This document shows positions 1 through 64,000 of a stretch of 64,000 nt of DNA, piece by piece. The number at the start of each line of letters is the position of its first letter. Position 1 is the first letter of the stretch. The notes beneath the pieces are model-generated. The model was not told where the DNA came from. It did no database searches and was given only the letters and a program-made list of their open reading frames with translations. Source of the DNA: Closterium sp. NIES-65 (Eukaryota; Streptophyta; Zygnematophyceae; Desmidiales; Closteriaceae); assembly GCA_948144175.1 (NCBI GenBank), contig CANXME010000105.1, forward strand, positions 868,001 to 932,000, written 5' to 3'. A program made the translations under genes and the position numbers.

Positions 1-227
1 ATCGTCGCAGGAGAGAGGCACATTTGGCCTCAAATGTGCTTGTCCCAGGGCACTGTAGCAGGAAGAGAAAGAAACAATCGGAAAAAAACAAAAGATTCGC
101 TCACCCTGCTGTTGGGGAAATCCAACTTAAAAAAAAAAAAAACGAAGAAAGTATTTTTTAATCTAGTAACCCTTTCCTTTGTAGGGTCCAATGTTGGCCC
201 GTGAACAGTGAACCCAGGTGGAATCAG
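1..227. other. host DNA left of the retroelement nest
   Basis: No gene is visible. There is an A-rich run near 129-142. The last five bases, ATCAG (223-227), are one copy of the target duplication of element A; the other is 20166-20170, so this stretch was continuous with 20171 before the insertions. Confidence 0.7.
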
Positions 228-358
228 TGTCAGAACATTATAGCTTATGCTTTTGTGTAGGCTGTAGTGGGGTATCCCATAGGGGGTACAACCCAATTAG
301 GGTTAGTACTTGTACCCACTTCATTCATAGTTCATTCATTCTCGTTTCAGTTTTCTCA
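228..358 (+). repeat. 5' LTR of element A (131 bp)
   Basis: Begins TGTCAGAACATT and ends TTTTCTCA (TG...CA). It matches 20035-20165 except for about four substitutions, and it matches the LTRs of element B more distantly. It is unusually short for a copia LTR. Confidence 0.95.
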
Positions 359-374
359 TGGTATCAAGGAGGTT
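359..374 (+). other. primer binding site of element A
   Basis: TGGTATCAAGGAGG directly follows the 5' LTR. The first eight bases match the complement of the initiator methionine tRNA 3' end, the usual copia primer. Confidence 0.8.
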
Positions 375-1313
375 CCCTCGTGGGAACTGTTCCTAGGGCC
401 CTACTACTGCTTCCGCTGCTACTCGATCTGTCGCACGCCCCGTGGCGTGCGACCTATTTGGCGCGCGGCGATTTTCTTTCTGGCACGCGCCCCGAGGCGC
501 GCGGTCCCGCTACCCCGTCGCGCCGCCCTAGCGACCGCGTCGAGCCGCCCTTCCCGGCCCCGGCGCCACCTCGGCTGGCCCCGTCGCCTACCCCGGCGAC
601 CCCGACGCCGCCCTTCCCGACCCGGCCCCGCCTCTGCTGGCCCCGTCGCCTGCCCCTGCGGCCCCGGCTCCGCCCTTCCAGGCCCCGGCGCCACCTCGGC
701 TGGCCCCGTCGCCTACCCCGGCGACCCCAACGCCGCTCTTCCCGACCCGGCCCCACCTCTACTGGCCCCGTCGCCTACCCCTGCGGCCCCGGCGCTGCCC
801 TTCCCGGCCCCGGCGCCACCTCTGCTGGCCCCGGCGCCGCCTCTGCTGGTCCGGACGCCTACCCTGCGGCCCCAGCGCCACCTCTGCTGGCCCCGTTGCC
901 GCTCCACCCGGCCCCGCCGCCGTCCCCAAGCGGCCCCGCCGCCACCACCGAGCCGCCGGCGCCGCCGAGCTAGTGCCGAGCCACCCGAGCCACCCGAGCC
1001 GCCCGAGCCGCAGCGCCACCTCAACCGCCCGAATCGCCGAGTCGCCGAGCCGCCGCGCTGCAGTTGCTGCCGAGCCGCCGTACCGCTGAGTCGCCCGAGT
1101 CGCCCGAGCCGCTGAGCCGCAGTTGCTGCAGTGCCGCCGTGCCGCCGAGCCGCCCGAGCCGCCCGCACCGCCGAGTCGCCGAGTCGCCGAGTCGTCGAGC
1201 CTGCTCTTCCCACCACTGGTGAGCCCCTGCCTTACTAGCGCGCTGCCTGCCGCATGCTTGGCTGCCTACCTTACTGCTGCTACTCCTGCTCCTGCTTCTA
1301 CTGGCGGAGCCAG
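375..1313 (+). repeat. GC-rich tandem-repeat leader of element A
   Basis: About 900 bp of imperfect repeats rich in GCCCCGGCGCC and GCCGAGCCGCCC units between the primer binding site and the coding region. It is open in several frames on both strands only because stop codons are rare at this base composition. Element B carries an equally long GC-rich leader, so this is a family trait and not a protein-coding stretch. Confidence 0.8.
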
Positions 1314-3604
1314 ATGCGGCCCCAGCAACGTCCGCGTGAGTCCCTCACGCCCCAGCAGCTGTGTGAGTGGTACGCTGGTTGGGGTTGTAGGGGTGGCGGC
1401 GCTACTACTGCTACTACTACTGGCGGCGGCCAGATGCAGCTCCAGCGACCCCCACGCGCGTCTCTCACGCCTCAGCAGCTTCGTGAGTGGTACGCTCAGA
1501 GTGGAGGGTCTCTCAGTTCTGTTCGCTGCTCTTACGTGATTCGCACTGGTGCTCGGACTGGTCAGCCTTGTGGGACGCCTAGTCACACACAGTCCCGCTG
1601 CTTCGCCCGTCTGAGCGACACCTGGCGTACCGAGTTTGGCGACGAGGCTGAGCTCCCCGATTGGGTGGAGTTGCTTAGGCAGAGGGTAGATATATTTGCT
1701 CTTGACTATGATGCTGTTCTCACTGCCATGTATGCATTGCCTACTAGTGCTGACCGTGCCGGTCACCTGTGCGTACCGCCTGACCCGGGTATCGAGCCTG
1801 CTGCTCTACCTGCTGGTGAGGCTGCTGCTCTGGGTGCTAGTGTGTCCCCTGCTCCAGGTACAGGTGCGGCTGCTGCTCTAGGTGCTAGTGAGTCTACTTC
1901 CTCAGGTGCGGGTGAGTCTGCTCTCTCAGGTACCGCGTCGGCTCCGGCCTCTCACACCTTCACCCTTGACTCGGGGGCTTCCCGCTCCTTCTTTCAAGAC
2001 CGCACCACACTCACGCCGCTTGGTCGGCCAGATGTAGTCTCTCTGGAAGACCCCTCTGGGGGCCCTGTCCTTGCTCACTTCTCCACTGTCCTCCCGTGTG
2101 TGGCGGCCCCCTCTGGCACCCTGTCTGATCTTTACCTCCCCTCGTTCTCTACGAACTTGGTGAGTGGTGCTGACCTACAGGATGCGGGGGTTCACCAGTT
2201 CACTCCTGCGAGTCAGCGGGTGACCCACTGCACGGACGCTCGGACAGGCCGACACCTGGCCACGTTTACTCGTCGGCCGGGGTTGAGCCTGTACACACTT
2301 ACCACTGCGTCTCCTCCAGTCCCTGCGTCTGGTCAGGTAGCTGCATCGAGTCAGGTGTTTGCTGCAGCGTCCAGGTCTGGTCCTGAGTCTGCCCCCTGCT
2401 CGTGTCGCCTCCTGTCTCACGAGACTCTCCTCTGGCACCACCGCCTTGGTCACCCCTCCCTGCTTCGTCTCCGAGGCATGGCCTCACGTGTCCTTGTCTC
2501 TGGTCTTCCCCGGTCCCTCCCTCCCCTTCCTTCTGGGCCTGGCCCTTCCTGTGTCCCCTGTGTCGAGGGGCGGCAGCGGGCTGCCCCTCACTCCTCCCAG
2601 TTTTCTCCGACAGAGGCCCCGCTGCAGACACTTCACATGGACGTGTGGGGCCCGGCCCGCGTCCGTGGACAGGGTCACGAGCGCTACTTCCTGTTGGTGG
2701 TTGACGACTACTCGCGTTACACCACAATCTTCCCCTTGCGCAGCAAGGGTGATGTCACTGAGGTGTTGATCGACTGGATCCGCACAGCTCGTCTCCAGCT
2801 CAGGCGGAGCTTCGGCTCGGACTTTCCTGTTCTGCGTCTGCACTCTGACAGAGGCGGAGAGTTCTCCTCTGGCCTTCTGCGAGCCTACTGCCGTGCAAGA
2901 GGCATCCGCCAGACCTTCACGCTTCCGGACTCTCCACAGCAAAATGGGATTGCTGAGCGCCGCATTGGCATGGTCATGGACGTCGCCCGTACGTCCATGA
3001 TGCATGTGGCTGCCCCCCATTTTCTGTGGCCGTTTGCGGTCCGGTACGCGGCGCATCAGATCAACCTTCAGCCCTGGGTCTCCATTCCAGAGACCTCCCC
3101 AGCCTTGCTGTGGACGGGGAAGGTTGGCGATGCGTCTGCGTTCCGTGTCTGGGGATCTCGGGCGTTTGTTCGCGACTTGTCTGCGGACAAGCTGTCCCCT
3201 CGTGCTGCTCCTTGCGTCTTCCTGGGTTTCCCCCCTGACGCGCCAGGGTGGCAGTTCTACCACCCCACCTCTCGCCGTGTTCTGTCCTCCCAGGACGTCA
3301 CGTTCGACGAGTCGGTCCCCTACTACCGTCTCTTCCCCTACCGCACTCCGTCCCTCCCCCCGCCACCGCTCTTCCTTGTGCCAAGTCCCCCCCCGGTAGA
3401 CCCCCTCCCCCCTCAGGGTCCTGCCCCTTCAGGTGTGTCCGAGGTAGACGCTGTGAGCCTGTCGAGGTCGCTGGTGACTCTGGTGCTGCTGAGGGTGTTG
3501 AGCCTAGGGTTGCTGACTCTGGAGGTGCTGACTCTGGGGGTGCTGAGCGAGTGGGTACTACGACTAGGGGTGCTGAGCCTGGGGGTGCTGAGTCTGGGGG
3601 TGCT
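1314..3604 (+). pseudogene. Element A gag end, protease and integrase (first half of pol)
   Basis: Reads from ATG 1314. Seen in order: two copies of a TPQQLxEWYA motif; a Cys/His cluster (C-S-Y-V, then CG, H, CF) at about 1530-1600; an aspartic protease motif LDSGAS near 1967; an HHCC integrase zinc site (HHRLGH, then CVPC) at 2430-2560; and integrase acidic residues in MDVWGP (about 2640), SDRGGEF (about 2850) and AERRIG (about 2950). The UBN2-type gag N-terminus present in element B is absent. Relative to B, one base is missing near 3450, after which the reading frame shifts; element B then interrupts at 3604. Confidence 0.9.
3600..3604. other. target site duplication of element B (left copy)
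   Basis: GTGCT immediately left of element B; the matching copy is 10936-10940. Confidence 0.9.
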
Positions 3605-3734
3605 TGTGAAACAAGTGAACAGGAATGGAATGACTAAGTCAGAGTTGGGTACAAATACAACCCTAGAAAGCTGTACCCCATATGTGCTACCCCACTATTG
3701 CCTACAAACATGCATCAGCTATAATACTCTGACA
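3605..3734 (-). repeat. 3' LTR of element B
   Basis: 130 bp, TG...CA on the minus strand, same as 10806-10935 apart from one base near 3699. Confidence 0.95.
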
Positions 3735-3945
3735 CACCCCCATAGGCTAAGTGAGGGAGAACAAGGGGTCACAAGACCAGTCAAGCAAAGCAAAGCAAAG
3801 CAAGCTCAGGGTGGATCACAAAGTCACCACACAGTCCGAGCACAAGAGCAGGGCCAGAGGCCAGTTCACATGCAGGAGTACAGACATATATATAAAACTA
3901 GACAAGCAAGAGCAGGTATATATATATGTCACAGTACAAGTGAAG

Positions 3946-6900
3946 TCAAGAGGAGAGCAAGTGAGGCAAGACAGGTACAAGACCCAGCTGGGTGCAAAAG
4001 CGCTGATGGTCACAAGGCGCGAGTGGCTTGGTGAACACATCAGCAGTGTTGGCCTCAGAGGCCACGTACGCAAGTCGCAACTGACCACGCTGCTGCAGCT
4101 CACGAGCAAGGAAGTAGCGGAGAGCAATGTGCTTCGTTCTGTGCTCCAAGCGCTGCTCTCGACACAAGGCCAGCATGGCCTTGTTGTCTACGTACAGCAC
4201 TGGAGGAGAACGAGGCGGCTCTCCAAGGTCAGTCAACAGGTAGGTGAGCCAGCGAAGCTCCTGTGCAGCCATGGCCCTGGCGTAGATCTCAGCCTCACAA
4301 CTGGAGCCGAGAACCGAAGACGAGCGAGTAGACCGCCACGAGACAGAGCCGGAACCAAGGCTGAAGGTGTAACCCTGTGACGACCGCTGCGTAGCCTGGT
4401 CGTCAGCCCAAGAAGCGTCCGCGTGGCCGGTAAGGACCACTGGACTCCGCCCTCCAAGCACTAGCCCCATGCCCGACGTACTGCACAGGTAGCGCAATAC
4501 CCTCTTCGCTGCAGCCATGTGCTCCGGTCTGTGTCTCCCAGGAGCAACATAGCGTGCAAGAATGCTCAGAGGGTATGCAAGGTCAGGTCGTGTGCAGGTC
4601 ATCAGGTACATGAGGCAGCCAACAAGCTCTGCATACGGACCACTCGACTCTACGGACTCATCCGAAGGCAGAGCTGAGAGTGAGTGGCGAGTAGGCAGAG
4701 GAGTGGCCTGAGGCGAGGAGTACGTGAAGCCGAAGCGCTGAAGGACCTGCTGCACCATGTGTGACTGAGTCAAGGTAATGGTGCGGCGTGCTCTGTCCCG
4801 AGTGATCTGCAAGCCAAGGTAGCTGCGCAGTTCACCCAGGTCTGTGCACGTGTGTCTCTTCAGCAGCTCGGACTTCACGTAGGCGAGTCCAGTAGTGTCT
4901 GCTGTGGCAAAGACCAAGTCGTCGACGTACACTAGGATGTAGAACGGCGGCAGGGAAGTGTCGGTGCGAAGAAACAGCGACGGGTCAGCAGTAGAAGGAG
5001 CAAACCCAAGAGCCGCAAGTGTAGTCCTCAGTGTGTCGTGCCACTCACGCGGTGCGTGGCGGAGACCGTAGACTGGCCGTCGGAGGCTCCACTGGGTGCC
5101 AGGAGGGAAAGTCCCAGTGAAGCCAGGTGGACGGCGAAGCCAGATCTCCTCGTGCAGGCTACCCTGCAAGAACGCAGTGCTGAAGTCGAGAGAGTGAAGC
5201 TCGTAGTCGCGCTGAGCGGCTATGTGCAGCAGCACCCGAAGAGTAGTCATCTTCGGGGTGGGAGAGAAGGTCTGAAAGTAGTCAACTCCCTGCCGCTGAC
5301 TGAAGCCACGAGCAACGTACCGTGCCTTGAAGACAGGTGGAGAGCCCGACAGCCGCTTCACCCTGAAGATCCACATGCCACTGACGATGTTCGCCCCAGG
5401 AGGGGGAACCGCGTCAACGTAGGTGCCTGTGGACTTCCAGGAAGCCATCTCTGCATCCATAGCTGCCTGCCACTGAGAGGAGTAGGGACCCTCTACGGCC
5501 TCCGCGTAAGAACGCGGAGTCGGGATGTCTAGTGCATCCGGGTCTCCCTCAGGAGCAAGCAGTACAGACGCGAGATGAGGTGAAGCAGCCGCTAGACACT
5601 GTAACTCCTCCTGCCTGTCCTTTAGGACGTTCGTGCCAAGAGCACACTCACCCCCGACGGACGGAGGACAGACAGACGCAGACTCAGCAACAAGACTAGC
5701 AGCGTAGTTGAGACGACAGCGAGCAGCAAAGTCGACGAGCTCAGCGACTAGAGCAGACGCAGTAGTGGACTCAAAAGAGGGGTCAGTGACGACAGTAGCA
5801 AGCAGACACGTGACAGTAGGACTGGCAGCACGAAGAGAGTCCGACTCAGGGTCGGCAAGCGCAGAAAGAGAGGACTCAGGAGGAGAAGGCAAAGGGGCAC
5901 GCAGAGGAGCAGTAGACGGGCGCAAAGACATCCGGTGCGTGCCAGGGACAGGAGGAGGACGCTGACGCGAACTGCGACCACTAGCGCGAGCAGCACGAAC
6001 AGGCGACGCGGGACGAGACGCAGGCTCACGACGCTCAGCAAGACCTCCAGTAGGACAAGTGTAAGGAGAGGGAGCAGGCAGTGGAGAGGAAGGCTCCAGC
6101 AGGGACTGCGACTGGACAGGCGGTGAACCCTCTACTAGAGGAGAAAGACCAAGAACCTGCTGCAGGAGCGGAACGAAGTACGGCCGAGGCCGCGCGGCAG
6201 CTCCAGACTCAGCAGGGACAGCACCAGCACCCTCAGCGACAGCACCAGCGCCACCCACACCTCCAGCGGCAGGACCAACAGTAGTAGGCTCAGCACCAAC
6301 GCCCTCAGCAGCTCCAGCTCCAGGAGGACCCGCAGGTCCAGCAGCTCCGGGACCAGCAGCACCCGCACCCTCGACGGTCGAAGAAGCTCCAGCACCAGCT
6401 CCAGCAGCACCTCCAGACTCAGCAGCACGCCTCCAGCGGCGAGCGAACCACTCGCGCAGCTCCTGTGGAGAGAGGGGCTCCCGGCGAGACGCAGCAGCAG
6501 GAGAAACCCCAGGCTCAGCAGCTCCAGACGCAGCACCCCCAGGCTCAGCAGCTCCCAGCTCAGCACCCCCAGGCTCAGCAGCTCCCGACCCAGCACCCCT
6601 AGACCCAGCACCTCCAGGCACAGCACCCCCCGGCTCAGCACTCCCAGGCTCCGCACCCTCCGCAGTAGCACCCTCAGGCCCAGCACCCCCAGCAGTAGCA
6701 CCCCCAGGCTCAGCACCCACGCGCACAGCACCCCCAGAGTCAGCACCCCCAGGCTCAGCACCCGCAGCAGCACCAGAGTCACCAGTAACCTCGACCGGGT
6801 CAACGGCGTCTACCTGGGACACACCTGAGGGGGCAGGAACCTGAGGGGGGAGGGGGTCTACCGGGGGGGGAACCGGCACAAGGAAGTCCGGGGGAGGGGG

Positions 6901-8259
6901 GAGGGAAGGAGTGCGGTAGGGGAAGAGACGGTAGAAGGGGACTGACTCGTCGAACGTGACGTCCTGGGAGGACAGAACACGACGAGAGGAGGGGTGGTAA
7001 AACTGCCACCCTGGGGCGTCAGAGGGGAAGCCAAGGAAGACACAGGGAGCAGCACGAGGGGACAGCTTGTCCGAAGACAAGTCGCGGACAAACGCCCGAG
7101 ATCCCCAGACACGGAACACAGACGCATCGCCAACCTTCCCCGTCCACAGCAAGGCTGGGGACATCGCAGGCCGAGAGACCCGGGGGTGAAGGTTGAGCTG
7201 ATGCGCCGCGTACCTCACCGCAAACGGCCACAGAAAATGGGGGGCAGCCGCATGCATCATGGACGTACGAGCGACATCCATGACCATGCCAATGCGGCGC
7301 TCAGCAATCCCATTTTGCTGTGGTGAGTCCGGTAGCGTGAAGGTCTGGCGAATCCCCCGTGCACGACAGTAGTCCCGCAGAAGGCGAGAAGAGAACTCTC
7401 CGCCTCTGTCCGAGTGCAGACGCAGAACAGGAAAGTCCGAGCCGAAGCTCTTCCTGAGCTGGAGACGAGCCTCGCGGATCCAGTCGATCAGCACCTCAGT
7501 GACCGCACCCTTGCTGCGCAAGGGGAGGACTGTGGTGTAACGCGAGTAATCGTCAACCACCAACAGGAAGTAGCGCTCGTGACCCTGCCCACGGACGGGG
7601 GCTGGGCCCCACACATCCATGTGAAGTGTCTGCAGGGGAGCCTCTGTCGGGGGGAAGTGGGAGGAGTGAGGAGTAGCCCGGAGGCGACCCTCGACACAGG
7701 GGACACAGGTTGGTCCTGGCCCGGAGGGGAGAGGAGGGAGAGACTGGGGAAGACCAGAGACAAGGACACGGGAAGCCATGCTCCGAAGACGGGGCAAGGA
7801 GGGGTGGCCAAGACGGTGGTGCCACAGGAGAGTCTCGTGAGACAGGAGGCGACAAGAATAGGGGGCAGACTCAGGACCTGACCGGGACGCAGCAGCAAGC
7901 ACCTGACCCGACGCAGCCACCTGACCAGACGCAGGGACAGGAGGAGACTCAACGGTCAGGGTGTAGAGACTCGACCCCGGCCGACGCGAGAACGTGGCCA
8001 GGTGTCGGCCTGTGCGTGCCTCCATGCAGTGGGTCACCCGCTGACTCGCAGGAGTGAACTGGTGAACCCCCACATCCTGCAGGTCCGCTCCACTCACCAA
8101 GTTCGTAGAGAACGAGGGAAGGTACAGACCAGACAGGGTGCCCGAAGGGGCAGCCGGACACGGGAGGACAGTGGAGAAGTGAGACAGGACAGGACCCCCA
8201 GAGGGGTCAGCAAGGGAGACCGCAACCGGCCGGCCGAGCGGCGTAAGGGTAGTGCGGTC
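3946..8259 (-). CDS. Element B integrase, reverse transcriptase and RNase H
   Basis: About 1440 codons open to the stop at 3946-3948, downstream of an in-frame UGA at 8260-8262. Seen in order: GAG-pre-integrase HHCC site (HHRLGH and CVPC), integrase core (MDVWGP, SDRGGEF, AERRIG), a long Gly/Ala/Pro/Glu-rich linker made of EPGGA-like repeats (about 6440-6790), the copia RT with the YVDD catalytic motif (ILVYVDDLVF), and RNase H with GSSCEAE and the C-terminal ADVFTK motif. This part looks intact. It copies element RNA and integrates the product inside virus-like particles. Confidence 0.93.
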   Translation of the reverse strand, partial: DRTTLTPLGRPVAVSLADPSGGPVLSHFSTVLPCPAAPSGTLSGLYLPSFSTNLVSGADLQDVGVHQFTPASQRVTHCMEARTGRHLATFSRRPGSSLYTLTVESPPVPASGQVAASGQVLAAASRSGPESAPYSCRLLSHETLLWHHRLGHPSLPRLRSMASRVLVSGLPQSLPPLPSGPGPTCVPCVEGRLRATPHSSHFPPTEAPLQTLHMDVWGPAPVRGQGHERYFLLVVDDYSRYTTVLPLRSKGAVTEVLIDWIREARLQLRKSFGSDFPVLRLHSDRGGEFSSRLLRDYCRARGIRQTFTLPDSPQQNGIAERRIGMVMDVARTSMMHAAAPHFLWPFAVRYAAHQLNLHPRVSRPAMSPALLWTGKVGDASVFRVWGSRAFVRDLSSDKLSPRAAPCVFLGFPSDAPGWQFYHPSSRRVLSSQDVTFDESVPFYRLFPYRTPSLPPPPDFLVPVPPPVDPLPPQVPAPSGVSQVDAVDPVEVTGDSGAAAGAEPGGADSGGAVRVGAEPGGATAGGAGPEGATAEGAEPGSAEPGGAVPGGAGSRGAGSGAAEPGGAELGAAEPGGAASGAAEPGVSPAAASRREPLSPQELREWFARRWRRAAESGGAAGAGAGASSTVEGAGAAGPGAAGPAGPPGAGAAEGVGAEPTTVGPAAGGVGGAGAVAEGAGAVPAESGAAARPRPYFVPLLQQVLGLSPLVEGSPPVQSQSLLEPSSPLPAPSPYTCPTGGLAERREPASRPASPVRAARASGRSSRQRPPPVPGTHRMSLRPSTAPLRAPLPSPPESSLSALADPESDSLRAASPTVTCLLATVVTDPSFESTTASALVAELVDFAARCRLNYAASLVAESASVCPPSVGGECALGTNVLKDRQEELQCLAAASPHLASVLLAPEGDPDALDIPTPRSYAEAVEGPYSSQWQAAMDAEMASWKSTGTYVDAVPPPGANIVSGMWIFRVKRLSGSPPVFKARYVARGFSQRQGVDYFQTFSPTPKMTTLRVLLHIAAQRDYELHSLDFSTAFLQGSLHEEIWLRRPPGFTGTFPPGTQWSLRRPVYGLRHAPREWHDTLRTTLAALGFAPSTADPSLFLRTDTSLPPFYILVYVDDLVFATADTTGLAYVKSELLKRHTCTDLGELRSYLGLQITRDRARRTITLTQSHMVQQVLQRFGFTYSSPQATPLPTRHSLSALPSDESVESSGPYAELVGCLMYLMTCTRPDLAYPLSILARYVAPGRHRPEHMAAAKRVLRYLCSTSGMGLVLGGRSPVVLTGHADASWADDQATQRSSQGYTFSLGSGSVSWRSTRSSSVLGSSCEAEIYARAMAAQELRWLTYLLTDLGEPPRSPPVLYVDNKAMLALCREQRLEHRTKHIALRYFLARELQQRGQLRLAYVASEANTADVFTKPLAPCDHQRFCTQLGLVPVLPHLLSS

Positions 8260-8979
8260 TCAAAAGAAGGAGCGAGAAGCCCCGGAGTCAAGTGTGAAAG
8301 TGAGGGAGGACGAGGACGACGCAGTACCTGAGAGCGCAGTCTCACCAGTACCTGAGAGCACAGACGCACTGGCACCTAGAGCAGCAGCCTCACAAGCACC
8401 TAGCGCAGCAGTACCAATGCCCGGGTTGGGCTGGAAACACCGGTAACCCTCATTCTCCTCACTATAATCCACAGCATACATAGCAGCAAGGATAGCATCA
8501 AAATCAAGATCAAAGATCGCTACACCAGCCCTTAGAAGCTCATCCCAGCGAGGGATCTCACTAGCCCCAGGGAACTGCTGACGCCAAGCGTCCGTCAGGC
8601 GGCCAAAGCAGCGCTGGGTGGCGTGGGCACCCCCACACTACTCACCCGCGCGGTCGCCGGAACGAAGAACGTAGGTGCAGGGACCAGTACCCCCACCCCT
8701 CTGACGCCCAGCGTACCACTCACGAAGCTGCTGAGGCGGAGGAATGTCCCGCGAGCGCTGCTGCTGCTGCCGCTGCGAGCGCTGGCCACCACCACCGCCG
8801 CTACGCTGCTGGGTACCACCCCGACCAGCTCCACCTCCTCCACCACCACCGCCTCCTCCGCTGCCGCCTCCACCGCCTCCACCTCCGCCGCCTCCACCTC
8901 CGCCGCTGCCTCCACCACCACCGCTGGCACCACCACCACCGTCTCCGCCGCTGCTGCCACCACCACCACCACCCCCGCC
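8260..8979 (-). pseudogene. Element B Cys/His cluster and protease segment with two stop codons
   Basis: Same frame as the downstream pol. It holds the PQQLREWYAG motif, a Cys/His cluster like that of element A, and the protease motif LDSGAS. A UAG at 8638-8640 falls inside the Cys/His cluster where element A has a sense codon, and a UGA at 8260-8262 follows the protease motif where element A has CAA. Both look like point mutations. Confidence 0.8.
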
Positions 8980-9848
8980 ACTAGTCCGCCGCCACCCCCA
9001 CTCCCTCCGCCGCCACCGCCGCCACCGCCACCGCCCCCTCCAGCTCCACCCGCGCCCTTGCCCCCCTTGCCCTTGCTGGAGCGACGTCTCCCACTAGGGG
9101 TAGACGCCGCGCCGACCGACTCAAGACCAAGCAGGTCGGCAGCAGCAGCAGAGGCAACAGAGGGCAGCAAGGGGGAAGGAGAGCACCCCTCAAAGATGGG
9201 GGTGCAAGGGTCACCATGAGAAGCACCTACAGCGACTATGCTCTTCTCCGCTGCGAGGAGGGCCTTCTCGAGGAGGTCGACGGTGAGGGTGGTGGGACAG
9301 ACTGCGAGAAAGTGGTCCCTGACGACGCGAAGGGAGTCAGGGAGGCGCGCGACTACGTAGTAGAGAGCGATGTACATGGGGGGTGGGTTCTTAGCGCAGA
9401 ACTCAGCAGGAAGGGCGGCGCGGTAGCGAGTGTCACTAGTGCGGAGGTGCGTAATGAGGTCAGCAACAGTGGGAAAGGCAGAGAGGTCAGGAAAGAGGTA
9501 GGGAAGCATGAGACGGCTCAGTGCAGCAGTGGCAGGGGAGGAGTAGCGCGCAACTACAGCGTCGTACAAGGTCTGAGCACTCTTGTACTGACTAAAGTGC
9601 GCACGCTCAGAGGTAGGGAGGTGGTGACGCACAGCAAGACGTGCAGCAGCATCGCGGGTGGCCCACTGAGAGCGGACAGTGGGATCAGCATCAGCAGCAG
9701 GAGCAGGAGAGGCGCCAGAGGTGAGGTCAAAGAGAGAAAGGTCGTCATCCCTGTCGCACTGTAAGAACAGCTGCAGGTCGTCTAACCAGACCTCAAAATC
9801 AATGGCGCGACCCTCAGCGTCAAAAGCTAGGACACTAGGGGTAGCCAT
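8980..9848 (-). CDS. Element B gag (UBN2-type) N-terminal part
   Basis: Starts at ATG 9848 (MATPSVLAF); the frame is open further upstream but without an ATG. It has the LTR-polyprotein gag fold of copia elements (FEVWLDDLQLFL, TLYDAVVARY, AEKSIV) followed by a basic patch (GRRRSSKGKGGK) and a long poly-Gly tract. Within that tract, near 8985-9000, the frame that leads into pol differs from the gag frame, so a frameshift separates them. Element A has lost this whole domain. Confidence 0.85.
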
Positions 9849-9872
9849 GGCGACGACAGCGACGCAGTGCAA

Positions 9873-10788
9873 GCAGTAGGGAAAGAGCTCGCAGTGTCAG
9901 TGGGACTGTGCTCACCAGGCAGGGCAAGTCGTGCAGCTCTGCAGAAAGGCGGCTCAGCGACCGGGCGGCTCGGGTGCACAGCGGCTCGGCTCCCGGGCGG
10001 CTCGGCGGCTGGGCGGCTCGGGCGCAGGGCGGCTCGGCTCCCGGGCGGCTCGGCGGCAGGGCGGCTCGGGTGCAGGGCGGCTCGGCTCCCGGGCGGCTCG
10101 GCGGCAGGGCGGCTCGGGTCCCGGGCGGCTCGGCGTTGGGCGGCTCGGCTCCCGGGCGGTTCGGCTGCTGGGGCGGCTCGGCCGGGAGATGCAGGGGCGG
10201 GGCCGTCAGGTGCAGCGGCGGGTCGACCGGTGCAGCGGCGGGCCGGCAGGTGCAGCGGCGGGGCCGTAGGGTGCAGCGGCGGGCCGACCAGGTGAGGCGG
10301 CGGGCCGTAGGGTGCAGCGGCGGGCCGTAGGGTGCAGCGGCGGGCCGGCAGGTGCAGCGGCGGGGCCGTCAGGTGAAGCGGCGGGCCGCTGGGTGCAGCG
10401 GCGGGCCGGCAGGTGCAGCGGCGGGCCGGCAGGTGCAGCGGCGGGGCCGTCAGGTGAGGCGGCGGGCCGTAGGGTGCAGCGGCGGGCCGTAGGGTGCAGC
10501 GGCGGGCCGGCAGGGCCGCGTCAGAGGCGGCGGCGGGGCCGCGGCAGTGGAGGCGGCGGGGCCGCGTCAAGGAGGCGGCGGGGCCGCGACGAAGCGGGCG
10601 GCAGGGCCGCGTCAGAGCCGGCGGCGGGGCCGCGTCAAGCAGGCGGCAGGGCCGCGATCAGGAGAGGTGGCGGGGCCGCGTCTGAGGGACAGCGGGGCCG
10701 CGAGGGAAATGGCGACCCGAGGGGTCGCTAAAAAAAAGGCGCACCTCGGGGCGCGCTTCGGTGGGCCCTAAAAAACGGTCCTAAGGAA
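9873..10788 (-). repeat. GC-rich tandem-repeat leader of element B
   Basis: Two repeat types are visible: GCGGCTCGG/CTCCCGGGCG units (about 9950-10180) and a 20 bp unit around GGTGCAGCGGCGGGCC (about 10190-10510), then GCGGCGGGGCCGCGTC units to about 10700. Apparent long reading frames here on both strands are composition artefacts. Confidence 0.85.
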
Positions 10789-10805
10789 GGACCCGCTCTA
10801 TACCA

Positions 10806-10935
10806 TGTGAAACAAGTGAACAGGAATGGAATGACTAAGTCAGAGTTGGGTACAAATACAACCCTAGAAAGCTGTACCCCATATGTGCTACCCCACTATA
10901 GCCTACAAACATGCATCAGCTATAATACTCTGACA
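10806..10935 (-). repeat. 5' LTR of element B
   Basis: 130 bp. On the minus strand it is followed at 10805 by the primer binding site TGGTATAGAGCGGG, which resembles the initiator tRNA complement with one base missing. Confidence 0.95.
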
Positions 10936-13700
10936 GTGCTGAGCCTGGGGGTGCTACGCGTGGGGGTTCTGAGCCTGGGGGTACTGAGCCTAGGGGTGCT
11001 ACGCCTGGAGGTGCTGAGCCTGAGGGAGCTGAGCCTGCTCGTGGGGCGTCTAGCGGTGCTGAGCCTGGCGGTTCTCCGGGTGCTTCGTCTCGGCGGGAGC
11101 CACTCTCTCCACAGGAGCTGCGTGAGTGGTTTGCCCGGCGCTGGAGGCGAGCTGCTGGAGCTGGAGGTGCTGCGGGTACTGGAGGTTCTGCTGCTGCTGT
11201 GGGTGCTGGTGCCGCGGGTCCCGGCGGTGCTCGTACTCGGAGTACTAGAGCTGCTGGGCCTGCGGGTACTTCTGGAGCGAGAGCTGCTTCGGGTGCTGGC
11301 GCGGAGGATACTGCTGTCGGTCCTGGAGGCGGTCTTGCTGAGGGTGCTACTGGTACTGGTGGAGGTACTGAAGCTGGAGGTGCTGCTGGTGTTGGTGCTG
11401 CCGCTGGGGGTACTGGTGCAGTCCCTACTGTGTCTGGAGTCGCCGCGCGGCCTCGGCCGTACTTCGTTCCGCTCCTTCAGCAGGTTCTTGGTCTCCCGCC
11501 TTCTACTGGTCCTCCTCCTCCCTTAGAGTGTCCACAGCCTGTCCCGTCACAGTTACAGTTACAGCCGGCCTCCCCACTGCCTGCTCCGTCTCCCTACACT
11601 GGTCCTACTGGAGGTCTTGCTGAGCGTCGTGAGCCTGCGTCTCGCCCTGCGTCGCCTGTCCTTGCTGCTCGCACTAGTGGTCGCGGTTCGCGTCAGCGTC
11701 CTCCTCCTGTCCCTGGCACGCACCGGATGTCTCTGCGTTCGTCCACTGCTCCTCTGCGTGCCCCTTTGCCTTCTCCTCCTGAGTCTTCTCTTCCTACTCT
11801 TGCCGACCCGGAGTCGGACTCTCTTCGTGCTGCCAGTCCTACTGTCACGCGTCTCCTTGCTACTGTTGTCACTGACCCTTCCTTTGAGTCCACTGCTGCG
11901 ACTACCCTAGTTGCTGAGCTCGTCGACTTTGCTGCTCGCTGTCGTCTAGACTACGCTGCCAGTCTTGTTGCTGAGTCTGAGTCTGTCTGTCCTCCGTCCG
12001 TCGGGGGTGAGTGTGCCCTTGGCACGGACGTCCTTGAGGACAGGCAGGAGAAGTTCCAGTGCTTGGCCGCTGCTTCACCTCATCTCGTGTCCGTAGTGCT
12101 TACCCCTGAGGGAGACCCGGATGCACTTGACATCCCGAATCCGCGCTCTTACGCGGAGGGGATAGAAGGTCCCTACTCCTCTCAGTGGCAGACAGCTATG
12201 GACGCAGAGATGGCTTCCTGGAAGTCCACAGGCACCTACGTTGACGCCGTTCCCCCTCCTGGGGCGAACATCGTCAGTGGCATGTGGATCTTCAGAGTGA
12301 AGCGGCCGCCGGGTTCTCCGCCTGTCTTCAAGGCACGTTACCTGGCTCGTGGCTTCAGTCAGCGGCAGGGAGTTGACTACTTTCAGACCTTCTCTCCCAC
12401 CCCGAAGATGACCACTCTTCGGGTACTGCTGTACGTTGCTGCTCACCGTGACTACGAGCTGCACTCTCTCGACTTCAGCACAGCTTTCTTGCAGGGCAGC
12501 CTGCACGAGGAGATATGGCTGCGCCGCCCACCTGGCTTCACTGGATCGTTCCCTCCTGGTACCCAGTGGAGCCTCCGGCGTCCAGTTTACGGTCTCCGCC
12601 AGGCGCCACGTGAGTGGCACGACACACTGAGGACTACACTTGCGGCTCTTGGGTTTGCTCCTTCTACTGCCGACCCGTCGCTGTTTCTACGCACCGACAC
12701 CTCTCTGCCGCCGTTCTACATCCTCGTGTACGTCGACGATTTGGTCTTTGCCACAGCTAACACTGCTGGATTCGCCTACATGAAGTCCGAGCTGCAGAAC
12801 AGACACACGTGCACATACCTGGGTGAACTGCGCAGCTACCTTGGCTTGCAGATCACCCGGGACAGAGCACGCCGCACCATTACCCTGACTCAGTCACACA
12901 TGGTGCAGCAGGTCCTTCAGCGCTTCGGCTTCACGTACTCCTCGCCTCAGGCCACTCCTCTGCCTACTCGCCACTCGCTCTCAGCTCTGCCTTCGGATGA
13001 GTCCGTAGAGTCGAGTGGCCCGTATCCAGAGCTTGTTGGCTGCCTCATGTACCTGATGACCTGCACACGACCTGACCTTGCATACCCTCTTAGCATTCTC
13101 ACACGCTATGTTGCTCCTAGGAGACACCGACCAGAGCACATGGCTGCAGCGAAGAGGGTGTTGCGCTACTTGTGCAGTACGTCGGGCATGGGGCTAGTGC
13201 TTGGAGGGCACAGTCCAGTGGTCCTTACTGGGCACGCAGACGCTTCTTGGGCTGACGACCAGGCTACGCAGCGGTCGTCACAGGGTTACACCTTCAGCCT
13301 TGGTTCCGGTTCTTTCTCTCGGCGAGCTACTCGCTCGTCTTCTGTTCTCGGCTCCAGTTGTGAGGCTGAGATCTACGCTGGGGCCATGGCTGCACAGGAG
13401 CTTCGCTGGCTCACCTACCTGCTCACTGACCTCGGAGAGCCGCCTCGTTCTCCTCCAGTGTTGTACGTAGACAACAAGGCCATGCTGGCCTTGTGTCGAG
13501 AGCAGCGACTGGAGCACAGAACAAAGCACATTGCTCTCCGCTACTTTCTTGCTCGTGAGCTACAGCAGCGTGGACAGTTGCGGCTTGCGTACGTGGCCTC
13601 TGAGGCCAACACTGCTGATGTTTTCACCAAGGCACTTCCGCCTTGTGATCATCAGCGCTTCTGCACTCAGTTGGGTCTTGTCCCTGTCTTGCCTCACTTG
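10936..13700 (+). pseudogene. Element A reverse transcriptase and RNase H (second half of pol)
   Basis: After the GTGCT duplication the frame opens at 10941 with EPGGA-type linker repeats. The insertion of B plus its duplication (7336 bp) keeps this frame in register with the shifted frame left of B, so element A has one frameshift (near 3450) apart from its insertions. RT with ILVYVDDLVF lies near 12720, RNase H with GSSCEAE near 13350 and ADVFTK near 13620. Element C interrupts at 13700; the original stop codon is the TGA at 19805-19807 on the far side of C. Confidence 0.92.
13696..13700. other. target site duplication of element C (left copy)
   Basis: ACTTG immediately left of element C, repeated at 19791-19795 immediately right of it. 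Confidence 0.92.
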
Positions 13701-14143
13701 TGTTGGGCTGGAAAAATTAGCCCTTAGGATCTTTGCAGAGGAGAACTCTTGGGTAGAAACTTGTAATAGCGGAAGCGTTTAATGAGGATTGTGAACCGAC
13801 CTTGCACTGGTGTGTGAGAGCAAAGTAGATTGAATTAAACAAGCAAATACAAGGATTTATATAAGAGTACAGGGAATACGAATAGATAGGTAGATAACTG
13901 TATTGCTGTTGCGGTTCGATACAGTGCGACTCGGGCAACTGCTCTGTAACGAGTCAGTTGTGTGTCCTTAACTGTCGCGCTGTGATTGTCGAGTCAAAGG
14001 TCAGCGACCTTTGACTTTCTCGTAACCTCCAGGCGGTTACCCTAACCTCCGAGGTTGACTCGATGCTTCGATTGGGACTGCTTTGCTTGGTGCCTTGGGT
14101 TTTGATACGACAGAAGCGCACTTAGGACTTATTGTTTCCAACA
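13701..14143 (-). repeat. 3' LTR of element C (443 bp)
   Basis: TGTTGG...CCAACA ends. Nearly identical to 19348-19790; one difference is visible (a T/C in the stretch gggactgctt near 14080). Confidence 0.95.
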
Positions 14144-17100
14144 CTCCCCTTCGCTTCTGGAGTGTCGCTGCTGGTGACGTGGCCTTGTCCAGTCCGCATC
14201 ATGCAGTATTCGGACTTCTGCTTTCCGAGTTTCTTGGTCAAGTAATCGGCTGCCATCTCGGATGTTGGACAGTACGACAGATCGAGTTTCCCTTTTTCTA
14301 TCTCGTCCTTCACGAAGAAATAGCGCAGGGCGATGTGTTTCGTCCTGTTTGCGAAGCCGTTTTTGTTGGCGATGCGAATTGCCGACTGGTTGTCGCAGAA
14401 CACGGTGAAGCTGGGTAACTCGGCTAGCTTCGCTTCTTCCAGTAGTTCGCGAAGGTAAAGTCCCTCCTTGGTGGCTGAGCAGAGTGCAATATATTCTGCT
14501 TCTGCTGAAGATAGTGCGATTAACTCCTGCTTGCTCGACTGCCAGGAGATAGGACCGATAGGCTCAAGGCGGTAGACATAGCCGGTGCGTGAGCGCCTGT
14601 TGTCGGTGTCGCCGGCGTGATCGGCGTCGACGTAGCCGATTAGCTTGGTCGGTGTAGTCACGTTTTTGTGATAAGTTAGTCCGATCGTCGCGGTGCTGAC
14701 GAAGTAGTGGAGAGCACGATCGAGTTCCGCCAAATGCTCTGCTTCGGGTCTCTTGAGATAGGTAGCGAGCTGACTCGCGGAGTAGGATAGGTCGGGACGG
14801 CATGTGACTGCTGCGAAAAGAAGGCATCCAAGCTTCTTCTGATAGTCGCGTATGCCGGCGGGTTTAAGTAGAGTAGATTGCCCTTTTTCGGTTCCTGACG
14901 CGTAGCGATAAGGCGTGGAGATGGCGCTTGGTGTGAGACGAAAGCGTTTCGCGATAGTGTCGGCGTACTTCTCGGCGCTTAGGTAGATTGTGTTTTCTTC
15001 CTCACGGATGTTGAGCCCGAGGTATTGCGTAACCGTAGAAGAGACCGTGAGCGTGAGGTCTTTCTGGAGCTCCCCTTCAAACCACGTGGCGATGTCGTCG
15101 GTTGACCCAATGTAGAGGAGATCGTCCACATAGACGATTAGTAGGACGTAATCGCCTCCTTTTGTGAGGCGATACATGCCCTGGTCATGCGGGAGTTGTT
15201 TGAAGCCGATGCGGATGAGGCGGGCGTGTAGGTACTGCTGCCACAGTCGCGGTGCCTGCTTGATCCCATAGAGTGATTTGAGTAGTTGACACACTCGGTT
15301 GGGTTCGCCGTGGGAGCCGTGCGGGAGTTCAACGAAGATTTCTGCATCCACAGGTGCGTAGAGAAATGCGTTCGCAACGTCGATTTGTCGCAATTTCCTT
15401 TTCTTCATAGCGGCGACGGCGATGAGGATTCGGAGTGAGGTGTGGCGACTGACCGGAGCGAAGGTTTCGGTGTAATCTCTTCCGTGCTCCTGGTCGAAGC
15501 CACGTACGACCCAGCGGGCTTTGAATTTGTCGATGGTGCCATCAGCTTTCGTCTTCACACGGAAGACCCATTTTCCGGTAAGAATGTTTTTATTTTGAGT
15601 TACGCCGATGGGAACAATTTTCCAGGTGTTGCGCTCCTCCAGTGCCTTCAGCTCTTTGTCCATAGCTTCACGCCATTTCTCCCTGTGTTCCCCCCCCAGA
15701 GCCTGCTGAACCGTCGCAGGCTCCTCAGGAATGCCGGCGCCATGGACCGCGGTGACGAGACCAAGGATTTGCAGCCCAGTCTGTGAGTATCGAGGGAGTT
15801 CTGGATCCTCGGGATAAGCTGCTTCGTCTCCCGTTTCTGGGTCGGGCATGAAATTTGGCCCTACCCTTTCTGCTTCGTTGGTGTTGACTGTCACAGGTGT
15901 TACGTAACCATCGTCGGCGAAACGGTAGAAGATTTCGGCGTTGTTACTGTCGCGAGGATTATCCTCATCCATGGGCACGTCGACGGAGCAGTATGGGAGA
16001 GGTCCGGCTTCTTCTGAGGCGCTGTCGACGTTCTGTTCATCCCAGTTTGCTTCGTCCGCTGCTGACGCGAAGGCTCGGTCACCACGAAAACCACTGGTGA
16101 GGTCCCGATTCTCGTGCAAGTTGGCGAGGTACGTCTGAAGGGTGAGTCTTTCGTAGAAGATCACGTCACGTGCTGCTACTGTTTCCTTTGTGTGGACGTC
16201 GAAGATTCTCCATGCGTTGTAATTTTTCTCGATGCCGAGGTGTAGTCCCCACTGTGCCCGTTGTGAAAATCTTCCCGCTCGTGCTTCTGGGGGTCTGTAC
16301 TGTACCATGCACCCGAAAACTCGTAACATTTTCGTGCTGCCCTGCTTCCCTGTCCACAGCAGATGCGGTGATGCGTTGTTCGGAAGTGACGACGACGACA
16401 ACAAGTTGTGCAGCATGACAGCGTGGTCCATTGCTGCTGGCCACTGGTGGTTGGGTAGCCGCATGCCACGTAACAGTTTGCGCATGCTGTTCTGCAGGGT
16501 CCTGTTCAGTCGTTCTGCAACACCTTGCTGCTGATGTGCGTAGGGAAGGGAGAGGAGTTGCTTGATCCCCCTTTCCGCCAAGAACTGCTTGAAGCGCTGA
16601 GAGGTGTACTCGCCACCTCCGTCTGACTGGAATTTTTTCAGTTGTGTTCCAGACTCTCTCTCTGCTATCGGTAGCTAGGCGGCGAATGCTGCGAGCGCCA
16701 TGTCGCGGCTGGGTAGGTTGCGATGCCAGACGTATCGAGTGGCAGCGTCGATGAAGGTGATGGTGTAGTTGTAGTTGACTTGTCCTGGTTCGCGATTGTA
16801 GAGGATGTCGCTATAGACCTTTTCGAGTGGTGCGTACGCTGGAGCGCTCGGGTTGTGATGTGAAGCAAACGGTCGATGAGGTAAGTCAGCTTCGGGACAT
16901 ATAAGGCAAGTCCCTCGTGCCTTCTGGAGTTCTCTGCCATCGGGTAAAAGTAGAGAGTCTTTGTCGAGGACTCCTGCTCTTATCGTGTTATTCAAAACCG
17001 TGTTGCTTGGATGTCCTGTGTGTGCGTGCCAGATCTCTTCAGAGGCGCGGTGTCCGGGTGAACGCTGATATGCGTCGGAGTTGGAGTAAAAGCTGGCGAC

Positions 17101-19296
17101 GAGGTTGGCGCTTCGGTGGACTTCACGCTGAGTCGGATTCAGCTGTTGCGCGGGTGTTGGTGGTGCTTCGTCGACTGTGACTGGTGTCGTTGTTTCTGCT
17201 GCTGCTGATGTTGTTGTTGCTGCCGATGTTGTTGCTGCTGTCGATGTTGTTGCTGCTGCCGATGTTGTTGCTGCTGTCGATGTTGTTGCTGCTGTCGATG
17301 TTGTTGCTGCTGCCGATGTTGTTGTCTCTGCTTCTTGTTGAATCGTTGCTAACGCTCTTGTTCGTTCTGCTTCAGGGATAGTGTGGGAGTACCAGAAACC
17401 TCCCGGGCTGAAGTCGGGGTCGAGATCCGGAGGGTGTGTCCAATCAGCAAAGTTCACAATGGCGTCGCTGTCTGCAGTGCCGAGGTCGGGAGCGAAGTCG
17501 AGGACGAAGACATTGTTCTTCAGCACTGCTTTCCCGATGTAGAGACCGCCTCTCCCGTGGTAAAGCTTGAACTCCTGGGTCGTGCTGTCGGCTTCCAGAT
17601 GAATTCCTTTCGCCATCAACTGGCTAACGCTCAGTAAGTTGTAGCCGAGTCCTTCAGCGATGAGTACCTTAGACATGTGCAGTATGACATTTGTTTCTCT
17701 TGACTGAAGCTGTACCACTCCTTGTCTTAGTGTGCGCAGGTTTTGGTTGTTGGCAACCGTGATGATTACTTCCCGTTGGAGTCGATGTTCGCGTTGTACG
17801 AAACGCCCGGACGAGCACATGTGTTGCCCGCAGCAACTGTCCAAGAACCAGGTGTCTTGGCCGGACGGTTCACTTTGAGCGATAGCGGCGTAAGTCGGAT
17901 TTGGATGGAGTAATTCGCGACGAGGCGTCCTTTTGTCGAGTTCCTCTTCCGGTGAGTAATGGGGTGGTGACTCTGTTATGCAAGAGTCGTTTATCTTGAC
18001 CATGCAGTTGACTATATGTCTTGCTCCTTGTGCAGGTTGTCCAGTTGAGGTCGTTGAAGCTTGAATCGTGGTTGTCGAACTTGCTTGTGTCGAAGCAACT
18101 TGGGTGCTTGAAGGCCGCAGTTGTCGCTGTGGTGTTGTCTGTCGAGACGGGCAGTGCGTGCGTGGGTGTCCTGATGTCTTGCAGATGTGACAAAATGGAG
18201 GTACTAACTTCGGCTGCTGCTGTCGATTGGTGTAGTAGTTGTGTCGTCGCTGAGTATGGAAAGCAAACTCCGGTGCTAATGTCCTTTTCTTGTGTCTTTC
18301 TTCTTGTAGGTCCATATCTTGCTGCTCGGCGTGAATTTCTGCGCAAAGTGCCGCTTCGGAGATCCTCCCGTGTGCTCGAAGAATTGCTTTGGTGGCGCGC
18401 CACTGAGGACCGAGGCCGCCGATGATGACTGTCACGAAGGCGTCTTCAGAGATTGACCCTCCACATCGAAGAAGCTTGTCGCGCAATTCGCGACATCGGC
18501 TGATATACGCCAACCTTTTTTCTCCTGGTTTCATTTCCACTGTTGTCAGCTGCGCCATTAACCTGCTCTGGTTTACACTGTCTGTTGCCTGGTACAGGTT
18601 CTTCAGATGGCCGTACGCGAGTTCCGCCGAGTTGCCGAAGTTCCGGTAAGAGCGAATGTTCTGCTGCTGGGTTGGTGTGATGTTTCTCAGTAGAATGGTA
18701 TACGCCATCATGGATTGGTACGTATACTGCTGCTTTTCATACTGTGTCCCGTTTGCTGGATACTGCAGGGATCCGTAGAAGAAGCCGAGTATCTGCGCGC
18801 CCTCCATCATCAACTCGAATTCAAAGGACCAGGTAAAGAAGTCCTTTCCGTCGAAAGGTCTTGACGTCTGAAGTTTCAGAACATGCGCGAACTGCGACTG
18901 TACTTGTAAGGCATCCATTGGTTTGTCTTGCGCAGGTGGAGGTTGAGGCAGGAAGCTGATCGACCCGCGTTCGTACGGGGCGAAGGTGGGTTGCTGCTGT
19001 TGATTCCCTCGCGCGTATGACGACCCGTCAAGGCTCATGGGTGTCACTCCGTTGTTGCTGTTGTGTGTCTGTGCAGGTCCCGACTGCTGGTGTTGCTCGT
19101 AGAAGGACATGAAGGAGAAAAATTTCTCCATCATGCTCTGGTCGAAGTCAGAACGATGGTTCGTGGGGGTCTCCGTTGACGTTCCCCTTGGTCTTGCTGC
19201 CGTGCCTTCCTCTGTCTGCAGGCCAGAGGCTGGCGGTGGAGTAGGAGTAGTGCCCGAGGAGCCATTAGGGGAGCTCCTTTCCTTGTTTGTTGCCAT
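14122..19296 (-). pseudogene. Element C gag-pol with one internal UAG
   Basis: One frame of about 1725 codons. From ATG 19296: a Ser/Pro/Thr-rich start, UBN2 gag (FDGKDFFTWSFEFELMM), a CCHC zinc knuckle (CHICKTSGHPRTHC), protease motif FLDSCCGQHM, a Thr/Ala repeat linker (about 17180-17340), integrase HHCC site (HAHTGH, CLIC), integrase core (first Asp in VYSDILY, then SDGGGEY and VAERLNRT), RT with IVYVDDLLYI and RNase H with ALSSAEAEY. An in-frame UAG at 16675-16677 falls inside the integrase core; the frame is the same on both sides. The protease motif has Cys where the usual motif has Gly. Confidence 0.93.
17180..17345 (-). repeat. Thr/Ala-coding tandem repeat in element C
   Basis: A run of a roughly 24 bp unit (tgttgttgctgctgtcga and variants) encoding SAATTST-type repeats between the protease and integrase regions of element C. 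Confidence 0.8.
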
Positions 19297-19347
19297 GTCT
19301 TGTAATGATCAAAAAGTTAGAGTTTTCCCCTGTCAGCTCTCATACCA

Positions 19348-19790
19348 TGTTGGGCTGGAAAAATTAGCCCTTAGGATCTTTGCAGAGGAGAACTCTTGGG
19401 TAGAAACTTGTAATAGCGGAAGCGTTTAATGAGGATTGTGAACCGACCTTGCACTGGTGTGTGAGAGCAAAGTAGATTGAATTAAACAAGCAAATACAAG
19501 GATTTATATAAGAGTACAGGGAATACGAATAGATAGGTAGATAACTGTATTGCTGTTGCGGTTCGATACAGTGCGACTCGGGCAACTGCTCTGTAACGAG
19601 TCAGTTGTGTGTCCTTAACTGTCGCGCTGTGATTGTCGAGTCAAAGGTCAGCGACCTTTGACTTTCTCGTAACCTCCAGGCGGTTACCCTAACCTCCGAG
19701 GTTGACTCGATGCTTCGATTGGGACTGCTTCGCTTGGTGCCTTGGGTTTTGATACGACAGAAGCGCACTTAGGACTTATTGTTTCCAACA
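19348..19790 (-). repeat. 5' LTR of element C (443 bp)
   Basis: Same sequence as 13701-14143; on the minus strand the primer binding site follows at 19347. Confidence 0.95.
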
Positions 19791-19795
19791 ACTTG

Positions 19796-19822
19796 CTCAC
19801 CTCTTGACCTTGCTTGTACTGT

Positions 19823-19863
<41 letters not shown>

Positions 19864-20034
19864 GCTCTTGCTTGTCTAGCCTTATATATATATGTACTCC
19901 TGCATGTGAACTGGCCTTGTACTTGTGCTCGGAATGTGTGGTGACTTTGTGATCCACCCTGAGCTTTGTTTTGTTTTGCTTTGCTTGACTGGTCTTGTGA
20001 CCCCCTGTTCTCCCCCATTTTGCCTACGGGTGTG
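19796..20034 (+). mobile_element. 3' non-coding region of element A
   Basis: Starts with the last two codons and TGA stop (19805-19807) of element A pol, then an AT-rich tail with a (TA)n tract at about 19826-19860. It is homologous to 3735-3945 of element B on the opposite strand. Confidence 0.88.
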
Positions 20035-20165
20035 TGTCAGAATATTATAGCTTATGATTTTGTGTAGGCTGTAGTGGGGTATCCCATAGGGGGTACAACC
20101 CAATTAGGGTTAGTACTTGTACCCACTTCATTCAGAGTTCATTCATTATCGTTTCAGTTTTCTCA
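20035..20165 (+). repeat. 3' LTR of element A (131 bp)
   Basis: TGTCAGAATATT...TTTTCTCA, followed by the ATCAG duplication at 20166-20170. Confidence 0.95.
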
Positions 20166-20170
20166 ATCAG

Positions 20171-20735
20171 AAAAGTGATTCTTCCGTTTTCAAAGAATCA
20201 CCTTCTTCCGTCTCACTAGGGCGGAACCTTTCCGCGAAGGGGGAGAGAATAAGGACAGAAGACGGCGCGGAAGCAATGTTTGGAGGTGTTCGCGTCGCTG
20301 CTGCTAAACACATGCGTTTCGATTTTCGGAAAGTTTACCCCACAGCCCGTACTGTTTGGCCCTCGATAATGCAATTAGAAGCTTAGAAACATTTTTCTGC
20401 CGCCCTTCTTCCGTGGCTGCCGAACTGAGCCTAGAAATTTGTCCAATACGAATTCGCCTTACACTGAGAAATTTGTGATCGGGTCGAATCTGACTAGAGG
20501 TTGGCCTGATAGGGGCCCCGTAGGAACACGCTCTAAGGCATTAAATCTCGTTTTCATTCGGCGACATGCTTGTGGCTATGTACACACCCTAATACATTAT
20601 GACAAAGAAAGGTACTGATAAATGTACTAGCTTCCAGTTGCCACAGCACATTTGTCCGTGGGAACAGAAGCAAATACAAAAAAAAGGCTAAGGTACCGTA
20701 CGTAAAGCCTGCTGTGACAAGATGACATGCTGCAT
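20171..20735. other. non-coding host DNA right of the nest
   Basis: No convincing gene, RNA or repeat is seen here. It continues the host sequence cut at position 227. Confidence 0.5.
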
Positions 20736-21164
20736 TTAGAGCGACACAGTCTTGCGAAGGGGAGCGAGCTCAGCGTTCTCTTCGCATTGAGGTGTCCGCG
20801 TCGTCGTCGTTACACGCTTAGGTGTGCCGTTGCGCGTTCCAAGGATCTCTTGACGATGGACAGACATTCCGCAGGCACTGGAGATTGAAGCCTCTTCATC
20901 TTCATCGAACGCTGCCAGGCGAGATCGACGCACGGAACCGTGTCGGCAACCTAAAACGCGTGCGCGTGTCAGTTTAATGTCATCAGGTGAGTGCGCGCCG
21001 GAACGACGATCCAAGTCGTCGACGTACACAGCAACAGCTCCATGCATAGCCGGTGTGAGTCTCGAAGCTGACGTGGCCAAAGTAGAGGCCATCCCGCATG
21101 TGTCGGCGATAGGCGAACGAGGCATGCAGGCGCGAACGAAAGCCAGAGAGGCAGAAGATTCCAT
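20736..21164 (-). CDS. unknown small protein, paralogue of 22597-23142
   Basis: ATG 21164 to stop at 20736, 142 residues. I do not recognise the family. It shares with the ORF at 22597-23142 a core around TRARVLGCRHGSVRRSR (residues about 70-86) followed by an acidic stretch (DEDEE), and a second weaker similarity near the C-terminus (ILGTRNGTPKR). The protein is basic and Ser/Ala-rich, with no signal peptide or membrane segment. The two copies keep the same order of motifs on the same strand about 1.4 kb apart, which argues that both are or were genes. Introns may be missed. Confidence 0.45.
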   Translation of the reverse strand: MESSASLAFVRACMPRSPIADTCGMASTLATSASRLTPAMHGAVAVYVDDLDRRSGAHSPDDIKLTRARVLGCRHGSVRRSRLAAFDEDEEASISSACGMSVHRQEILGTRNGTPKRVTTTTRTPQCEENAELAPLRKTVSL

Positions 21165-22172
21165 AATGGATTCTAGGGTTTGACAATGAAGCTTAACCTC
21201 AGCTTGCGAGGGGTTCGCTTAAACGGCAACGTGTAGATACGTGCTTTTTACTAGGGTCAAATGAGAAAGTAGCTGGAGTGGTTCACTCAAATTGAGGGTA
21301 GGAATAATTTGTACGGAGAGGGCAAGTGCTGCAGATACGAGATAAAGTGCGATGGTAGCGAACCTTTTATGCGCTTTGGAGCAGTGATGGGTGTTTGACG
21401 GATCAGTGGCAGAAAATCACGAGACGAGGGGAGGAGGGCGGAACCAGGCAAGGCGGAGAACAGAGCGGAAGGGAGGCGGGGTGCAGCGTTGAAGCATGGG
21501 CGGAGCCTCAATTGAAGCGCACACGAAAGGCTGGCGGGCAGAACATGCTTTGGTTGGCTGCGCGGAACGAGTATGGCGGACCAGGCTCCAGGTGCCAGTG
21601 TTGTCTGTGGGGGAAGGGATTCGAGTTTGATTTTGTGGGAATCATTTCCACTGGGAGCACGAGGCCCCACCTGAGGTGGTTTGGGTTATCATGTGGGTAG
21701 AAATATCCACTCTTCCCGCCCAAGCTGCACTGACCATGAATTTGGAGGGTCAACAACACGCAGAATCAACTGGTGTTGAAAAATGCTGTAGGCTAAAATC
21801 AAATCCTTTTGCTTCGATATAGCCTCGGGGGCGTTTCCGCAGCATCTATAACACACTGTAGACATCGTTGACCTGGAACCTGACACGATCCTCCTTACCC
21901 CTCCAGCGGATTCGATTACACTGACTGTTTCCAGGGGTGGCAGGAGAGGGTGTGATGTAACGCACGTGAGATGCACCGACTGAACAGCTCGTACATTCTT
22001 CGTTGAAACCCACGTGACGTTGTCATCAGGGCACAAATGATGATTGAAGTGGTGTGTGGTTGGCCCCGAATCTCATCACCCTAGTCTCTCCCCAGAGAAC
22101 GCAACCATTTTGTGGAGGGGAAGAAAGGCAGGGGCGGCGGAAATGATTGAAGATGGGTGGAAAGTGTGCCCA

Positions 22173-22212
<40 letters not shown>

Positions 22213-22596
22213 TGTGTGTGTGTGTGTGTTGTGTGTGTGTGTGTGTGTGTGCGTGTGAGTTTACGCGTTGAACAAAGATTGAAGAGGGTTGTGTATGCGC
22301 CTGTGCGGTGGTGAGGGGCGGGGAGGGAAAACGGTGAGAAACCATTCCTGGAATCCTTAACCAGAATACTCGCTACTGTTCCTTCAATATTGTGATGCCA
22401 TTTCTTGCAGAACTGAGTGTATGCTATGTAAGTTGGAAAATCTTATCCACACATGCTTATAATGCTATCCATCGACTCTGAACATGTAAGTCTGATCAGG
22501 GAGATAAAAGTTTTGTCGATTAACGTATCTGAACATGTAAGTCTGAACGTTCTATATATGTAGAGAATAACAAATGCAGTTTTAATCAACATCAAT
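21165..22596. other. intergenic stretch with a (TG)n microsatellite
   Basis: No gene recognised. A long TG tract with a few interruptions lies at about 22174-22257. Confidence 0.6.
22174..22257. repeat. (TG)n dinucleotide microsatellite
   Basis: About 40 TG units with a GGG and a TT interruption. Confidence 0.95.
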
Positions 22597-23142
22597 TCAG
22601 CCTTTAAAGCGATAACGTTGGAACAAGCTGACTTCGCTGCTCTGAATCTGGAGATTTGGAGTATGAAACTTCACTACGGCCGCCTTAGTCCTCTTTTTGC
22701 CTCCGCAAAGGCGTCCCATTCCTAGGACCTGGAGTCGCCTCGTACTATGCTGATGACAGTTGACAGCAACATTCAAGCTCTCGGGCTTGCATGTTCCAGA
22801 TAAGGACACGTCCGATGTCCATGCCGCGTCCATCGCTTCATCATCATCGTGACGATGCGCGTCGTCTTGAGCGAAACAGGTAACCCGAAACCGTCGTGGG
22901 GAGCCAAATCTGCAGCCAAGAACGCTCGCGCGAGTCTCTTCAATGTTCGCGCCCGCAGCGCCAGAAATGTTCTCAAAGCGCTCCAAATAGACGTCGACTT
23001 TGCCGCCCACGACGATATAGTCGGTACATCCACTGTCGACGTAGGTCACACCACTGCCTAAAGTCGGTTGCTCCATTGTTCGTGCGAGTACAGCAGCTGT
23101 GGCGTGACTAGTAGTCTTGCGATCGTTTACGGGAAGGGACAT
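22597..23142 (-). CDS. unknown small protein, paralogue of 20736-21164
   Basis: ATG 23142 (preceded on the coding strand by a run of A) to stop at 22597, 181 residues. It shares ASVLGCRFGSPRRFRV and a following Asp/His-rich acidic stretch with the neighbouring ORF, plus a C-terminal block around LQVLGMGRL and KKRTKA. No known domain recognised and no membrane segment. The match to its neighbour extends on both sides of the core, so local tandem duplication followed by divergence is likely. Confidence 0.45.
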   Translation of the reverse strand: MSLPVNDRKTTSHATAAVLARTMEQPTLGSGVTYVDSGCTDYIVVGGKVDVYLERFENISGAAGANIEETRASVLGCRFGSPRRFRVTCFAQDDAHRHDDDEAMDAAWTSDVSLSGTCKPESLNVAVNCHQHSTRRLQVLGMGRLCGGKKRTKAAVVKFHTPNLQIQSSEVSLFQRYRFKG

Positions 23143-23889
23143 TTTTTTTTTTTTTTAACGCGTTACGACCTCGCGGAGTGAAGCTGAAACTCGTGGATTT
23201 AAGGCGAGAGCTGCTAAAAAGATTCGACAAAAATGTGATGCTTTGGGAGCGTCGGATCCTTCGCTCGCATTTGAAGAGCCGTCATTATCGCCATGCGCTC
23301 CTAAAACTCTCTGGAGTTTCGACTGTGCTCTAGAAGCTGTGTGGCTCACCTCCTAAACTCCACGTCGCGAGTTCTCATAGCTGGAGATGCTTGCTCATGC
23401 ATGGATATTGGAGAAATGTCGGGTAGGGTAGTTGGTAGGAAGGACGAGTTGGATTCTCAGGAGTAAAACCAAATCTTGCTTCAGGTGGATGTCCTTGAAT
23501 GACTGGGAAATGTGCGGTCCGAAGTGCTCAATTGTGCGCTTCGACATGCTCATCACCACCGCGTCCGCCGACAGGCAGAACCGTGTGCGCTGTTTTAGGG
23601 ATCATGCGTACGTGACCGGGAGCGTGACACCTGGATATCTAGGCAATTGATGTGCTGGACATTGACTCCACGTACGTGTCCTTTCATTCTAGTATCAGCC
23701 GCAGTGAGATTGGATTGACCTAGATAGTTCTGTAGCCCCTGCACAATCAAATAGCAAACAGCAAAATCTGTTTTCTCTGTAGTTCACAACAGTTTTTACA
23801 TTCTTAGTGCACGCAGCTGATTGGGAACATAGCACAAGGCATGTTATTATAATACTTGACATCAATACAATTTATTACATAAATGTCTG
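23143..23889. other. intergenic, upstream of the unknown ORF and 3' of HPP
   Basis: No gene supported. An open stretch at 23155-23349 on the minus strand has no ATG start. The part from about 23700 is AT-rich and may hold the HPP 3' untranslated region. Confidence 0.5.
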
Positions 23890-26800
23890 TCAGAACTTCA
23901 CCTTCTCTTTCAAAAATAGGATCCCTTCTTGCTGCACAGACATCAATACGTAAGGTGGAACATGGAAATTAAAAAAAAAAAATGACTTTTAAGAAGCTAC
24001 TTAGAGAGAATAGCATACCAAACTGGGCGAGCATTCAGATATTTAAATTATATGATATCCAGGTCATGAAAATGAGCATATGCAATGTGCAACTCACCAC
24101 AAGGAAAAGCCAGAGGCAGCCCACAAGGCCTGGGAAGAGCGGGTACCACCATTTGAGGCGATGAAACTTGGGGGCGTCGAGGAAAATAAGTGGGAGGCCG
24201 GCAGCTGGGTGTGTGCGAGGGAGGATAAGGGGGACGGTGGGGTGTAAGGGATGGGGAGTGAGGATAAGGGGATATAAGGGAGGGTGTGGGGGAGGGACAG
24301 GGAGGGTTGGCTGCAAGATACCAAAACAGCGGGTACTGCTGCACGAGCGGCATATCTCTGTCACTGAGGTGTAGATGGGTTATTGAGGTGAATATGGGTT
24401 ACTGAGCGTGCTTATAGCGAAACCGGGTGGGGGTGGTGGATGGAGTTGGTGCAGTGCACGAACGTGATAGAGGCACAATGCAGCAACTGCTGTAGCTTAA
24501 GCAAGCCAATATAACGAGTACAAAAGCATGCTTATGACGAGTACAGAGGCGTGCTTTCAACGCACCAGGGGGGTGGACGGAGTTGGTGCATTGCATGACC
24601 GCAATAGAAGCAGCAACAGCTGTGGCCTTAGCGAGCCAACCCAACACATACCAAACACACCATAACGAGTAATCAAGCAATCTTATAATAAGTACTGAGG
24701 CATGCTTATAACGAGCACTGATGCGTGCTTATAACGCACCAGGGGGGTGGACGGAGTTGGTGCATTGCATGAACGCGATAGAAGCAGCAACTGCTGTGGC
24801 CTTAGCGAGCCATGACGGCCCCAGCAGGCAGAAGAGCGCCACTCCTATGAGGGCTGTTCCCACGTGGGCTATCAAGATGGTCTTGCGCTGTGGTTTTGGT
24901 TGGGGAGAGAGGGGAGCAAGAAAGTAGGGAGGGAGGAGAGTAGAGGGCGAGGGAGTGAAGGAGAAGGGCGAAGGAAAGCAACAGCCGCCTTGGCGAGCCA
25001 TGACGGCCCCAGCAGGCAGAAGAGCGCCACTCCTATGAGTGCCGTTCCTACATGGGCAACGAGGATGGTCTTGCACTGTTAAGGGTGGGGGAGGGGGACG
25101 CACTAAGAAAGGCGTGGGTTGGAAAGGAATTGAGGAGAAGGGTGACGGACTCAGCAGGCAGAAGAGGGCCACTCGTATGAGCGCCGTTCCCACAAGGCAG
25201 CTGCTTGTGGTGGCAGGGCGAAGAGGAGACAGCAGACATAGTGAAAACACCCGAAGAAAGTCACCTGAAGGCTGAGTATTCACCTGGGAGACGGCTGCTT
25301 GCGGCAGGGCGAAGAGGAGACAGCAGACGGCACCAAAGGATCCCAGGGAGACTGTGAGGCCGTGTGACTGTAACAGATGGTCCGCTAACGCGAATCCTGC
25401 AAAGGACACGAATGCGCCTGACAGCAGGAGACAGAGGGAAGGAAACAGCGGCGAAGGAACCGAGGGAGACTGTGAGGCCGTGTGACTGTAACAGGTGGTC
25501 TGCTAACGCGAACCCCACGAAAGACACCAATGCGCCGAATGGTGAGTAGGAACGAGGAGACAGGAAGGGGGAAGGAAGGAGGAAGAAGGGGGGTAAGAAA
25601 GGGGGAGAAGGAATAAGAGGGGGATTCGATGAGATGTAATGAAATTAGATGAAAAGGGAAGCAAGGGGGAAGACGAGGAGGAAAAGAAACGCAGCAACAG
25701 GGAAGACGGAGGCTCTTGGAGCGTCCTAAGAATCGCGAAGGCGAGCCTCGCCACGGAAACGAAGGGGTCCAGAGGTATGAGACGGGCGAGGGAGGAGTGG
25801 GGTGCGGTGCAGTGAGATGGGAAGGAATTTCGGAAGAGAGAAGGAAGAAGCAGGGAGGGACGGGGGATGGGATGGGCCGGGATGGGTGGGAAAGGGGTGG
25901 GATGGGAGGGGGCGTAATGGAATGGAGGTGGCACGGAGTGGTGGACTAACCACCCAACCCAACGCAACCCAACCCAACCCCAACCCAACCCATCCCTCCC
26001 CAAACCCGCCCCAACCCACCGCAACCCAACCCACCCCACCCCATTCCCAATCCCCAATCCCGGTGGACAGACACCAGCGCAGCCCCACTCACCGACGGCG
26101 GGCCACACAAGGTCGCTGATTGGCTGCTTCTTCTCCGCTTCTGGCGGCGCCGGTTGCGGAATGGCCGCGGCGAACTGGCGGAGCGCGCGCACGCAGGCAG
26201 AGGGCAGGAGGGCGGCGATGCGGAAAGGAGTGGGGCGGGTGGGTGGGAAAGAGGGGGGGAGGGGGGAATGGTGGGGAAAAGAAGCCGCGCGACGGAGGGG
26301 GAGAAGTGGGGAGGGGGGAAACGGGAGAGCGGGGAAGAGATTGTAGGAAGATGAGGAGAGGGCGAGGGAGGGGAACGTAAAGTTAGGGAGATGCGAAGAA
26401 GTGAGAATGCTTATCAAGAACCATAAGAAACGGAAACCTCACCAGCAAGGGGCGCGTGGACAGGGTAAACTCCAGAAACAGTACCAATTCATGGGAGTAT
26501 ACGAGTCAACTGCCCCTGGATAGGCGACGCAGCAGACAGAAACGCACCTCGGAAAAATCGGCCGCTCCCGCAGCGCCAGCGCCGGCGGCGGCGGCGGCGG
26601 CGGCGGTGGGACCTTGAGCCCGCACGCGTGCCGCGCCGCGCTTAGCGAACGAATGTCTGGTGTCGCTCAAAGCGATTCGGCGGGAAGACTCGACGTGAAT
26701 ATTGCGAGAGCTGCGAGCTTGTGCCGAGAGGCAATCTTGTGTCGAAGAATAAGTATGCCTTTTAGAAACCGAAGCGCGGGCAGGGACAACGTTATGACAT

Positions 26801-26922
26801 TCTTGAAGAGAAATTAAGGAGCGAGGTGGTTGTAATGATGCGGGAGCTGGAGCTACTGGTGCTGTCATAGTTCTTGTCGCAGGAGCCAATTGCATCGGTC
26901 GGAGATGAACGCCGCATGCCAT
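23890..26922 (-). CDS. HPP-family integral membrane protein (candidate plastid nitrite transporter)
   Basis: Six exons rebuilt: 26548-26922, 26093-26174, 25284-25417, 24740-24887, 24098-24204, 23890-23931, all with GT/AG ends and matching phases; about 295 residues. Exon 1 (125 codons) is rich in Ser, Arg and Ala, as expected of a plastid transit peptide. The body has SDLVWPAVG, ADHLLQSHGLTVSLGSFGAV, RKTILIAHVGTALIG, and the family signature NSVHPPAAGLPLIF spanning the exon 4/5 junction, then KWWYPLFPGLVGC and a short C-terminus QEGILFLKEKVKF. Four hydrophobic segments are visible. Some cyanobacterial and chloroplast HPP proteins transport nitrite; substrate here is inferred. Introns 2-4 contain degraded copies of exons 3 and 4. 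Confidence 0.88.
24420..25545 (-). repeat. degraded exon copies inside the HPP gene
   Basis: Copies of exon 3 lie at about 25447-25545 (no AG acceptor, no donor) and a fragment near 25205-25235. Copies of exon 4 lie at about 25145-25200, 24985-25060, 24555-24640 and, badly decayed, 24430-24500. The copies at 24985-25060 and 24555-24640 still translate in part (GTALIGVALFCLLGPSWLAK and NSVHPPGAL). Only exon 3 at 25284-25417 and exon 4 at 24740-24887 have both splice sites and correct phase. Confidence 0.85.
25935..26060. repeat. CCCAA-type simple repeat in HPP intron 2
   Basis: Runs of AACCC and ACCCC units, imperfect; not a telomeric array. Confidence 0.7.
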
Positions 26923-28382
26923 GATGGCTACGAGTCTCGATGGAAGAAACTTCTTGTTCAACGCGAGCGGTTCGGTTATGTTTAGTTGAAGGCTTTAGAA
27001 TCGGTTCGTATCGGCGGCACGAGACTGCAAGGAGAGGAAGGAAGAGACGGATGCTACCGAAAAAACCGACGGACGGGAAAACGCAGACAGATACAGTATT
27101 GTCGCAATGCAAACATTTGCGAATTCCGCTGACACGCTTAGCAAATGACTGAATTGTCTATCAAAGTGTTGGTCTTATTACAAAAGTCGTTCCCAGGGCC
27201 GGGTGCACAGCAGGGGAAGCTCTCTCCCTAGTGCTACGCTCTGCGTTAGTCGTCTATTTGTAAGCTCTGCACTGCATAGCAGAGTCAGGTAGCGACTCTT
27301 AGCTCCTTCAACGGATGGTTCAACTGTTGAGAGAGTGTCTCTTGGAAGTGCCGAACAGCAGCTGTGCTGGACAGAGAGCGGCTGGTGGGATGAAGAATCA
27401 AGGCGTGAATCTGACCTCAGATTGGGGGTGGTGGTGGGTGGTCGGGACTCGGGGGACGACATGGGGAGCAACCGCGAGTCCCTCCATGCAAATCGCAGGC
27501 GGGCCGATTTGCTGCCACCAAGAACTGCGACTTCTACCGACTTCCAAACCTGAGGTTCGGGGTAGCTTTGCCCCTCGGTTGTTCCGTGGCTGAGTTGACT
27601 GGTTGGGGAGGTCTTGGGCTTTCTGAGCCACAAATTTTTGGGCTTGGTTGCCCTTTGCATACGCGGTGCGGATGGGGAAACAGCAGTCACCAATCAGCTG
27701 CTGCTGTTTCACGCTTGTGGCGGCTGCTGGGTGGAGGGAAAGGTTCTGGGTACGACATGCGCGCTCATTGGTTTGAGCTCTACGAACAGCAGCGCCCAAT
27801 CGAAACCATTCATGCAGTTGGCAAATTGTTATTGAAATATTCACGAAACTATGCGCATTATTCGGCAAAAGGCTCTATGTTACGTTGGCAGCCCACGTGA
27901 TTGTGTAGCATACAGTTTTTCAAGAATCAATGCTACAATGCTTTCTGGTGATCTTCATACCTGCCATGGTGTCATAATTGCATACATGCAACAAAGAAAA
28001 TAAAACTTCAATTAGGTAGCGAAATCATTGCAAACATTTCCTTAAATGGCTCCTGAGGCAAACATAATTGTACATCTCACCACAAGGTGACTCGGTAATA
28101 GTTAGGTGCTCATGCTTGGCATGCTGCAAAGGAAAGAAAGAAGGGGGTTTAAAGCAACAACAGAACGTACCATTCTTGGCTTCAACTTTAGTTTGGCGAT
28201 GCAAACTCTTCCAAACACATGAATCTCTCGTTTGCAAACCCATATCCTCGTGCCACAGAGCTAGCAGTTGCTCGTATAGGGATCAGAAGAAGGGGGCCAC
28301 GGGGATGCCCAAGCACCCCTTAGAAGAAGAAAAAAAAAAAAAAAAAAAAACACAAACAAGAACAACACGTAGGAGAGAACAC
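26923..28382. other. intergenic region between HPP (5' side) and KDSR (3' side)
   Basis: Must hold the HPP promoter and the KDSR 3' region. The part 27178-27900 has higher GC and an open stretch of 171 codons on the minus strand without an ATG; I cannot assign it. A run of A at 28329-28350 lies just past the KDSR stop. Confidence 0.5.
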
Positions 28383-31300
28383 TCACGTTCCTCTGCCGTG
28401 GTTGATTCTATGCCACCGCCTCGCACTCGCATTAAAGCCCGCCACTGTTGCTGCTGCCACCAGCCGCATTGGCCCCGCTAGAAGCAGCTCCAGTAAGAGC
28501 TTGTTGAGTGACACACAGGGCGACATGCCTAAAACGAGGATAGGAGGAGGAAAGCGGGGGGGGGGGTGGGGTGGTTGGCAGAACAGGGAGGGAGGTGAGG
28601 AGGAAGTGGAGGTAACCTATATTTTGCTGAGTGAAGCACAGGGAATCATGCCTATAAGGAGGATGGAGAGGAAGGGCTGGGAAAGGTACGGGCGGAGGGT
28701 ACCGAGGGGGCAGGAGAACAGAAAGATTCCACAAGAGCCGCAGACAGATCACTCACCTGCAGTGGCGATGCTGAGCATCCAGCCGTCGAATCCGACAGGA
28801 GCGAGGAAATCTCCGCGTTCGACGGCTGAGATCGCAGCTCTCGCGACCGCCATGGGAGGAAAGGGCTTGTTGCCTTCTGTGATGGCTTTGGTGACTGCCG
28901 GTTTGGTTACGTTCTCTGGAGGGGGTTAGGGTTGGGAAGGTGAGGTGGGTGGGAAGTGGGGAGTAAGATGGGAATAGAAAGGGGGACCATGGGGGGTTGC
29001 AGCTCTCATCACGGTGGTGGCTGTCAAGGGAGGGAAGGGCTTGTTGCTGCCCGCCGCTGTGATGTGATGGAATTAATGTTTGACGCTGTTGAAGATAAGC
29101 CTGAGAAAGTACTCAGGGTACCCTCTGGCCTTTAGCCTCTTAAAGAAGAGTGCAAGAGAGGATTCATCACCAGTGAGCTGAAACCCCACTGTCCGCGGAA
29201 CTCATCATTCAAGACCTTTTGGGAGAGAAAAGTCCTCTTCTTTAATAGGCTAAAGGCCAGAAGTTACCCTGATTACTTTCTCAGGCCTATCTTCAACAGC
29301 ATCAAACATCAAGACAGGCCGATTCTGCTTCGCAGCTGCCAACAACACAAAGTGAGGGAAGTCCTCCAGTCCCTGAAGGTAAGAAGATGTCCAAGAACTT
29401 TGGACTTGGGGCTGGGGGGTTTTTGAGAATTCTCAAAAAACATACGCTGCATCATATCTTCCTCCCACAGTTTTTAGTGTGTTGGCGTTTGCCAAAGAGG
29501 TTACGCAACCGCTTGGTGAAAGCGAGATTTCAAGAACGGGGATACACCACCCCGTGAGTTGATGGGATTGAATTCATCCCACCAACCTGCACGTTGAATT
29601 GCATTGCAAATGCATTGTACAGCCAGCTAGCGAGCCGCAAGACGAGCCACACTGGACTTTTGTTTCTTGGTTGAGTGCTGGGCACGGAAGATGGGAGTAG
29701 ATAAGGAGTAGTCTTTTCTTGTAAATCTGAGAGCGCTGACGAAGGCCATCGGCCGAAACGCGCGCACGCTCGGTCTTGGAATGACATTTTTCCTTGCTTA
29801 TTCAATCCCTACTAGCCTAAGCTCAGCCTAGAGGAGATTAGAACGAGCTAGAGCTGTGGATCAGGGTCGAAACTATTTTTCTATGCGTCAAGGGAGGGAA
29901 GGGCTTGTTGCTGCCCGCCCGCTGTGATGTGATGGAGCTGGCGCCCTGCCTCTCACCTTGCTGCAGCTGAGGCGTGTCCGTGTCAGGAGGGAACAGCAGC
30001 ATCACAACGCATGTGCCCACGTGCACCAACTCCATCTGTAGTGCCTCTGCCAGCGCCTCTACCAGACCCCTCACCTCATGACCCTCTCAAGGAAAGAGTA
30101 CCTTGGTGCAGCTGAGGCGTGTCGGTGTCGGGAGGAAACAGCATCACAATGCGTGTGCCCACATGGACCAGCTCCATCTGAAGTGCCTCTGCCACTGCCT
30201 CTGCCAGTGCCCCTAGTCCACCAGTGACAGACCCTCACTCACCTTGTTGCAACTGAGGCGTGTCAGTGTCAGGAGGGAACAGCATCGCCACCCACGTCCC
30301 CACACGCACCATCTCCGCTTGCAGTGCCTCTGCCAGTGCATTCATGTCGCTCTGAAGGCAAGGGTACCTTGCTCTTGCCACTCACCTTGCTGCAGCTGGG
30401 GCGTGTCGGTGTCAGGAGGGAACAGCATCACCACCCTCGTCCCCACGTGCTCCAGCTCCATTTGTAGTGCCTCTGCCAGCCCTCTTAAAGCGAATTTCGC
30501 GGCCGAGTAGGCTGTGTAGCCATAGATACCCACCTGGCAAGGGGAACGGGAATAGGGGAACGGGGCAGGAGAACAAGGGACTTGTAAGTAACCTCACATC
30601 TCGAGATTTGGCGGCTGATTAGGCTGTGTAGCCATAGATACCCACCTGGAAAGGGGGGAGAGGAGGAACAAGGGAGTGGGGCAGGAAAACAGGGGAATTC
30701 TGAGCAGCCTTAGCACTGTAACAGGAGACGGCAAGCACTTCTCCCCGCCTACTGAGGTGACATTTGAGTCGACTCAAAAGTCACCTCAGTATAATGTCAC
30801 ACGATGTTTTGAGCCGACTCAAGAGTAACTTCTGAGTAGCCTCAGCATTGAAACAGGAGATGGCAAGCACTTCTCCGCGTCTACTTGAAAATCACTTGTG
30901 AGAATTCTCAAAAGTGCGCTTCTCCCTGACTACTTGAAAAATAAAATTTGGGAATTCTCAAAAGTGCAATTCTCCCCGCCTACTCATCTGCCTCGTCCCC
31001 TCTCCCCCCCTCCGCTCCCTCTTTCCTCTCTCACCTGCTCTGCTTGAAACGACACCAGCATTATCCTTCCCTCCCTGCCTGCTCTCTCCACAGCTGGCAG
31101 GGCTGCCTGGATCACATAGCCTCTCCACTTCTGCTGCTCCCCACCCCTCACACTACTCCTCCCATTACTCCCCCTCTCACCTGCCCTGCCTGAGACGACA
31201 CCAGCATTATCCGCCCGTCCTTGCCGGCCCGTTTCACGGCTGGCAGCGCTGCTCGGATGACATACACTGACGCCCAGTAGTTGACATTCATGAGCTGATG

Positions 31301-34300
31301 TGATAAGGGGGAGGAAGAGTGGGGGAAAGTGGGGGAGGTGGGTGCGTTGAGGGAGGGGTGGGGAAGAGGCAAGGCTGCTCGGATGACATACACAGACGCC
31401 CAGTAGTTTGACGCTCATGAGCTGATGGGGTGAGGGGGGAGAAGGTGGGGTGTTGTGCGTTGAAGAGGGAGGGTATTATGAGACAGAACACAAGGTGAAG
31501 GGGGGTGCACTGGGAGGGAAGCAGAGAAGAACACACGAACAGTGCCAATGGGGAGATGGGCTACTGACGCAAATTGATGCGGAAATCGAATCACATAGAC
31601 TGACGCCCATTAGTTCACGTTCCTCACGCGCGCACCTGCTGCTGATTTTCCACGGTATTGAACTCGAATTGGTGTGGGGTGCTCTGCCCCTGGCAGCAGA
31701 CGATCAATCACCACACATGCACCGCTGCTTCCTTCACACTCACACCTGATGCTGCTGCTGGTTCTCCCTACAAGCTCACCTGCTGCTTCCGCTGCTCACA
31801 CACACACGCACCTGCTGCTGATTTTCCACGGTATCAAACTCGAATTGATGTGGGGTGCTCTGCCCCTGGCAGCAGATCACCACATCCAGCCGTCCAAACG
31901 CGGCCACCACTTGATCAATGGCTCTCCTTGCATCGTCCAGATTCGCCGCATCGGCCGCCACGGACAGGAGGAAATCAGACGAGGGGGTGTCGGGTAGAAG
32001 CAAAGCCTCTAGCTGAGAGAGATGAGGCATGAATGGGAGAGAAAATGAGGACGAAGAGAAGTTATAAAATTACTCAAAAGTCGCCGCATCGACTGCCACG
32101 GACAGGAGGAAATCGGAGGAGGGTGTGTTGCGGGTGGAAGCAAGGCTTCCAGCTGGTGGGTTTTGGGAGCCACACCAAAGGAGGGAAATCATATGGACCC
32201 CACCCCGCTGGGGTTTTCCTCCAGAGGAAATCGGAGGAGGGTGTGTTGGGGGTGGAAGCAAGGCTTCCAGCTGGTGGGTTTTGGGAGCCACACCCAAGGA
32301 GGGAAATCACATGGACCCCACCCCGCTGGGGTTTTCCTCCAGAGGAAATCGGAGGAGGGTGTGTCAGGTGGAAGCAAGGCTTCCAGCTGGGAGGGAAGCA
32401 GCATGAACGGGAGAGGGAAAGGGGGAAATGGAGAAATCAAGAGAGGAGAGGAGGACGGAACGGTATAGACGAAAGTTCTGGGTGAGTTTTGAGTCGACTC
32501 AAGAGAGAGGAGAGGAGGATGGAAAGGTATAGACGAAGGTAGCTGACGCCAGCTACTTCCATCCTCCTCTCCTCTCTGATGAAGGTAGCTGACGCCAGCT
32601 ACTTCCATCCTCCTCTCCTCTCTGACGAAGGTAGCTGACGCCAGCTTCTTCCATCCTCCTCTCCTCTCTGACGAAGGTAGCTGACGCCAGCTTCTTCCAT
32701 CCTCCTCTCCTCTCTGACGAAGGTAGCTGACGAAAGTAGTTCTGGGTGAGGGAGCGCCAGCTGGAAGGAAGGCGACAAGATGGTAGGGATAGGGAGGAGG
32801 AGAGTAGGTGAGTGAGAAAAGGGAGAGGACGGACTGGGAAAATGAGCCCACGTTATGATGAAAAAGAGAAGGGCTTAAAGAGTGCAGAAAGAGGGAGCGT
32901 CAGGTGGAAGCAAGGCGTCAAGCTTCCTCAAGGCATCAAGCTGGCAGGGATCGGAAGGAGGAGAGTGGGTGAGTGAGAAAGCACACCTACACACACACCC
33001 TGGCTAAAGCACACACAACAATCGCCAATCTCACCCCCTCCTGCTGCATTGCCATCAATCCCCTATGCACACACTTTCCTGATGAAAGCACCCACCTGCT
33101 TGTGAGCAGAGGCCCTGACTGAGGGCGTATCTTTGGTTCCGGTCATGAGCACTGTTCATTCTACTGTTTGGGGCATCCGCAATTAGCGCATGACCCAAAG
33201 TGGAGCGTCGAGGCGCGCGCGGTCCGAACTTCGGGTCATCCATCCCTCTGCATGCGACCGTCAGTCAAAATGTTCCCCCGACCAATCATAATGCACTGCG
33301 ACCCCATGTTCAGTACCACACTGTAGACGACCGTCTAGTTTGATGCCAAGTTTGTTGGTTGGGTGGCGTTGTGGAACCGCGCAGATCTGAATGTGACTTT
33401 TCCCGCCGGGAATTTTGACGGTGTGGTGAGTGGGTTGAGTGTCTCGTGGGCCGGTAGAAGTGTTTCGTGTGTGGTGGTTTGGCCCTGCCCGATTGGGTGC
33501 GACGGTTGACGGGAGTCGCTTTCTGGGCGGGGAAACGTGCGCGCCAGTTTACGGGTCGCTCATGCACGAAGGCCCCGAAGTGGTGTTATGTGCAGTTTGG
33601 GTCATCCGCAATTTGCGGATGCCCGGAACAGTGCTCATGACCGGAACCAAAGATACGCCCTGAAAGCACCATCCCATTTTTTAGTCGACTCAAAAATAGG
33701 CTGCACTGCCATCAATCCCCTATGCACACACCCTCCTGATGAAAGCACCCACCTGCTTGTGTGCTGAGGCCAGCCGGTCCTTGTTACGAGCAGCGATCGC
33801 CACCCTCGCCCCCTGCTGCACCGCCATCTCTCCTATGCACAGCCCTATGCCGCTCGAACCACCCACTATCAGCACAGCCTTGCCCTGTGGGGTGTGTGGG
33901 GTGTGTGGCGCATGGTGGGTGTGTGGGGTGTGTGAGGGAGAAAATGGAAAGCCCTTGCTCCACTGCCAATTTCCCCATGCACAGTTCTATGCAGCTCGAA
34001 CCACCCAGTATCAGCTTGGCTTTGGCCTGTGGGTGGGGTGTGTGGGAAGGAACGCGGACGGAGCAGTAGTGAAGGAGAAAAGGGGAACCTTTTGCACCAC
34101 TACCACTTCCCGTATGCACTTTCGAGGATTCTCAAAAGCTGCTGACTGCCACTGCTCCTATGACAACCCTATGCCGTTAAAGCCATATCGCGGAAAAGAA
34201 ATGGGCCGAATTTTCGAGAAATGTGACAAAAAGGTGACGCATTGTACGTGATACTAAGTCGACGTTTCTCACTCACACCTTAAGCGAGATTCGCTTTGGC

Positions 34301-34380
34301 CGGCAAGCCCACGCGAGGATCTCAAACGAAATTACTATAACGGGGATCGTAACCAGTACCCACGCCCACCATTCCGCCAT
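28383..34380 (-). CDS. KDSR: 3-ketodihydrosphingosine reductase
   Basis: Short-chain dehydrogenase that reduces 3-ketosphinganine to sphinganine in the ER (second step of sphingolipid synthesis; TSC10 in plants). Seven exons with consistent phases: 34279-34380, 33753-33884, 31812-32012, 31181-31294, 30386-30533, 28757-28915, 28383-28528; 333 residues, the usual length. ATG 34380 opens a membrane segment ([19 protein letters not shown]). The cofactor site GGSSGIG is at residues 42-48, catalytic Ser near 178 (LVSSQAG) and Tyr192/Lys196 in [10 protein letters not shown], then the family motif FPPDTDTP. The usual NNAG-type loop reads CCQG at about 126-129. The C-terminal hydrophobic part includes [14 protein letters not shown]. 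Introns carry many exon fragments, a MITE and palindromes. A longer last exon via the GTGAGT at 28379-28384 cannot be excluded. Confidence 0.93.
29072..29312. repeat. inverted repeat, about 75 bp arms, in KDSR intron 5
   Basis: Arm 29072-29146 pairs with 29237-29312 with a few mismatches and about a 90 bp loop (for example CTGTTGAAGATA against its complement). It could be a decayed foldback or hairpin-forming element. Confidence 0.8.
29315..29800 (+). mobile_element. possible reverse-transcriptase remnant
   Basis: Several plus-strand stretches translate to [17 protein letters not shown] and similar, which resembles the region after the catalytic core in Penelope-like reverse transcriptases, but frames are broken and no catalytic motif is visible. 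The match is by eye only. Confidence 0.3.
29420..29439. repeat. 20 bp perfect palindrome (KDSR intron 5)
   Basis: TTTTTGAGAATTCTCAAAAA. Same arm as the other palindromes with an AATT core. Confidence 0.93.
29940..30640 (-). repeat. fragment copies of KDSR exon 5
   Basis: Three copies of the 3' part with its splice donor at about 29950-30075, 30100-30215 and 30240-30345, and a copy of the 5' part with acceptor at about 30610-30645, surround the full exon at 30386-30533. Confidence 0.88.
30751..30790. repeat. 40 bp near-perfect palindrome (KDSR intron 4)
   Basis: Arms ACTGAGGTGACATTTGAGTC and its complement with one mismatch, centred on GTCGAC. A second, shorter relative (TTTTGAGCCGACTCAAGA) follows at about 30807-30824. 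Confidence 0.95.
31020..31125 (-). repeat. nearly intact copy of KDSR exon 4 (3' part)
   Basis: Translates to [22 protein letters not shown] followed by a GTGAGA donor, parallel to [22 protein letters not shown] of the real exon 31181-31294. A 5' fragment copy lies at about 31370-31425. Confidence 0.85.
31630..32395 (-). repeat. fragment copies around KDSR exon 3
   Basis: Downstream copies of the 3' end and donor at about 31636-31712 and 31795-31812. Upstream copies of the 5' end and acceptor at about 32082-32152, 32220-32275 and 32340-32392; two of these are in a roughly 120 bp tandem unit. Confidence 0.85.
32487..32504. repeat. 18 bp palindrome (KDSR intron 2)
   Basis: TTTTGAGTCGACTCAAGA with one mismatch; lies between two copies of a segment reading GAGAGGAGAGGAGGA. 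Confidence 0.9.
32515..32730. repeat. 46 bp tandem repeat in KDSR intron 2
   Basis: About four copies of a unit containing GAAGGTAGCTGACGCCAGCT followed by a C/T-rich half, with one or two base differences between copies. Confidence 0.9.
33123..33660. mobile_element. MITE-like element in KDSR intron 2
   Basis: 538 bp with perfect terminal inverted repeats of about 35 bp (ends GGGCGTATCTTTGG), extending imperfectly further inward, flanked by the 3 bp duplication TGA (33120-33122 and 33661-33663). No coding capacity for a transposase. A 3 bp duplication with GGG ends recalls PIF/Harbinger elements, though their target is usually TWA. Confidence 0.8.
33676..33697. repeat. 22 bp palindrome beside the MITE
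   Basis: Centred on AGTCGACT with T and A runs as outer arms. It lies between two copies of a segment containing GCCATCAATCCCCTATGCAC (33050s and 33710s). Confidence 0.92.
33930..34070 (-). repeat. decayed copy of KDSR exon 2
   Basis: Translates to [21 protein letters not shown], parallel to the Rossmann segment of the real exon 33753-33884 but with key Gly residues changed. Confidence 0.85.
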
Positions 34381-35030
34381 TTTGAATCTCGACTCTCGTC
34401 CTGATTCGCGCGTAGATAACGGGATACACCGAAATGTAACTTATTGGTGATAACCAACCACGGATCGAGACGGTAAAATGCTAGATCCGTTTGCTCAACG
34501 GTTATAAAATAATGTGACAGTGGCGAGAAACCACACTTCGTATAACTACGCAGAAAAATTAGTAGCGATAAGCCAAGTGGATTCTAGGTAGTTATTGAAT
34601 TCGAGAACCAGTTTAGGAGATTATGCATTCGACGACGCGTCGCGACCCGCCCTGAAAGTTCTCGCAGTGCAAACTGATACGGACTGAACGGCCGCGATGC
34701 AGCCGCACCGTTGAGGACTGCTTATAACCGTAGATTAGAGATTGACTTGGTGCTTAGGGTGATTGATCCGATCAAAAGCGAAACTTTTGATTGGACAGTG
34801 TTGCCCCTGAACACACCGCTATGACGACATAAATACACTCAGCAAGTCTGCACATCCAATTTCTCATGATATTTAATGATTTTAGTAGCTACCCTACATT
34901 TGATCCATGAGAGCAACTCATTGTGCAAACATGGGTACCGTAACACCAGCGGGAAATAGCAAGCCACACATTAATTTCTCAATTACAAACCCGCACAGCG
35001 ATAGGTGAAATTGTATAACCTGCTGGAGCG
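34381..35030. other. intergenic region between KDSR start and UFD1 stop
   Basis: 650 bp, lower GC than the flanking introns. It must contain the KDSR promoter and UFD1 3' end. No further gene seen. Confidence 0.6.
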
Positions 35031-38000
35031 TCAACGCAAAGAAAAACCCTTTCCAGAAAAGGCTTGGAAGGATGGCTTTTGTGGCTCTTCCTTCTGAGGC
35101 TCCTCCTTTTTCTTTGGGGCCTGCACGCAGAGAAGACATAATTCGCATACATTTATATGACGGGAAGATGAAAAGAATGTATATATCACACGCAATCATG
35201 TGCGCGCATTCACCAAAAAAATCTTATTAAGTGCCACAACACGTACCGCATCATAAGACATCACCTTACACCTTGCCACACCGTACTCAACCACGTACCT
35301 TGGGACCCGCTCATGGTGCTGCATCTCTCGACCCAAATACAAGCCACCCCTCCTTTCTCCCCCCGCTCGCTGCACCGGCAGCACCAGCACCGGCGCCCCC
35401 ACCACCACCAGCACCATTACCACCAGCAAGCACACACAAACACATCAGCCTACACCGTACCGTACCGCACTGAACCACATACCTTGGGACCCGCTCGTGG
35501 TGCTCCGTCTCCCGATCCAAACACCAGCCGACCCTCCTTCCTCCCCCCACTCGCCACACCAGCACCACCAGCAGCACCACCCGAACTACTACTCCCAGCG
35601 CCACCACCACTGCTACGAGCCCCACCGGCCCCGCCTGCCCCAGATACGCCCTCCCTTGATGCTGCTGACGTGGCGGCTGCTGATGTGGCAGGCGAGGAGG
35701 GGGAGGCTGCTGGGCGGCCGTCCAATCGCCTGCCGGTGCCGACGAATGGCGTGAAGGCGGGCTCCTCAGGTGGGGGGGCTGCTTCTGATTGGTTGAGAAG
35801 AGAGAAACAAGCAGGGGAGTGTGGGAGAGGGCATACGTAAGGGAGCGGCGGAGGGTGTGGCGGGCCGGGGGGTACGGGGAACGGCATGAAGGTGGGCTCC
35901 TTAAGTGGAAGTGCTCCGTCTGATTGGTTGAGATGAGAGAAAAGCATGGGCGGGGTGTGGGAAAGTGGGGGAAAGGGGGGTCCAAGTAAGGAGGGGAACA
36001 AGTGGTGTGAAGGTGGGCTGCTTTGCATCTGTTTGGTGTGAGAACCTACTTTTGAGGCGCCTCAAGAATTGGAACCAGCACCAGCACTAACAGCTACTGC
36101 TCCTTCACCTGCCGATGTTGGGAATCGCTGGGTCTCGACACAATCGAGGGGCGGAGCAAAGTCCACCTCACAATCCCATGAGCCAAGTCTTGATGATGGA
36201 GACGGCTGCAGCTGGGCGTGCATCCCCATGCCCATGGCCCGCTCTCTCCCTCTCGCGCCTTCCACATACCTGCTTTTCCGTCCTTCCCAGCGCTCTTCTT
36301 CCCTCCAGCTTCAGAGGCACCACCAGCAGCACCGGCAGAAGCTGCTGCTGCGGCTGCTGGGCGTGCATCCACATACCCACTCTTTCTCCTTCCACACACC
36401 TGCTTTTCCGCCCTTCCCAGCGCTCTTCTTCCCTCCAGCTTCAGAGCCGCTGGCACTGGCACCGACAGAAGCTGCTGCTAATTCCACACACACCTGCTCA
36501 TGCCTGCCCTCTCTGACTCTCTGTTTCATTCCTCCCACATACCTGCTTTTCCGTCCTTCCCAGCGCCCTTCTTCCCTCCAGCTTCAGAGCCGCCGGCAGC
36601 AGCAGCAGCAGCACCAGCAGCAGGTGCTTTAACGGGTGTAGGCACTCGTTCCGGCTCCACATAATCGAGTGGCGGCGCAAAATCGACTTCACAATCCGTC
36701 TCGATAATGGAGATGGCTGCAGCTGGGCGCGCATCCACAACATCAATGAAGTAGCGCTTATTGTTGTATGCCACCATGATGCTCTCCCCCTTCGTCAAGC
36801 AGGAGAAGCTTCGCAGAGTCATCTCGAGCCTACAAAGGAGATAAAGGGAGGGAGGGGGCAGGGTGGGAGAATATGGAGGTTTGAGATGCCTGCTATTGGG
36901 CGCGCATCCACGATATGAATGAAGCCAAAACTTGAATACAGAGTTAGATTTTCTGGAGGTGATGGTAGGCACTTGGGTATTTTCTGGAGGTGATGGTAGG
37001 CACTTGGGTATTTTCTGGAGGTGATGGTAGGCACTTGGGTATTTTCACGAGTACCGCACGGCTGGGATGGTCACAGAGTTCGCATTTGTGCTGTTTGGAC
37101 GTCGATTTCCAATAGCTCATGTGTTTATTGCGCTGGTGTAGTACGAAGCAGCGGTTTTTATGGATAAAAATGAGGACAGTCAATTGTGGGTTCGAATTCT
37201 CTCAACCGTGATTGAGGGTGACCTGAGCAGGATGCGTGCTGAAAACATGACGAGTCCGGTCGAAAGCGGCGTGTGGGGGGCAAAAGAATGAGGAGGTGTA
37301 CTAGGAGGGGTAGGAATAACACGAGTCCCTTGCCCTTCCTAAAACCCCTCTCACTCTCGTGCCCCCCACACGCCTTCTTTTGACCGAACTCGTCATGTTT
37401 TCAGCACGCATCTTTCTCATGTCACCTTTACTCACGGGTGACAGAATTCGAACCATCTTTTACCACAAAAGATTGTTATCATTTTTATCCATAAAAACCG
37501 CTGCTTCAAATTGCACCGGCGTAATAAACACACGAGTTATTGGAAATCAACGTCGAAACATCACATATGCGAACTCTGTGACCATCCCAGCCGTGCGGTA
37601 GTCCTGGAAAATATCCAAGTGTCTACCATCACCGCTAGAAAATCTAACCCAGCATCCAAATTTGTGTTATCTCAAGCCTACACAAGGGATACACGGGTCG
37701 CAGGTAGCTGCATGTAGCTTCACGTATGAGCTAGCTATTAGGGAGAGTGGTGTTATCATCCCCCCCCAATAAGCACATCACAAACCATTACAGCCACACC
37801 CCCAGTACAGAAACGCCACTCACACAACTTTGGGGTTGGAGATGTCTGGAAAGCCCTTGGTGTGTGGCTGCAGCTTCATGTAGGTGCCCTTGGGGAGGGT
37901 GGTTACTGCTCTCCCCCCCCCCAGTAAGCACATCAATCGCTCACTACAATCACATCCCCCATCTTTCCCCAACTTATACTCACACAGCTTTGGGGTTGGA

Positions 38001-38373
38001 GATGTCTAGGAAGTCCTTGGTGTGTGGCTGCAGCTTCACGTAGGTTCCTTTGGGGAGGGTGGGGTGGGTTGTTTTGCTCAATGCCCATCCAACAAGCACA
38101 TCCTTTACAATCACACTCACACAGGCCACCCGCAACCACTACTCACACAGCCTTGGGGTTGGAGATGACTGGAAATCCTTGGTGTGTGGTTGCAGCTTCA
38201 CGTGGGGTGAGGCGCCTCTGACACCTTCCAATAAGCACATCACTCACTACAGGCACACCTTCCAAAGAAACACTCACACAGCCTTGGGGTTGGAGATGTC
38301 TAGAAAGTCCTTGGTGTGTGGCTGCATGCAGCTTCACGTAGGTGCATTTGGGGAGGGTAAGGTGGCGTTACTG

Positions 38374-38404
<31 letters not shown>

Positions 38405-41400
38405 AAGCACATCAATCACTCACTACAGTCACATCCCCCACAGGAACACTCACACCTTTCCCAACTGATACTCACACAGCCTTGGGATTAGAGATGTCTA
38501 GGAAGTTCTTGGTGTGTGGCTGCAGCTTCACGTAGGTTCCTTTAGGGAGGGAGGAGTGGAGGTACTTTCCCCCCAAGAAGCACATCCCTTACAATCACAG
38601 ATACACTCACACAACCGTCCCTTCCCCCAACCACTACTCACACGGCCTTGGGGTTGGAGATATCTAGAAAGTCCTTGGTGTGTGGCTGCAGCTTCACGTA
38701 GGTTCCTTTAGGGAGGGTGGGGTGGGTTGTTCCTGCCCATCCAACAAGCACATCCTTTACAGTCACACTCACACTCACACAGACTACTCGCAACCACTAC
38801 TCACACAGCCTTGGGGTTGGAGATATCTAGAAAGTCCTTGGTGTGTGGCTGCAGCTTCACGTAGGTTCCCTTGGGGAGGGTGGGTTGGGTTGTTCTTGCC
38901 CATCCGACAAGCACATCCTTTACAGTCACACTCACACTCACACAGACTACTCGCAACCACTACTCACACAGCCTTGGGGTTGGAGATATCTAGGAAGTCC
39001 TTGGTGTGTGGCTGCAGCTTCACGTAGGTTCCTTTGGGGAGGGTGGGGTGGGTTGTTTTGCCCAATGCCCATCCAACAAGCACATCCTTTACAATCACAC
39101 TCACACAGGCCACCCGCAACCACTACTCACACAGCCTTGGGGTTGGAGATGACTGGAAATCCTTGGTGTGTGGCTGCAGCTTCACGTGGGGTGAGGCGCC
39201 TCTGACACCCTCCAATAAGCACATCACTCACTACAGGCACACCTTCCAAAGGAACACTCACACAGCCTTGGGGTTGGAGATGTCTAGAAAGTCCTTGGTG
39301 TGTGGCTGCAGCTTCACGTAGGTTCCTTTAGGGAGGGTGGCGTTTCTGAATCGCACAATGTCCCCTTCTTGCAGCAGCAGATTCTGCATCATCTGATAAA
39401 GGCCAAGGGCGGGGGAGGGGAGAGGAAGGACGCAGGGTAGTCAGCGAGGGGAGTAGGAGGGGGGTTATCAGCGAGTGACTTGGTGTGTGGCTGTAGCTTC
39501 ATGTAGGTGCCCTTGGGAGGGTGGCGCTTCTGAACTGCACTATGTCCCCCTCCCTCCTGCAGAAGCAGGTCTTGCATCATCTGGAAGAGTGCAAGGCAGA
39601 AGGGAAGGAAAAAAAGGGTATCAGCAGGTGAGTTGTCAGCTCAGGAGCGCACTATGTCCCCGTCCTGCAGAAGCAGCTCCTGCATCTTCTGGAAGAGTGC
39701 GAGGGAAGGGGGTGGAAAGAAGGAATCAGCAAGAGCTTCACGTAAGTGTCCTTAAAGAGGGTGGTGTCTCTGAACCGCACTATATCCCCCTCCTGCAGCA
39801 GCAGGGTGACTTTTGAGTCGACTCAAAATTCACCCTGAACCGCACTATATCCCCCTCCCGCAGCAACAGATTCTGCATCATCTGGAGAGTTAAGGTGCAG
39901 GGTAGCAACGGAGCAAGAGGGAGGGTATCAGCAGGTGACTTGGGAGTCGACTCAAAATCGCACAATATTTCCTTTGGGTATGCCGCACTATGTCCCCTTC
40001 CTGTAGCAACAGATTCTGCGTCATCTGGGTAGGAAGTATGAAGAGGAGGGAGGAGAGTACGGGGTATCAGCAAATAACATGTGACTTTGACTCAGAACCG
40101 CACTATGTCCCCCTCCTGCAGCAGCAGATTCTGCATCATCTGGGTAGGAAGTATGAAGAGGAGGGAGGAGGGAGAGTACGGGGTATAAGCAAATAACATG
40201 TGACTTTGACTCAGAACCGCACAATGTCCCCCTCCTGCAGCAGCAGATTCTGCATCATCTGGAAAGGATACAGGACATGTGTAGCAGGCACAGAAACGTA
40301 CCCGATACAGGCACGCCTTAACCAATACGGCGAGCTTTACCCATAGCCCTTACCCAACATGGCAAGCCTTACCCAATATGGCAAGCCTTACCCAACATGG
40401 CAAGCCTTACCCAATCTGGAAGCCTTACCCAACATGGCAAGCCTTACCCAACATGGCAAGCCTTACCCAATATGGAAGCCTTACCGAACATGGCAAGCCT
40501 TACCCAACATGGCAAGCCTTACCCAATATGGCAAGCCTTACCCAATACGGCATTGTACACATATCCCTCTTCTGCAATGAACTCCAACACGCCGCAGTGT
40601 TGGCAAACCTATCACAAGTTGAGTTACTATGAATAGCAGTCCTTACCCAATACGGCAAGCCTTACCCAATACGGCAAGCCTTACCCAATACGCCAAGCCT
40701 TACCCAGTACGGCATGTACACATATCCCTCTTCTGCAATGAACTCCAAAACACCACAGAGTTGCTTGACCTAATACAGGATGACTTACTATGAATAGCAT
40801 GCCTTACCCAATACGGCATGTACACATATCCCTCTTCTGCGATAAACTCCAACACGCCACAGTGTGACGTGCGGTTGGCCGCTGCGTTGTGCACCTCAAA
40901 GAGCATGGGGTAGTCTATGTGGAGTGATGCTGGCCGGATGGGGAGGGTGGGAGTGAATGGAGAGTGGTACAGATGGGTTGTGACAGGGGATGAGAGTGCG
41001 ACGTGCGATTGGCCGCTGCGTTGCGCACCTCAAAGAGCATGGGGCAGTCTATGTGCAGGGAGGCTGGAGTATGGGGGGGGATGGGGAGCGGTACAGATGG
41101 GTTGTGACAGACAGGGGATGAGCATGTGACGTGTGACTGGCCGCTGCGTTGTGCACCTCAAATAGCATGGGGTAGAGCGGTACAGATGGGTTGTGATGGA
41201 GGATCAGTGTGTGCCGTGCGATTGGCCGCTGCGTTGTGCACCTCGAAGAGCATTGGGTAATCGATGTGGAGTGAGGCTGGGGGGATGGGGGGGGATGGAG
41301 AGCGGTACAGATGGGTTGTGATGGAGGATGAGAGTGCGACGTGCGATTGGCCGCTGCGTTGTGCACCTCAAAGAGCATGGGGTAATCTATAAGGAGTGAT

Positions 41401-43991
41401 GCTGGAGTAAGGGGGGGGGATGGAGAGCGGTACAGATGGGTTGTGATGGAACATGAGTGTGTGTTGTGCGATTGGCCGCTGCGTTGTGCACCTCGAACGG
41501 CATGGGGTAGTCTATGTGCAGGGAGGTTGGGGGGGTGCGGGGAATTGGGGAGGAGTGGAGAGCGGTACAGATAAGTTGCGATTGGCTGTTGTGTTGTGCA
41601 CCTCGAACAGCACGGGATAGTCTATGTGGAGGGAGGCTGGAGTATGGGGAGGGATGGAGAGTGGTACAGATGGGTTGTGACGGAGGATGCGCGTGTGTTG
41701 TTCCGTTGGCCGCTGCATTGTGCACCTCGAACAGCATGGGGTAGTCTACGTGCAGGGAGGATGGGGGGATGGGGAGATGGGAAGAAGGGGTGGGGAGGGG
41801 TGGAGACCAGTACAGATGGGTTACAGGAGTGTGTTCCATGCAATTAGCTGATGCGCTGTGCACCTCAAACAGCATGGGGTAGTCTATGTGCAGTGCAGTG
41901 AGGCTGGTGAGGATGGGGGGGGGGGATGGTGGGGAGTGGAGAGCGGTACAGATGGGTATAAGCGTATGACGTGCGGTTGGTCGCTGCCTTGTGAACCTCA
42001 AACAGCATGGGGTAGTCTATGTGGAGGGAAGGAAATTGGGGGGATGGGAGACAAAGGGGTGAGGAATGGTGCCAATGGGTTAAATTTCTCTTCAGATGAA
42101 GGGGGTGAGGAAGGGCGATGTTTAGACGACTCAAAGGTCACCCTTTCGAAAAGCATGGACGAGGGGCAGGGGATGAGGAAGAAGGGATGGTGAAAGTCGA
42201 GTTTTGAGTCGACTAAAAACTCGACTCATTACACGAGGGGCTGGGGATGAGGATGAAGGGATGGATCATGGCGGAACGGTGCAGATTGGGTGCAAAATCC
42301 GAGCATGCTTACAACGGGTATGGTCGGCTTACCGAGCCTGTTTGAAGACAAGGCAGGCCTATAGCCGGTACGGTGACTTACCGAGCCTGTTTGAAGACAA
42401 GGCAGGCCTATAGCCAGTACGGTGACTTACCGAGCCTGTTTGAAGACAAGGCAGGCCTATAGCTGGTACGGTGACTTACCGAGCCTGTCAAGAGCAGAGG
42501 GGGGCATGATGACTGATGGGAGAACCACAGGTGTAAGGAGGGATGGATGGCGCCGATTTGAAGTGGGGAAGCAGGGGGCGAGAGGGGGAGAAGGAAGGGA
42601 AGAGAGCAGGGAGAGGAAGGGGGATGTTTGGCTTATCCCTTAAGCCAAACAGAGTAAGCAGGGTACTTGAAGATGCATGCCGAAGAAGAGTGAAGCGGCT
42701 TATCACTTATGCGGTGACATGGAATTATGGAAGACGACTCATAGCAGTAAGGGTAGAGGGAGAAGGGGGAAAAAAAAGGGGGCGGCGGGAGAGGGGGGGA
42801 GCAGGACGGGAATAGCAGGGGGATGTTGGGCAGGGTACGAAGAGAGTGAAGTGGCTTGATTACTCATGCAGTGATACTACTGGGTTTAGGAAGACGACTC
42901 ATAGCATTACCATGCCAGGCAGGTTGCTCTGGGCATTGAGAAAAAGCAAGAAGGGGCAGGGGGGAAGAAAAGGAGGGGGAAGGGGGGGATGGGGGGAGGG
43001 GTGGGTGGGGTTGGGTATATGCGAAAAAAGGGGAGGGTGTCAGTGACGCGTGATAGAGGCAACAACCACCTCCCCCCCCCCAAACACCAGCCCCCATACA
43101 CAAACACCATCTTATCTCAACACCAGCCCTTTACCCCACACATGCCCTTTCCCCCCCACACACCCCTTCCCTCCCCGCACACACCCCTCCCAACACACCT
43201 TTATCGCCGTTCTCGAGGTGAGCCTGACAGCAATCGGAAGACAATTGGGAAGGGAAAGGGAGTAACGATTAGGGGAGAGTGGGAGTGGAGGGTGGGGGAA
43301 TGTTGGGGGAGGAGGGGAGAGAAAGAAGAGATGGAGGGAGACATAAGTGCTGGAACGACTCAGCTACAACGTACTCTCTTGCCTGAAGATACAAGGTACA
43401 GCATACACACAATTGAACGTGAAAGCGCATACCTATGCCAGCCATGCGCGATGGCAAACAACAGAGCGTTTCTAGGCAATAAAAAACAGGCGGTGTTGTG
43501 CAATTCCCTCAATCAGGAGGACGGTAACACAGTAAACGGAAAACAATCACATGACTCAAGGTTGGCTGGTTCATCAAAGCTCACACAACCCCCATACAGG
43601 CTTTTCAGGCACCTCGAAATTAGTCTCAAACACCCCCCAACAGACTCTTCAAGCCCCTCATGATAAATCTGACTCACACAACCCCCCAACAGAACCGATA
43701 TCAATGAACCAGCCGGGATACACGTGAAAGTTCTGCTCCAAGTGGCTTCAAGACGCCTCATTACTCACATGCACCGCACTGCACCACACTGCACCGCACC
43801 TTATCTATGAAGGAGACGGGATACACGTGGAGGATCTGCTAAAAAAACCTTCACACTTCCTTTTCTCAGTAGATGGCATCGCACTGCACCGCACCCCACC
43901 GCACCTTATCTATGAACGAGACGGGGTACACGTGAAAGCTCTGCTCAAACGAGCCGAGGGGCTGACCCATGCCCCCAAACGGCGGAAAGTA
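35031..43991 (-). CDS. UFD1: UFD1 ubiquitin fusion degradation protein (first exon not located)
   Basis: Cofactor of the CDC48/p97 ATPase that, with NPL4, extracts ubiquitinated proteins for the proteasome. Exons rebuilt: 43905-43991, 43199-43223, 42480-42512, 40808-40929, 39262-39392, 36543-36829, 35483-35784, 35031-35120; 358 residues plus a missing N-terminus. Seen: [15 protein letters not shown], the 8-codon microexon [113 protein letters not shown] (UFD1 double-psi barrel), then a Gly/Ala/Ser-rich tail with [18 protein letters not shown] and the C-terminal [12 protein letters not shown], the p97/NPL4-binding end. All phases close. Nearly every intron holds tandem fragments of the adjacent exon. 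Confidence 0.93.
35275..35395 (-). repeat. copy of the 3' part of UFD1 exon 35483-35784
   Basis: Copies the Gly/Ala-rich end and the CCCAAGGTA donor; further 5' fragments of the same exon sit at about 35890-35935 and 36005-36045. Confidence 0.85.
36100..36475 (-). repeat. copies of parts of UFD1 exon 36543-36829
   Basis: Two copies of the exon 3' end with donor at about 36270-36350 and 36400-36470 (GGKKSAGK...GKAG), and a copy of the middle at about 36105-36220 (with [10 protein letters not shown] scrambled by frameshifts). Confidence 0.87.
36930..37665. mobile_element. foldback element in a UFD1 intron
   Basis: A roughly 700 bp inverted repeat centred near 37310: the outer ends read TTAGATTTTCT inward on both sides, and long inner blocks pair (GCACGGCTGGGATGGTCACA with its complement, CGTGCTGAAAACATGACGAG likewise). 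The left arm carries three copies of a 35 bp unit (ggtgatggtaggcacttggg). No reading frame for a transposase. Confidence 0.85.
37820..39200 (-). repeat. about nine tandem copies of the 3' part of UFD1 exon 39262-39392
   Basis: Units of roughly 130-165 bp, each with the coding fragment for [20 protein letters not shown] and the GTGTGAGT donor, beginning near 37829, 37985, 38150, 38283, 38478, 38640, 38808, 38970 and 39133. None carries the exon acceptor. A C20/A11 run lies at about 38374-38405. Confidence 0.92.
39480..40265 (-). repeat. about seven copies of the 5' part of UFD1 exon 39262-39392
   Basis: Each copy carries the acceptor and the fragment for [15 protein letters not shown], at about 39535-39585, 39645-39695, 39775-39801, 39838-39885, 39985-40025, 40096-40145 and 40215-40262. 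A palindrome at 39802-39837 separates two of them. Confidence 0.92.
39802..39837. repeat. 36 bp near-perfect palindrome between UFD1 exon copies
   Basis: Arms start CAGGGTGACTTTTGAGTC with one mismatch in the other arm. It sits exactly between two fragment copies of exon 39262-39392. Confidence 0.95.
40305..40720 (-). repeat. 19 bp tandem array at the donor of UFD1 exon 40808-40929
   Basis: About sixteen copies of a unit that on the coding strand reads GGGTAAGGCTTGCCATGTT or close variants. The unit contains the exon end and GTAAGG splice donor of the neighbouring exon, with some copies retaining the exact CCGTATTGG end. A longer exon copy interrupts the array at about 40550-40600. Confidence 0.92.
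40980..42035 (-). repeat. about nine tandem copies of the 5' part of UFD1 exon 40808-40929
   Basis: Units of about 110-130 bp carrying the acceptor and the fragment for [19 protein letters not shown], near 41000-41060, 41125-41170, 41215-41270, 41340-41395, 41468-41520, 41580-41630, 41705-41765, 41845-41900 and 41970-42030. Confidence 0.92.
42195..42226. repeat. 32 bp near-perfect palindrome between direct repeats
   Basis: Contains GAGTTTTGAGTCGACT. It is flanked on both sides by copies of a roughly 32 bp segment beginning ACGAGGGGC and ending AAGGGATGG. Confidence 0.95.
42300..42480 (-). repeat. 49 bp tandem array at the donor of UFD1 microexon 42480-42512
   Basis: About four copies of a unit containing GGCTCGGTAAGTCACCGTAC on the coding strand, that is the last bases of the microexon with its splice donor. 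Confidence 0.9.
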
Positions 43992-44129
43992 CTGCCGTGG
44001 GGAGGGGGTAAGGGGGGGGGAAGAAGGGGAAGAAGGGGAGGGGGGGGGGAGGGGTGGGGGAATTGTGGATGACGGAGGTGGAGGGAGAATGTTTAGATTC
44101 AGGGAACGGCAGAAAGGAGAAGGCCATGA

Positions 44130-44465
44130 CCTCATTGGAGCTCAGCGGCTGACCCATGCCCCCAGATGGCAGGAATTATTACATGGATCGAGGGTAGGTT
44201 GATGCTACTTTTGAGAGTTCTCAAAAGTAACGTCAAAAGAGCGGCAGAAAGGAGAAGGCCATGATACCATGCAGGCTCAGCGGCTGACCCATGCCCCCAG
44301 ACGGCAGAAAATACTACATGGATTGAGGGTAAGTTGATGTTACTTTTGAGAGTTCTCAAAAGTAACGTCAAAAGAGCGGCAGAAAGGAGAAGGTCATGAT
44401 CTCATTCAGGCTCAGTGGCTGACCCATGCCCCCAGACGGCAGGAAATATTACATGGATCGAGGGT
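44130..44465 (-). repeat. three tandem copies of the 5' part of UFD1 exon 43905-43991
   Basis: A roughly 130 bp unit containing the GGMGQPL coding fragment and upstream intron; two units contain the palindrome ACTTTTGAGAGTTCTCAAAAGT. Copies of the exon 3' end lie at about 43720-43745 and 43798-43835. Confidence 0.9.
44206..44229. repeat. 24 bp palindrome in a UFD1 exon-copy unit
   Basis: TACTTTTGAGAG against its complement with one central mismatch; repeated identically at 44341-44364. Confidence 0.95.
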
Positions 44466-44620
44466 AGTAGCTGGGGAGGGAAACATGAAAGATTGGACTG
44501 TGACTGCTAAAAAAAAAACTAGCGATCAGGCACATAGACGAGGCGATTGACCAGGAAGGTATCAGGAAAACACAAAAAAAGGTATCACAAATAGAATTCC
44601 GGCAAACTTGTCTCGTTGTG

Positions 44621-44642
44621 ATTTTTGAGACTTCTCAAAAAT
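44621..44642. repeat. 22 bp palindrome
   Basis: ATTTTTGAGACTTCTCAAAA followed by AT; flanked by TCGTTGTGAT and TTGTTGTGAT. Confidence 0.92.
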
Positions 44643-44834
44643 CGTCTTGTTGTGATAGACAGGGCTTCGACGAATGAACAGCATGATTGGGCAAACGCAA
44701 CTTCTGAGAATTCAAAAAAAGATTACCTCAACGGATCCGTCTCTAAACCACGTATCGTTTTCAGCCACAATACTAAACTAAGTCCCAAATCCATGTTGCC
44801 CACACAACAAGAAAGGGAATAACTCACTAGGTCC

Positions 44835-44930
44835 GCTTGCCTCGTAAGTAACGAGTAGCTTGTTAGGGTCATCTGTAGTACAGACCACCTCAGGACCCAG
44901 CGCTGACTGTCCCATGGCCATCTTTGCAAT
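44835..44930 (-). other. possible coding exon, gene unknown
   Basis: From an ATG near 44924, a fragment reading MGQSALGPEVVCTTDD and ending at an A|GTGAGT donor near 44833 looks protein-like. Its end phase does not fit the next UFD1 exon, so I cannot attach it to a gene. Confidence 0.3.
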
Positions 44931-45786
44931 ACTTGTATATACGCCGTGGCAATCGGGAATCCAAATAAATCCTTACCGCGGGAAGAATAGATGTCGCTGA
45001 GAAATTCTAGGGAACTCTGCCAAGAACGCAAGGCTATTAAGTACGCCGCTCAAACCAGAGGGGGGGTAATAACGAGAGAGGGTAACCAGGAGGGGGGGTA
45101 ATAGGGGGAGAGAGGGTAACCAAGAGTGAGGGTAACCTGATTGACAGCAGATTCGCCTTACCATGATCAGAGATTGACGTGGACGATCAGGATTGGATGC
45201 TGAAGATTTTCTCTAGACGCGTTGCGACGAAGAAACTATCACGGTTGCCAAAATTTATGGTCAAGGACCTAAATCGATCAACTGAGGAAGCTGTTGCAAC
45301 TACCGTAGTTCTCCTAGCCTACTTCTAAGTCTCGTCGCGAGCTTCGCGCGCCCAACAGGACGATCGAGCCCTCTACAATTCTCAAACAACTGGCTCGCTC
45401 TGATACACTCAAGGTAGCTTCAGCTGCTAGAGTCAACCAAGTGCTTGCTCCGACGACGAAAAAGTAACTGAAACGTGAATGAGTAACTAACCAAGTGAGG
45501 GAACTGAAGTGGCGGGTTTGGATGAATTTGACAGCACTCGCTAGGATGCTGTTGGTCTCTTCTCGTTGCCGTTGTCCTGGCCTGGGAATTTTCCTCCGCA
45601 AACCCAAAACGACCGCAGACGCTTCCAGTGTGTGATCCGATACAATACATTAGCATGAGGGGCTGTTCTTAATATGTGCGTAACTGAAGCGACTTAGCCA
45701 ACACTTAGTCTCAATCTCCAACCATAACAGGATTTTCTTCTTACGCAAAGAAATGAAACAAAACAGCATAGTTCCACATTCACATA

Positions 45787-48700
45787 TCAAAACGTCAACA
45801 AGCGATCACTAGAGTAACCCATCCCCTCCAGCAAAGGCGTCATCGCCCTGATCATGGGCGGAGGGCCACACATCAGCGCCAGGCTGTCCTCCCCGCCACG
45901 TGGCAGCCTCTCATTGGCCATTGCAGCAGTGACAAACCCAATCCCATACTTCCACCCTTCAGGCACAGGCTCGCAAATAGTGTACCAAACATGGAACCTT
46001 CCCGGGTACTGTTCAACCCACCGGTCCATTTCGTCTTGTAGCAGCACGTCAGCCACCGACCTGTTTCCGAACAGCACCCACATCTCCGTCTTATCCTCCG
46101 GATCAGCCAGAATCGCTTTTGCCACCTGATAAATGGGGGTAATTCCGGTGCCTCCCGCCAGCATGGCCAATTTCTTCCCCTGCTTCTCCTCCCCACTGAC
46201 CAGGAACTTTCCTCGCCCGAGATACTCTATATGACCCAAAGGTCCCTTAATCTCGATAGTGTCACCGACCGATAGTGACTCTAGGTGCTGTGACATAACC
46301 CCGCCATCGGGAAACTGCGGAACTACCCCCTTAAAATAGACCTTCACCACCAGGTCGAAATACCCCACCCCGTCTTCGTCCGAGGTGGTCGGCGTGTACG
46401 CGCGCATCACCAGTTTGCCGCCCACCTTGGCACAAACAAACAAGTGCTTGCCGACCGGGAGCCCGAGGATGTGATTGGCCGAGGGGAGGGCGAAACGGAA
46501 GCGACGGACATCCGGCGAGAGGGAGACCTTGGAGAGGAGAGGCACGGAGATTCGCTTCTTGGGGTCGAGTGTGGTGGGGTGGAGGGCAGTGGGTGAGGCA
46601 GGGAGAGGAGTGGGGGCGGGCGTTGCAGCAGGAACAGTCACAGCAGCAGCAGCAGAAGGCCCCTCCTCCTCGCCCTCTCCCGCCACATCCCCTATATAGT
46701 ACTCCTCGAGCATCTTCTTAGCCTTTTCCGAGTGAATCGCATCAAACTCCTCTGTGACATCCGTGCCCGCATTGATGGTGATGCTCTCGCTGCCGCCCGG
46801 GTGGTCCTTGAGAAACTTGGTGCAATCATACACCCTCCCATGCACCACGATCCACGGTGACGATTCGTCCGCGTGCCGCTCGATCTCAGCCATCGAGATC
46901 TTCCGAACAGCCGCACCGGACCTCTCTCCCGAACCTGCCACCGCTGCCGAAGCTGCAGGAGCAGGAGCAGGGCCTGGCTTGGTTTGAGAAGCCCCAGCAG
47001 CAGCAGCAGCAGCAGGAAGATCTGCTGCCTTGAGAACAGCAGCAGTTGACCCTCCTGCTCCTGCTGCTGCCATATTTCCCCCCGGCTTGCCGTCCCCTGG
47101 AGCGTCATACATCCAGCCGCCAGGGAGGTTGCCGGGGCGGGTGGGGTGGATGAACTGCAGGCCGATGGAGCCTTCTGGCGTCACCGTGGGGGCCACTCGC
47201 ACTCGGAACCAGCAGTTGTTCATCATGCCCTGGTGGGGGGGGGGGGGGGGGCGGGGGTGTGGAGGGGGGGATGGAAGAGGAAGAAGAGGGAAGATGAGAG
47301 GGCAGGGTGCGGTTGTCGTGATTTTCTAATCGACTCAATATCAGCCCGCACTCACGATGCCATGCCACGTCAGCAGCCCTCACTTATGATGCCATGCCAC
47401 GTCAGCAGGCCTCACTCATGCTGCCATACCACGTCAGCAGGCCTCACTCATGATGCCATGCCACGTCAGCAGGCCTCACTCACGATGGCATGCCTCGTCA
47501 GCAGCCCTCACGCATGATGGCATGCCACGCCAGCATACCTCACTCACGATGGCATGCCACGTCAGCAGCCCTCTCTCATCATGCCATGCCACGTCAGCAG
47601 CCCTCTCTCATCATGCCATGCCACGTCAGCGGCCCTCTCTCATCATGCCATGCCACGTCAGCAGCCCTCCCTCATCATGCCATGCCACGTCAGCATCCCC
47701 CACTCACCATGACGTTCCAGGTCAGCTTATCGGGCTGCGTGTTGGTGGCATCATCCCACGCCCGAACTGCAACCTCGCTCGCCCCCACCAGGTCGATCAC
47801 GGGGACTTCGGTTGCCCACAGGCTCCACGTCCAGTGCTTGCCGTGGCTGGTGGGGGGGAGGGATGGGAGGGAGGGGATGGGGGGAGATGGGAGGGGATGG
47901 GAGGCACAGATGAGGGAGAAGAGAGTGTGAAGTCGTGGCATAGTGAGGGGACGAGAGAGAGAGGCAAGACACGAGAGAGAAAGGTGGGGAAAGAGGCAGG
48001 GCTGGGAAGTGGGGCCCGGTGGTGAAAGGGAGTACTCACCGAGTGGGAGGGCTGGGGTGGGTGATGTCACACAGCCGCCACGTGCTCCCTCCATCCAATG
48101 TGATCTCGACACGTGTCACCCTCCTGCCGCCACCCGAGTACGCGTACCCCTTCATCGTCACTACCTGCCGGCCCGCGCCGCCCTCCAAAGCCACCACGTC
48201 ACCATGGTCCGGACTAACTATCGCCGAATTAATCGCCAGCTCGTTGCAAATATACTCCTTTTTGCGCCACCACCCATCCTTCATAGCAGTCTCAGCGTCC
48301 ACATGTGAAGGCAGCACGCGGTTGTCATGAAAATGGTAGTAGTTTTGAGATTCTTCCCGGGTAACTTCCACTTTTTTCAGCCACTTGACCATCCGCCCGC
48401 CGATAAATCCAGGGATAATTACCCTGACCGGAAACCCGTGGTCCGGGGAGAGCTCCTGCCCGTTTTGCTCGTACGCCAGGAGAACTTCGTTTGCAGGGTC
48501 CATTACTCTCCATAATTCCATGCTAGTTCCGTAAGTACTCCCTCCTCCTCCCGGCAACGTTTCCGCCCCTTCGAAGCACACGAATTTCCCCGCGTTCTTC
48601 CCTTTTAGCTGAACGCCGCACTTTATAAGCACATCTCTTAGCAAAACACCCTTCCACACCGTCGTTGCTGCCGCTCCCGCTCCCCAGCTGAACCCAATCG

Positions 48701-49968
48701 TCTGCTTGACCGCGTTTTGCTCTTTCCGCCTGTTCCCCACGCACACCAGCAGCACGGGAAGCTTCCTGGAAGGCATCGCGAGCAGATCCGCCATTGACAG
48801 GCTGGCAGGCTTGCTGACTAGACCGGAGATGTCGATTCGCCACGTGGACCAATCCAGGCGCGGCACGTAGCCGTGGTTCCGAACGTAGTGGAGAGGCACG
48901 GGAGTGATGAACCCCGAGGCTGGATCCGAGCGGGAGCCGGGAGCCGCCGAACCTGCCGCCAACCCTGAATCAGAAGCAGAGCCCGAGCCTAACCCGGAGG
49001 TCAGGAGGCGGGAAAGCGGCGGCTCGCAGTTGAAGGGGTGCTTTCCGGTTAGGCGCACGAGGGAGGGATGGCGGGGGATCCACCTGGGGGGAAAGGGAGG
49101 GGGAGGGGGAGGGTTGGGGGAAGGGGGAAGGGGGGTGGGGGAGGGGGGAAGAAGAGGGGAAAAGCGGGGGAGAGGGGGGATGTGGGAGAGAATGGGGAGG
49201 GGGAAGGGACGGAGGGAAAAGCGGGATGAGAACGACGGGGAAGCGAGAGCGAGGATGGGATGGGCGAACAAGGTAGATGGCACGAGGCAGATGCGATTAA
49301 TTAGGTGAGAGGGGAAGGGGAAGTGAAGAGGTTTCGTGTGGGAAGGGGGGAGTACCGATAGGCAGGAAGGGTGGATGACTGGGAGGAAGGGGGGGAAGAA
49401 CGGAGGGAAATGCGGAATCTACTACATACTAACGGGGAACGTGGGGCGAGAAAAGAGACTCCTCGAATCACGGGTCTCGGGGGTCTCAACGAGAATGCAA
49501 CGTCAATCCTCAACGAAATTCTGACCGAATCCTCAAGCTCCGGCCGACGTACTTGTCAGGCGTGTTCGCGTCGCGGGCGTCGATCGAATCGGGTTCATCC
49601 GCCACTACCGGATACTCGTACTGCTCCTCTTCTTCCTCCTCGTAATCCTCATCATCCTCCATTGTCTCCGCATCATTCTCCTTTCCATTCTCCGCTTTCT
49701 CCGTTTCACTCTCCTTCTCCTCATCCACCTTCTCCGATTTGTTATTCTTCCCCTCGACCGGAACGATGCTGTCTGCTCCGACGTTCACAATCGTCTTCTT
49801 CAGCTCGTTAAACGCATTCTCCACGTTTGCGACAGCGTTGGCGATGGTAACCCCATTCGCGACAGGTCCGTCACTTTCGTAACTTTTCGCCAGCACGCCT
49901 TTCGCCGCAATGGTGCTGGCGACGAAAGCCGCAGCGGAGACGGCAGAAGATTCCTGATGGGCCACCAT
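45787..49968 (-). CDS. NIA: NADH nitrate reductase
   Basis: Cytosolic molybdoenzyme that reduces nitrate to nitrite with NADH, the first step of nitrate assimilation. Four exons: 49553-49968, 48040-49083, 47708-47846, 45787-47229; phases close; 1013 residues. Start chosen at ATG 49968 (frame open upstream without ATG). Acidic N-terminus (DDEDYEEEEEE), then RLTGKHPFNCEPPL, molybdenum-ligand Cys near 253 in VCVGNRRKEQN, dimerisation domain with WDDATNTQPDKLTWNVM, an Ala/Pro-rich hinge, cytochrome b5 with haem His in HPGG (about 676), FAD site RAYTPTT, NADH site GGTGITPIYQ and CGPPPM, C-terminal Phe. Hinge 1 lacks the phospho-Ser/14-3-3 motif of land-plant enzymes. Intron 3 is a 32 bp tandem array. 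Confidence 0.97.
47357..47708 (-). repeat. 32 bp tandem array in NR intron 3, starting at the splice donor
   Basis: Eleven head-to-tail copies of a 32 bp unit (352 bp). On the coding strand the unit contains GCTGACGTGGCATGGCAT followed by a GTGAGTG-like segment; the first copy overlaps the exon 3 donor ATG|GTGAGTG, and several copies keep a GTGAGTG. Confidence 0.95.
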
Positions 49969-51678
49969 TGTGACGACCAGCAACGGCAGCAGCAATTAGA
50001 GCCGCGAAACCGAAATGAAACCCGAGCGAAACTCAAATGAAACAAGAGCGAATATCTAGAAGTCGTTTCAAACGAGCAAACTATGAACGAAGAGCTGTTT
50101 TTCCTGAAATAACATCCCTAGCACTATGCGGCACGGCGACCTGCGCAGAATTCCGCGGGACGGAGAAGGAAGCTAAGCTGCAAGAGGATTTCGCGCAGCT
50201 GAGCTACTTCGACATAATCGAATCCACTCTTATGCAGCTGCAGCTCGCAAAGAGTTTCTCGCTGCGAGGTGATTTCTGAGTCGACTCTCGAAAGGAGTCG
50301 CTCTCCGTGACTAGTCAGGAGTCACGACACGACGAGAGGTGACGTGAGGTGACGCGATAGACGCGGAAACCGGCACGGATTCAGAGGAGAACCGATCACC
50401 GACCAGCTGACTCGGAAGCTTTGCTCTGATTGGTCGGCTGGCAGCAGTGGACTGGAGCCGAGAGGGCGTGGGGCAGCGACGGACGGCTGGCTGAAGACGA
50501 GGTGACGTTTTAGAGCGTGGATACACATTTACACGAACAGGCTGGCGGTACGGCTTACGACTGATTCTAGCCGCAAAGCATGGTTGGCTGTCCCTGGCGG
50601 CTCCTAAATTTGATGGCTTTTCGCAGCTCCTACGCTTTGACGACCTTTCGAGCATGCATTGTGTACGGTTAGGGTTGCGTGAGGGGTTTCTCATTTCGCC
50701 GATTCCTGACTTACCTCGCTTTCGCGAAAACCCACGGAACTCTCTTGGAAATGGAAGGGTTGTTTGGATGCCGATCGTGGCCGTTCGCAGGAATCGTGAG
50801 TCCATAGAAATCGGATGCACGTGCACTAGGAGAATCACATCCATGGAATAGAGAACCCGATACCGAATATCCTGCCAACTGGAGCCACCAGTTTCCTATG
50901 CTTGGCTCTTTTGGATCCTCAAAAGCGGTTTCGTACACGTAGAAGTGATGAAGTATGAGTGGATTGGATTAGAAGCATTGTAGGAGGAAGAACAAATCCG
51001 TGGTGTGAGAAGAGCAGCTGTACTTTATGTATTCAAAAACCAACACGATAGGTAGAAAGGTGAGGGGACGGAGGCTGCCGCTTTCACTGATTCGCTAACT
51101 CGCTGCGGCCATGGCTTTTTGGGCTGAGTTCCAGCCTCCAGGAGGTCCCAAGGAGATGCGAAAAGACATGGTGGTAAGGAGAGACATATGTTTTGAGGTT
51201 ACCCTAGTATCGCGAAGCCCTACTTGTCTGGAGGAAGGGTAGATCCGCTGTTGAGAGCTAAGTGACAAGCATAAAATTCCAGAATTCACAATGTGAAAGA
51301 TAAATTCAACCGCTTACAACTGACGTATCAAGTTAGTGTTAACCACTACAAGACGGAAGAGTTTGCGCGTAATCCTTCTGCCCGCATTATCACAACTCCT
51401 GGACGTTAACATTTTTGGAAGGACAGGAGGACACTAAACAGCCAATCCGACTGACAGGAAGCTGTTTGCACGCTGTTTACTGATTGGGCGCAAGAGAAGC
51501 GGGTCATGGAATCAATCAAGAACCACCAAATCAAGGCGTCCCGGGTGATGTCAAAAAAGAGACCTTAGAATGAGGCCGCTTTGGTGAAATCGTTTGCTGC
51601 CTATGAGAAACTTTTCAAATCAAATGGTGTACCATTCCGTAAATTCACATTTCTACGTATTTACAACACTCCTCATCC
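49969..51678. other. upstream region of NR and 3' side of BCD1
   Basis: Presumed NR promoter region. A minus-strand frame with ATG 50844 and stop 50311 (177 codons, Arg/Ser/Pro-rich) is open, but I see no family, motif or codon signal to call it a gene. Confidence 0.5.
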
Positions 51679-54600
51679 TCAGCCTTCTTCCTCCATAACC
51701 TCTTCACTGCCTTCCTCCCCATCGGAATTATCACTTTCATCCTCAGAAGAATTACTCTCATCATCTTCGGACTCTTCATCTGCAACCAAGCACGACACCC
51801 TAATGGAGGGAAATTCTAATATCGTGCGCCCTGCAAGTTGTGTCCGAAGGGTTTTGCGGATGTCAAGATCAAACAGCTGTCAGAATTCATGCAAGAAGCG
51901 TGTAAGGGAGAGAGGGGGTTGGGAGAGACGAGGGACCGTGGGGGAAGAGAGGGGGTTTGCCGGATATCAAGCTCACACAGCTGCCAGATTTCATGCAAAA
52001 GCAAGCAGGTGCCTGCCTGTGGCACGAAGCATGATAACGAAGGGGAAAGATAAAAAAGCACAAAAACCATGCCTGGGAAGGAGGCACTACTTTGCTGCGA
52101 TCTCAGCCGCCACAAGATCTTTCCTAATTAGTCATGGGACACATCACAAAAAGTAACACATGAGAAGATACCCATGGAAAAGCAGAACCATACCTGTGAA
52201 GGAGGCGTTTCTAGCTGCAGTCTCAATCGCTGCAAGACCTCTCCCAAGGAGGCTGCTGGATGCGAAGACGAAGGAGAAGTTGCGAGTTGCGATGCAGGTA
52301 CCACCAATTCTGCCGTTTCTGTTGCTGTTGTTGCTCCTGCTGGTGGTTGTGGTGGTGGTGGTGGTGCTGCTGCTGATGCCGTTGCTGTTCCACCTGCTGC
52401 TGCTGGAGGTGCAGTTGAAGCTGGTTGTGCTGCTGCAATTTGGCCTTTCAGTGCCTGTCTTATGGCTGCTTCAGCTGCTGCTATAAGAGGCTCATCCTCT
52501 GAGATTCTGAGAGCATGGGAATAGAAATAGCAAGGCAAGAAAGAGGGAGACGAACAAGAGATGAAGTCTTGATGCGCGGCTGCGACTGAGGTTACTAGTG
52601 CCTGGCTTATGGCTGCTTCAGCTGCTGCTATACGCGGCTCATCCTTAGAGATTCTAATAGCAAGGGAAGGGAGATATCAAGAATGAAAAGGGAGAGAAAC
52701 AAGAGGGTGCGGTCTGCTGCAATAGGGGCTTTCAGTGGTTTTCTAATGGCCGCTTCAGCTGCTGCTATAAGCAGCTCATCCCCTGAAACTCAAAACAAGA
52801 GTACGAAATGGGGATATCAAGGCAAGAAAGGGAGAGAAACAAGAGGGTTAAGTTATTAGGGTTAAGTTATTAGGGCTTTCAGTGCCTGCCTTATGGCTGC
52901 TTCAGCTGCTGCTATAAGCGGCTCATCCTCTGGAAACTCTAAGAACACGGGAATGGGGATGTTACAAAGAATAAAAGAGACGAAGAAGAGGCTGAAGTAG
53001 ATATGTGAACAGGCAGTGCCTCAAAGAAACATGCAAAAACTCCAGGTGAAGCAGAACTTTTGTGAAAGGCAGGAGAAAATTACCTGAGTTCCACAAAAGT
53101 TGTGGAACTCAAAATACAAGAAAATGAGATGAGGCACCCAAAAGCAGAGACACTGGATTCGAACTGACCAGTGAGAAGATGTGACTTTGCTTTGCGATTT
53201 TCCGTCTGACTGACTTACATTGAGTCTATCGTGTGTGGCAGAAGGAACGTTGAAAGCGAGGCTGCTGTGCTCCCATTGGCAAGCACGTGGTTGTCGTTGT
53301 TGTTTTCATCCATGCAGATGGATCGGATTGCAAACTGCCATCGCACATGCCACATGATGCACCGCTTCCTGCAATGAGGGCATGAATGAACATGGACATG
53401 TTCACATCACACAGAAACACAAGTTATTGGCATGCATGTGGCTGTTGTTGTTCTCATCCATGCGGACGGACCGGATTGCAAACTGCCATCGCACATGCCA
53501 CATGATGCACCGCTTCCTGCAGTGCAGTGCGCATACAAATTCACAGATACACACATATACACATTAGCATTCATGCTTATGGACCTGAATGCAAACTGCC
53601 ATCGTACATGCCACATGATGCATCGCTTCCCGTGGTGAGCACATGCACAAACATGCACATGTCCACACAGAAGCACGGGTTAATAGCATGCATGTGGCTG
53701 TTGTTGCTGGCACCAGCATAAGGCTGCCAGGCCAAATGAGAAGGCAACACAGCAAGAGAGGGAGAGGAGGAGAGCGGGCAAGCGAGGGGGAAACTGGGTA
53801 TGTTTGTGAATAAAAAAAGGTTCTGGGGTTTCACAGGCTCTGGACCGCAACGCGCCTGTGCCGAAACCAGGTTCAGTCGGCCTTGTGCTCTGACCAGCAT
53901 CACCAGCATCACCAGCATCAGCAGAAGGAAGACAGGGGGTGCCTGTTGTGGTTGCAACACATACCTGTGCTGAAGTTCGTTCGGTTCGCCTTGCGTTTGA
54001 ACATGCCTGGTGGCATCAGCAGCAGCTCAATGCCAAGGCATTATATGGATGATTTGGGGTGTGTGGAGTGACTGTGGGTGTGCGGGGGTACCTGTGTTGA
54101 AAGTACGTTCGGTTGGACTTGCGCTTGGACATGCCAGGAGGCATCAGCAGCAGCTGCACGCCTCTCTGCCTGGCTGTCTGCTGCATTCGCCCCCAGTGCT
54201 TTCCCACCTGGTATACAGAAGAAGAGAAACGAGGATGGCACACGGTTGAAGGGGTAAGAGAGCGGTTGAATGGAGTGGAAAACGGTTGAAGGTGCAATGG
54301 TTGCAGCTGCACGTCCCTTTGCCTCGCTGTCTGCTGCATTCGCCCCCAGTGCATTCCCACCTGGTATACAGCTGAAAAATATAAGTGGGTGGTTGAGTGG
54401 AGTGGAGGGAGGTTGGAGAAATGGTAGCAGCTGAATGCCCCTCTGCCTGGCTGACCGCCCCATACTTACTTCAGAGACGTTTTTTCAGCTTACTTTGAAT
54501 GGCACTCCTGATTGAGTGAGAAGGAACCTTCTGCCCTGTTTCCTACCTGTGCCTCGTAGCGGACCCCTAGAGCCGTGCGCGTGCGCTTCGCCACGTCATA

Positions 54601-55709
54601 CTGCAGCAACGCGTCTTCCAGGAAACGCAGGTCTGGTGGTGGTTGCAAGGAAAGGGATGTGGAGAGGGGGGAGGGGAGGGGGTGTGGGGGTTGGGTAAGG
54701 TGGGGTCTTGAGGAGGGGTCTTTGCCACGTCATATTGCAACAACGCATCTTCCAGGAAACGCAGGACTGGCGATGGTTGGAGAGGAGGAGGGGGGTTCAG
54801 GTGGAGGGGGGGTGGGGGTGAGGAGGGCAGGGGGAAGGGGGAGGAAGGGTGGGCAAGGAGGGACATTGGAATAGGGCCTTAGCCACGTCATACTGCAGCA
54901 GCACATCTTTCAGGAAACGCAGGTCTCGTGATGGTTGCTGGGGAGGCAGGAGAGAAAGAAGTGGGGGAATGCGGACAAAGTGAGGCCATGGGATAGGAGC
55001 CATATGGGGGGAGGAGGAGGGGCGGGGAAGGAGGGTCCATGGGGGAGGAAATCTTAGCCTACACATCTTCCAGGAAACGTAGGTCTCGTGATTTCTCGCA
55101 CCATAAATAGCAGACGATTTATGCTTGTAACAAGGGTTGGGGTTCCCAAGTTTTACCCCGCAAGACTTTCTAGAAATATGAAGTCTAATTCAGTTCGTGA
55201 GGGGATTATCCGGGTTTTTGCAGGGCTTTTTCGATGTTTTGCAGGGTTTCAGGGTTGCAGAAAAGCTAGATACAAAGCGAAGCCTCGTTACAAGTTTCTA
55301 CCCCGTTGTGGGAGTAGTGAAACTGCAGCAAAACCCGCGGTACACGCTCACCTGATTCATTACCACACTGCCCATCATGACACCGTCCTGATTCTACAGT
55401 CACACCTGACACCAGCTGGTTATCGTCGAACTTCGTTATTGGAACAAATTCCGCGCGGTTGCGCTTCCCCGTGCATCCGCTCGCCGTCTTGTGCGCTTTT
55501 ACGCACAGCACGCTACACGTGGCAGCACTACAGCCAGGACACCTGTACTTGGCGGGGTCCTGCTGACACTGAGAGCACATCGTGCGCGGAGCTTGCGCCG
55601 ATGAGAACCCCGCGGCAAGCGCCAGCTCCGCCATCGCGGGAAGTGTAAGTTCCCCTACTCTCGTTTCCGCAGGTGTTGGTGGGGCGTTCCGCGCTCGAAG
55701 CTCCGTCAT
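51679..55709 (-). CDS. BCD1: box C/D snoRNA assembly factor BCD1 (HIT zinc-finger protein)
   Basis: Nuclear factor for box C/D snoRNP assembly (ZNHIT6 in animals). Six exons with closing phases: 55406-55709, 54547-54632, 54092-54207, 53219-53368, 52194-52506, 51679-51876; 388 residues from ATG 55709. The HIT zinc finger is at residues 45-79 (CSQC, CPGC, CSVLC, H73, C79). Then SDLRFLEDALLQYDVAKRT, LLLMPPGMSKRKSNRTYF, MWHVRWQFAIRS, an exon starting ISEDEPLIAAAEAAIRQALKG with a Pro/Ala-rich linker, and the C-terminal LFDLDIRKTLRTQLAGRTIL block with a very acidic end (DEESEDDESNSSEDESD). Divergent from PRA1 across about 1.1 kb. Each internal exon has degraded copies in the next intron. Confidence 0.9.
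51935..52010 (-). repeat. copy of the 5' part of BCD1 last exon
   Basis: Translates to LCELDIRQT after an AG acceptor, parallel to LFDLDIRKT in the real exon 51679-51876. Confidence 0.8.
52590..52950 (-). repeat. three copies of the 5' part of BCD1 exon 52194-52506
   Basis: At about 52592-52655, 52735-52790 and 52880-52945; each encodes a version of DEPLIAAAEAAIRQAL behind an acceptor-like sequence. Confidence 0.9.
53440..53645 (-). repeat. two copies of the 5' part of BCD1 exon 53219-53368
   Basis: At about 53435-53520 and 53580-53640, coding for RCIMWHVRWQFA with the same frame start as the real exon. Confidence 0.88.
53945..54470 (-). repeat. copies of parts of BCD1 exon 54092-54207
   Basis: A 3' copy (PPGMFKRKANRT) at about 53958-54035 and 5' copies with acceptors at about 54290-54370 and 54425-54470 flank the real exon. 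Confidence 0.88.
54715..55090 (-). repeat. three copies of the 5' part of BCD1 exon 54547-54632
   Basis: LRFLEDALLQYDVAK-type fragments at about 54720-54770, 54875-54930 and 55060-55090. Confidence 0.88.
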
Positions 55710-56844
55710 TGCGGAAACTTCGCGAAGGACAATATTTCAACCGTAAGTTGCACGATACCTTTTAAAAGTAACGCGCGGCGCTAGCCCTGGCAATTTAACT
55801 ATTCCGCTACGGATGACTAAAGTTGTCGCTCAGGAAGAGCTATGGGCTTCGTAACGGTTTGAGCAAAAACACCGATCGCTTGAGGAGGTTTTTGAGCGAT
55901 AACGAGAGGGGCTCCACATCAGTGCGCAGTTGAAGCCCTTCAAAATCCACATAATACGAACGATATCGTACTAAAACGTTTGTCACCGAAGAAATATACA
56001 TCGTAAGTTTGGCTTCAAGCCAACTAAGTGATCAATTGCCCAAGCCCAAGCCTTGCTCATTTGCCCCATGAAACATGGTGACTGACACCAAAGGCCCCGA
56101 GGGCGTGCCCGTAGATGTTTCTGTGAGGTTCAGGTCAACGTTTTGTTACGAGGCCGTGGCGGCACCACGAAATTCCTTCCAGCTCCCAACAGGCACGCCA
56201 CTGCGCGCCGTGGAGCTCACGGTGTGGACCAGTCATCAGACACGGACGACGCTCGAGTCTTGGAACTCTTCGCCAGCGTCACCTAACCAATGATGCAGTT
56301 CGCACAATTGTCGTTTTCTGCGGTAACAGATGGTTTATTTCGGCCACAGACATAACCTCCACGTAACTCAAACCAGAACCCGAGGTCCGGTTTCCCGCTA
56401 CAACTTCGCCGGACATCGGTGCACCTAGGGTGACCGCACCGAAACGGTCATCCCGCCGATATTACCGAGCCAGAAACGAACCAGCTGAATTCACCTGTCA
56501 AATCAGCGATCACCCGAACGTCGCAACCTGCCCTACCTCGCCAAACCAACTTCACCTACTAGCCAGTGCCTCCTCCCTCCAGTGCACAGCATGCCTAGAA
56601 ACCACCGCCATCTGCTTGCCTCTAGTGTGTGCGTCGAAGCTAAATTTTCGCTCTCGTTGCAGCTCAAATTTGCTAGTCTGCGCTGCTGGATTCTGCATTT
56701 CAACTAGTACCACTGCCAACTTCAGTTCTTCCCTCCGCGTCTTAGAGCTCTTCCTTCTCTGAATAGCCTGCTAAGTCAGTGCGATCATCTCAAAAAGGTT
56801 GTACGCTCGTGCAATTTTCGACCGATCCTGCTTGCTCTGAAGGC
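55710..56844. other. shared upstream region of BCD1 and PRA1
   Basis: Divergent genes; probable bidirectional promoter and PRA1 5' untranslated region. Short plus-strand frames (56075-56293, 56430-56762) show no family resemblance. Confidence 0.55.
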
Positions 56845-57456
56845 ATGGCCCCTGAACCACAAGTCGTCGTCGAAGGTGTTGAGGGAGGTTCTGTGAATCC
56901 TCAGGTTGCTGCTGTGAAGGCTTCTCTAGCCAAAGTTTCCGAGTCTTTCCAAGCAGCGATCGCTCAGCAGCGTCCTTGGTCCGAAGTAGCAGACAGGTCT
57001 CAGATTGCCAAACCTGAGGGTTTCAACGATGCAGTCAGCAGGATGCGAAAGAACATCGTGTACTTCAAAGCCAACTACCTCGCTATCATCATCGGCATGG
57101 TCGTTCTCAGCATTCTATGGAACCCCGTTTCCATATTCTGGCTCGGAATTCTGGGTGCAGCCTGGGTCTATCTCTTCATGATCCATTCGCAGCCGCTGGT
57201 GATTGGAGGAAGGGTTTTGAGCGAAACCGAGAAGTTACTGGGCATGATCGCGATCTCAGTCCTGGTGATCTTCGGTCTGACATCCGTTGGGTCCGTCCTT
57301 ATGTCGGGTGTGACACTAGGACTCGTCGCGATTGCCGTCCACGCATCCCTGAGAGTGCCTGATGACTTGTTCATCGACCAAGGCCCCGCACCTGGCAGCT
57401 ACATGTCGTTCCTGGGAGGAATCAACAACCAGCAACCTGTGTCCGTTGGAGTTTAG
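56845..57456 (+). CDS. PRA1: PRA1 family protein (prenylated Rab acceptor)
   Basis: Intronless, 203 residues, from ATG 56845; the frame has an upstream ATG at 56779 but family length and alignment favour the later one. PRA1 proteins are ER/Golgi membrane proteins that bind prenylated Rab GTPases and act in vesicle traffic. Seen: QRPWSEVADRSQIAKP, RMRKNIVYFKANY, then two paired hydrophobic hairpins (about residues 80-120 and 130-165) split by the short loop HSQPLVIGGRVLSETEK, and a C-terminal SLRVPDDLF. It is the only plus-strand host gene in the block and converges with the receptor-like gene at 57904. Confidence 0.95.
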   Translation: MAPEPQVVVEGVEGGSVNPQVAAVKASLAKVSESFQAAIAQQRPWSEVADRSQIAKPEGFNDAVSRMRKNIVYFKANYLAIIIGMVVLSILWNPVSIFWLGILGAAWVYLFMIHSQPLVIGGRVLSETEKLLGMIAISVLVIFGLTSVGSVLMSGVTLGLVAIAVHASLRVPDDLFIDQGPAPGSYMSFLGGINNQQPVSVGV

Positions 57457-57903
57457 GCGTCGTTAGCTGACTTTTGAGCTTGGCTGGTCCTAGTGCTTCT
57501 CTGTTATGTAAAGCCCTTGAGCATGCAAACGCAAACTTGTCAGAAATCTCAAATCTCAACAATGATACTGTCTTAGAATGATCTTTGTTGGAGCTTATGA
57601 TAGGGATACGTCAAAAACTTCCTGGCATGGCACATGTCGGATTTAGCAAACCAGAAAGTTCAATTCCTACTTTCAGCAAGCAGTGACGGTGGTAGTCATG
57701 ATGTACAATTGTCTAAACCGGACTATTGGTTGCCCAATCTGAGTATGAGAAGGAAAGAAACAGGCCAAAACATTATGATTTCATTATTCAGCACTAAACA
57801 AATAAACCACTCGAGCAGCCCCATGTATACCTTCTATCAACTAATGGGGCCCCTCCCTACTTAACTTGCACTAAACACGTAACTAGCACACGAGATAATA
57901 ACT
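57457..57903. other. convergent 3' region of PRA1 and the receptor-like gene
   Basis: 447 bp between the two stop codons, AT-richer; no gene. Confidence 0.7.
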
Positions 57904-60900
57904 CTACAGCATGCGCACGAACTGTTGGTGCTCCGGGTGGCGCTTGTAACGCTTGTAGAGGAAGAAGGCGGAGTAGGACAGGAAGCACACCACCACCAGT
58001 ACCACCAGCACCAACCCCACGATCGCTCCCGCATTGGCCGCGCTGCTACTGCCACCACCACTGCTGGCACTAGCACTCTGTGCATTTTTGCTTGCCTGCA
58101 GGACAGGCAGCCAGTGTAAGAGGAGAAGAAAACATCAGTAGGTGCATGATCCTATGTTTGGAAACCTGACAAAGGGTGCGCTGGAAAAACGTGATGTATC
58201 ATTGCACTGCACAGCATGTCAATCAGGAGCATACCTCCATTTGGTTGTACGTCACGGCAACGCCAATCTCCGACATCTTGGGAATGATCGCCTGAGGGGC
58301 CTCCATTTGAAGCGTCAGATTGCCCCTCCAACCCGCAGGCAGAGGTCCGGGCCGAAGCACGTACTGCAGGTCAGGGTTAATGTCCTTCTGGTTCAGCACC
58401 CACTTGCTCTTCTCCTTCCACGTCTGGTCAATCAGATTGTAGAAGCCGTACTCGGGGGTCTGGGCCTCCGAGTCCCTCTCTCCAGTCACATTATTGAACG
58501 ACATTGTGCCTGACGCTCCGTTGAAACGCAGGCACCCAGACGGCTTGTCCTTGAAGCAGTCAATCACTGCTGCTGACGTCACATCGTCCTCTGCGAGAGG
58601 GAGAGCGAGAGAGAAGGATTGAGAATGAGTGAGAATGCAACAGGGGTATCAGTCAGAGACAAGGACCAGTGTATCTGAAACGTCTCATAGCTCCTCTCAA
58701 TCATCAAGGCTGCAGAAAGTTTAGAGCACATACTGTTGACGGAGATGATGTGGCTGAACGCCTGGTAGAAGGCCCAAATGGCATCCACCAGGTTGGTGAC
58801 GTACGCACGAGCTTCAGTATACTGGAGATAGAAGAACAAAGCGAGAGATGGAAAGAGTGGGGGACGAAGGATTATTAGGCCAAGGAAATTGTTTTTTCAA
58901 GTGGACAAACTGAATAAGTGCAAGGAATGAGCAAAGAAACGAAGACCGGATGTGCGACTTGAATGTGATTGGTCACATTGTAACTCACCCTGGGCGAGAC
59001 GTCGAGGCTGAGCAGGCCGGGGTACGTTTCGTGCGACTTCTCCTTCCAGAAGTCCATGAACCGCACGAAAGGAGAGTTGCGGGGGTTGTAGTTACCCTCT
59101 GCAAGGGGGAAATTTAAGGGTAGACACATATGTTCAGAAGTGGGTCAGACTCGTGCGAGTTCATCCCATCCAACAAAATGAACGAGAAATTGTCGGTAGC
59201 CACCGCATACGGAAGATTTGTAGTTATTTTCGTGCAATTTTCTAAAACTCGCATGGTGGATGTGGGGAAAGAGAAAACTCACTGTACGGCGCGACGCCTA
59301 TCTCGCCCTGCAGCGCGTGCGTCAGGTGGTTGAGCTCATCACCGTCCGTCACCAGATCGAACGCCACAGCACCGTCGGATCCGAGGTACCACCACGGGAA
59401 CTTGGTGTAGTTCTGCGGGGAGGGGAGAGGAGGTGAGTATAGGGTTCACCAAAAGCCTCCAACATATAGTGTTCTATCACGAAAGATGCAGACCAGAGTC
59501 ATTGTTCCAGCAAGCGATCAGCTCTCGCGGATAAGTCCGCCGGATTGTGCGCTAACTAATTTGAAGAGATTGTAAATATGAGAATAATTATTTGGAAGTG
59601 CTCACCAGGTTGTATGCGGCCTTCCAGAGGTTCTCGGCGACGTTGGGGAGGGTGATGAAGACGTTGATGGTGCCCTCGTTGAACTTCACGCCATCGAAGT
59701 AGGGCTCGTAGTCCACGGGGTTGTCCGTCCCGGGATACGCGATCTCGATCTGCGTCGCCGCGTCTCCGAGCGTTCTCTTGAGCACGCCCGATAGCGATCT
59801 GCCGTAGAGCTCGGCGGAGTGGAAGAGGTTGACCTGCTTGAAGTTGAAGTACTTAATCTGCAGAGTACAACAATGAGAAAAACAAGAACAACCCACGAGA
59901 AAAATAAGAAACCCAGGCGAACCAGGGAAGCATAGAGCACGATGGCAGTGAACTACGCGTTCATATAACGGGGTGCTTGTAACGCACCACAGAGAGCATC
60001 GCGCGCGCCTGGTGCTGGTCCGCGTACACCGTGCGGAAGAACGTGGGGAACGCCACGTCGTCAGCGAACGCGTCAGCAGTAGCGGCGAACGAAATGAACG
60101 GAATGCCGGCCTCCTTGAAGACCGTGTTGGCTCCCGCGACCGCCTCGGAGCATGCCGGCCCCACCACGCCCATCACTCCACCCGCCACCAGCTCCTGTTA
60201 TGGAAGAGTTGAAGAGTGCAGGGATTGAAAGCAGAGGCAAAAACATTAGCGGGAACTTTGAGCGAGACGATGTTATTTCATCTCGTTCATTGATTTTGAC
60301 CCTTCAAAAAACGCAGCGGTAATTCTTCTAGGGACTGGACGGTCCGTGGCATCTGCAGCGGCAGCGCAGGTAGCAGCGACGCTGTTGCACCTGGATTACT
60401 CAGTGGACCGCTCGGGATTTCCTGCACATTTTTTATTGGGCAAACTGAACGAACCTTAGCAGCTTCAGCAGCAGCGGTGCTGTTACATCTCGAGTTCTTC
60501 ACGAATGGCTCGACAAGAAACGCGCCCTCGTAGTCGGGAGCCAGCACCTCCATAGCAACGCGAACCGCCGAAATCCTGCAATGTTTGAAACGTCGAAGAT
60601 CAATGAGTCAGACTAAATTGAATTGTTGAATTGCAACGCGAGAATCCTCATGTTCTTCTGTTGTCCTTCAAAATCGCGTGCTCGTGGCTGGTAAAAAAAT
60701 AAGCAGCAGAGGCCAGGTGGTGCATGAATTGTGATTTCAAGTCAGATGAATTCGTACGTCAGGCGTATATTTCTCACCATTCGTTGGCTAGCCTTTCTGG
60801 AACCGCGCTGTCGCCCTCGGGATACGGCAGCAGAAATCCTAGCCTGACGACTTTCTGCGCGTGGCAAGCGGATCCTAGGAGAAGCAGCAGTCCGAGTAGA

Positions 60901-60932
60901 GCCACACACGAGGACCGCGTGAACGGCGACAT
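57904..60932 (-). CDS. type I membrane protein with periplasmic-binding-protein-like (ANF receptor type) ectodomain
   Basis: Nine exons with closing phases: 60778-60932, 60455-60575, 59988-60194, 59606-59857, 59283-59412, 58989-59098, 58734-58821, 58235-58590, 57904-58095; 536 residues. A signal peptide (ALLGLLLLLGSACHA) starts the mature part with VVRLGFLLPYPEGDSA, the first strand of a type I periplasmic-binding fold; VMGVVGPACSEAVAGA, PFISFAATADAF, FFRTVYADQHQARAM, FHSAELYGRSL, WWYLGSDGAV and CLRFNGASGTMSFN follow the family order. A Ser/Gly-rich stalk precedes one membrane helix (about 496-520) and a short basic tail without kinase, cyclase or channel. Function unknown; ligand sensing is inferred. 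An in-frame ATG at 60962 is an alternative start. Unlike its neighbours, its introns show no exon copies. Confidence 0.85.
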
Positions 60933-62220
60933 GGCTTCGAGACGCTCTGGTCTAGATCGCATCGATTGCGACGTTCGTGATTCGAAAGGTGACAAGAATG
61001 ATTCCGTTAAGTGAAAGAAAATGGAGCAACGGCTCCTCTCAGAAACGCTACAGAAGCTGCACAGCGAGATGCTGTGTGTACGTGAAGAAAATGGTAATGA
61101 GCTAGAGCTTGCAGCAACTGAAGGTTTTGAAGAGCAGTCAGGCGAATTTGACCATCATGAGGCAAGACGAGCCTCGATTGGGGACAGTTTGGAACGCGAA
61201 GCAAACCGCTGGACCTGGGCCTTCAGGAGGGTATGGTTTGGGGGGCTTAAAACGGATTTACAGAGAGTGGAATAAGGTGTGATGGGATGGGGCTGGGTTG
61301 GCCTGGATCCCACACCACACTGCCATGACGGTCTGTCATCTCCTCGTCATCCCCCTCTGCCCAGGGTGCAGGAAAGCAAACGGGCAACAGCCAAGCTTGC
61401 CGCGCTGCCGAACCGAGGAAGTCTCTTTGGGGAGACACTGAGCTTGGCTGTGGAGTGCTGGGCGCGGTAAACCGAGCAGAGGGGCGTGAAGGGCGGGAGG
61501 TGTGGGTGATGGACGAGACGCGCAGTCAGTCTGGTCAGGCCAGAGGTTTGGAAAGAAGTGCGGGCAGCTGGAACATAACAAAAGCTCGTGGACGAGAGTG
61601 TTACCCGAATTATGCGCTTCTCGGTCAAGCCAAGCGAAACTCAGGAGGTTTGGCATCCTTTTTCCACAAATGACAGGGAGGGAGCTGAGGTGGTCTGGGA
61701 GGCGTACCTCCCGTGTCGCGGGCAGCAACCACGGGAACATACCATGACATTTGGTATGGGAGGGCAAACTACGGGCATGTAAGGGTGATGCGCGGCTCCA
61801 TGACTCTGAAGCGCAGCGATGCCTGATGAAGCGGCAGACTGGTGTTCACCTGACGAAAATAGGGAAGGGCAGAGGGAAAAGTCGCAGAACATGAACCTCG
61901 CAGACGGGCGCTTCGTGCTGAATGACAAGTCTGTTGGATGAACCATTTCAGAGCCATCCAAGGAACTGGATGATAACGTCGTAGGTGTACATATGTACGC
62001 AGCAAAATCTTCTTCTATATGTACATATATGTAGTTATTAACGTGCATTTTCTCCGGGAATGGCTCTCCAGAATATCTGTACAGATTAAATAAATACACC
62101 TGATAATTTCTATGAATAAGATTTGAATTGGAAATTCCGATTATATTGGATGTTTTGAAGCTGAATCATCACATTATAAGGTAGATTTAAACCAGAATTG
62201 TGAATCGTAGGTTTGGATAG
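60933..62220. other. region between the receptor-like gene and the gypsy element
   Basis: No gene supported. A plus-strand frame at 61021-61275 (84 codons, ATG start) and a minus-strand open stretch at 61336-61767 show no recognisable motif. The part after about 61980 is AT-rich. GATAG at 62216-62220 would be one copy of the gypsy target duplication. Confidence 0.5.
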
Positions 62221-62548
62221 TGTTACGGGTGCAATGAATCGAGGTAGCGAGAATTGCACTAAGGTGTCAAACGAGTACAAAATGTGAGCGAAGGCATGAG
62301 CGAACATTTATACGCGAAACATGCAAAACGGTAACGCGGTGCGTGCGAACTTGCTAGTGCTACGCTGGAGCGAGGCTCGGGCTAGTCCCGAAGCGTAGGC
62401 CGATACGGCCATGCCAGCAGTGCGAGGTTTGGCAAAACAGTGCGCGCGAAGTCGGCGAAGTTCCGTTAGCAGTAACGGGCGAACAGTCGGCTGTTGCTGT
62501 ACGCGATGTAGTCGGCTCCGTAAGGAATGCCTGAGAAAATTCCTTACA
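62221..62548 (-). repeat. 3' LTR of the gypsy element (328 bp)
   Basis: On the minus strand it begins TGTAAGGAATTT and ends CACCCGTAACA. The polypurine tract lies directly before it. The partner LTR is outside the window. Confidence 0.8.
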
Positions 62549-62578
62549 CTACCCCCCCCCCTTAAGAAGCCCCCTCCG

Positions 62579-64000
62579 CTACGCGAGTGCGTGTATATCC
62601 CGGAATCCCCGGCTTCTCAAGTACACTTGCAGGGCAGGGTGATTTTCGATGTTGCTCAGGGGCACCCAGCTATCTTCAGTTGGCGTGCGGTCTTTCCAGC
62701 GAACGAGGAATTCAATCCTCCTGATTCCCGTGGGGTGGCGGATCCGATGGCTCAAAAATTTCTCGGGCTCGATGATCGGCTCTGATGCAGGGCGAGTCAT
62801 TGATTGTGGCCGGTGACGCGGCAGTTGACTCGTGGTCGGGATGTATGGGCGAAGTAGGCTGACGTGGAACGAAGGGCTGATGTACCAGTCAATTGGCAAC
62901 AGTAGGTGCGCGGTGGCGGGTGTGATCATGTGACTGATTTGGAATGGTCCACAGTAGCGCGGTCGTAATTTTGGTACGTCGGGCAGTCGCAGATTTTGCG
63001 TGTCGAGTAGCACGTAATCTCCAGATTGATACGTGACGGGGCGGCGGTGGCGATCAGCGTTGCGCTTAGCGATGACGTTGGCCTTTTTTATTGCTTCGGC
63101 GGCTCTGGCGCGGGCAGCTTGCAGGATTTCGGCGAATTGTTGTGCGCGTGGCGTGGGGTTGTCCGGACTCGGCGTCATGGGCACTGTGGGGTTCTGCCCA
63201 TAGTTCAGGTAGAACGGGGACTGCTGCGTCGTGGCTGATGTGGCGTTGTTGTACGCGAACTCGATCAGCGGCAGCTGCTGCTCCCAGGTCGTGGGGTCGT
63301 CGCACGTGGCACGAATCAACTGCTCCATCGTCTGATTCGTCCGCTCCGTTTGGCCGTCGGTCTCGGGGTGGTACGACGAACTGAACTGTAGCCTGGTCCC
63401 GAACTGCTCCCAGAGGTTCTTCCAGAAGTTGCTGGTAAACTTCGTGTCCCTGTCGCTGATAATTGCTGCTGGTATCCCGTGCAGGCGAACAACGGCTGCG
63501 ATGAACAGGCGAGCGGTCTCTTCGGCTGAGATCGACTTTTTGCACGCAGCGAAGTGTGCCATCTTCGTCAACCTATCCACGACGACCATCACCGCGTCGT
63601 TACCCCCAGGGTTCGAAGGTAACCCTGTGACGAAGTCCATGGTTACTTGCTGCCAGGCGCGTTCGGGCGGTGGGATCGGCTGCAATTGACCCGCCTTCCG
63701 CTTCCTTGAACTCTTCATCACCTGACACGTCGGGCACGAGCCCACGTGCTGCTGTACGTCGGTCAACAGCTCCGGCCAGTAATAGTACCGCTGCAGTTGC
63801 TGTCGTGTTTTTTCTACCCCGAAATGTCCGGAGGTAATCCCGTCGTGTGCCTCCTGCAGCAGCAGCTCCCTCAGTAGTGAGTACGCGGGTACCCAAATGC
63901 GGTTGGTGCCTGTTTTTACGTAATAAACTCCTTTTGCTTCTGCCAGTTGCTGTGAATTTCCGGTCGTGAAAAATGGGTCGGTGCGGTATCCGTGGGTGAA
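62579..64000 (-). CDS. gypsy integrase with chromodomain (partial)
   Basis: Open from the window edge to the stop at 62579. Seen: a zinc-binding H2C2 site (HDGITSGHFG and CPTC), the integrase core with MDFVTGLP, SDRDTKF and the ETDGQTERTN motif carrying the third acidic residue, the GPF/Y-type region RPRYCGPFQI, and a C-terminal chromodomain (KFLSHRIRHPTGIRRIEFLV, RWKDRTPTEDSWVP), which marks chromoviruses and targets insertion to chromatin. No stop codons are seen in this part. Confidence 0.93.
   Translation of the reverse strand, partial: FTHGYRTDPFFTTGNSQQLAEAKGVYYVKTGTNRIWVPAYSLLRELLLQEAHDGITSGHFGVEKTRQQLQRYYYWPELLTDVQQHVGSCPTCQVMKSSRKRKAGQLQPIPPPERAWQQVTMDFVTGLPSNPGGNDAVMVVVDRLTKMAHFAACKKSISAEETARLFIAAVVRLHGIPAAIISDRDTKFTSNFWKNLWEQFGTRLQFSSSYHPETDGQTERTNQTMEQLIRATCDDPTTWEQQLPLIEFAYNNATSATTQQSPFYLNYGQNPTVPMTPSPDNPTPRAQQFAEILQAARARAAEAIKKANVIAKRNADRHRRPVTYQSGDYVLLDTQNLRLPDVPKLRPRYCGPFQISHMITPATAHLLLPIDWYISPSFHVSLLRPYIPTTSQLPRHRPQSMTRPASEPIIEPEKFLSHRIRHPTGIRRIEFLVRWKDRTPTEDSWVPLSNIENHPALQVYLRSRGFRDIHALA

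Follow-up and report, generated by a model that had tools for sequence, protein, structure and literature searches.

Partial tandem copies of exon edges in the introns of at least five genes of Closterium sp. NIES-65

A computational analysis of a 64-kb stretch of DNA (the whole stretch is referred to as the window) has revealed that introns carry partial, direct copies of the edges of their neighboring exons. These copies were probably generated by break-repair duplications, often with a palindromic join, followed by growth of the arrays and purifying selection. Local direct duplications, mostly of splice-junction segments, cover 10,039 of the 18,707 intron bp (54%) in five genes, which reveals a way for introns to grow that differs from transposon insertion. 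The window comes from Closterium sp. NIES-65, a zygnematophyte. Closterium is a unicellular alga, kin of land plants. Five minus-strand genes, HPP, KDSR, UFD1, BCD1 and nitrate reductase (NR), were rebuilt with GT-AG introns and Pfam support, and the gene models are the following:

23890..26922, minus strand: HPP gene, 6 coding exons
28060..34380, minus strand: KDSR gene, 8 coding exons
35031..43991, minus strand: UFD1 gene, 8 coding exons identified, exon with the start codon not located
45787..49968, minus strand: nitrate reductase gene, 4 exons
51679..55709, minus strand: BCD1 gene, 6 exons

Exon copies were sought by BLAST of exons against introns of these five genes, with a cut-off of at least 30 bits. 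Adjacent introns yielded 70 same-strand matches (41 upstream and 29 downstream) and no reverse-strand match, and non-adjacent introns of the same gene yielded none. The introns of other genes, a 16-fold larger search space, gave no same-strand and two reverse matches. At 25 bits, 74 matches belonged to the adjacent same-strand class versus 37 outside it. A previous sequence-only reading had proposed that nearly every internal exon has partial copies in the adjoining intron, which is borne out for 18 of the 22 internal exons, weakly for KDSR E6, KDSR E7 and UFD1 E3; no copy of HPP E2, HPP E5, UFD1 E2 or NR E2 was found in their own introns. The same reading had listed HPP, KDSR, UFD1 and BCD1 as affected and PRA1 as spared. 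The four genes stand and no copies were found at the ends of PRA1, but the list was incomplete: intron 3 of the nitrate reductase gene (47230-47707) contains a 32-bp array whose 11 copies come from the end of exon 3 and its donor, so at least five genes are affected.

When overlapping matches were collapsed, 58 copies remained (34 upstream and 24 downstream). The 5' half of the exon was the source of 33 of the 34 upstream copies and the 3' half that of 22 of the 24 downstream copies, in agreement with the claim of one exon edge per copy, with the 5' part upstream and the 3' part downstream. The exon edge was reached within 3 bp by 24 upstream and 19 downstream copies. Among copies aligned through the splice site, 21 of 23 retain AG and 13 of 18 retain GT, and 17 copies had no such alignment. 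No copy of the 58 covers 90% of its exon, and the description of degraded partial copies around exactly one intact exon was right; divergence between copy and exon is 0-32% (median 12%). The copies lie close by in direct orientation and run without interruption across the exon-intron border, as in tandem duplication across splice junctions. Copies located by exon-versus-intron BLAST are the following:

24401..24638, minus strand: HPP exon 4, 3' part, two downstream copies, donor GT kept in one
24987..25193, minus strand: HPP exon 4, 5' part, two upstream copies
25454..25536, minus strand: HPP exon 3, 5' part, one upstream copy
29952..30336, minus strand: KDSR exon 5, 3' part, three downstream copies
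31025..31118, minus strand: KDSR exon 4, 3' part and donor, one downstream copy
31368..31450, minus strand: KDSR exon 4, 5' part and acceptor, one upstream copy
32081..32415, minus strand: KDSR exon 3, 5' part, three upstream copies
33952..34176, minus strand: KDSR exon 2, two upstream copies, palindrome between
37818..39190, minus strand: UFD1 exon 5, 3' part and donor, array of nine downstream copies
39479..40261, minus strand: UFD1 exon 5, 5' part, seven upstream copies
40311..40761, minus strand: UFD1 exon 4, 3' part, downstream copies including a 19-bp array with donor
40995..42029, minus strand: UFD1 exon 4, 5' part, nine upstream copies
52597..52932, minus strand: BCD1 exon 5, 5' part, three upstream copies
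53426..53706, minus strand: BCD1 exon 4, 5' part, two upstream copies
54720..55090, minus strand: BCD1 exon 2, 5' part, three upstream copies

Other arrays, copies and palindromes are the following:

42318..42488, minus strand: UFD1 exon 3 end and donor, 49-bp array
44104..44467, minus strand: UFD1 exon 1, 5' part, three copies upstream of exon 1, palindromes between
47342..47706, minus strand: nitrate reductase exon 3 end and donor, 32-bp array, 11 copies
34119..34138, no strand: palindrome between two KDSR exon 2 copies
39802..39837, no strand: palindrome between two UFD1 exon 5 copies
44334..44371, no strand: palindrome between two UFD1 exon 1 copies

The results support a process that reaches beyond the window genes, into other gene families of the genome, as had been anticipated. 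Same-strand copies in their own flanks were found for 11 of 15 distinct chaperonin (PF00118) exon loci at 35 bits or more, with no reverse copies in the flanks of any of the 15, which were obtained by collapsing the best 30 of 98 matches. Another 13 matches at 35 bits joined different chaperonin loci (5 same strand, 8 reverse, the loci not being uniformly oriented) and were set apart as paralogous exons or background. In the match table, four more distinct exons, from proteasome genes, follow the same copy rule. The following points go beyond the previous reading: why each copy has one edge only, which is attributed to the geometry of tandem duplications together with purifying selection; the decay of the copies as neutral sequence; their restriction to introns; the array in the nitrate reductase gene; and the palindrome found at joins.

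No special machinery has to be invoked for the one-edge rule: when a tandem duplication spans a splice site, the result is an intact exon and a partial copy, and the exon remains whole on the side that is still attached to its other half. In the proposed process, introns would gain short direct duplications, many straddling a splice junction. The founding event may be a staggered break with nicks on opposite strands, both overhangs being filled in and then joined. Such a join would yield two directly adjacent copies of the target, or two copies separated by a palindrome if this was built or captured at the join, and slippage or unequal exchange would then amplify some units. Duplications confined to an exon, or spanning an entire exon or intron, would be removed by selection, so that one-edge copies would remain. 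The true exon would run from the last acceptor to the first donor, an arrangement that would be compatible with exon definition. Filler at some joins is typical of duplications made by fill-in of staggered breaks, and here palindrome or other filler was found at joins, not in every case. Small tandem duplications by staggered-break fill-in and end joining were reportedly described by Schiml et al. in 2016. Their origin by fill-in is established in other cells (PMC8355091), where direct duplications of tens of bases likewise lie at joins, but the passages concerned in that report contain no mention of a constant palindrome or of a restriction to introns, unlike the situation in Closterium.

The core of the palindrome, TTTTGAG-N4-CTCAAAA, occurs in 30,327 exact copies in the genome versus 4 for a control, and the longer consensus is AGGTGAC-TTTTGAG-N4-CTCAAAA-GTCACCT. 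If almost all of these cores were intronic, about 0.31 per kb of intron would be expected from the gene number, introns per gene and mean intron length given in PMC10407611; the introns of the window together with the stretch upstream of UFD1 contain 5 exact cores in 19.9 kb. Direct repeats were found on both sides of the palindrome in 15 of 20 sampled genome loci versus 18 of 600 random windows. This join test searches several flank sizes in data and null alike, and was added after a version with fixed cut-offs (score 28, distance 15 bp) had missed evident repeats; the fixed version gave 11/20 versus 8/600 in the same sample. The 20 loci were not random, but hand-picked from the first 50 distinct places listed (contigs C6, C9 and C10), leaving out runs of palindromes inside arrays. 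At the chaperonin loci, direct repeats flank 7 of 11 palindromes versus 19/275 in the null, or 7 of 10 distinct sites, two of the 11 being one site in overlapping loci; in a separate count of 10 chaperonin palindromes, two are one site in homeologs. The enrichment was weak for the window palindromes (6/16 versus 67/400). An earlier test with score 28 and distance 15 bp gave 5/16 versus 166/960 in the window and 6/11, with no null, at the chaperonin loci, and the first test, of palindrome distance to duplication ends in the window, revealed no enrichment. Palindromes sit between two copies of the same exon at KDSR E2, UFD1 E1 and UFD1 E5, and another, which has three mismatches, lies between two copies of KDSR E3; most exon-edge families in the window have no palindrome.

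Two differences between homeologs pair a palindrome with a doubling. L036 exceeds L035 by 53 bp, consisting of a 23-bp palindrome and a 30-bp direct doubling, and L025 exceeds L024 by 44 bp, a 28-bp insert with palindrome and a 16-bp doubling, the direction (gain or loss) not being fixed in either case. Four doublings of otherwise single stretches were recognized by eye, with a palindrome in two, other filler in one and none in one. No founding duplication at an exon edge was caught in the homeolog comparisons. An exact deletion between the repeats would leave the same empty site as the homeologs L035 and L024.

A possible but tentative explanation is that introns are the target of a dedicated repair or insertion process, in which a palindrome synthesized in place would link the filled-in staggered ends, each event doubling its target, exon edges included. 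If so, introns would have grown in this way across the genome and their length would be largely debris of splice-junction duplications. As a speculation, the palindrome could come from the same short sequence being added to both ends before joining, in a telomerase-like manner. It is rather doubtful that the palindrome is a mobile element, the direct repeats being long target duplications and the palindrome-free tandems old insertions that lost it. The number of exact cores, the repeats flanking 15 of 20 loci and the two homeolog differences would fit this explanation. However, repeat length is variable (20-129 bp among the 15 sampled loci that have repeats), and the arms differ from copy to copy yet match within each one, at odds with the constant terminal repeats and fixed-length target duplications of a MITE or DNA transposon.

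Ordinary random tandem duplication throughout the genome combined with selection, with short ancestral introns explaining the edges and the palindromes being a separate matter, is unlikely. The 40 duplication families in 27 introns include the donor edge in 16 cases, the acceptor edge in 16, both in none and neither in 8. A model of random duplications in ancestral introns under selection limits (not within an exon, of a whole exon or of a whole intron) predicted 77-68% edge families for introns of 200-250 bp, close to the 80% observed and consistent with the proposed process too, and only 40% for introns of 500 bp, a point against that process; no family was found in five introns, with lengths of 166-469 bp. 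Against this explanation, local direct duplications cover none of the 14,051 bp of annotated intergenic DNA (14 kb only) versus 54% of the introns, a count that leaves out the stretch upstream of UFD1 (43992-45200, a probable intron, 30% covered). Besides, copies were found for 0 of 11 outer exon ends versus 31 of 54 splice edges, a difference to which selection on start and stop may contribute.

The density of purine/pyrimidine tracts of at least 15 is about 9-fold higher in introns than between genes. Such tracts were rejected as the cause, tract density not rising with edge families (rho -0.36, P 0.07), and no pyrimidine richness was found at 34 exon-side breakpoints (P 0.12). The idea that 5' and 3' copies of the same exon have complementary breakpoints was also discarded, with P 0.04 in one of six permutation tests and 0.10-0.49 in the rest.

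A function of the copies maintained by selection, either as alternative exons or as decoys in splicing, is very improbable, in spite of the AG or GT kept in most copies aligned through the splice site and of the public NIES-65 gene model P0125 on contig C1780, which includes copy sequence. When UFD1 substitutions (exons 1, 4, 5 and 6) were polarized with the UFD1 paralogue on C1883, changes in the copy lineages were 45/35/42 at codon positions 1/2/3, without positional bias, versus 2/1/70 in the exon lineages, with 17 unassigned. The UFD1 copies thus drift neutrally, and the exons beside them are constrained. A coding constraint on the copies, first suggested by a raw excess at third positions (287 versus 102 and 82), was rejected, polarization having placed that excess on the exon side. 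In-frame stops are present in 7 of 63 copies and frameshifting gaps in 12, and copies are unused in the NIES-65 BCD1 model and in the NIES-53 and NIES-68 UFD1 models.

Intron gain by duplication of AG|GT exon segments, or by Introners, would also put exon-like sequence in introns, and is hardly credible here. In the AGGT model the intron begins with the 5' part of the downstream exon and ends with the 3' part of the upstream exon, the reverse of the order observed in Closterium. Introners (PMC9860276) resemble the palindromes in being inserts of element-like character, with inverted repeats and duplicated targets, and some are gene-biased; as described, they make introns and have 3-9 bp repeats. 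In Closterium the inserts lie inside introns and not at their borders, several window palindromes being between exon copies, and the repeats reach 129 bp in the sample and are 16 and 30 bp in the homeologs. An assembly artefact that invented or mis-joined the arrays is very unlikely, although repeats are hard to assemble, because the copies diverge by up to 32%, the arrays recur on the homeologous contig C1780 (0.65% substitutions) with different unit counts, and the assembly is described as based on long PacBio reads (N50 30 kb, 110 Gb; PMC10407611).

No report of the exon-edge copy pattern was found in the literature on exon fragments in introns, intron growth, Closterium and palindromic insertion, a search largely confined to sources other than subscription papers and supplements. 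A potato RdRp gene (PMC4974935) shows a similar tandem duplication across an intron-exon boundary with the splice site carried along, but as one event that made a new intron, whereas in Closterium there are dozens in five genes and elsewhere, inside existing introns. Local tandem duplication also shapes exon-intron structure in Drosophila intron sliding and exon tandem duplication (PMC2891723), where coding segments that carry a proto-splice site are duplicated and turned into introns, whereas Closterium introns grow by exon-edge copies.

Each copy preserves an older state of its exon, the decoy donors, as many as nine next to the true donor in UFD1 intron 5, constitute a natural experiment on splice-site choice, and the palindrome is a marker for counting the process in other strains. 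Gene annotation seems to be misled by the copies, as in the public Naga37s-1 BCD1 model, which, from a reading of the alignment, includes the same exon end three times.

The stretch under study (contig C105, positions 868001-932000) belongs to an 874-Mb assembly of the zygnematophyte Closterium sp. NIES-65, for which PMC10407611 reports 876 Mb and 40,587 genes with 5.0 introns each on average, the introns having a mean length of 485 bp. Minus-strand models with GT-AG introns were built for HPP (6 exons), KDSR (8), UFD1 (8), nitrate reductase (4) and BCD1 (6), and these five names are supported by Pfam matches. The exon carrying the UFD1 start codon was not found in the 8-exon model. From the start codon onward, the BCD1 model was identical to the annotated NIES-65 protein, and no exon-copy insert was seen when the UFD1 model was aligned with the proteins of NIES-53 and NIES-68, the gaps being confined to the N terminus and a low-complexity part.

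When exons of the five genes were compared with introns at a threshold of at least 30 bits, same-strand matches were found in adjacent introns (41 upstream and 29 downstream), with none on the reverse strand and none in non-adjacent introns of the same gene; introns of other genes gave no same-strand and two reverse matches. Collapsing overlapping matches left 58 copies. The 5' part of the exon was present in 33 of the 34 upstream copies and the 3' part in 22 of the 24 downstream ones, and no copy was full length, in agreement with the sequence-only reading that copies are partial and usually carry one exon edge. The 40 duplication families comprised 16 touching a donor, 16 touching an acceptor and 8 restricted to the intron (one of them within a transposon-like insert), with none spanning both edges. 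Edge families were present in 21 of 27 introns and at 31 of 54 splice edges, and short arrays with units of 19, 32 and 49 bp carried the exon end plus the donor.

The proposal that this process extends beyond the genes of the window was borne out in two other families. The best 30 of 98 matches to the chaperonin domain PF00118 collapsed to 15 distinct exons, 11 of which had same-strand copies in their own flanks (at least 35 bits) and none reverse copies, and each copy listed flanked the exon half that it matched. Among 74 proteasome (PF00227) matches, inspection of the match table by eye revealed four distinct exons with partial neighbours, all following the same rule (contigs C1817, C2400, C1111 and C170).

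A tandem doubling running from within an exon to within the next intron would leave the first copy attached to the remainder of the exon and turn the second into a downstream 3' fragment with its donor; the mirror-image doubling would produce an upstream 5' fragment with its acceptor. Doublings inside an exon, or of an entire exon, would alter the protein. Under these limits, simulated edge families amounted to 77, 68 and 40% for ancestral introns of 200, 250 and 500 bp, respectively, compared with the 32 of 40 actually seen. The five introns without any family were 166-469 bp long.

Local direct duplications covered 10,039 of 18,707 bp of intron sequence in the window, 0 of 14,051 bp of annotated intergenic DNA and 1,627 of 21,601 bp of LTR elements, and inverted pairs 0.6% of intron sequence; the region upstream of UFD1 exon 1 (366 of 1,209 bp covered) was kept separate as a probable intron. 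Reading frames at 1-19900 and 62579-63766 were Copia-like and Gypsy-like, the elements being named from these frames. Copies within 1.5 kb outside the outer exon ends (start and stop) were found at 0 of 11 ends, those of PRA1 included, which had been described as spared, versus the 31 of 54 splice edges. Part of this difference (Fisher P 4e-4) may be due to selection at start ends. At the C43 chaperonin locus duplications start and stop where the gene does, and at the C1657 locus they continue up to the end of the stretch. Two arbitrary unannotated stretches had 432 and 1,854 bp covered per 10,000, and stretches of C1883, the contig with a UFD1 paralogue, 10-16%; therefore, only the annotated 14 kb provides a clear contrast between introns and DNA outside genes.

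Changes in UFD1 exons 1, 4, 5 and 6 were polarised with the diverged C1883 paralogue (82-91% identity in exons 1, 4 and 5, 73% in exon 6). Changes at codon positions 1/2/3 were 45/35/42 in copy lineages and 2/1/70 in exon lineages, with 17 unassignable. Since copies within one array are not independent, distinct changes were also summed (37/32/30 in copies, 1/1/32 in exons). The copies of UFD1, the gene polarised, are therefore dead. The paralogue follows the one-edge rule with different copy numbers (3 or 4 upstream copies of exon 4 versus 9). Its two loci, at about 116 and 2725 kb of C1883, are 98.9% identical across 6 kb and oppositely oriented near the two contig ends, as an inverted duplication or an assembly fold-back. 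Compared with the homeologous contig C1780, which differs by 0.65% substitutions, the window showed changes in tandem blocks of 9, 19, 31, 32 and 46 bp and in one 311-bp block from the array in UFD1 intron 5, every one intronic; other indels of at least 8 bp (16 in all) included two coding, two in simple repeats and one 541-bp insert. The duplication process is old and the arrays are still changing. The 541-bp insert (KDSR intron 2, 33119-33659), missing from C1780, has inverted arms and is MITE-like. The homeologous stretch spans 19800-62221 and fits the published gene copy-number variation of the species complex.

Allowing up to three mismatches, the window contained 23 occurrences of the palindrome TTTTGAG-N4-CTCAAAA (2.4 expected), and 30,327 exact cores were counted genome-wide versus 4 for a control pattern. 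With up to two mismatches, the chaperonin loci (49.9 kb) contained 10 (9 distinct) and the C1883 stretches (70 kb) none. In 34 exact cores, within-copy arm match just outside the core was 0.88, 0.68, 0.71 and 0.59 and reached background at about 8 bp (about 0.42, 0.36, 0.41 and 0.38 calculated from base frequencies alone in the same table), with the arm consensus AGGTGAC. Direct repeats of 20-129 bp flanked the palindrome at 15 of 20 loci, hand-picked from the genome listing and not randomly drawn, versus 18 of 600 random windows; the corresponding values were 7/11 versus 19/275 in chaperonin loci and 6/16 versus 67/400 in the window. Window palindromes lay between copies of one and the same exon in the cases of KDSR exon 2, UFD1 exon 1 and UFD1 exon 5, as did one with three mismatches in the case of KDSR exon 3. 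The genomic centres listed were mostly self-complementary (TCGA, AATT, ACGT, GCGC), and the palindrome also forms tandem arrays of its own, with spacings of about 37 and 53 bp on contig C6 and of 42 bp on contig C10.

Palindrome and doubling differed together in two homeolog pairs: by 53 bp at locus L036, of which 23 bp are palindrome and 30 bp doubling, and by 44 bp at L025, of which 28 bp are an insert and 16 bp doubling. The stretch around L025 has other palindromes. An exact deletion between repeats would look alike, so a gain at these sites is likely but unproven. In BCD1 intron 2, a difference of 30 bp resembles a doubling with another filler, and one of 19 bp at locus L040 resembles a doubling without filler.

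It is known that small tandem duplications can originate when the two overhangs of a staggered break are filled in before joining (PMC8355091). Addition of the same sequence to both ends, or fold-back, could create a palindrome at the join, and the constancy of its core speaks for a specific source. Break-repair duplication in introns, often with a palindromic join, is considered a quite probable overall explanation, our confidence being slightly reduced because the homeolog differences leave the direction unfixed. Single duplications across an intron-exon border are already known, the case described in PMC4974935 being one event, against dozens in five genes and more elsewhere in Closterium. 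The literature searched on both points yielded no earlier report of a genome filled with border duplications or of the palindrome.

In the BCD1 protein of strain Naga37s-1 the end of exon 3 is present three times, most likely as intron copies annotated as exons, and automatic annotation across the genus Closterium may be affected by such copies. Apparent exon-copy sequence is present in the public BCD1 models P0125 (the NIES-65 model on C1780) and P0126.
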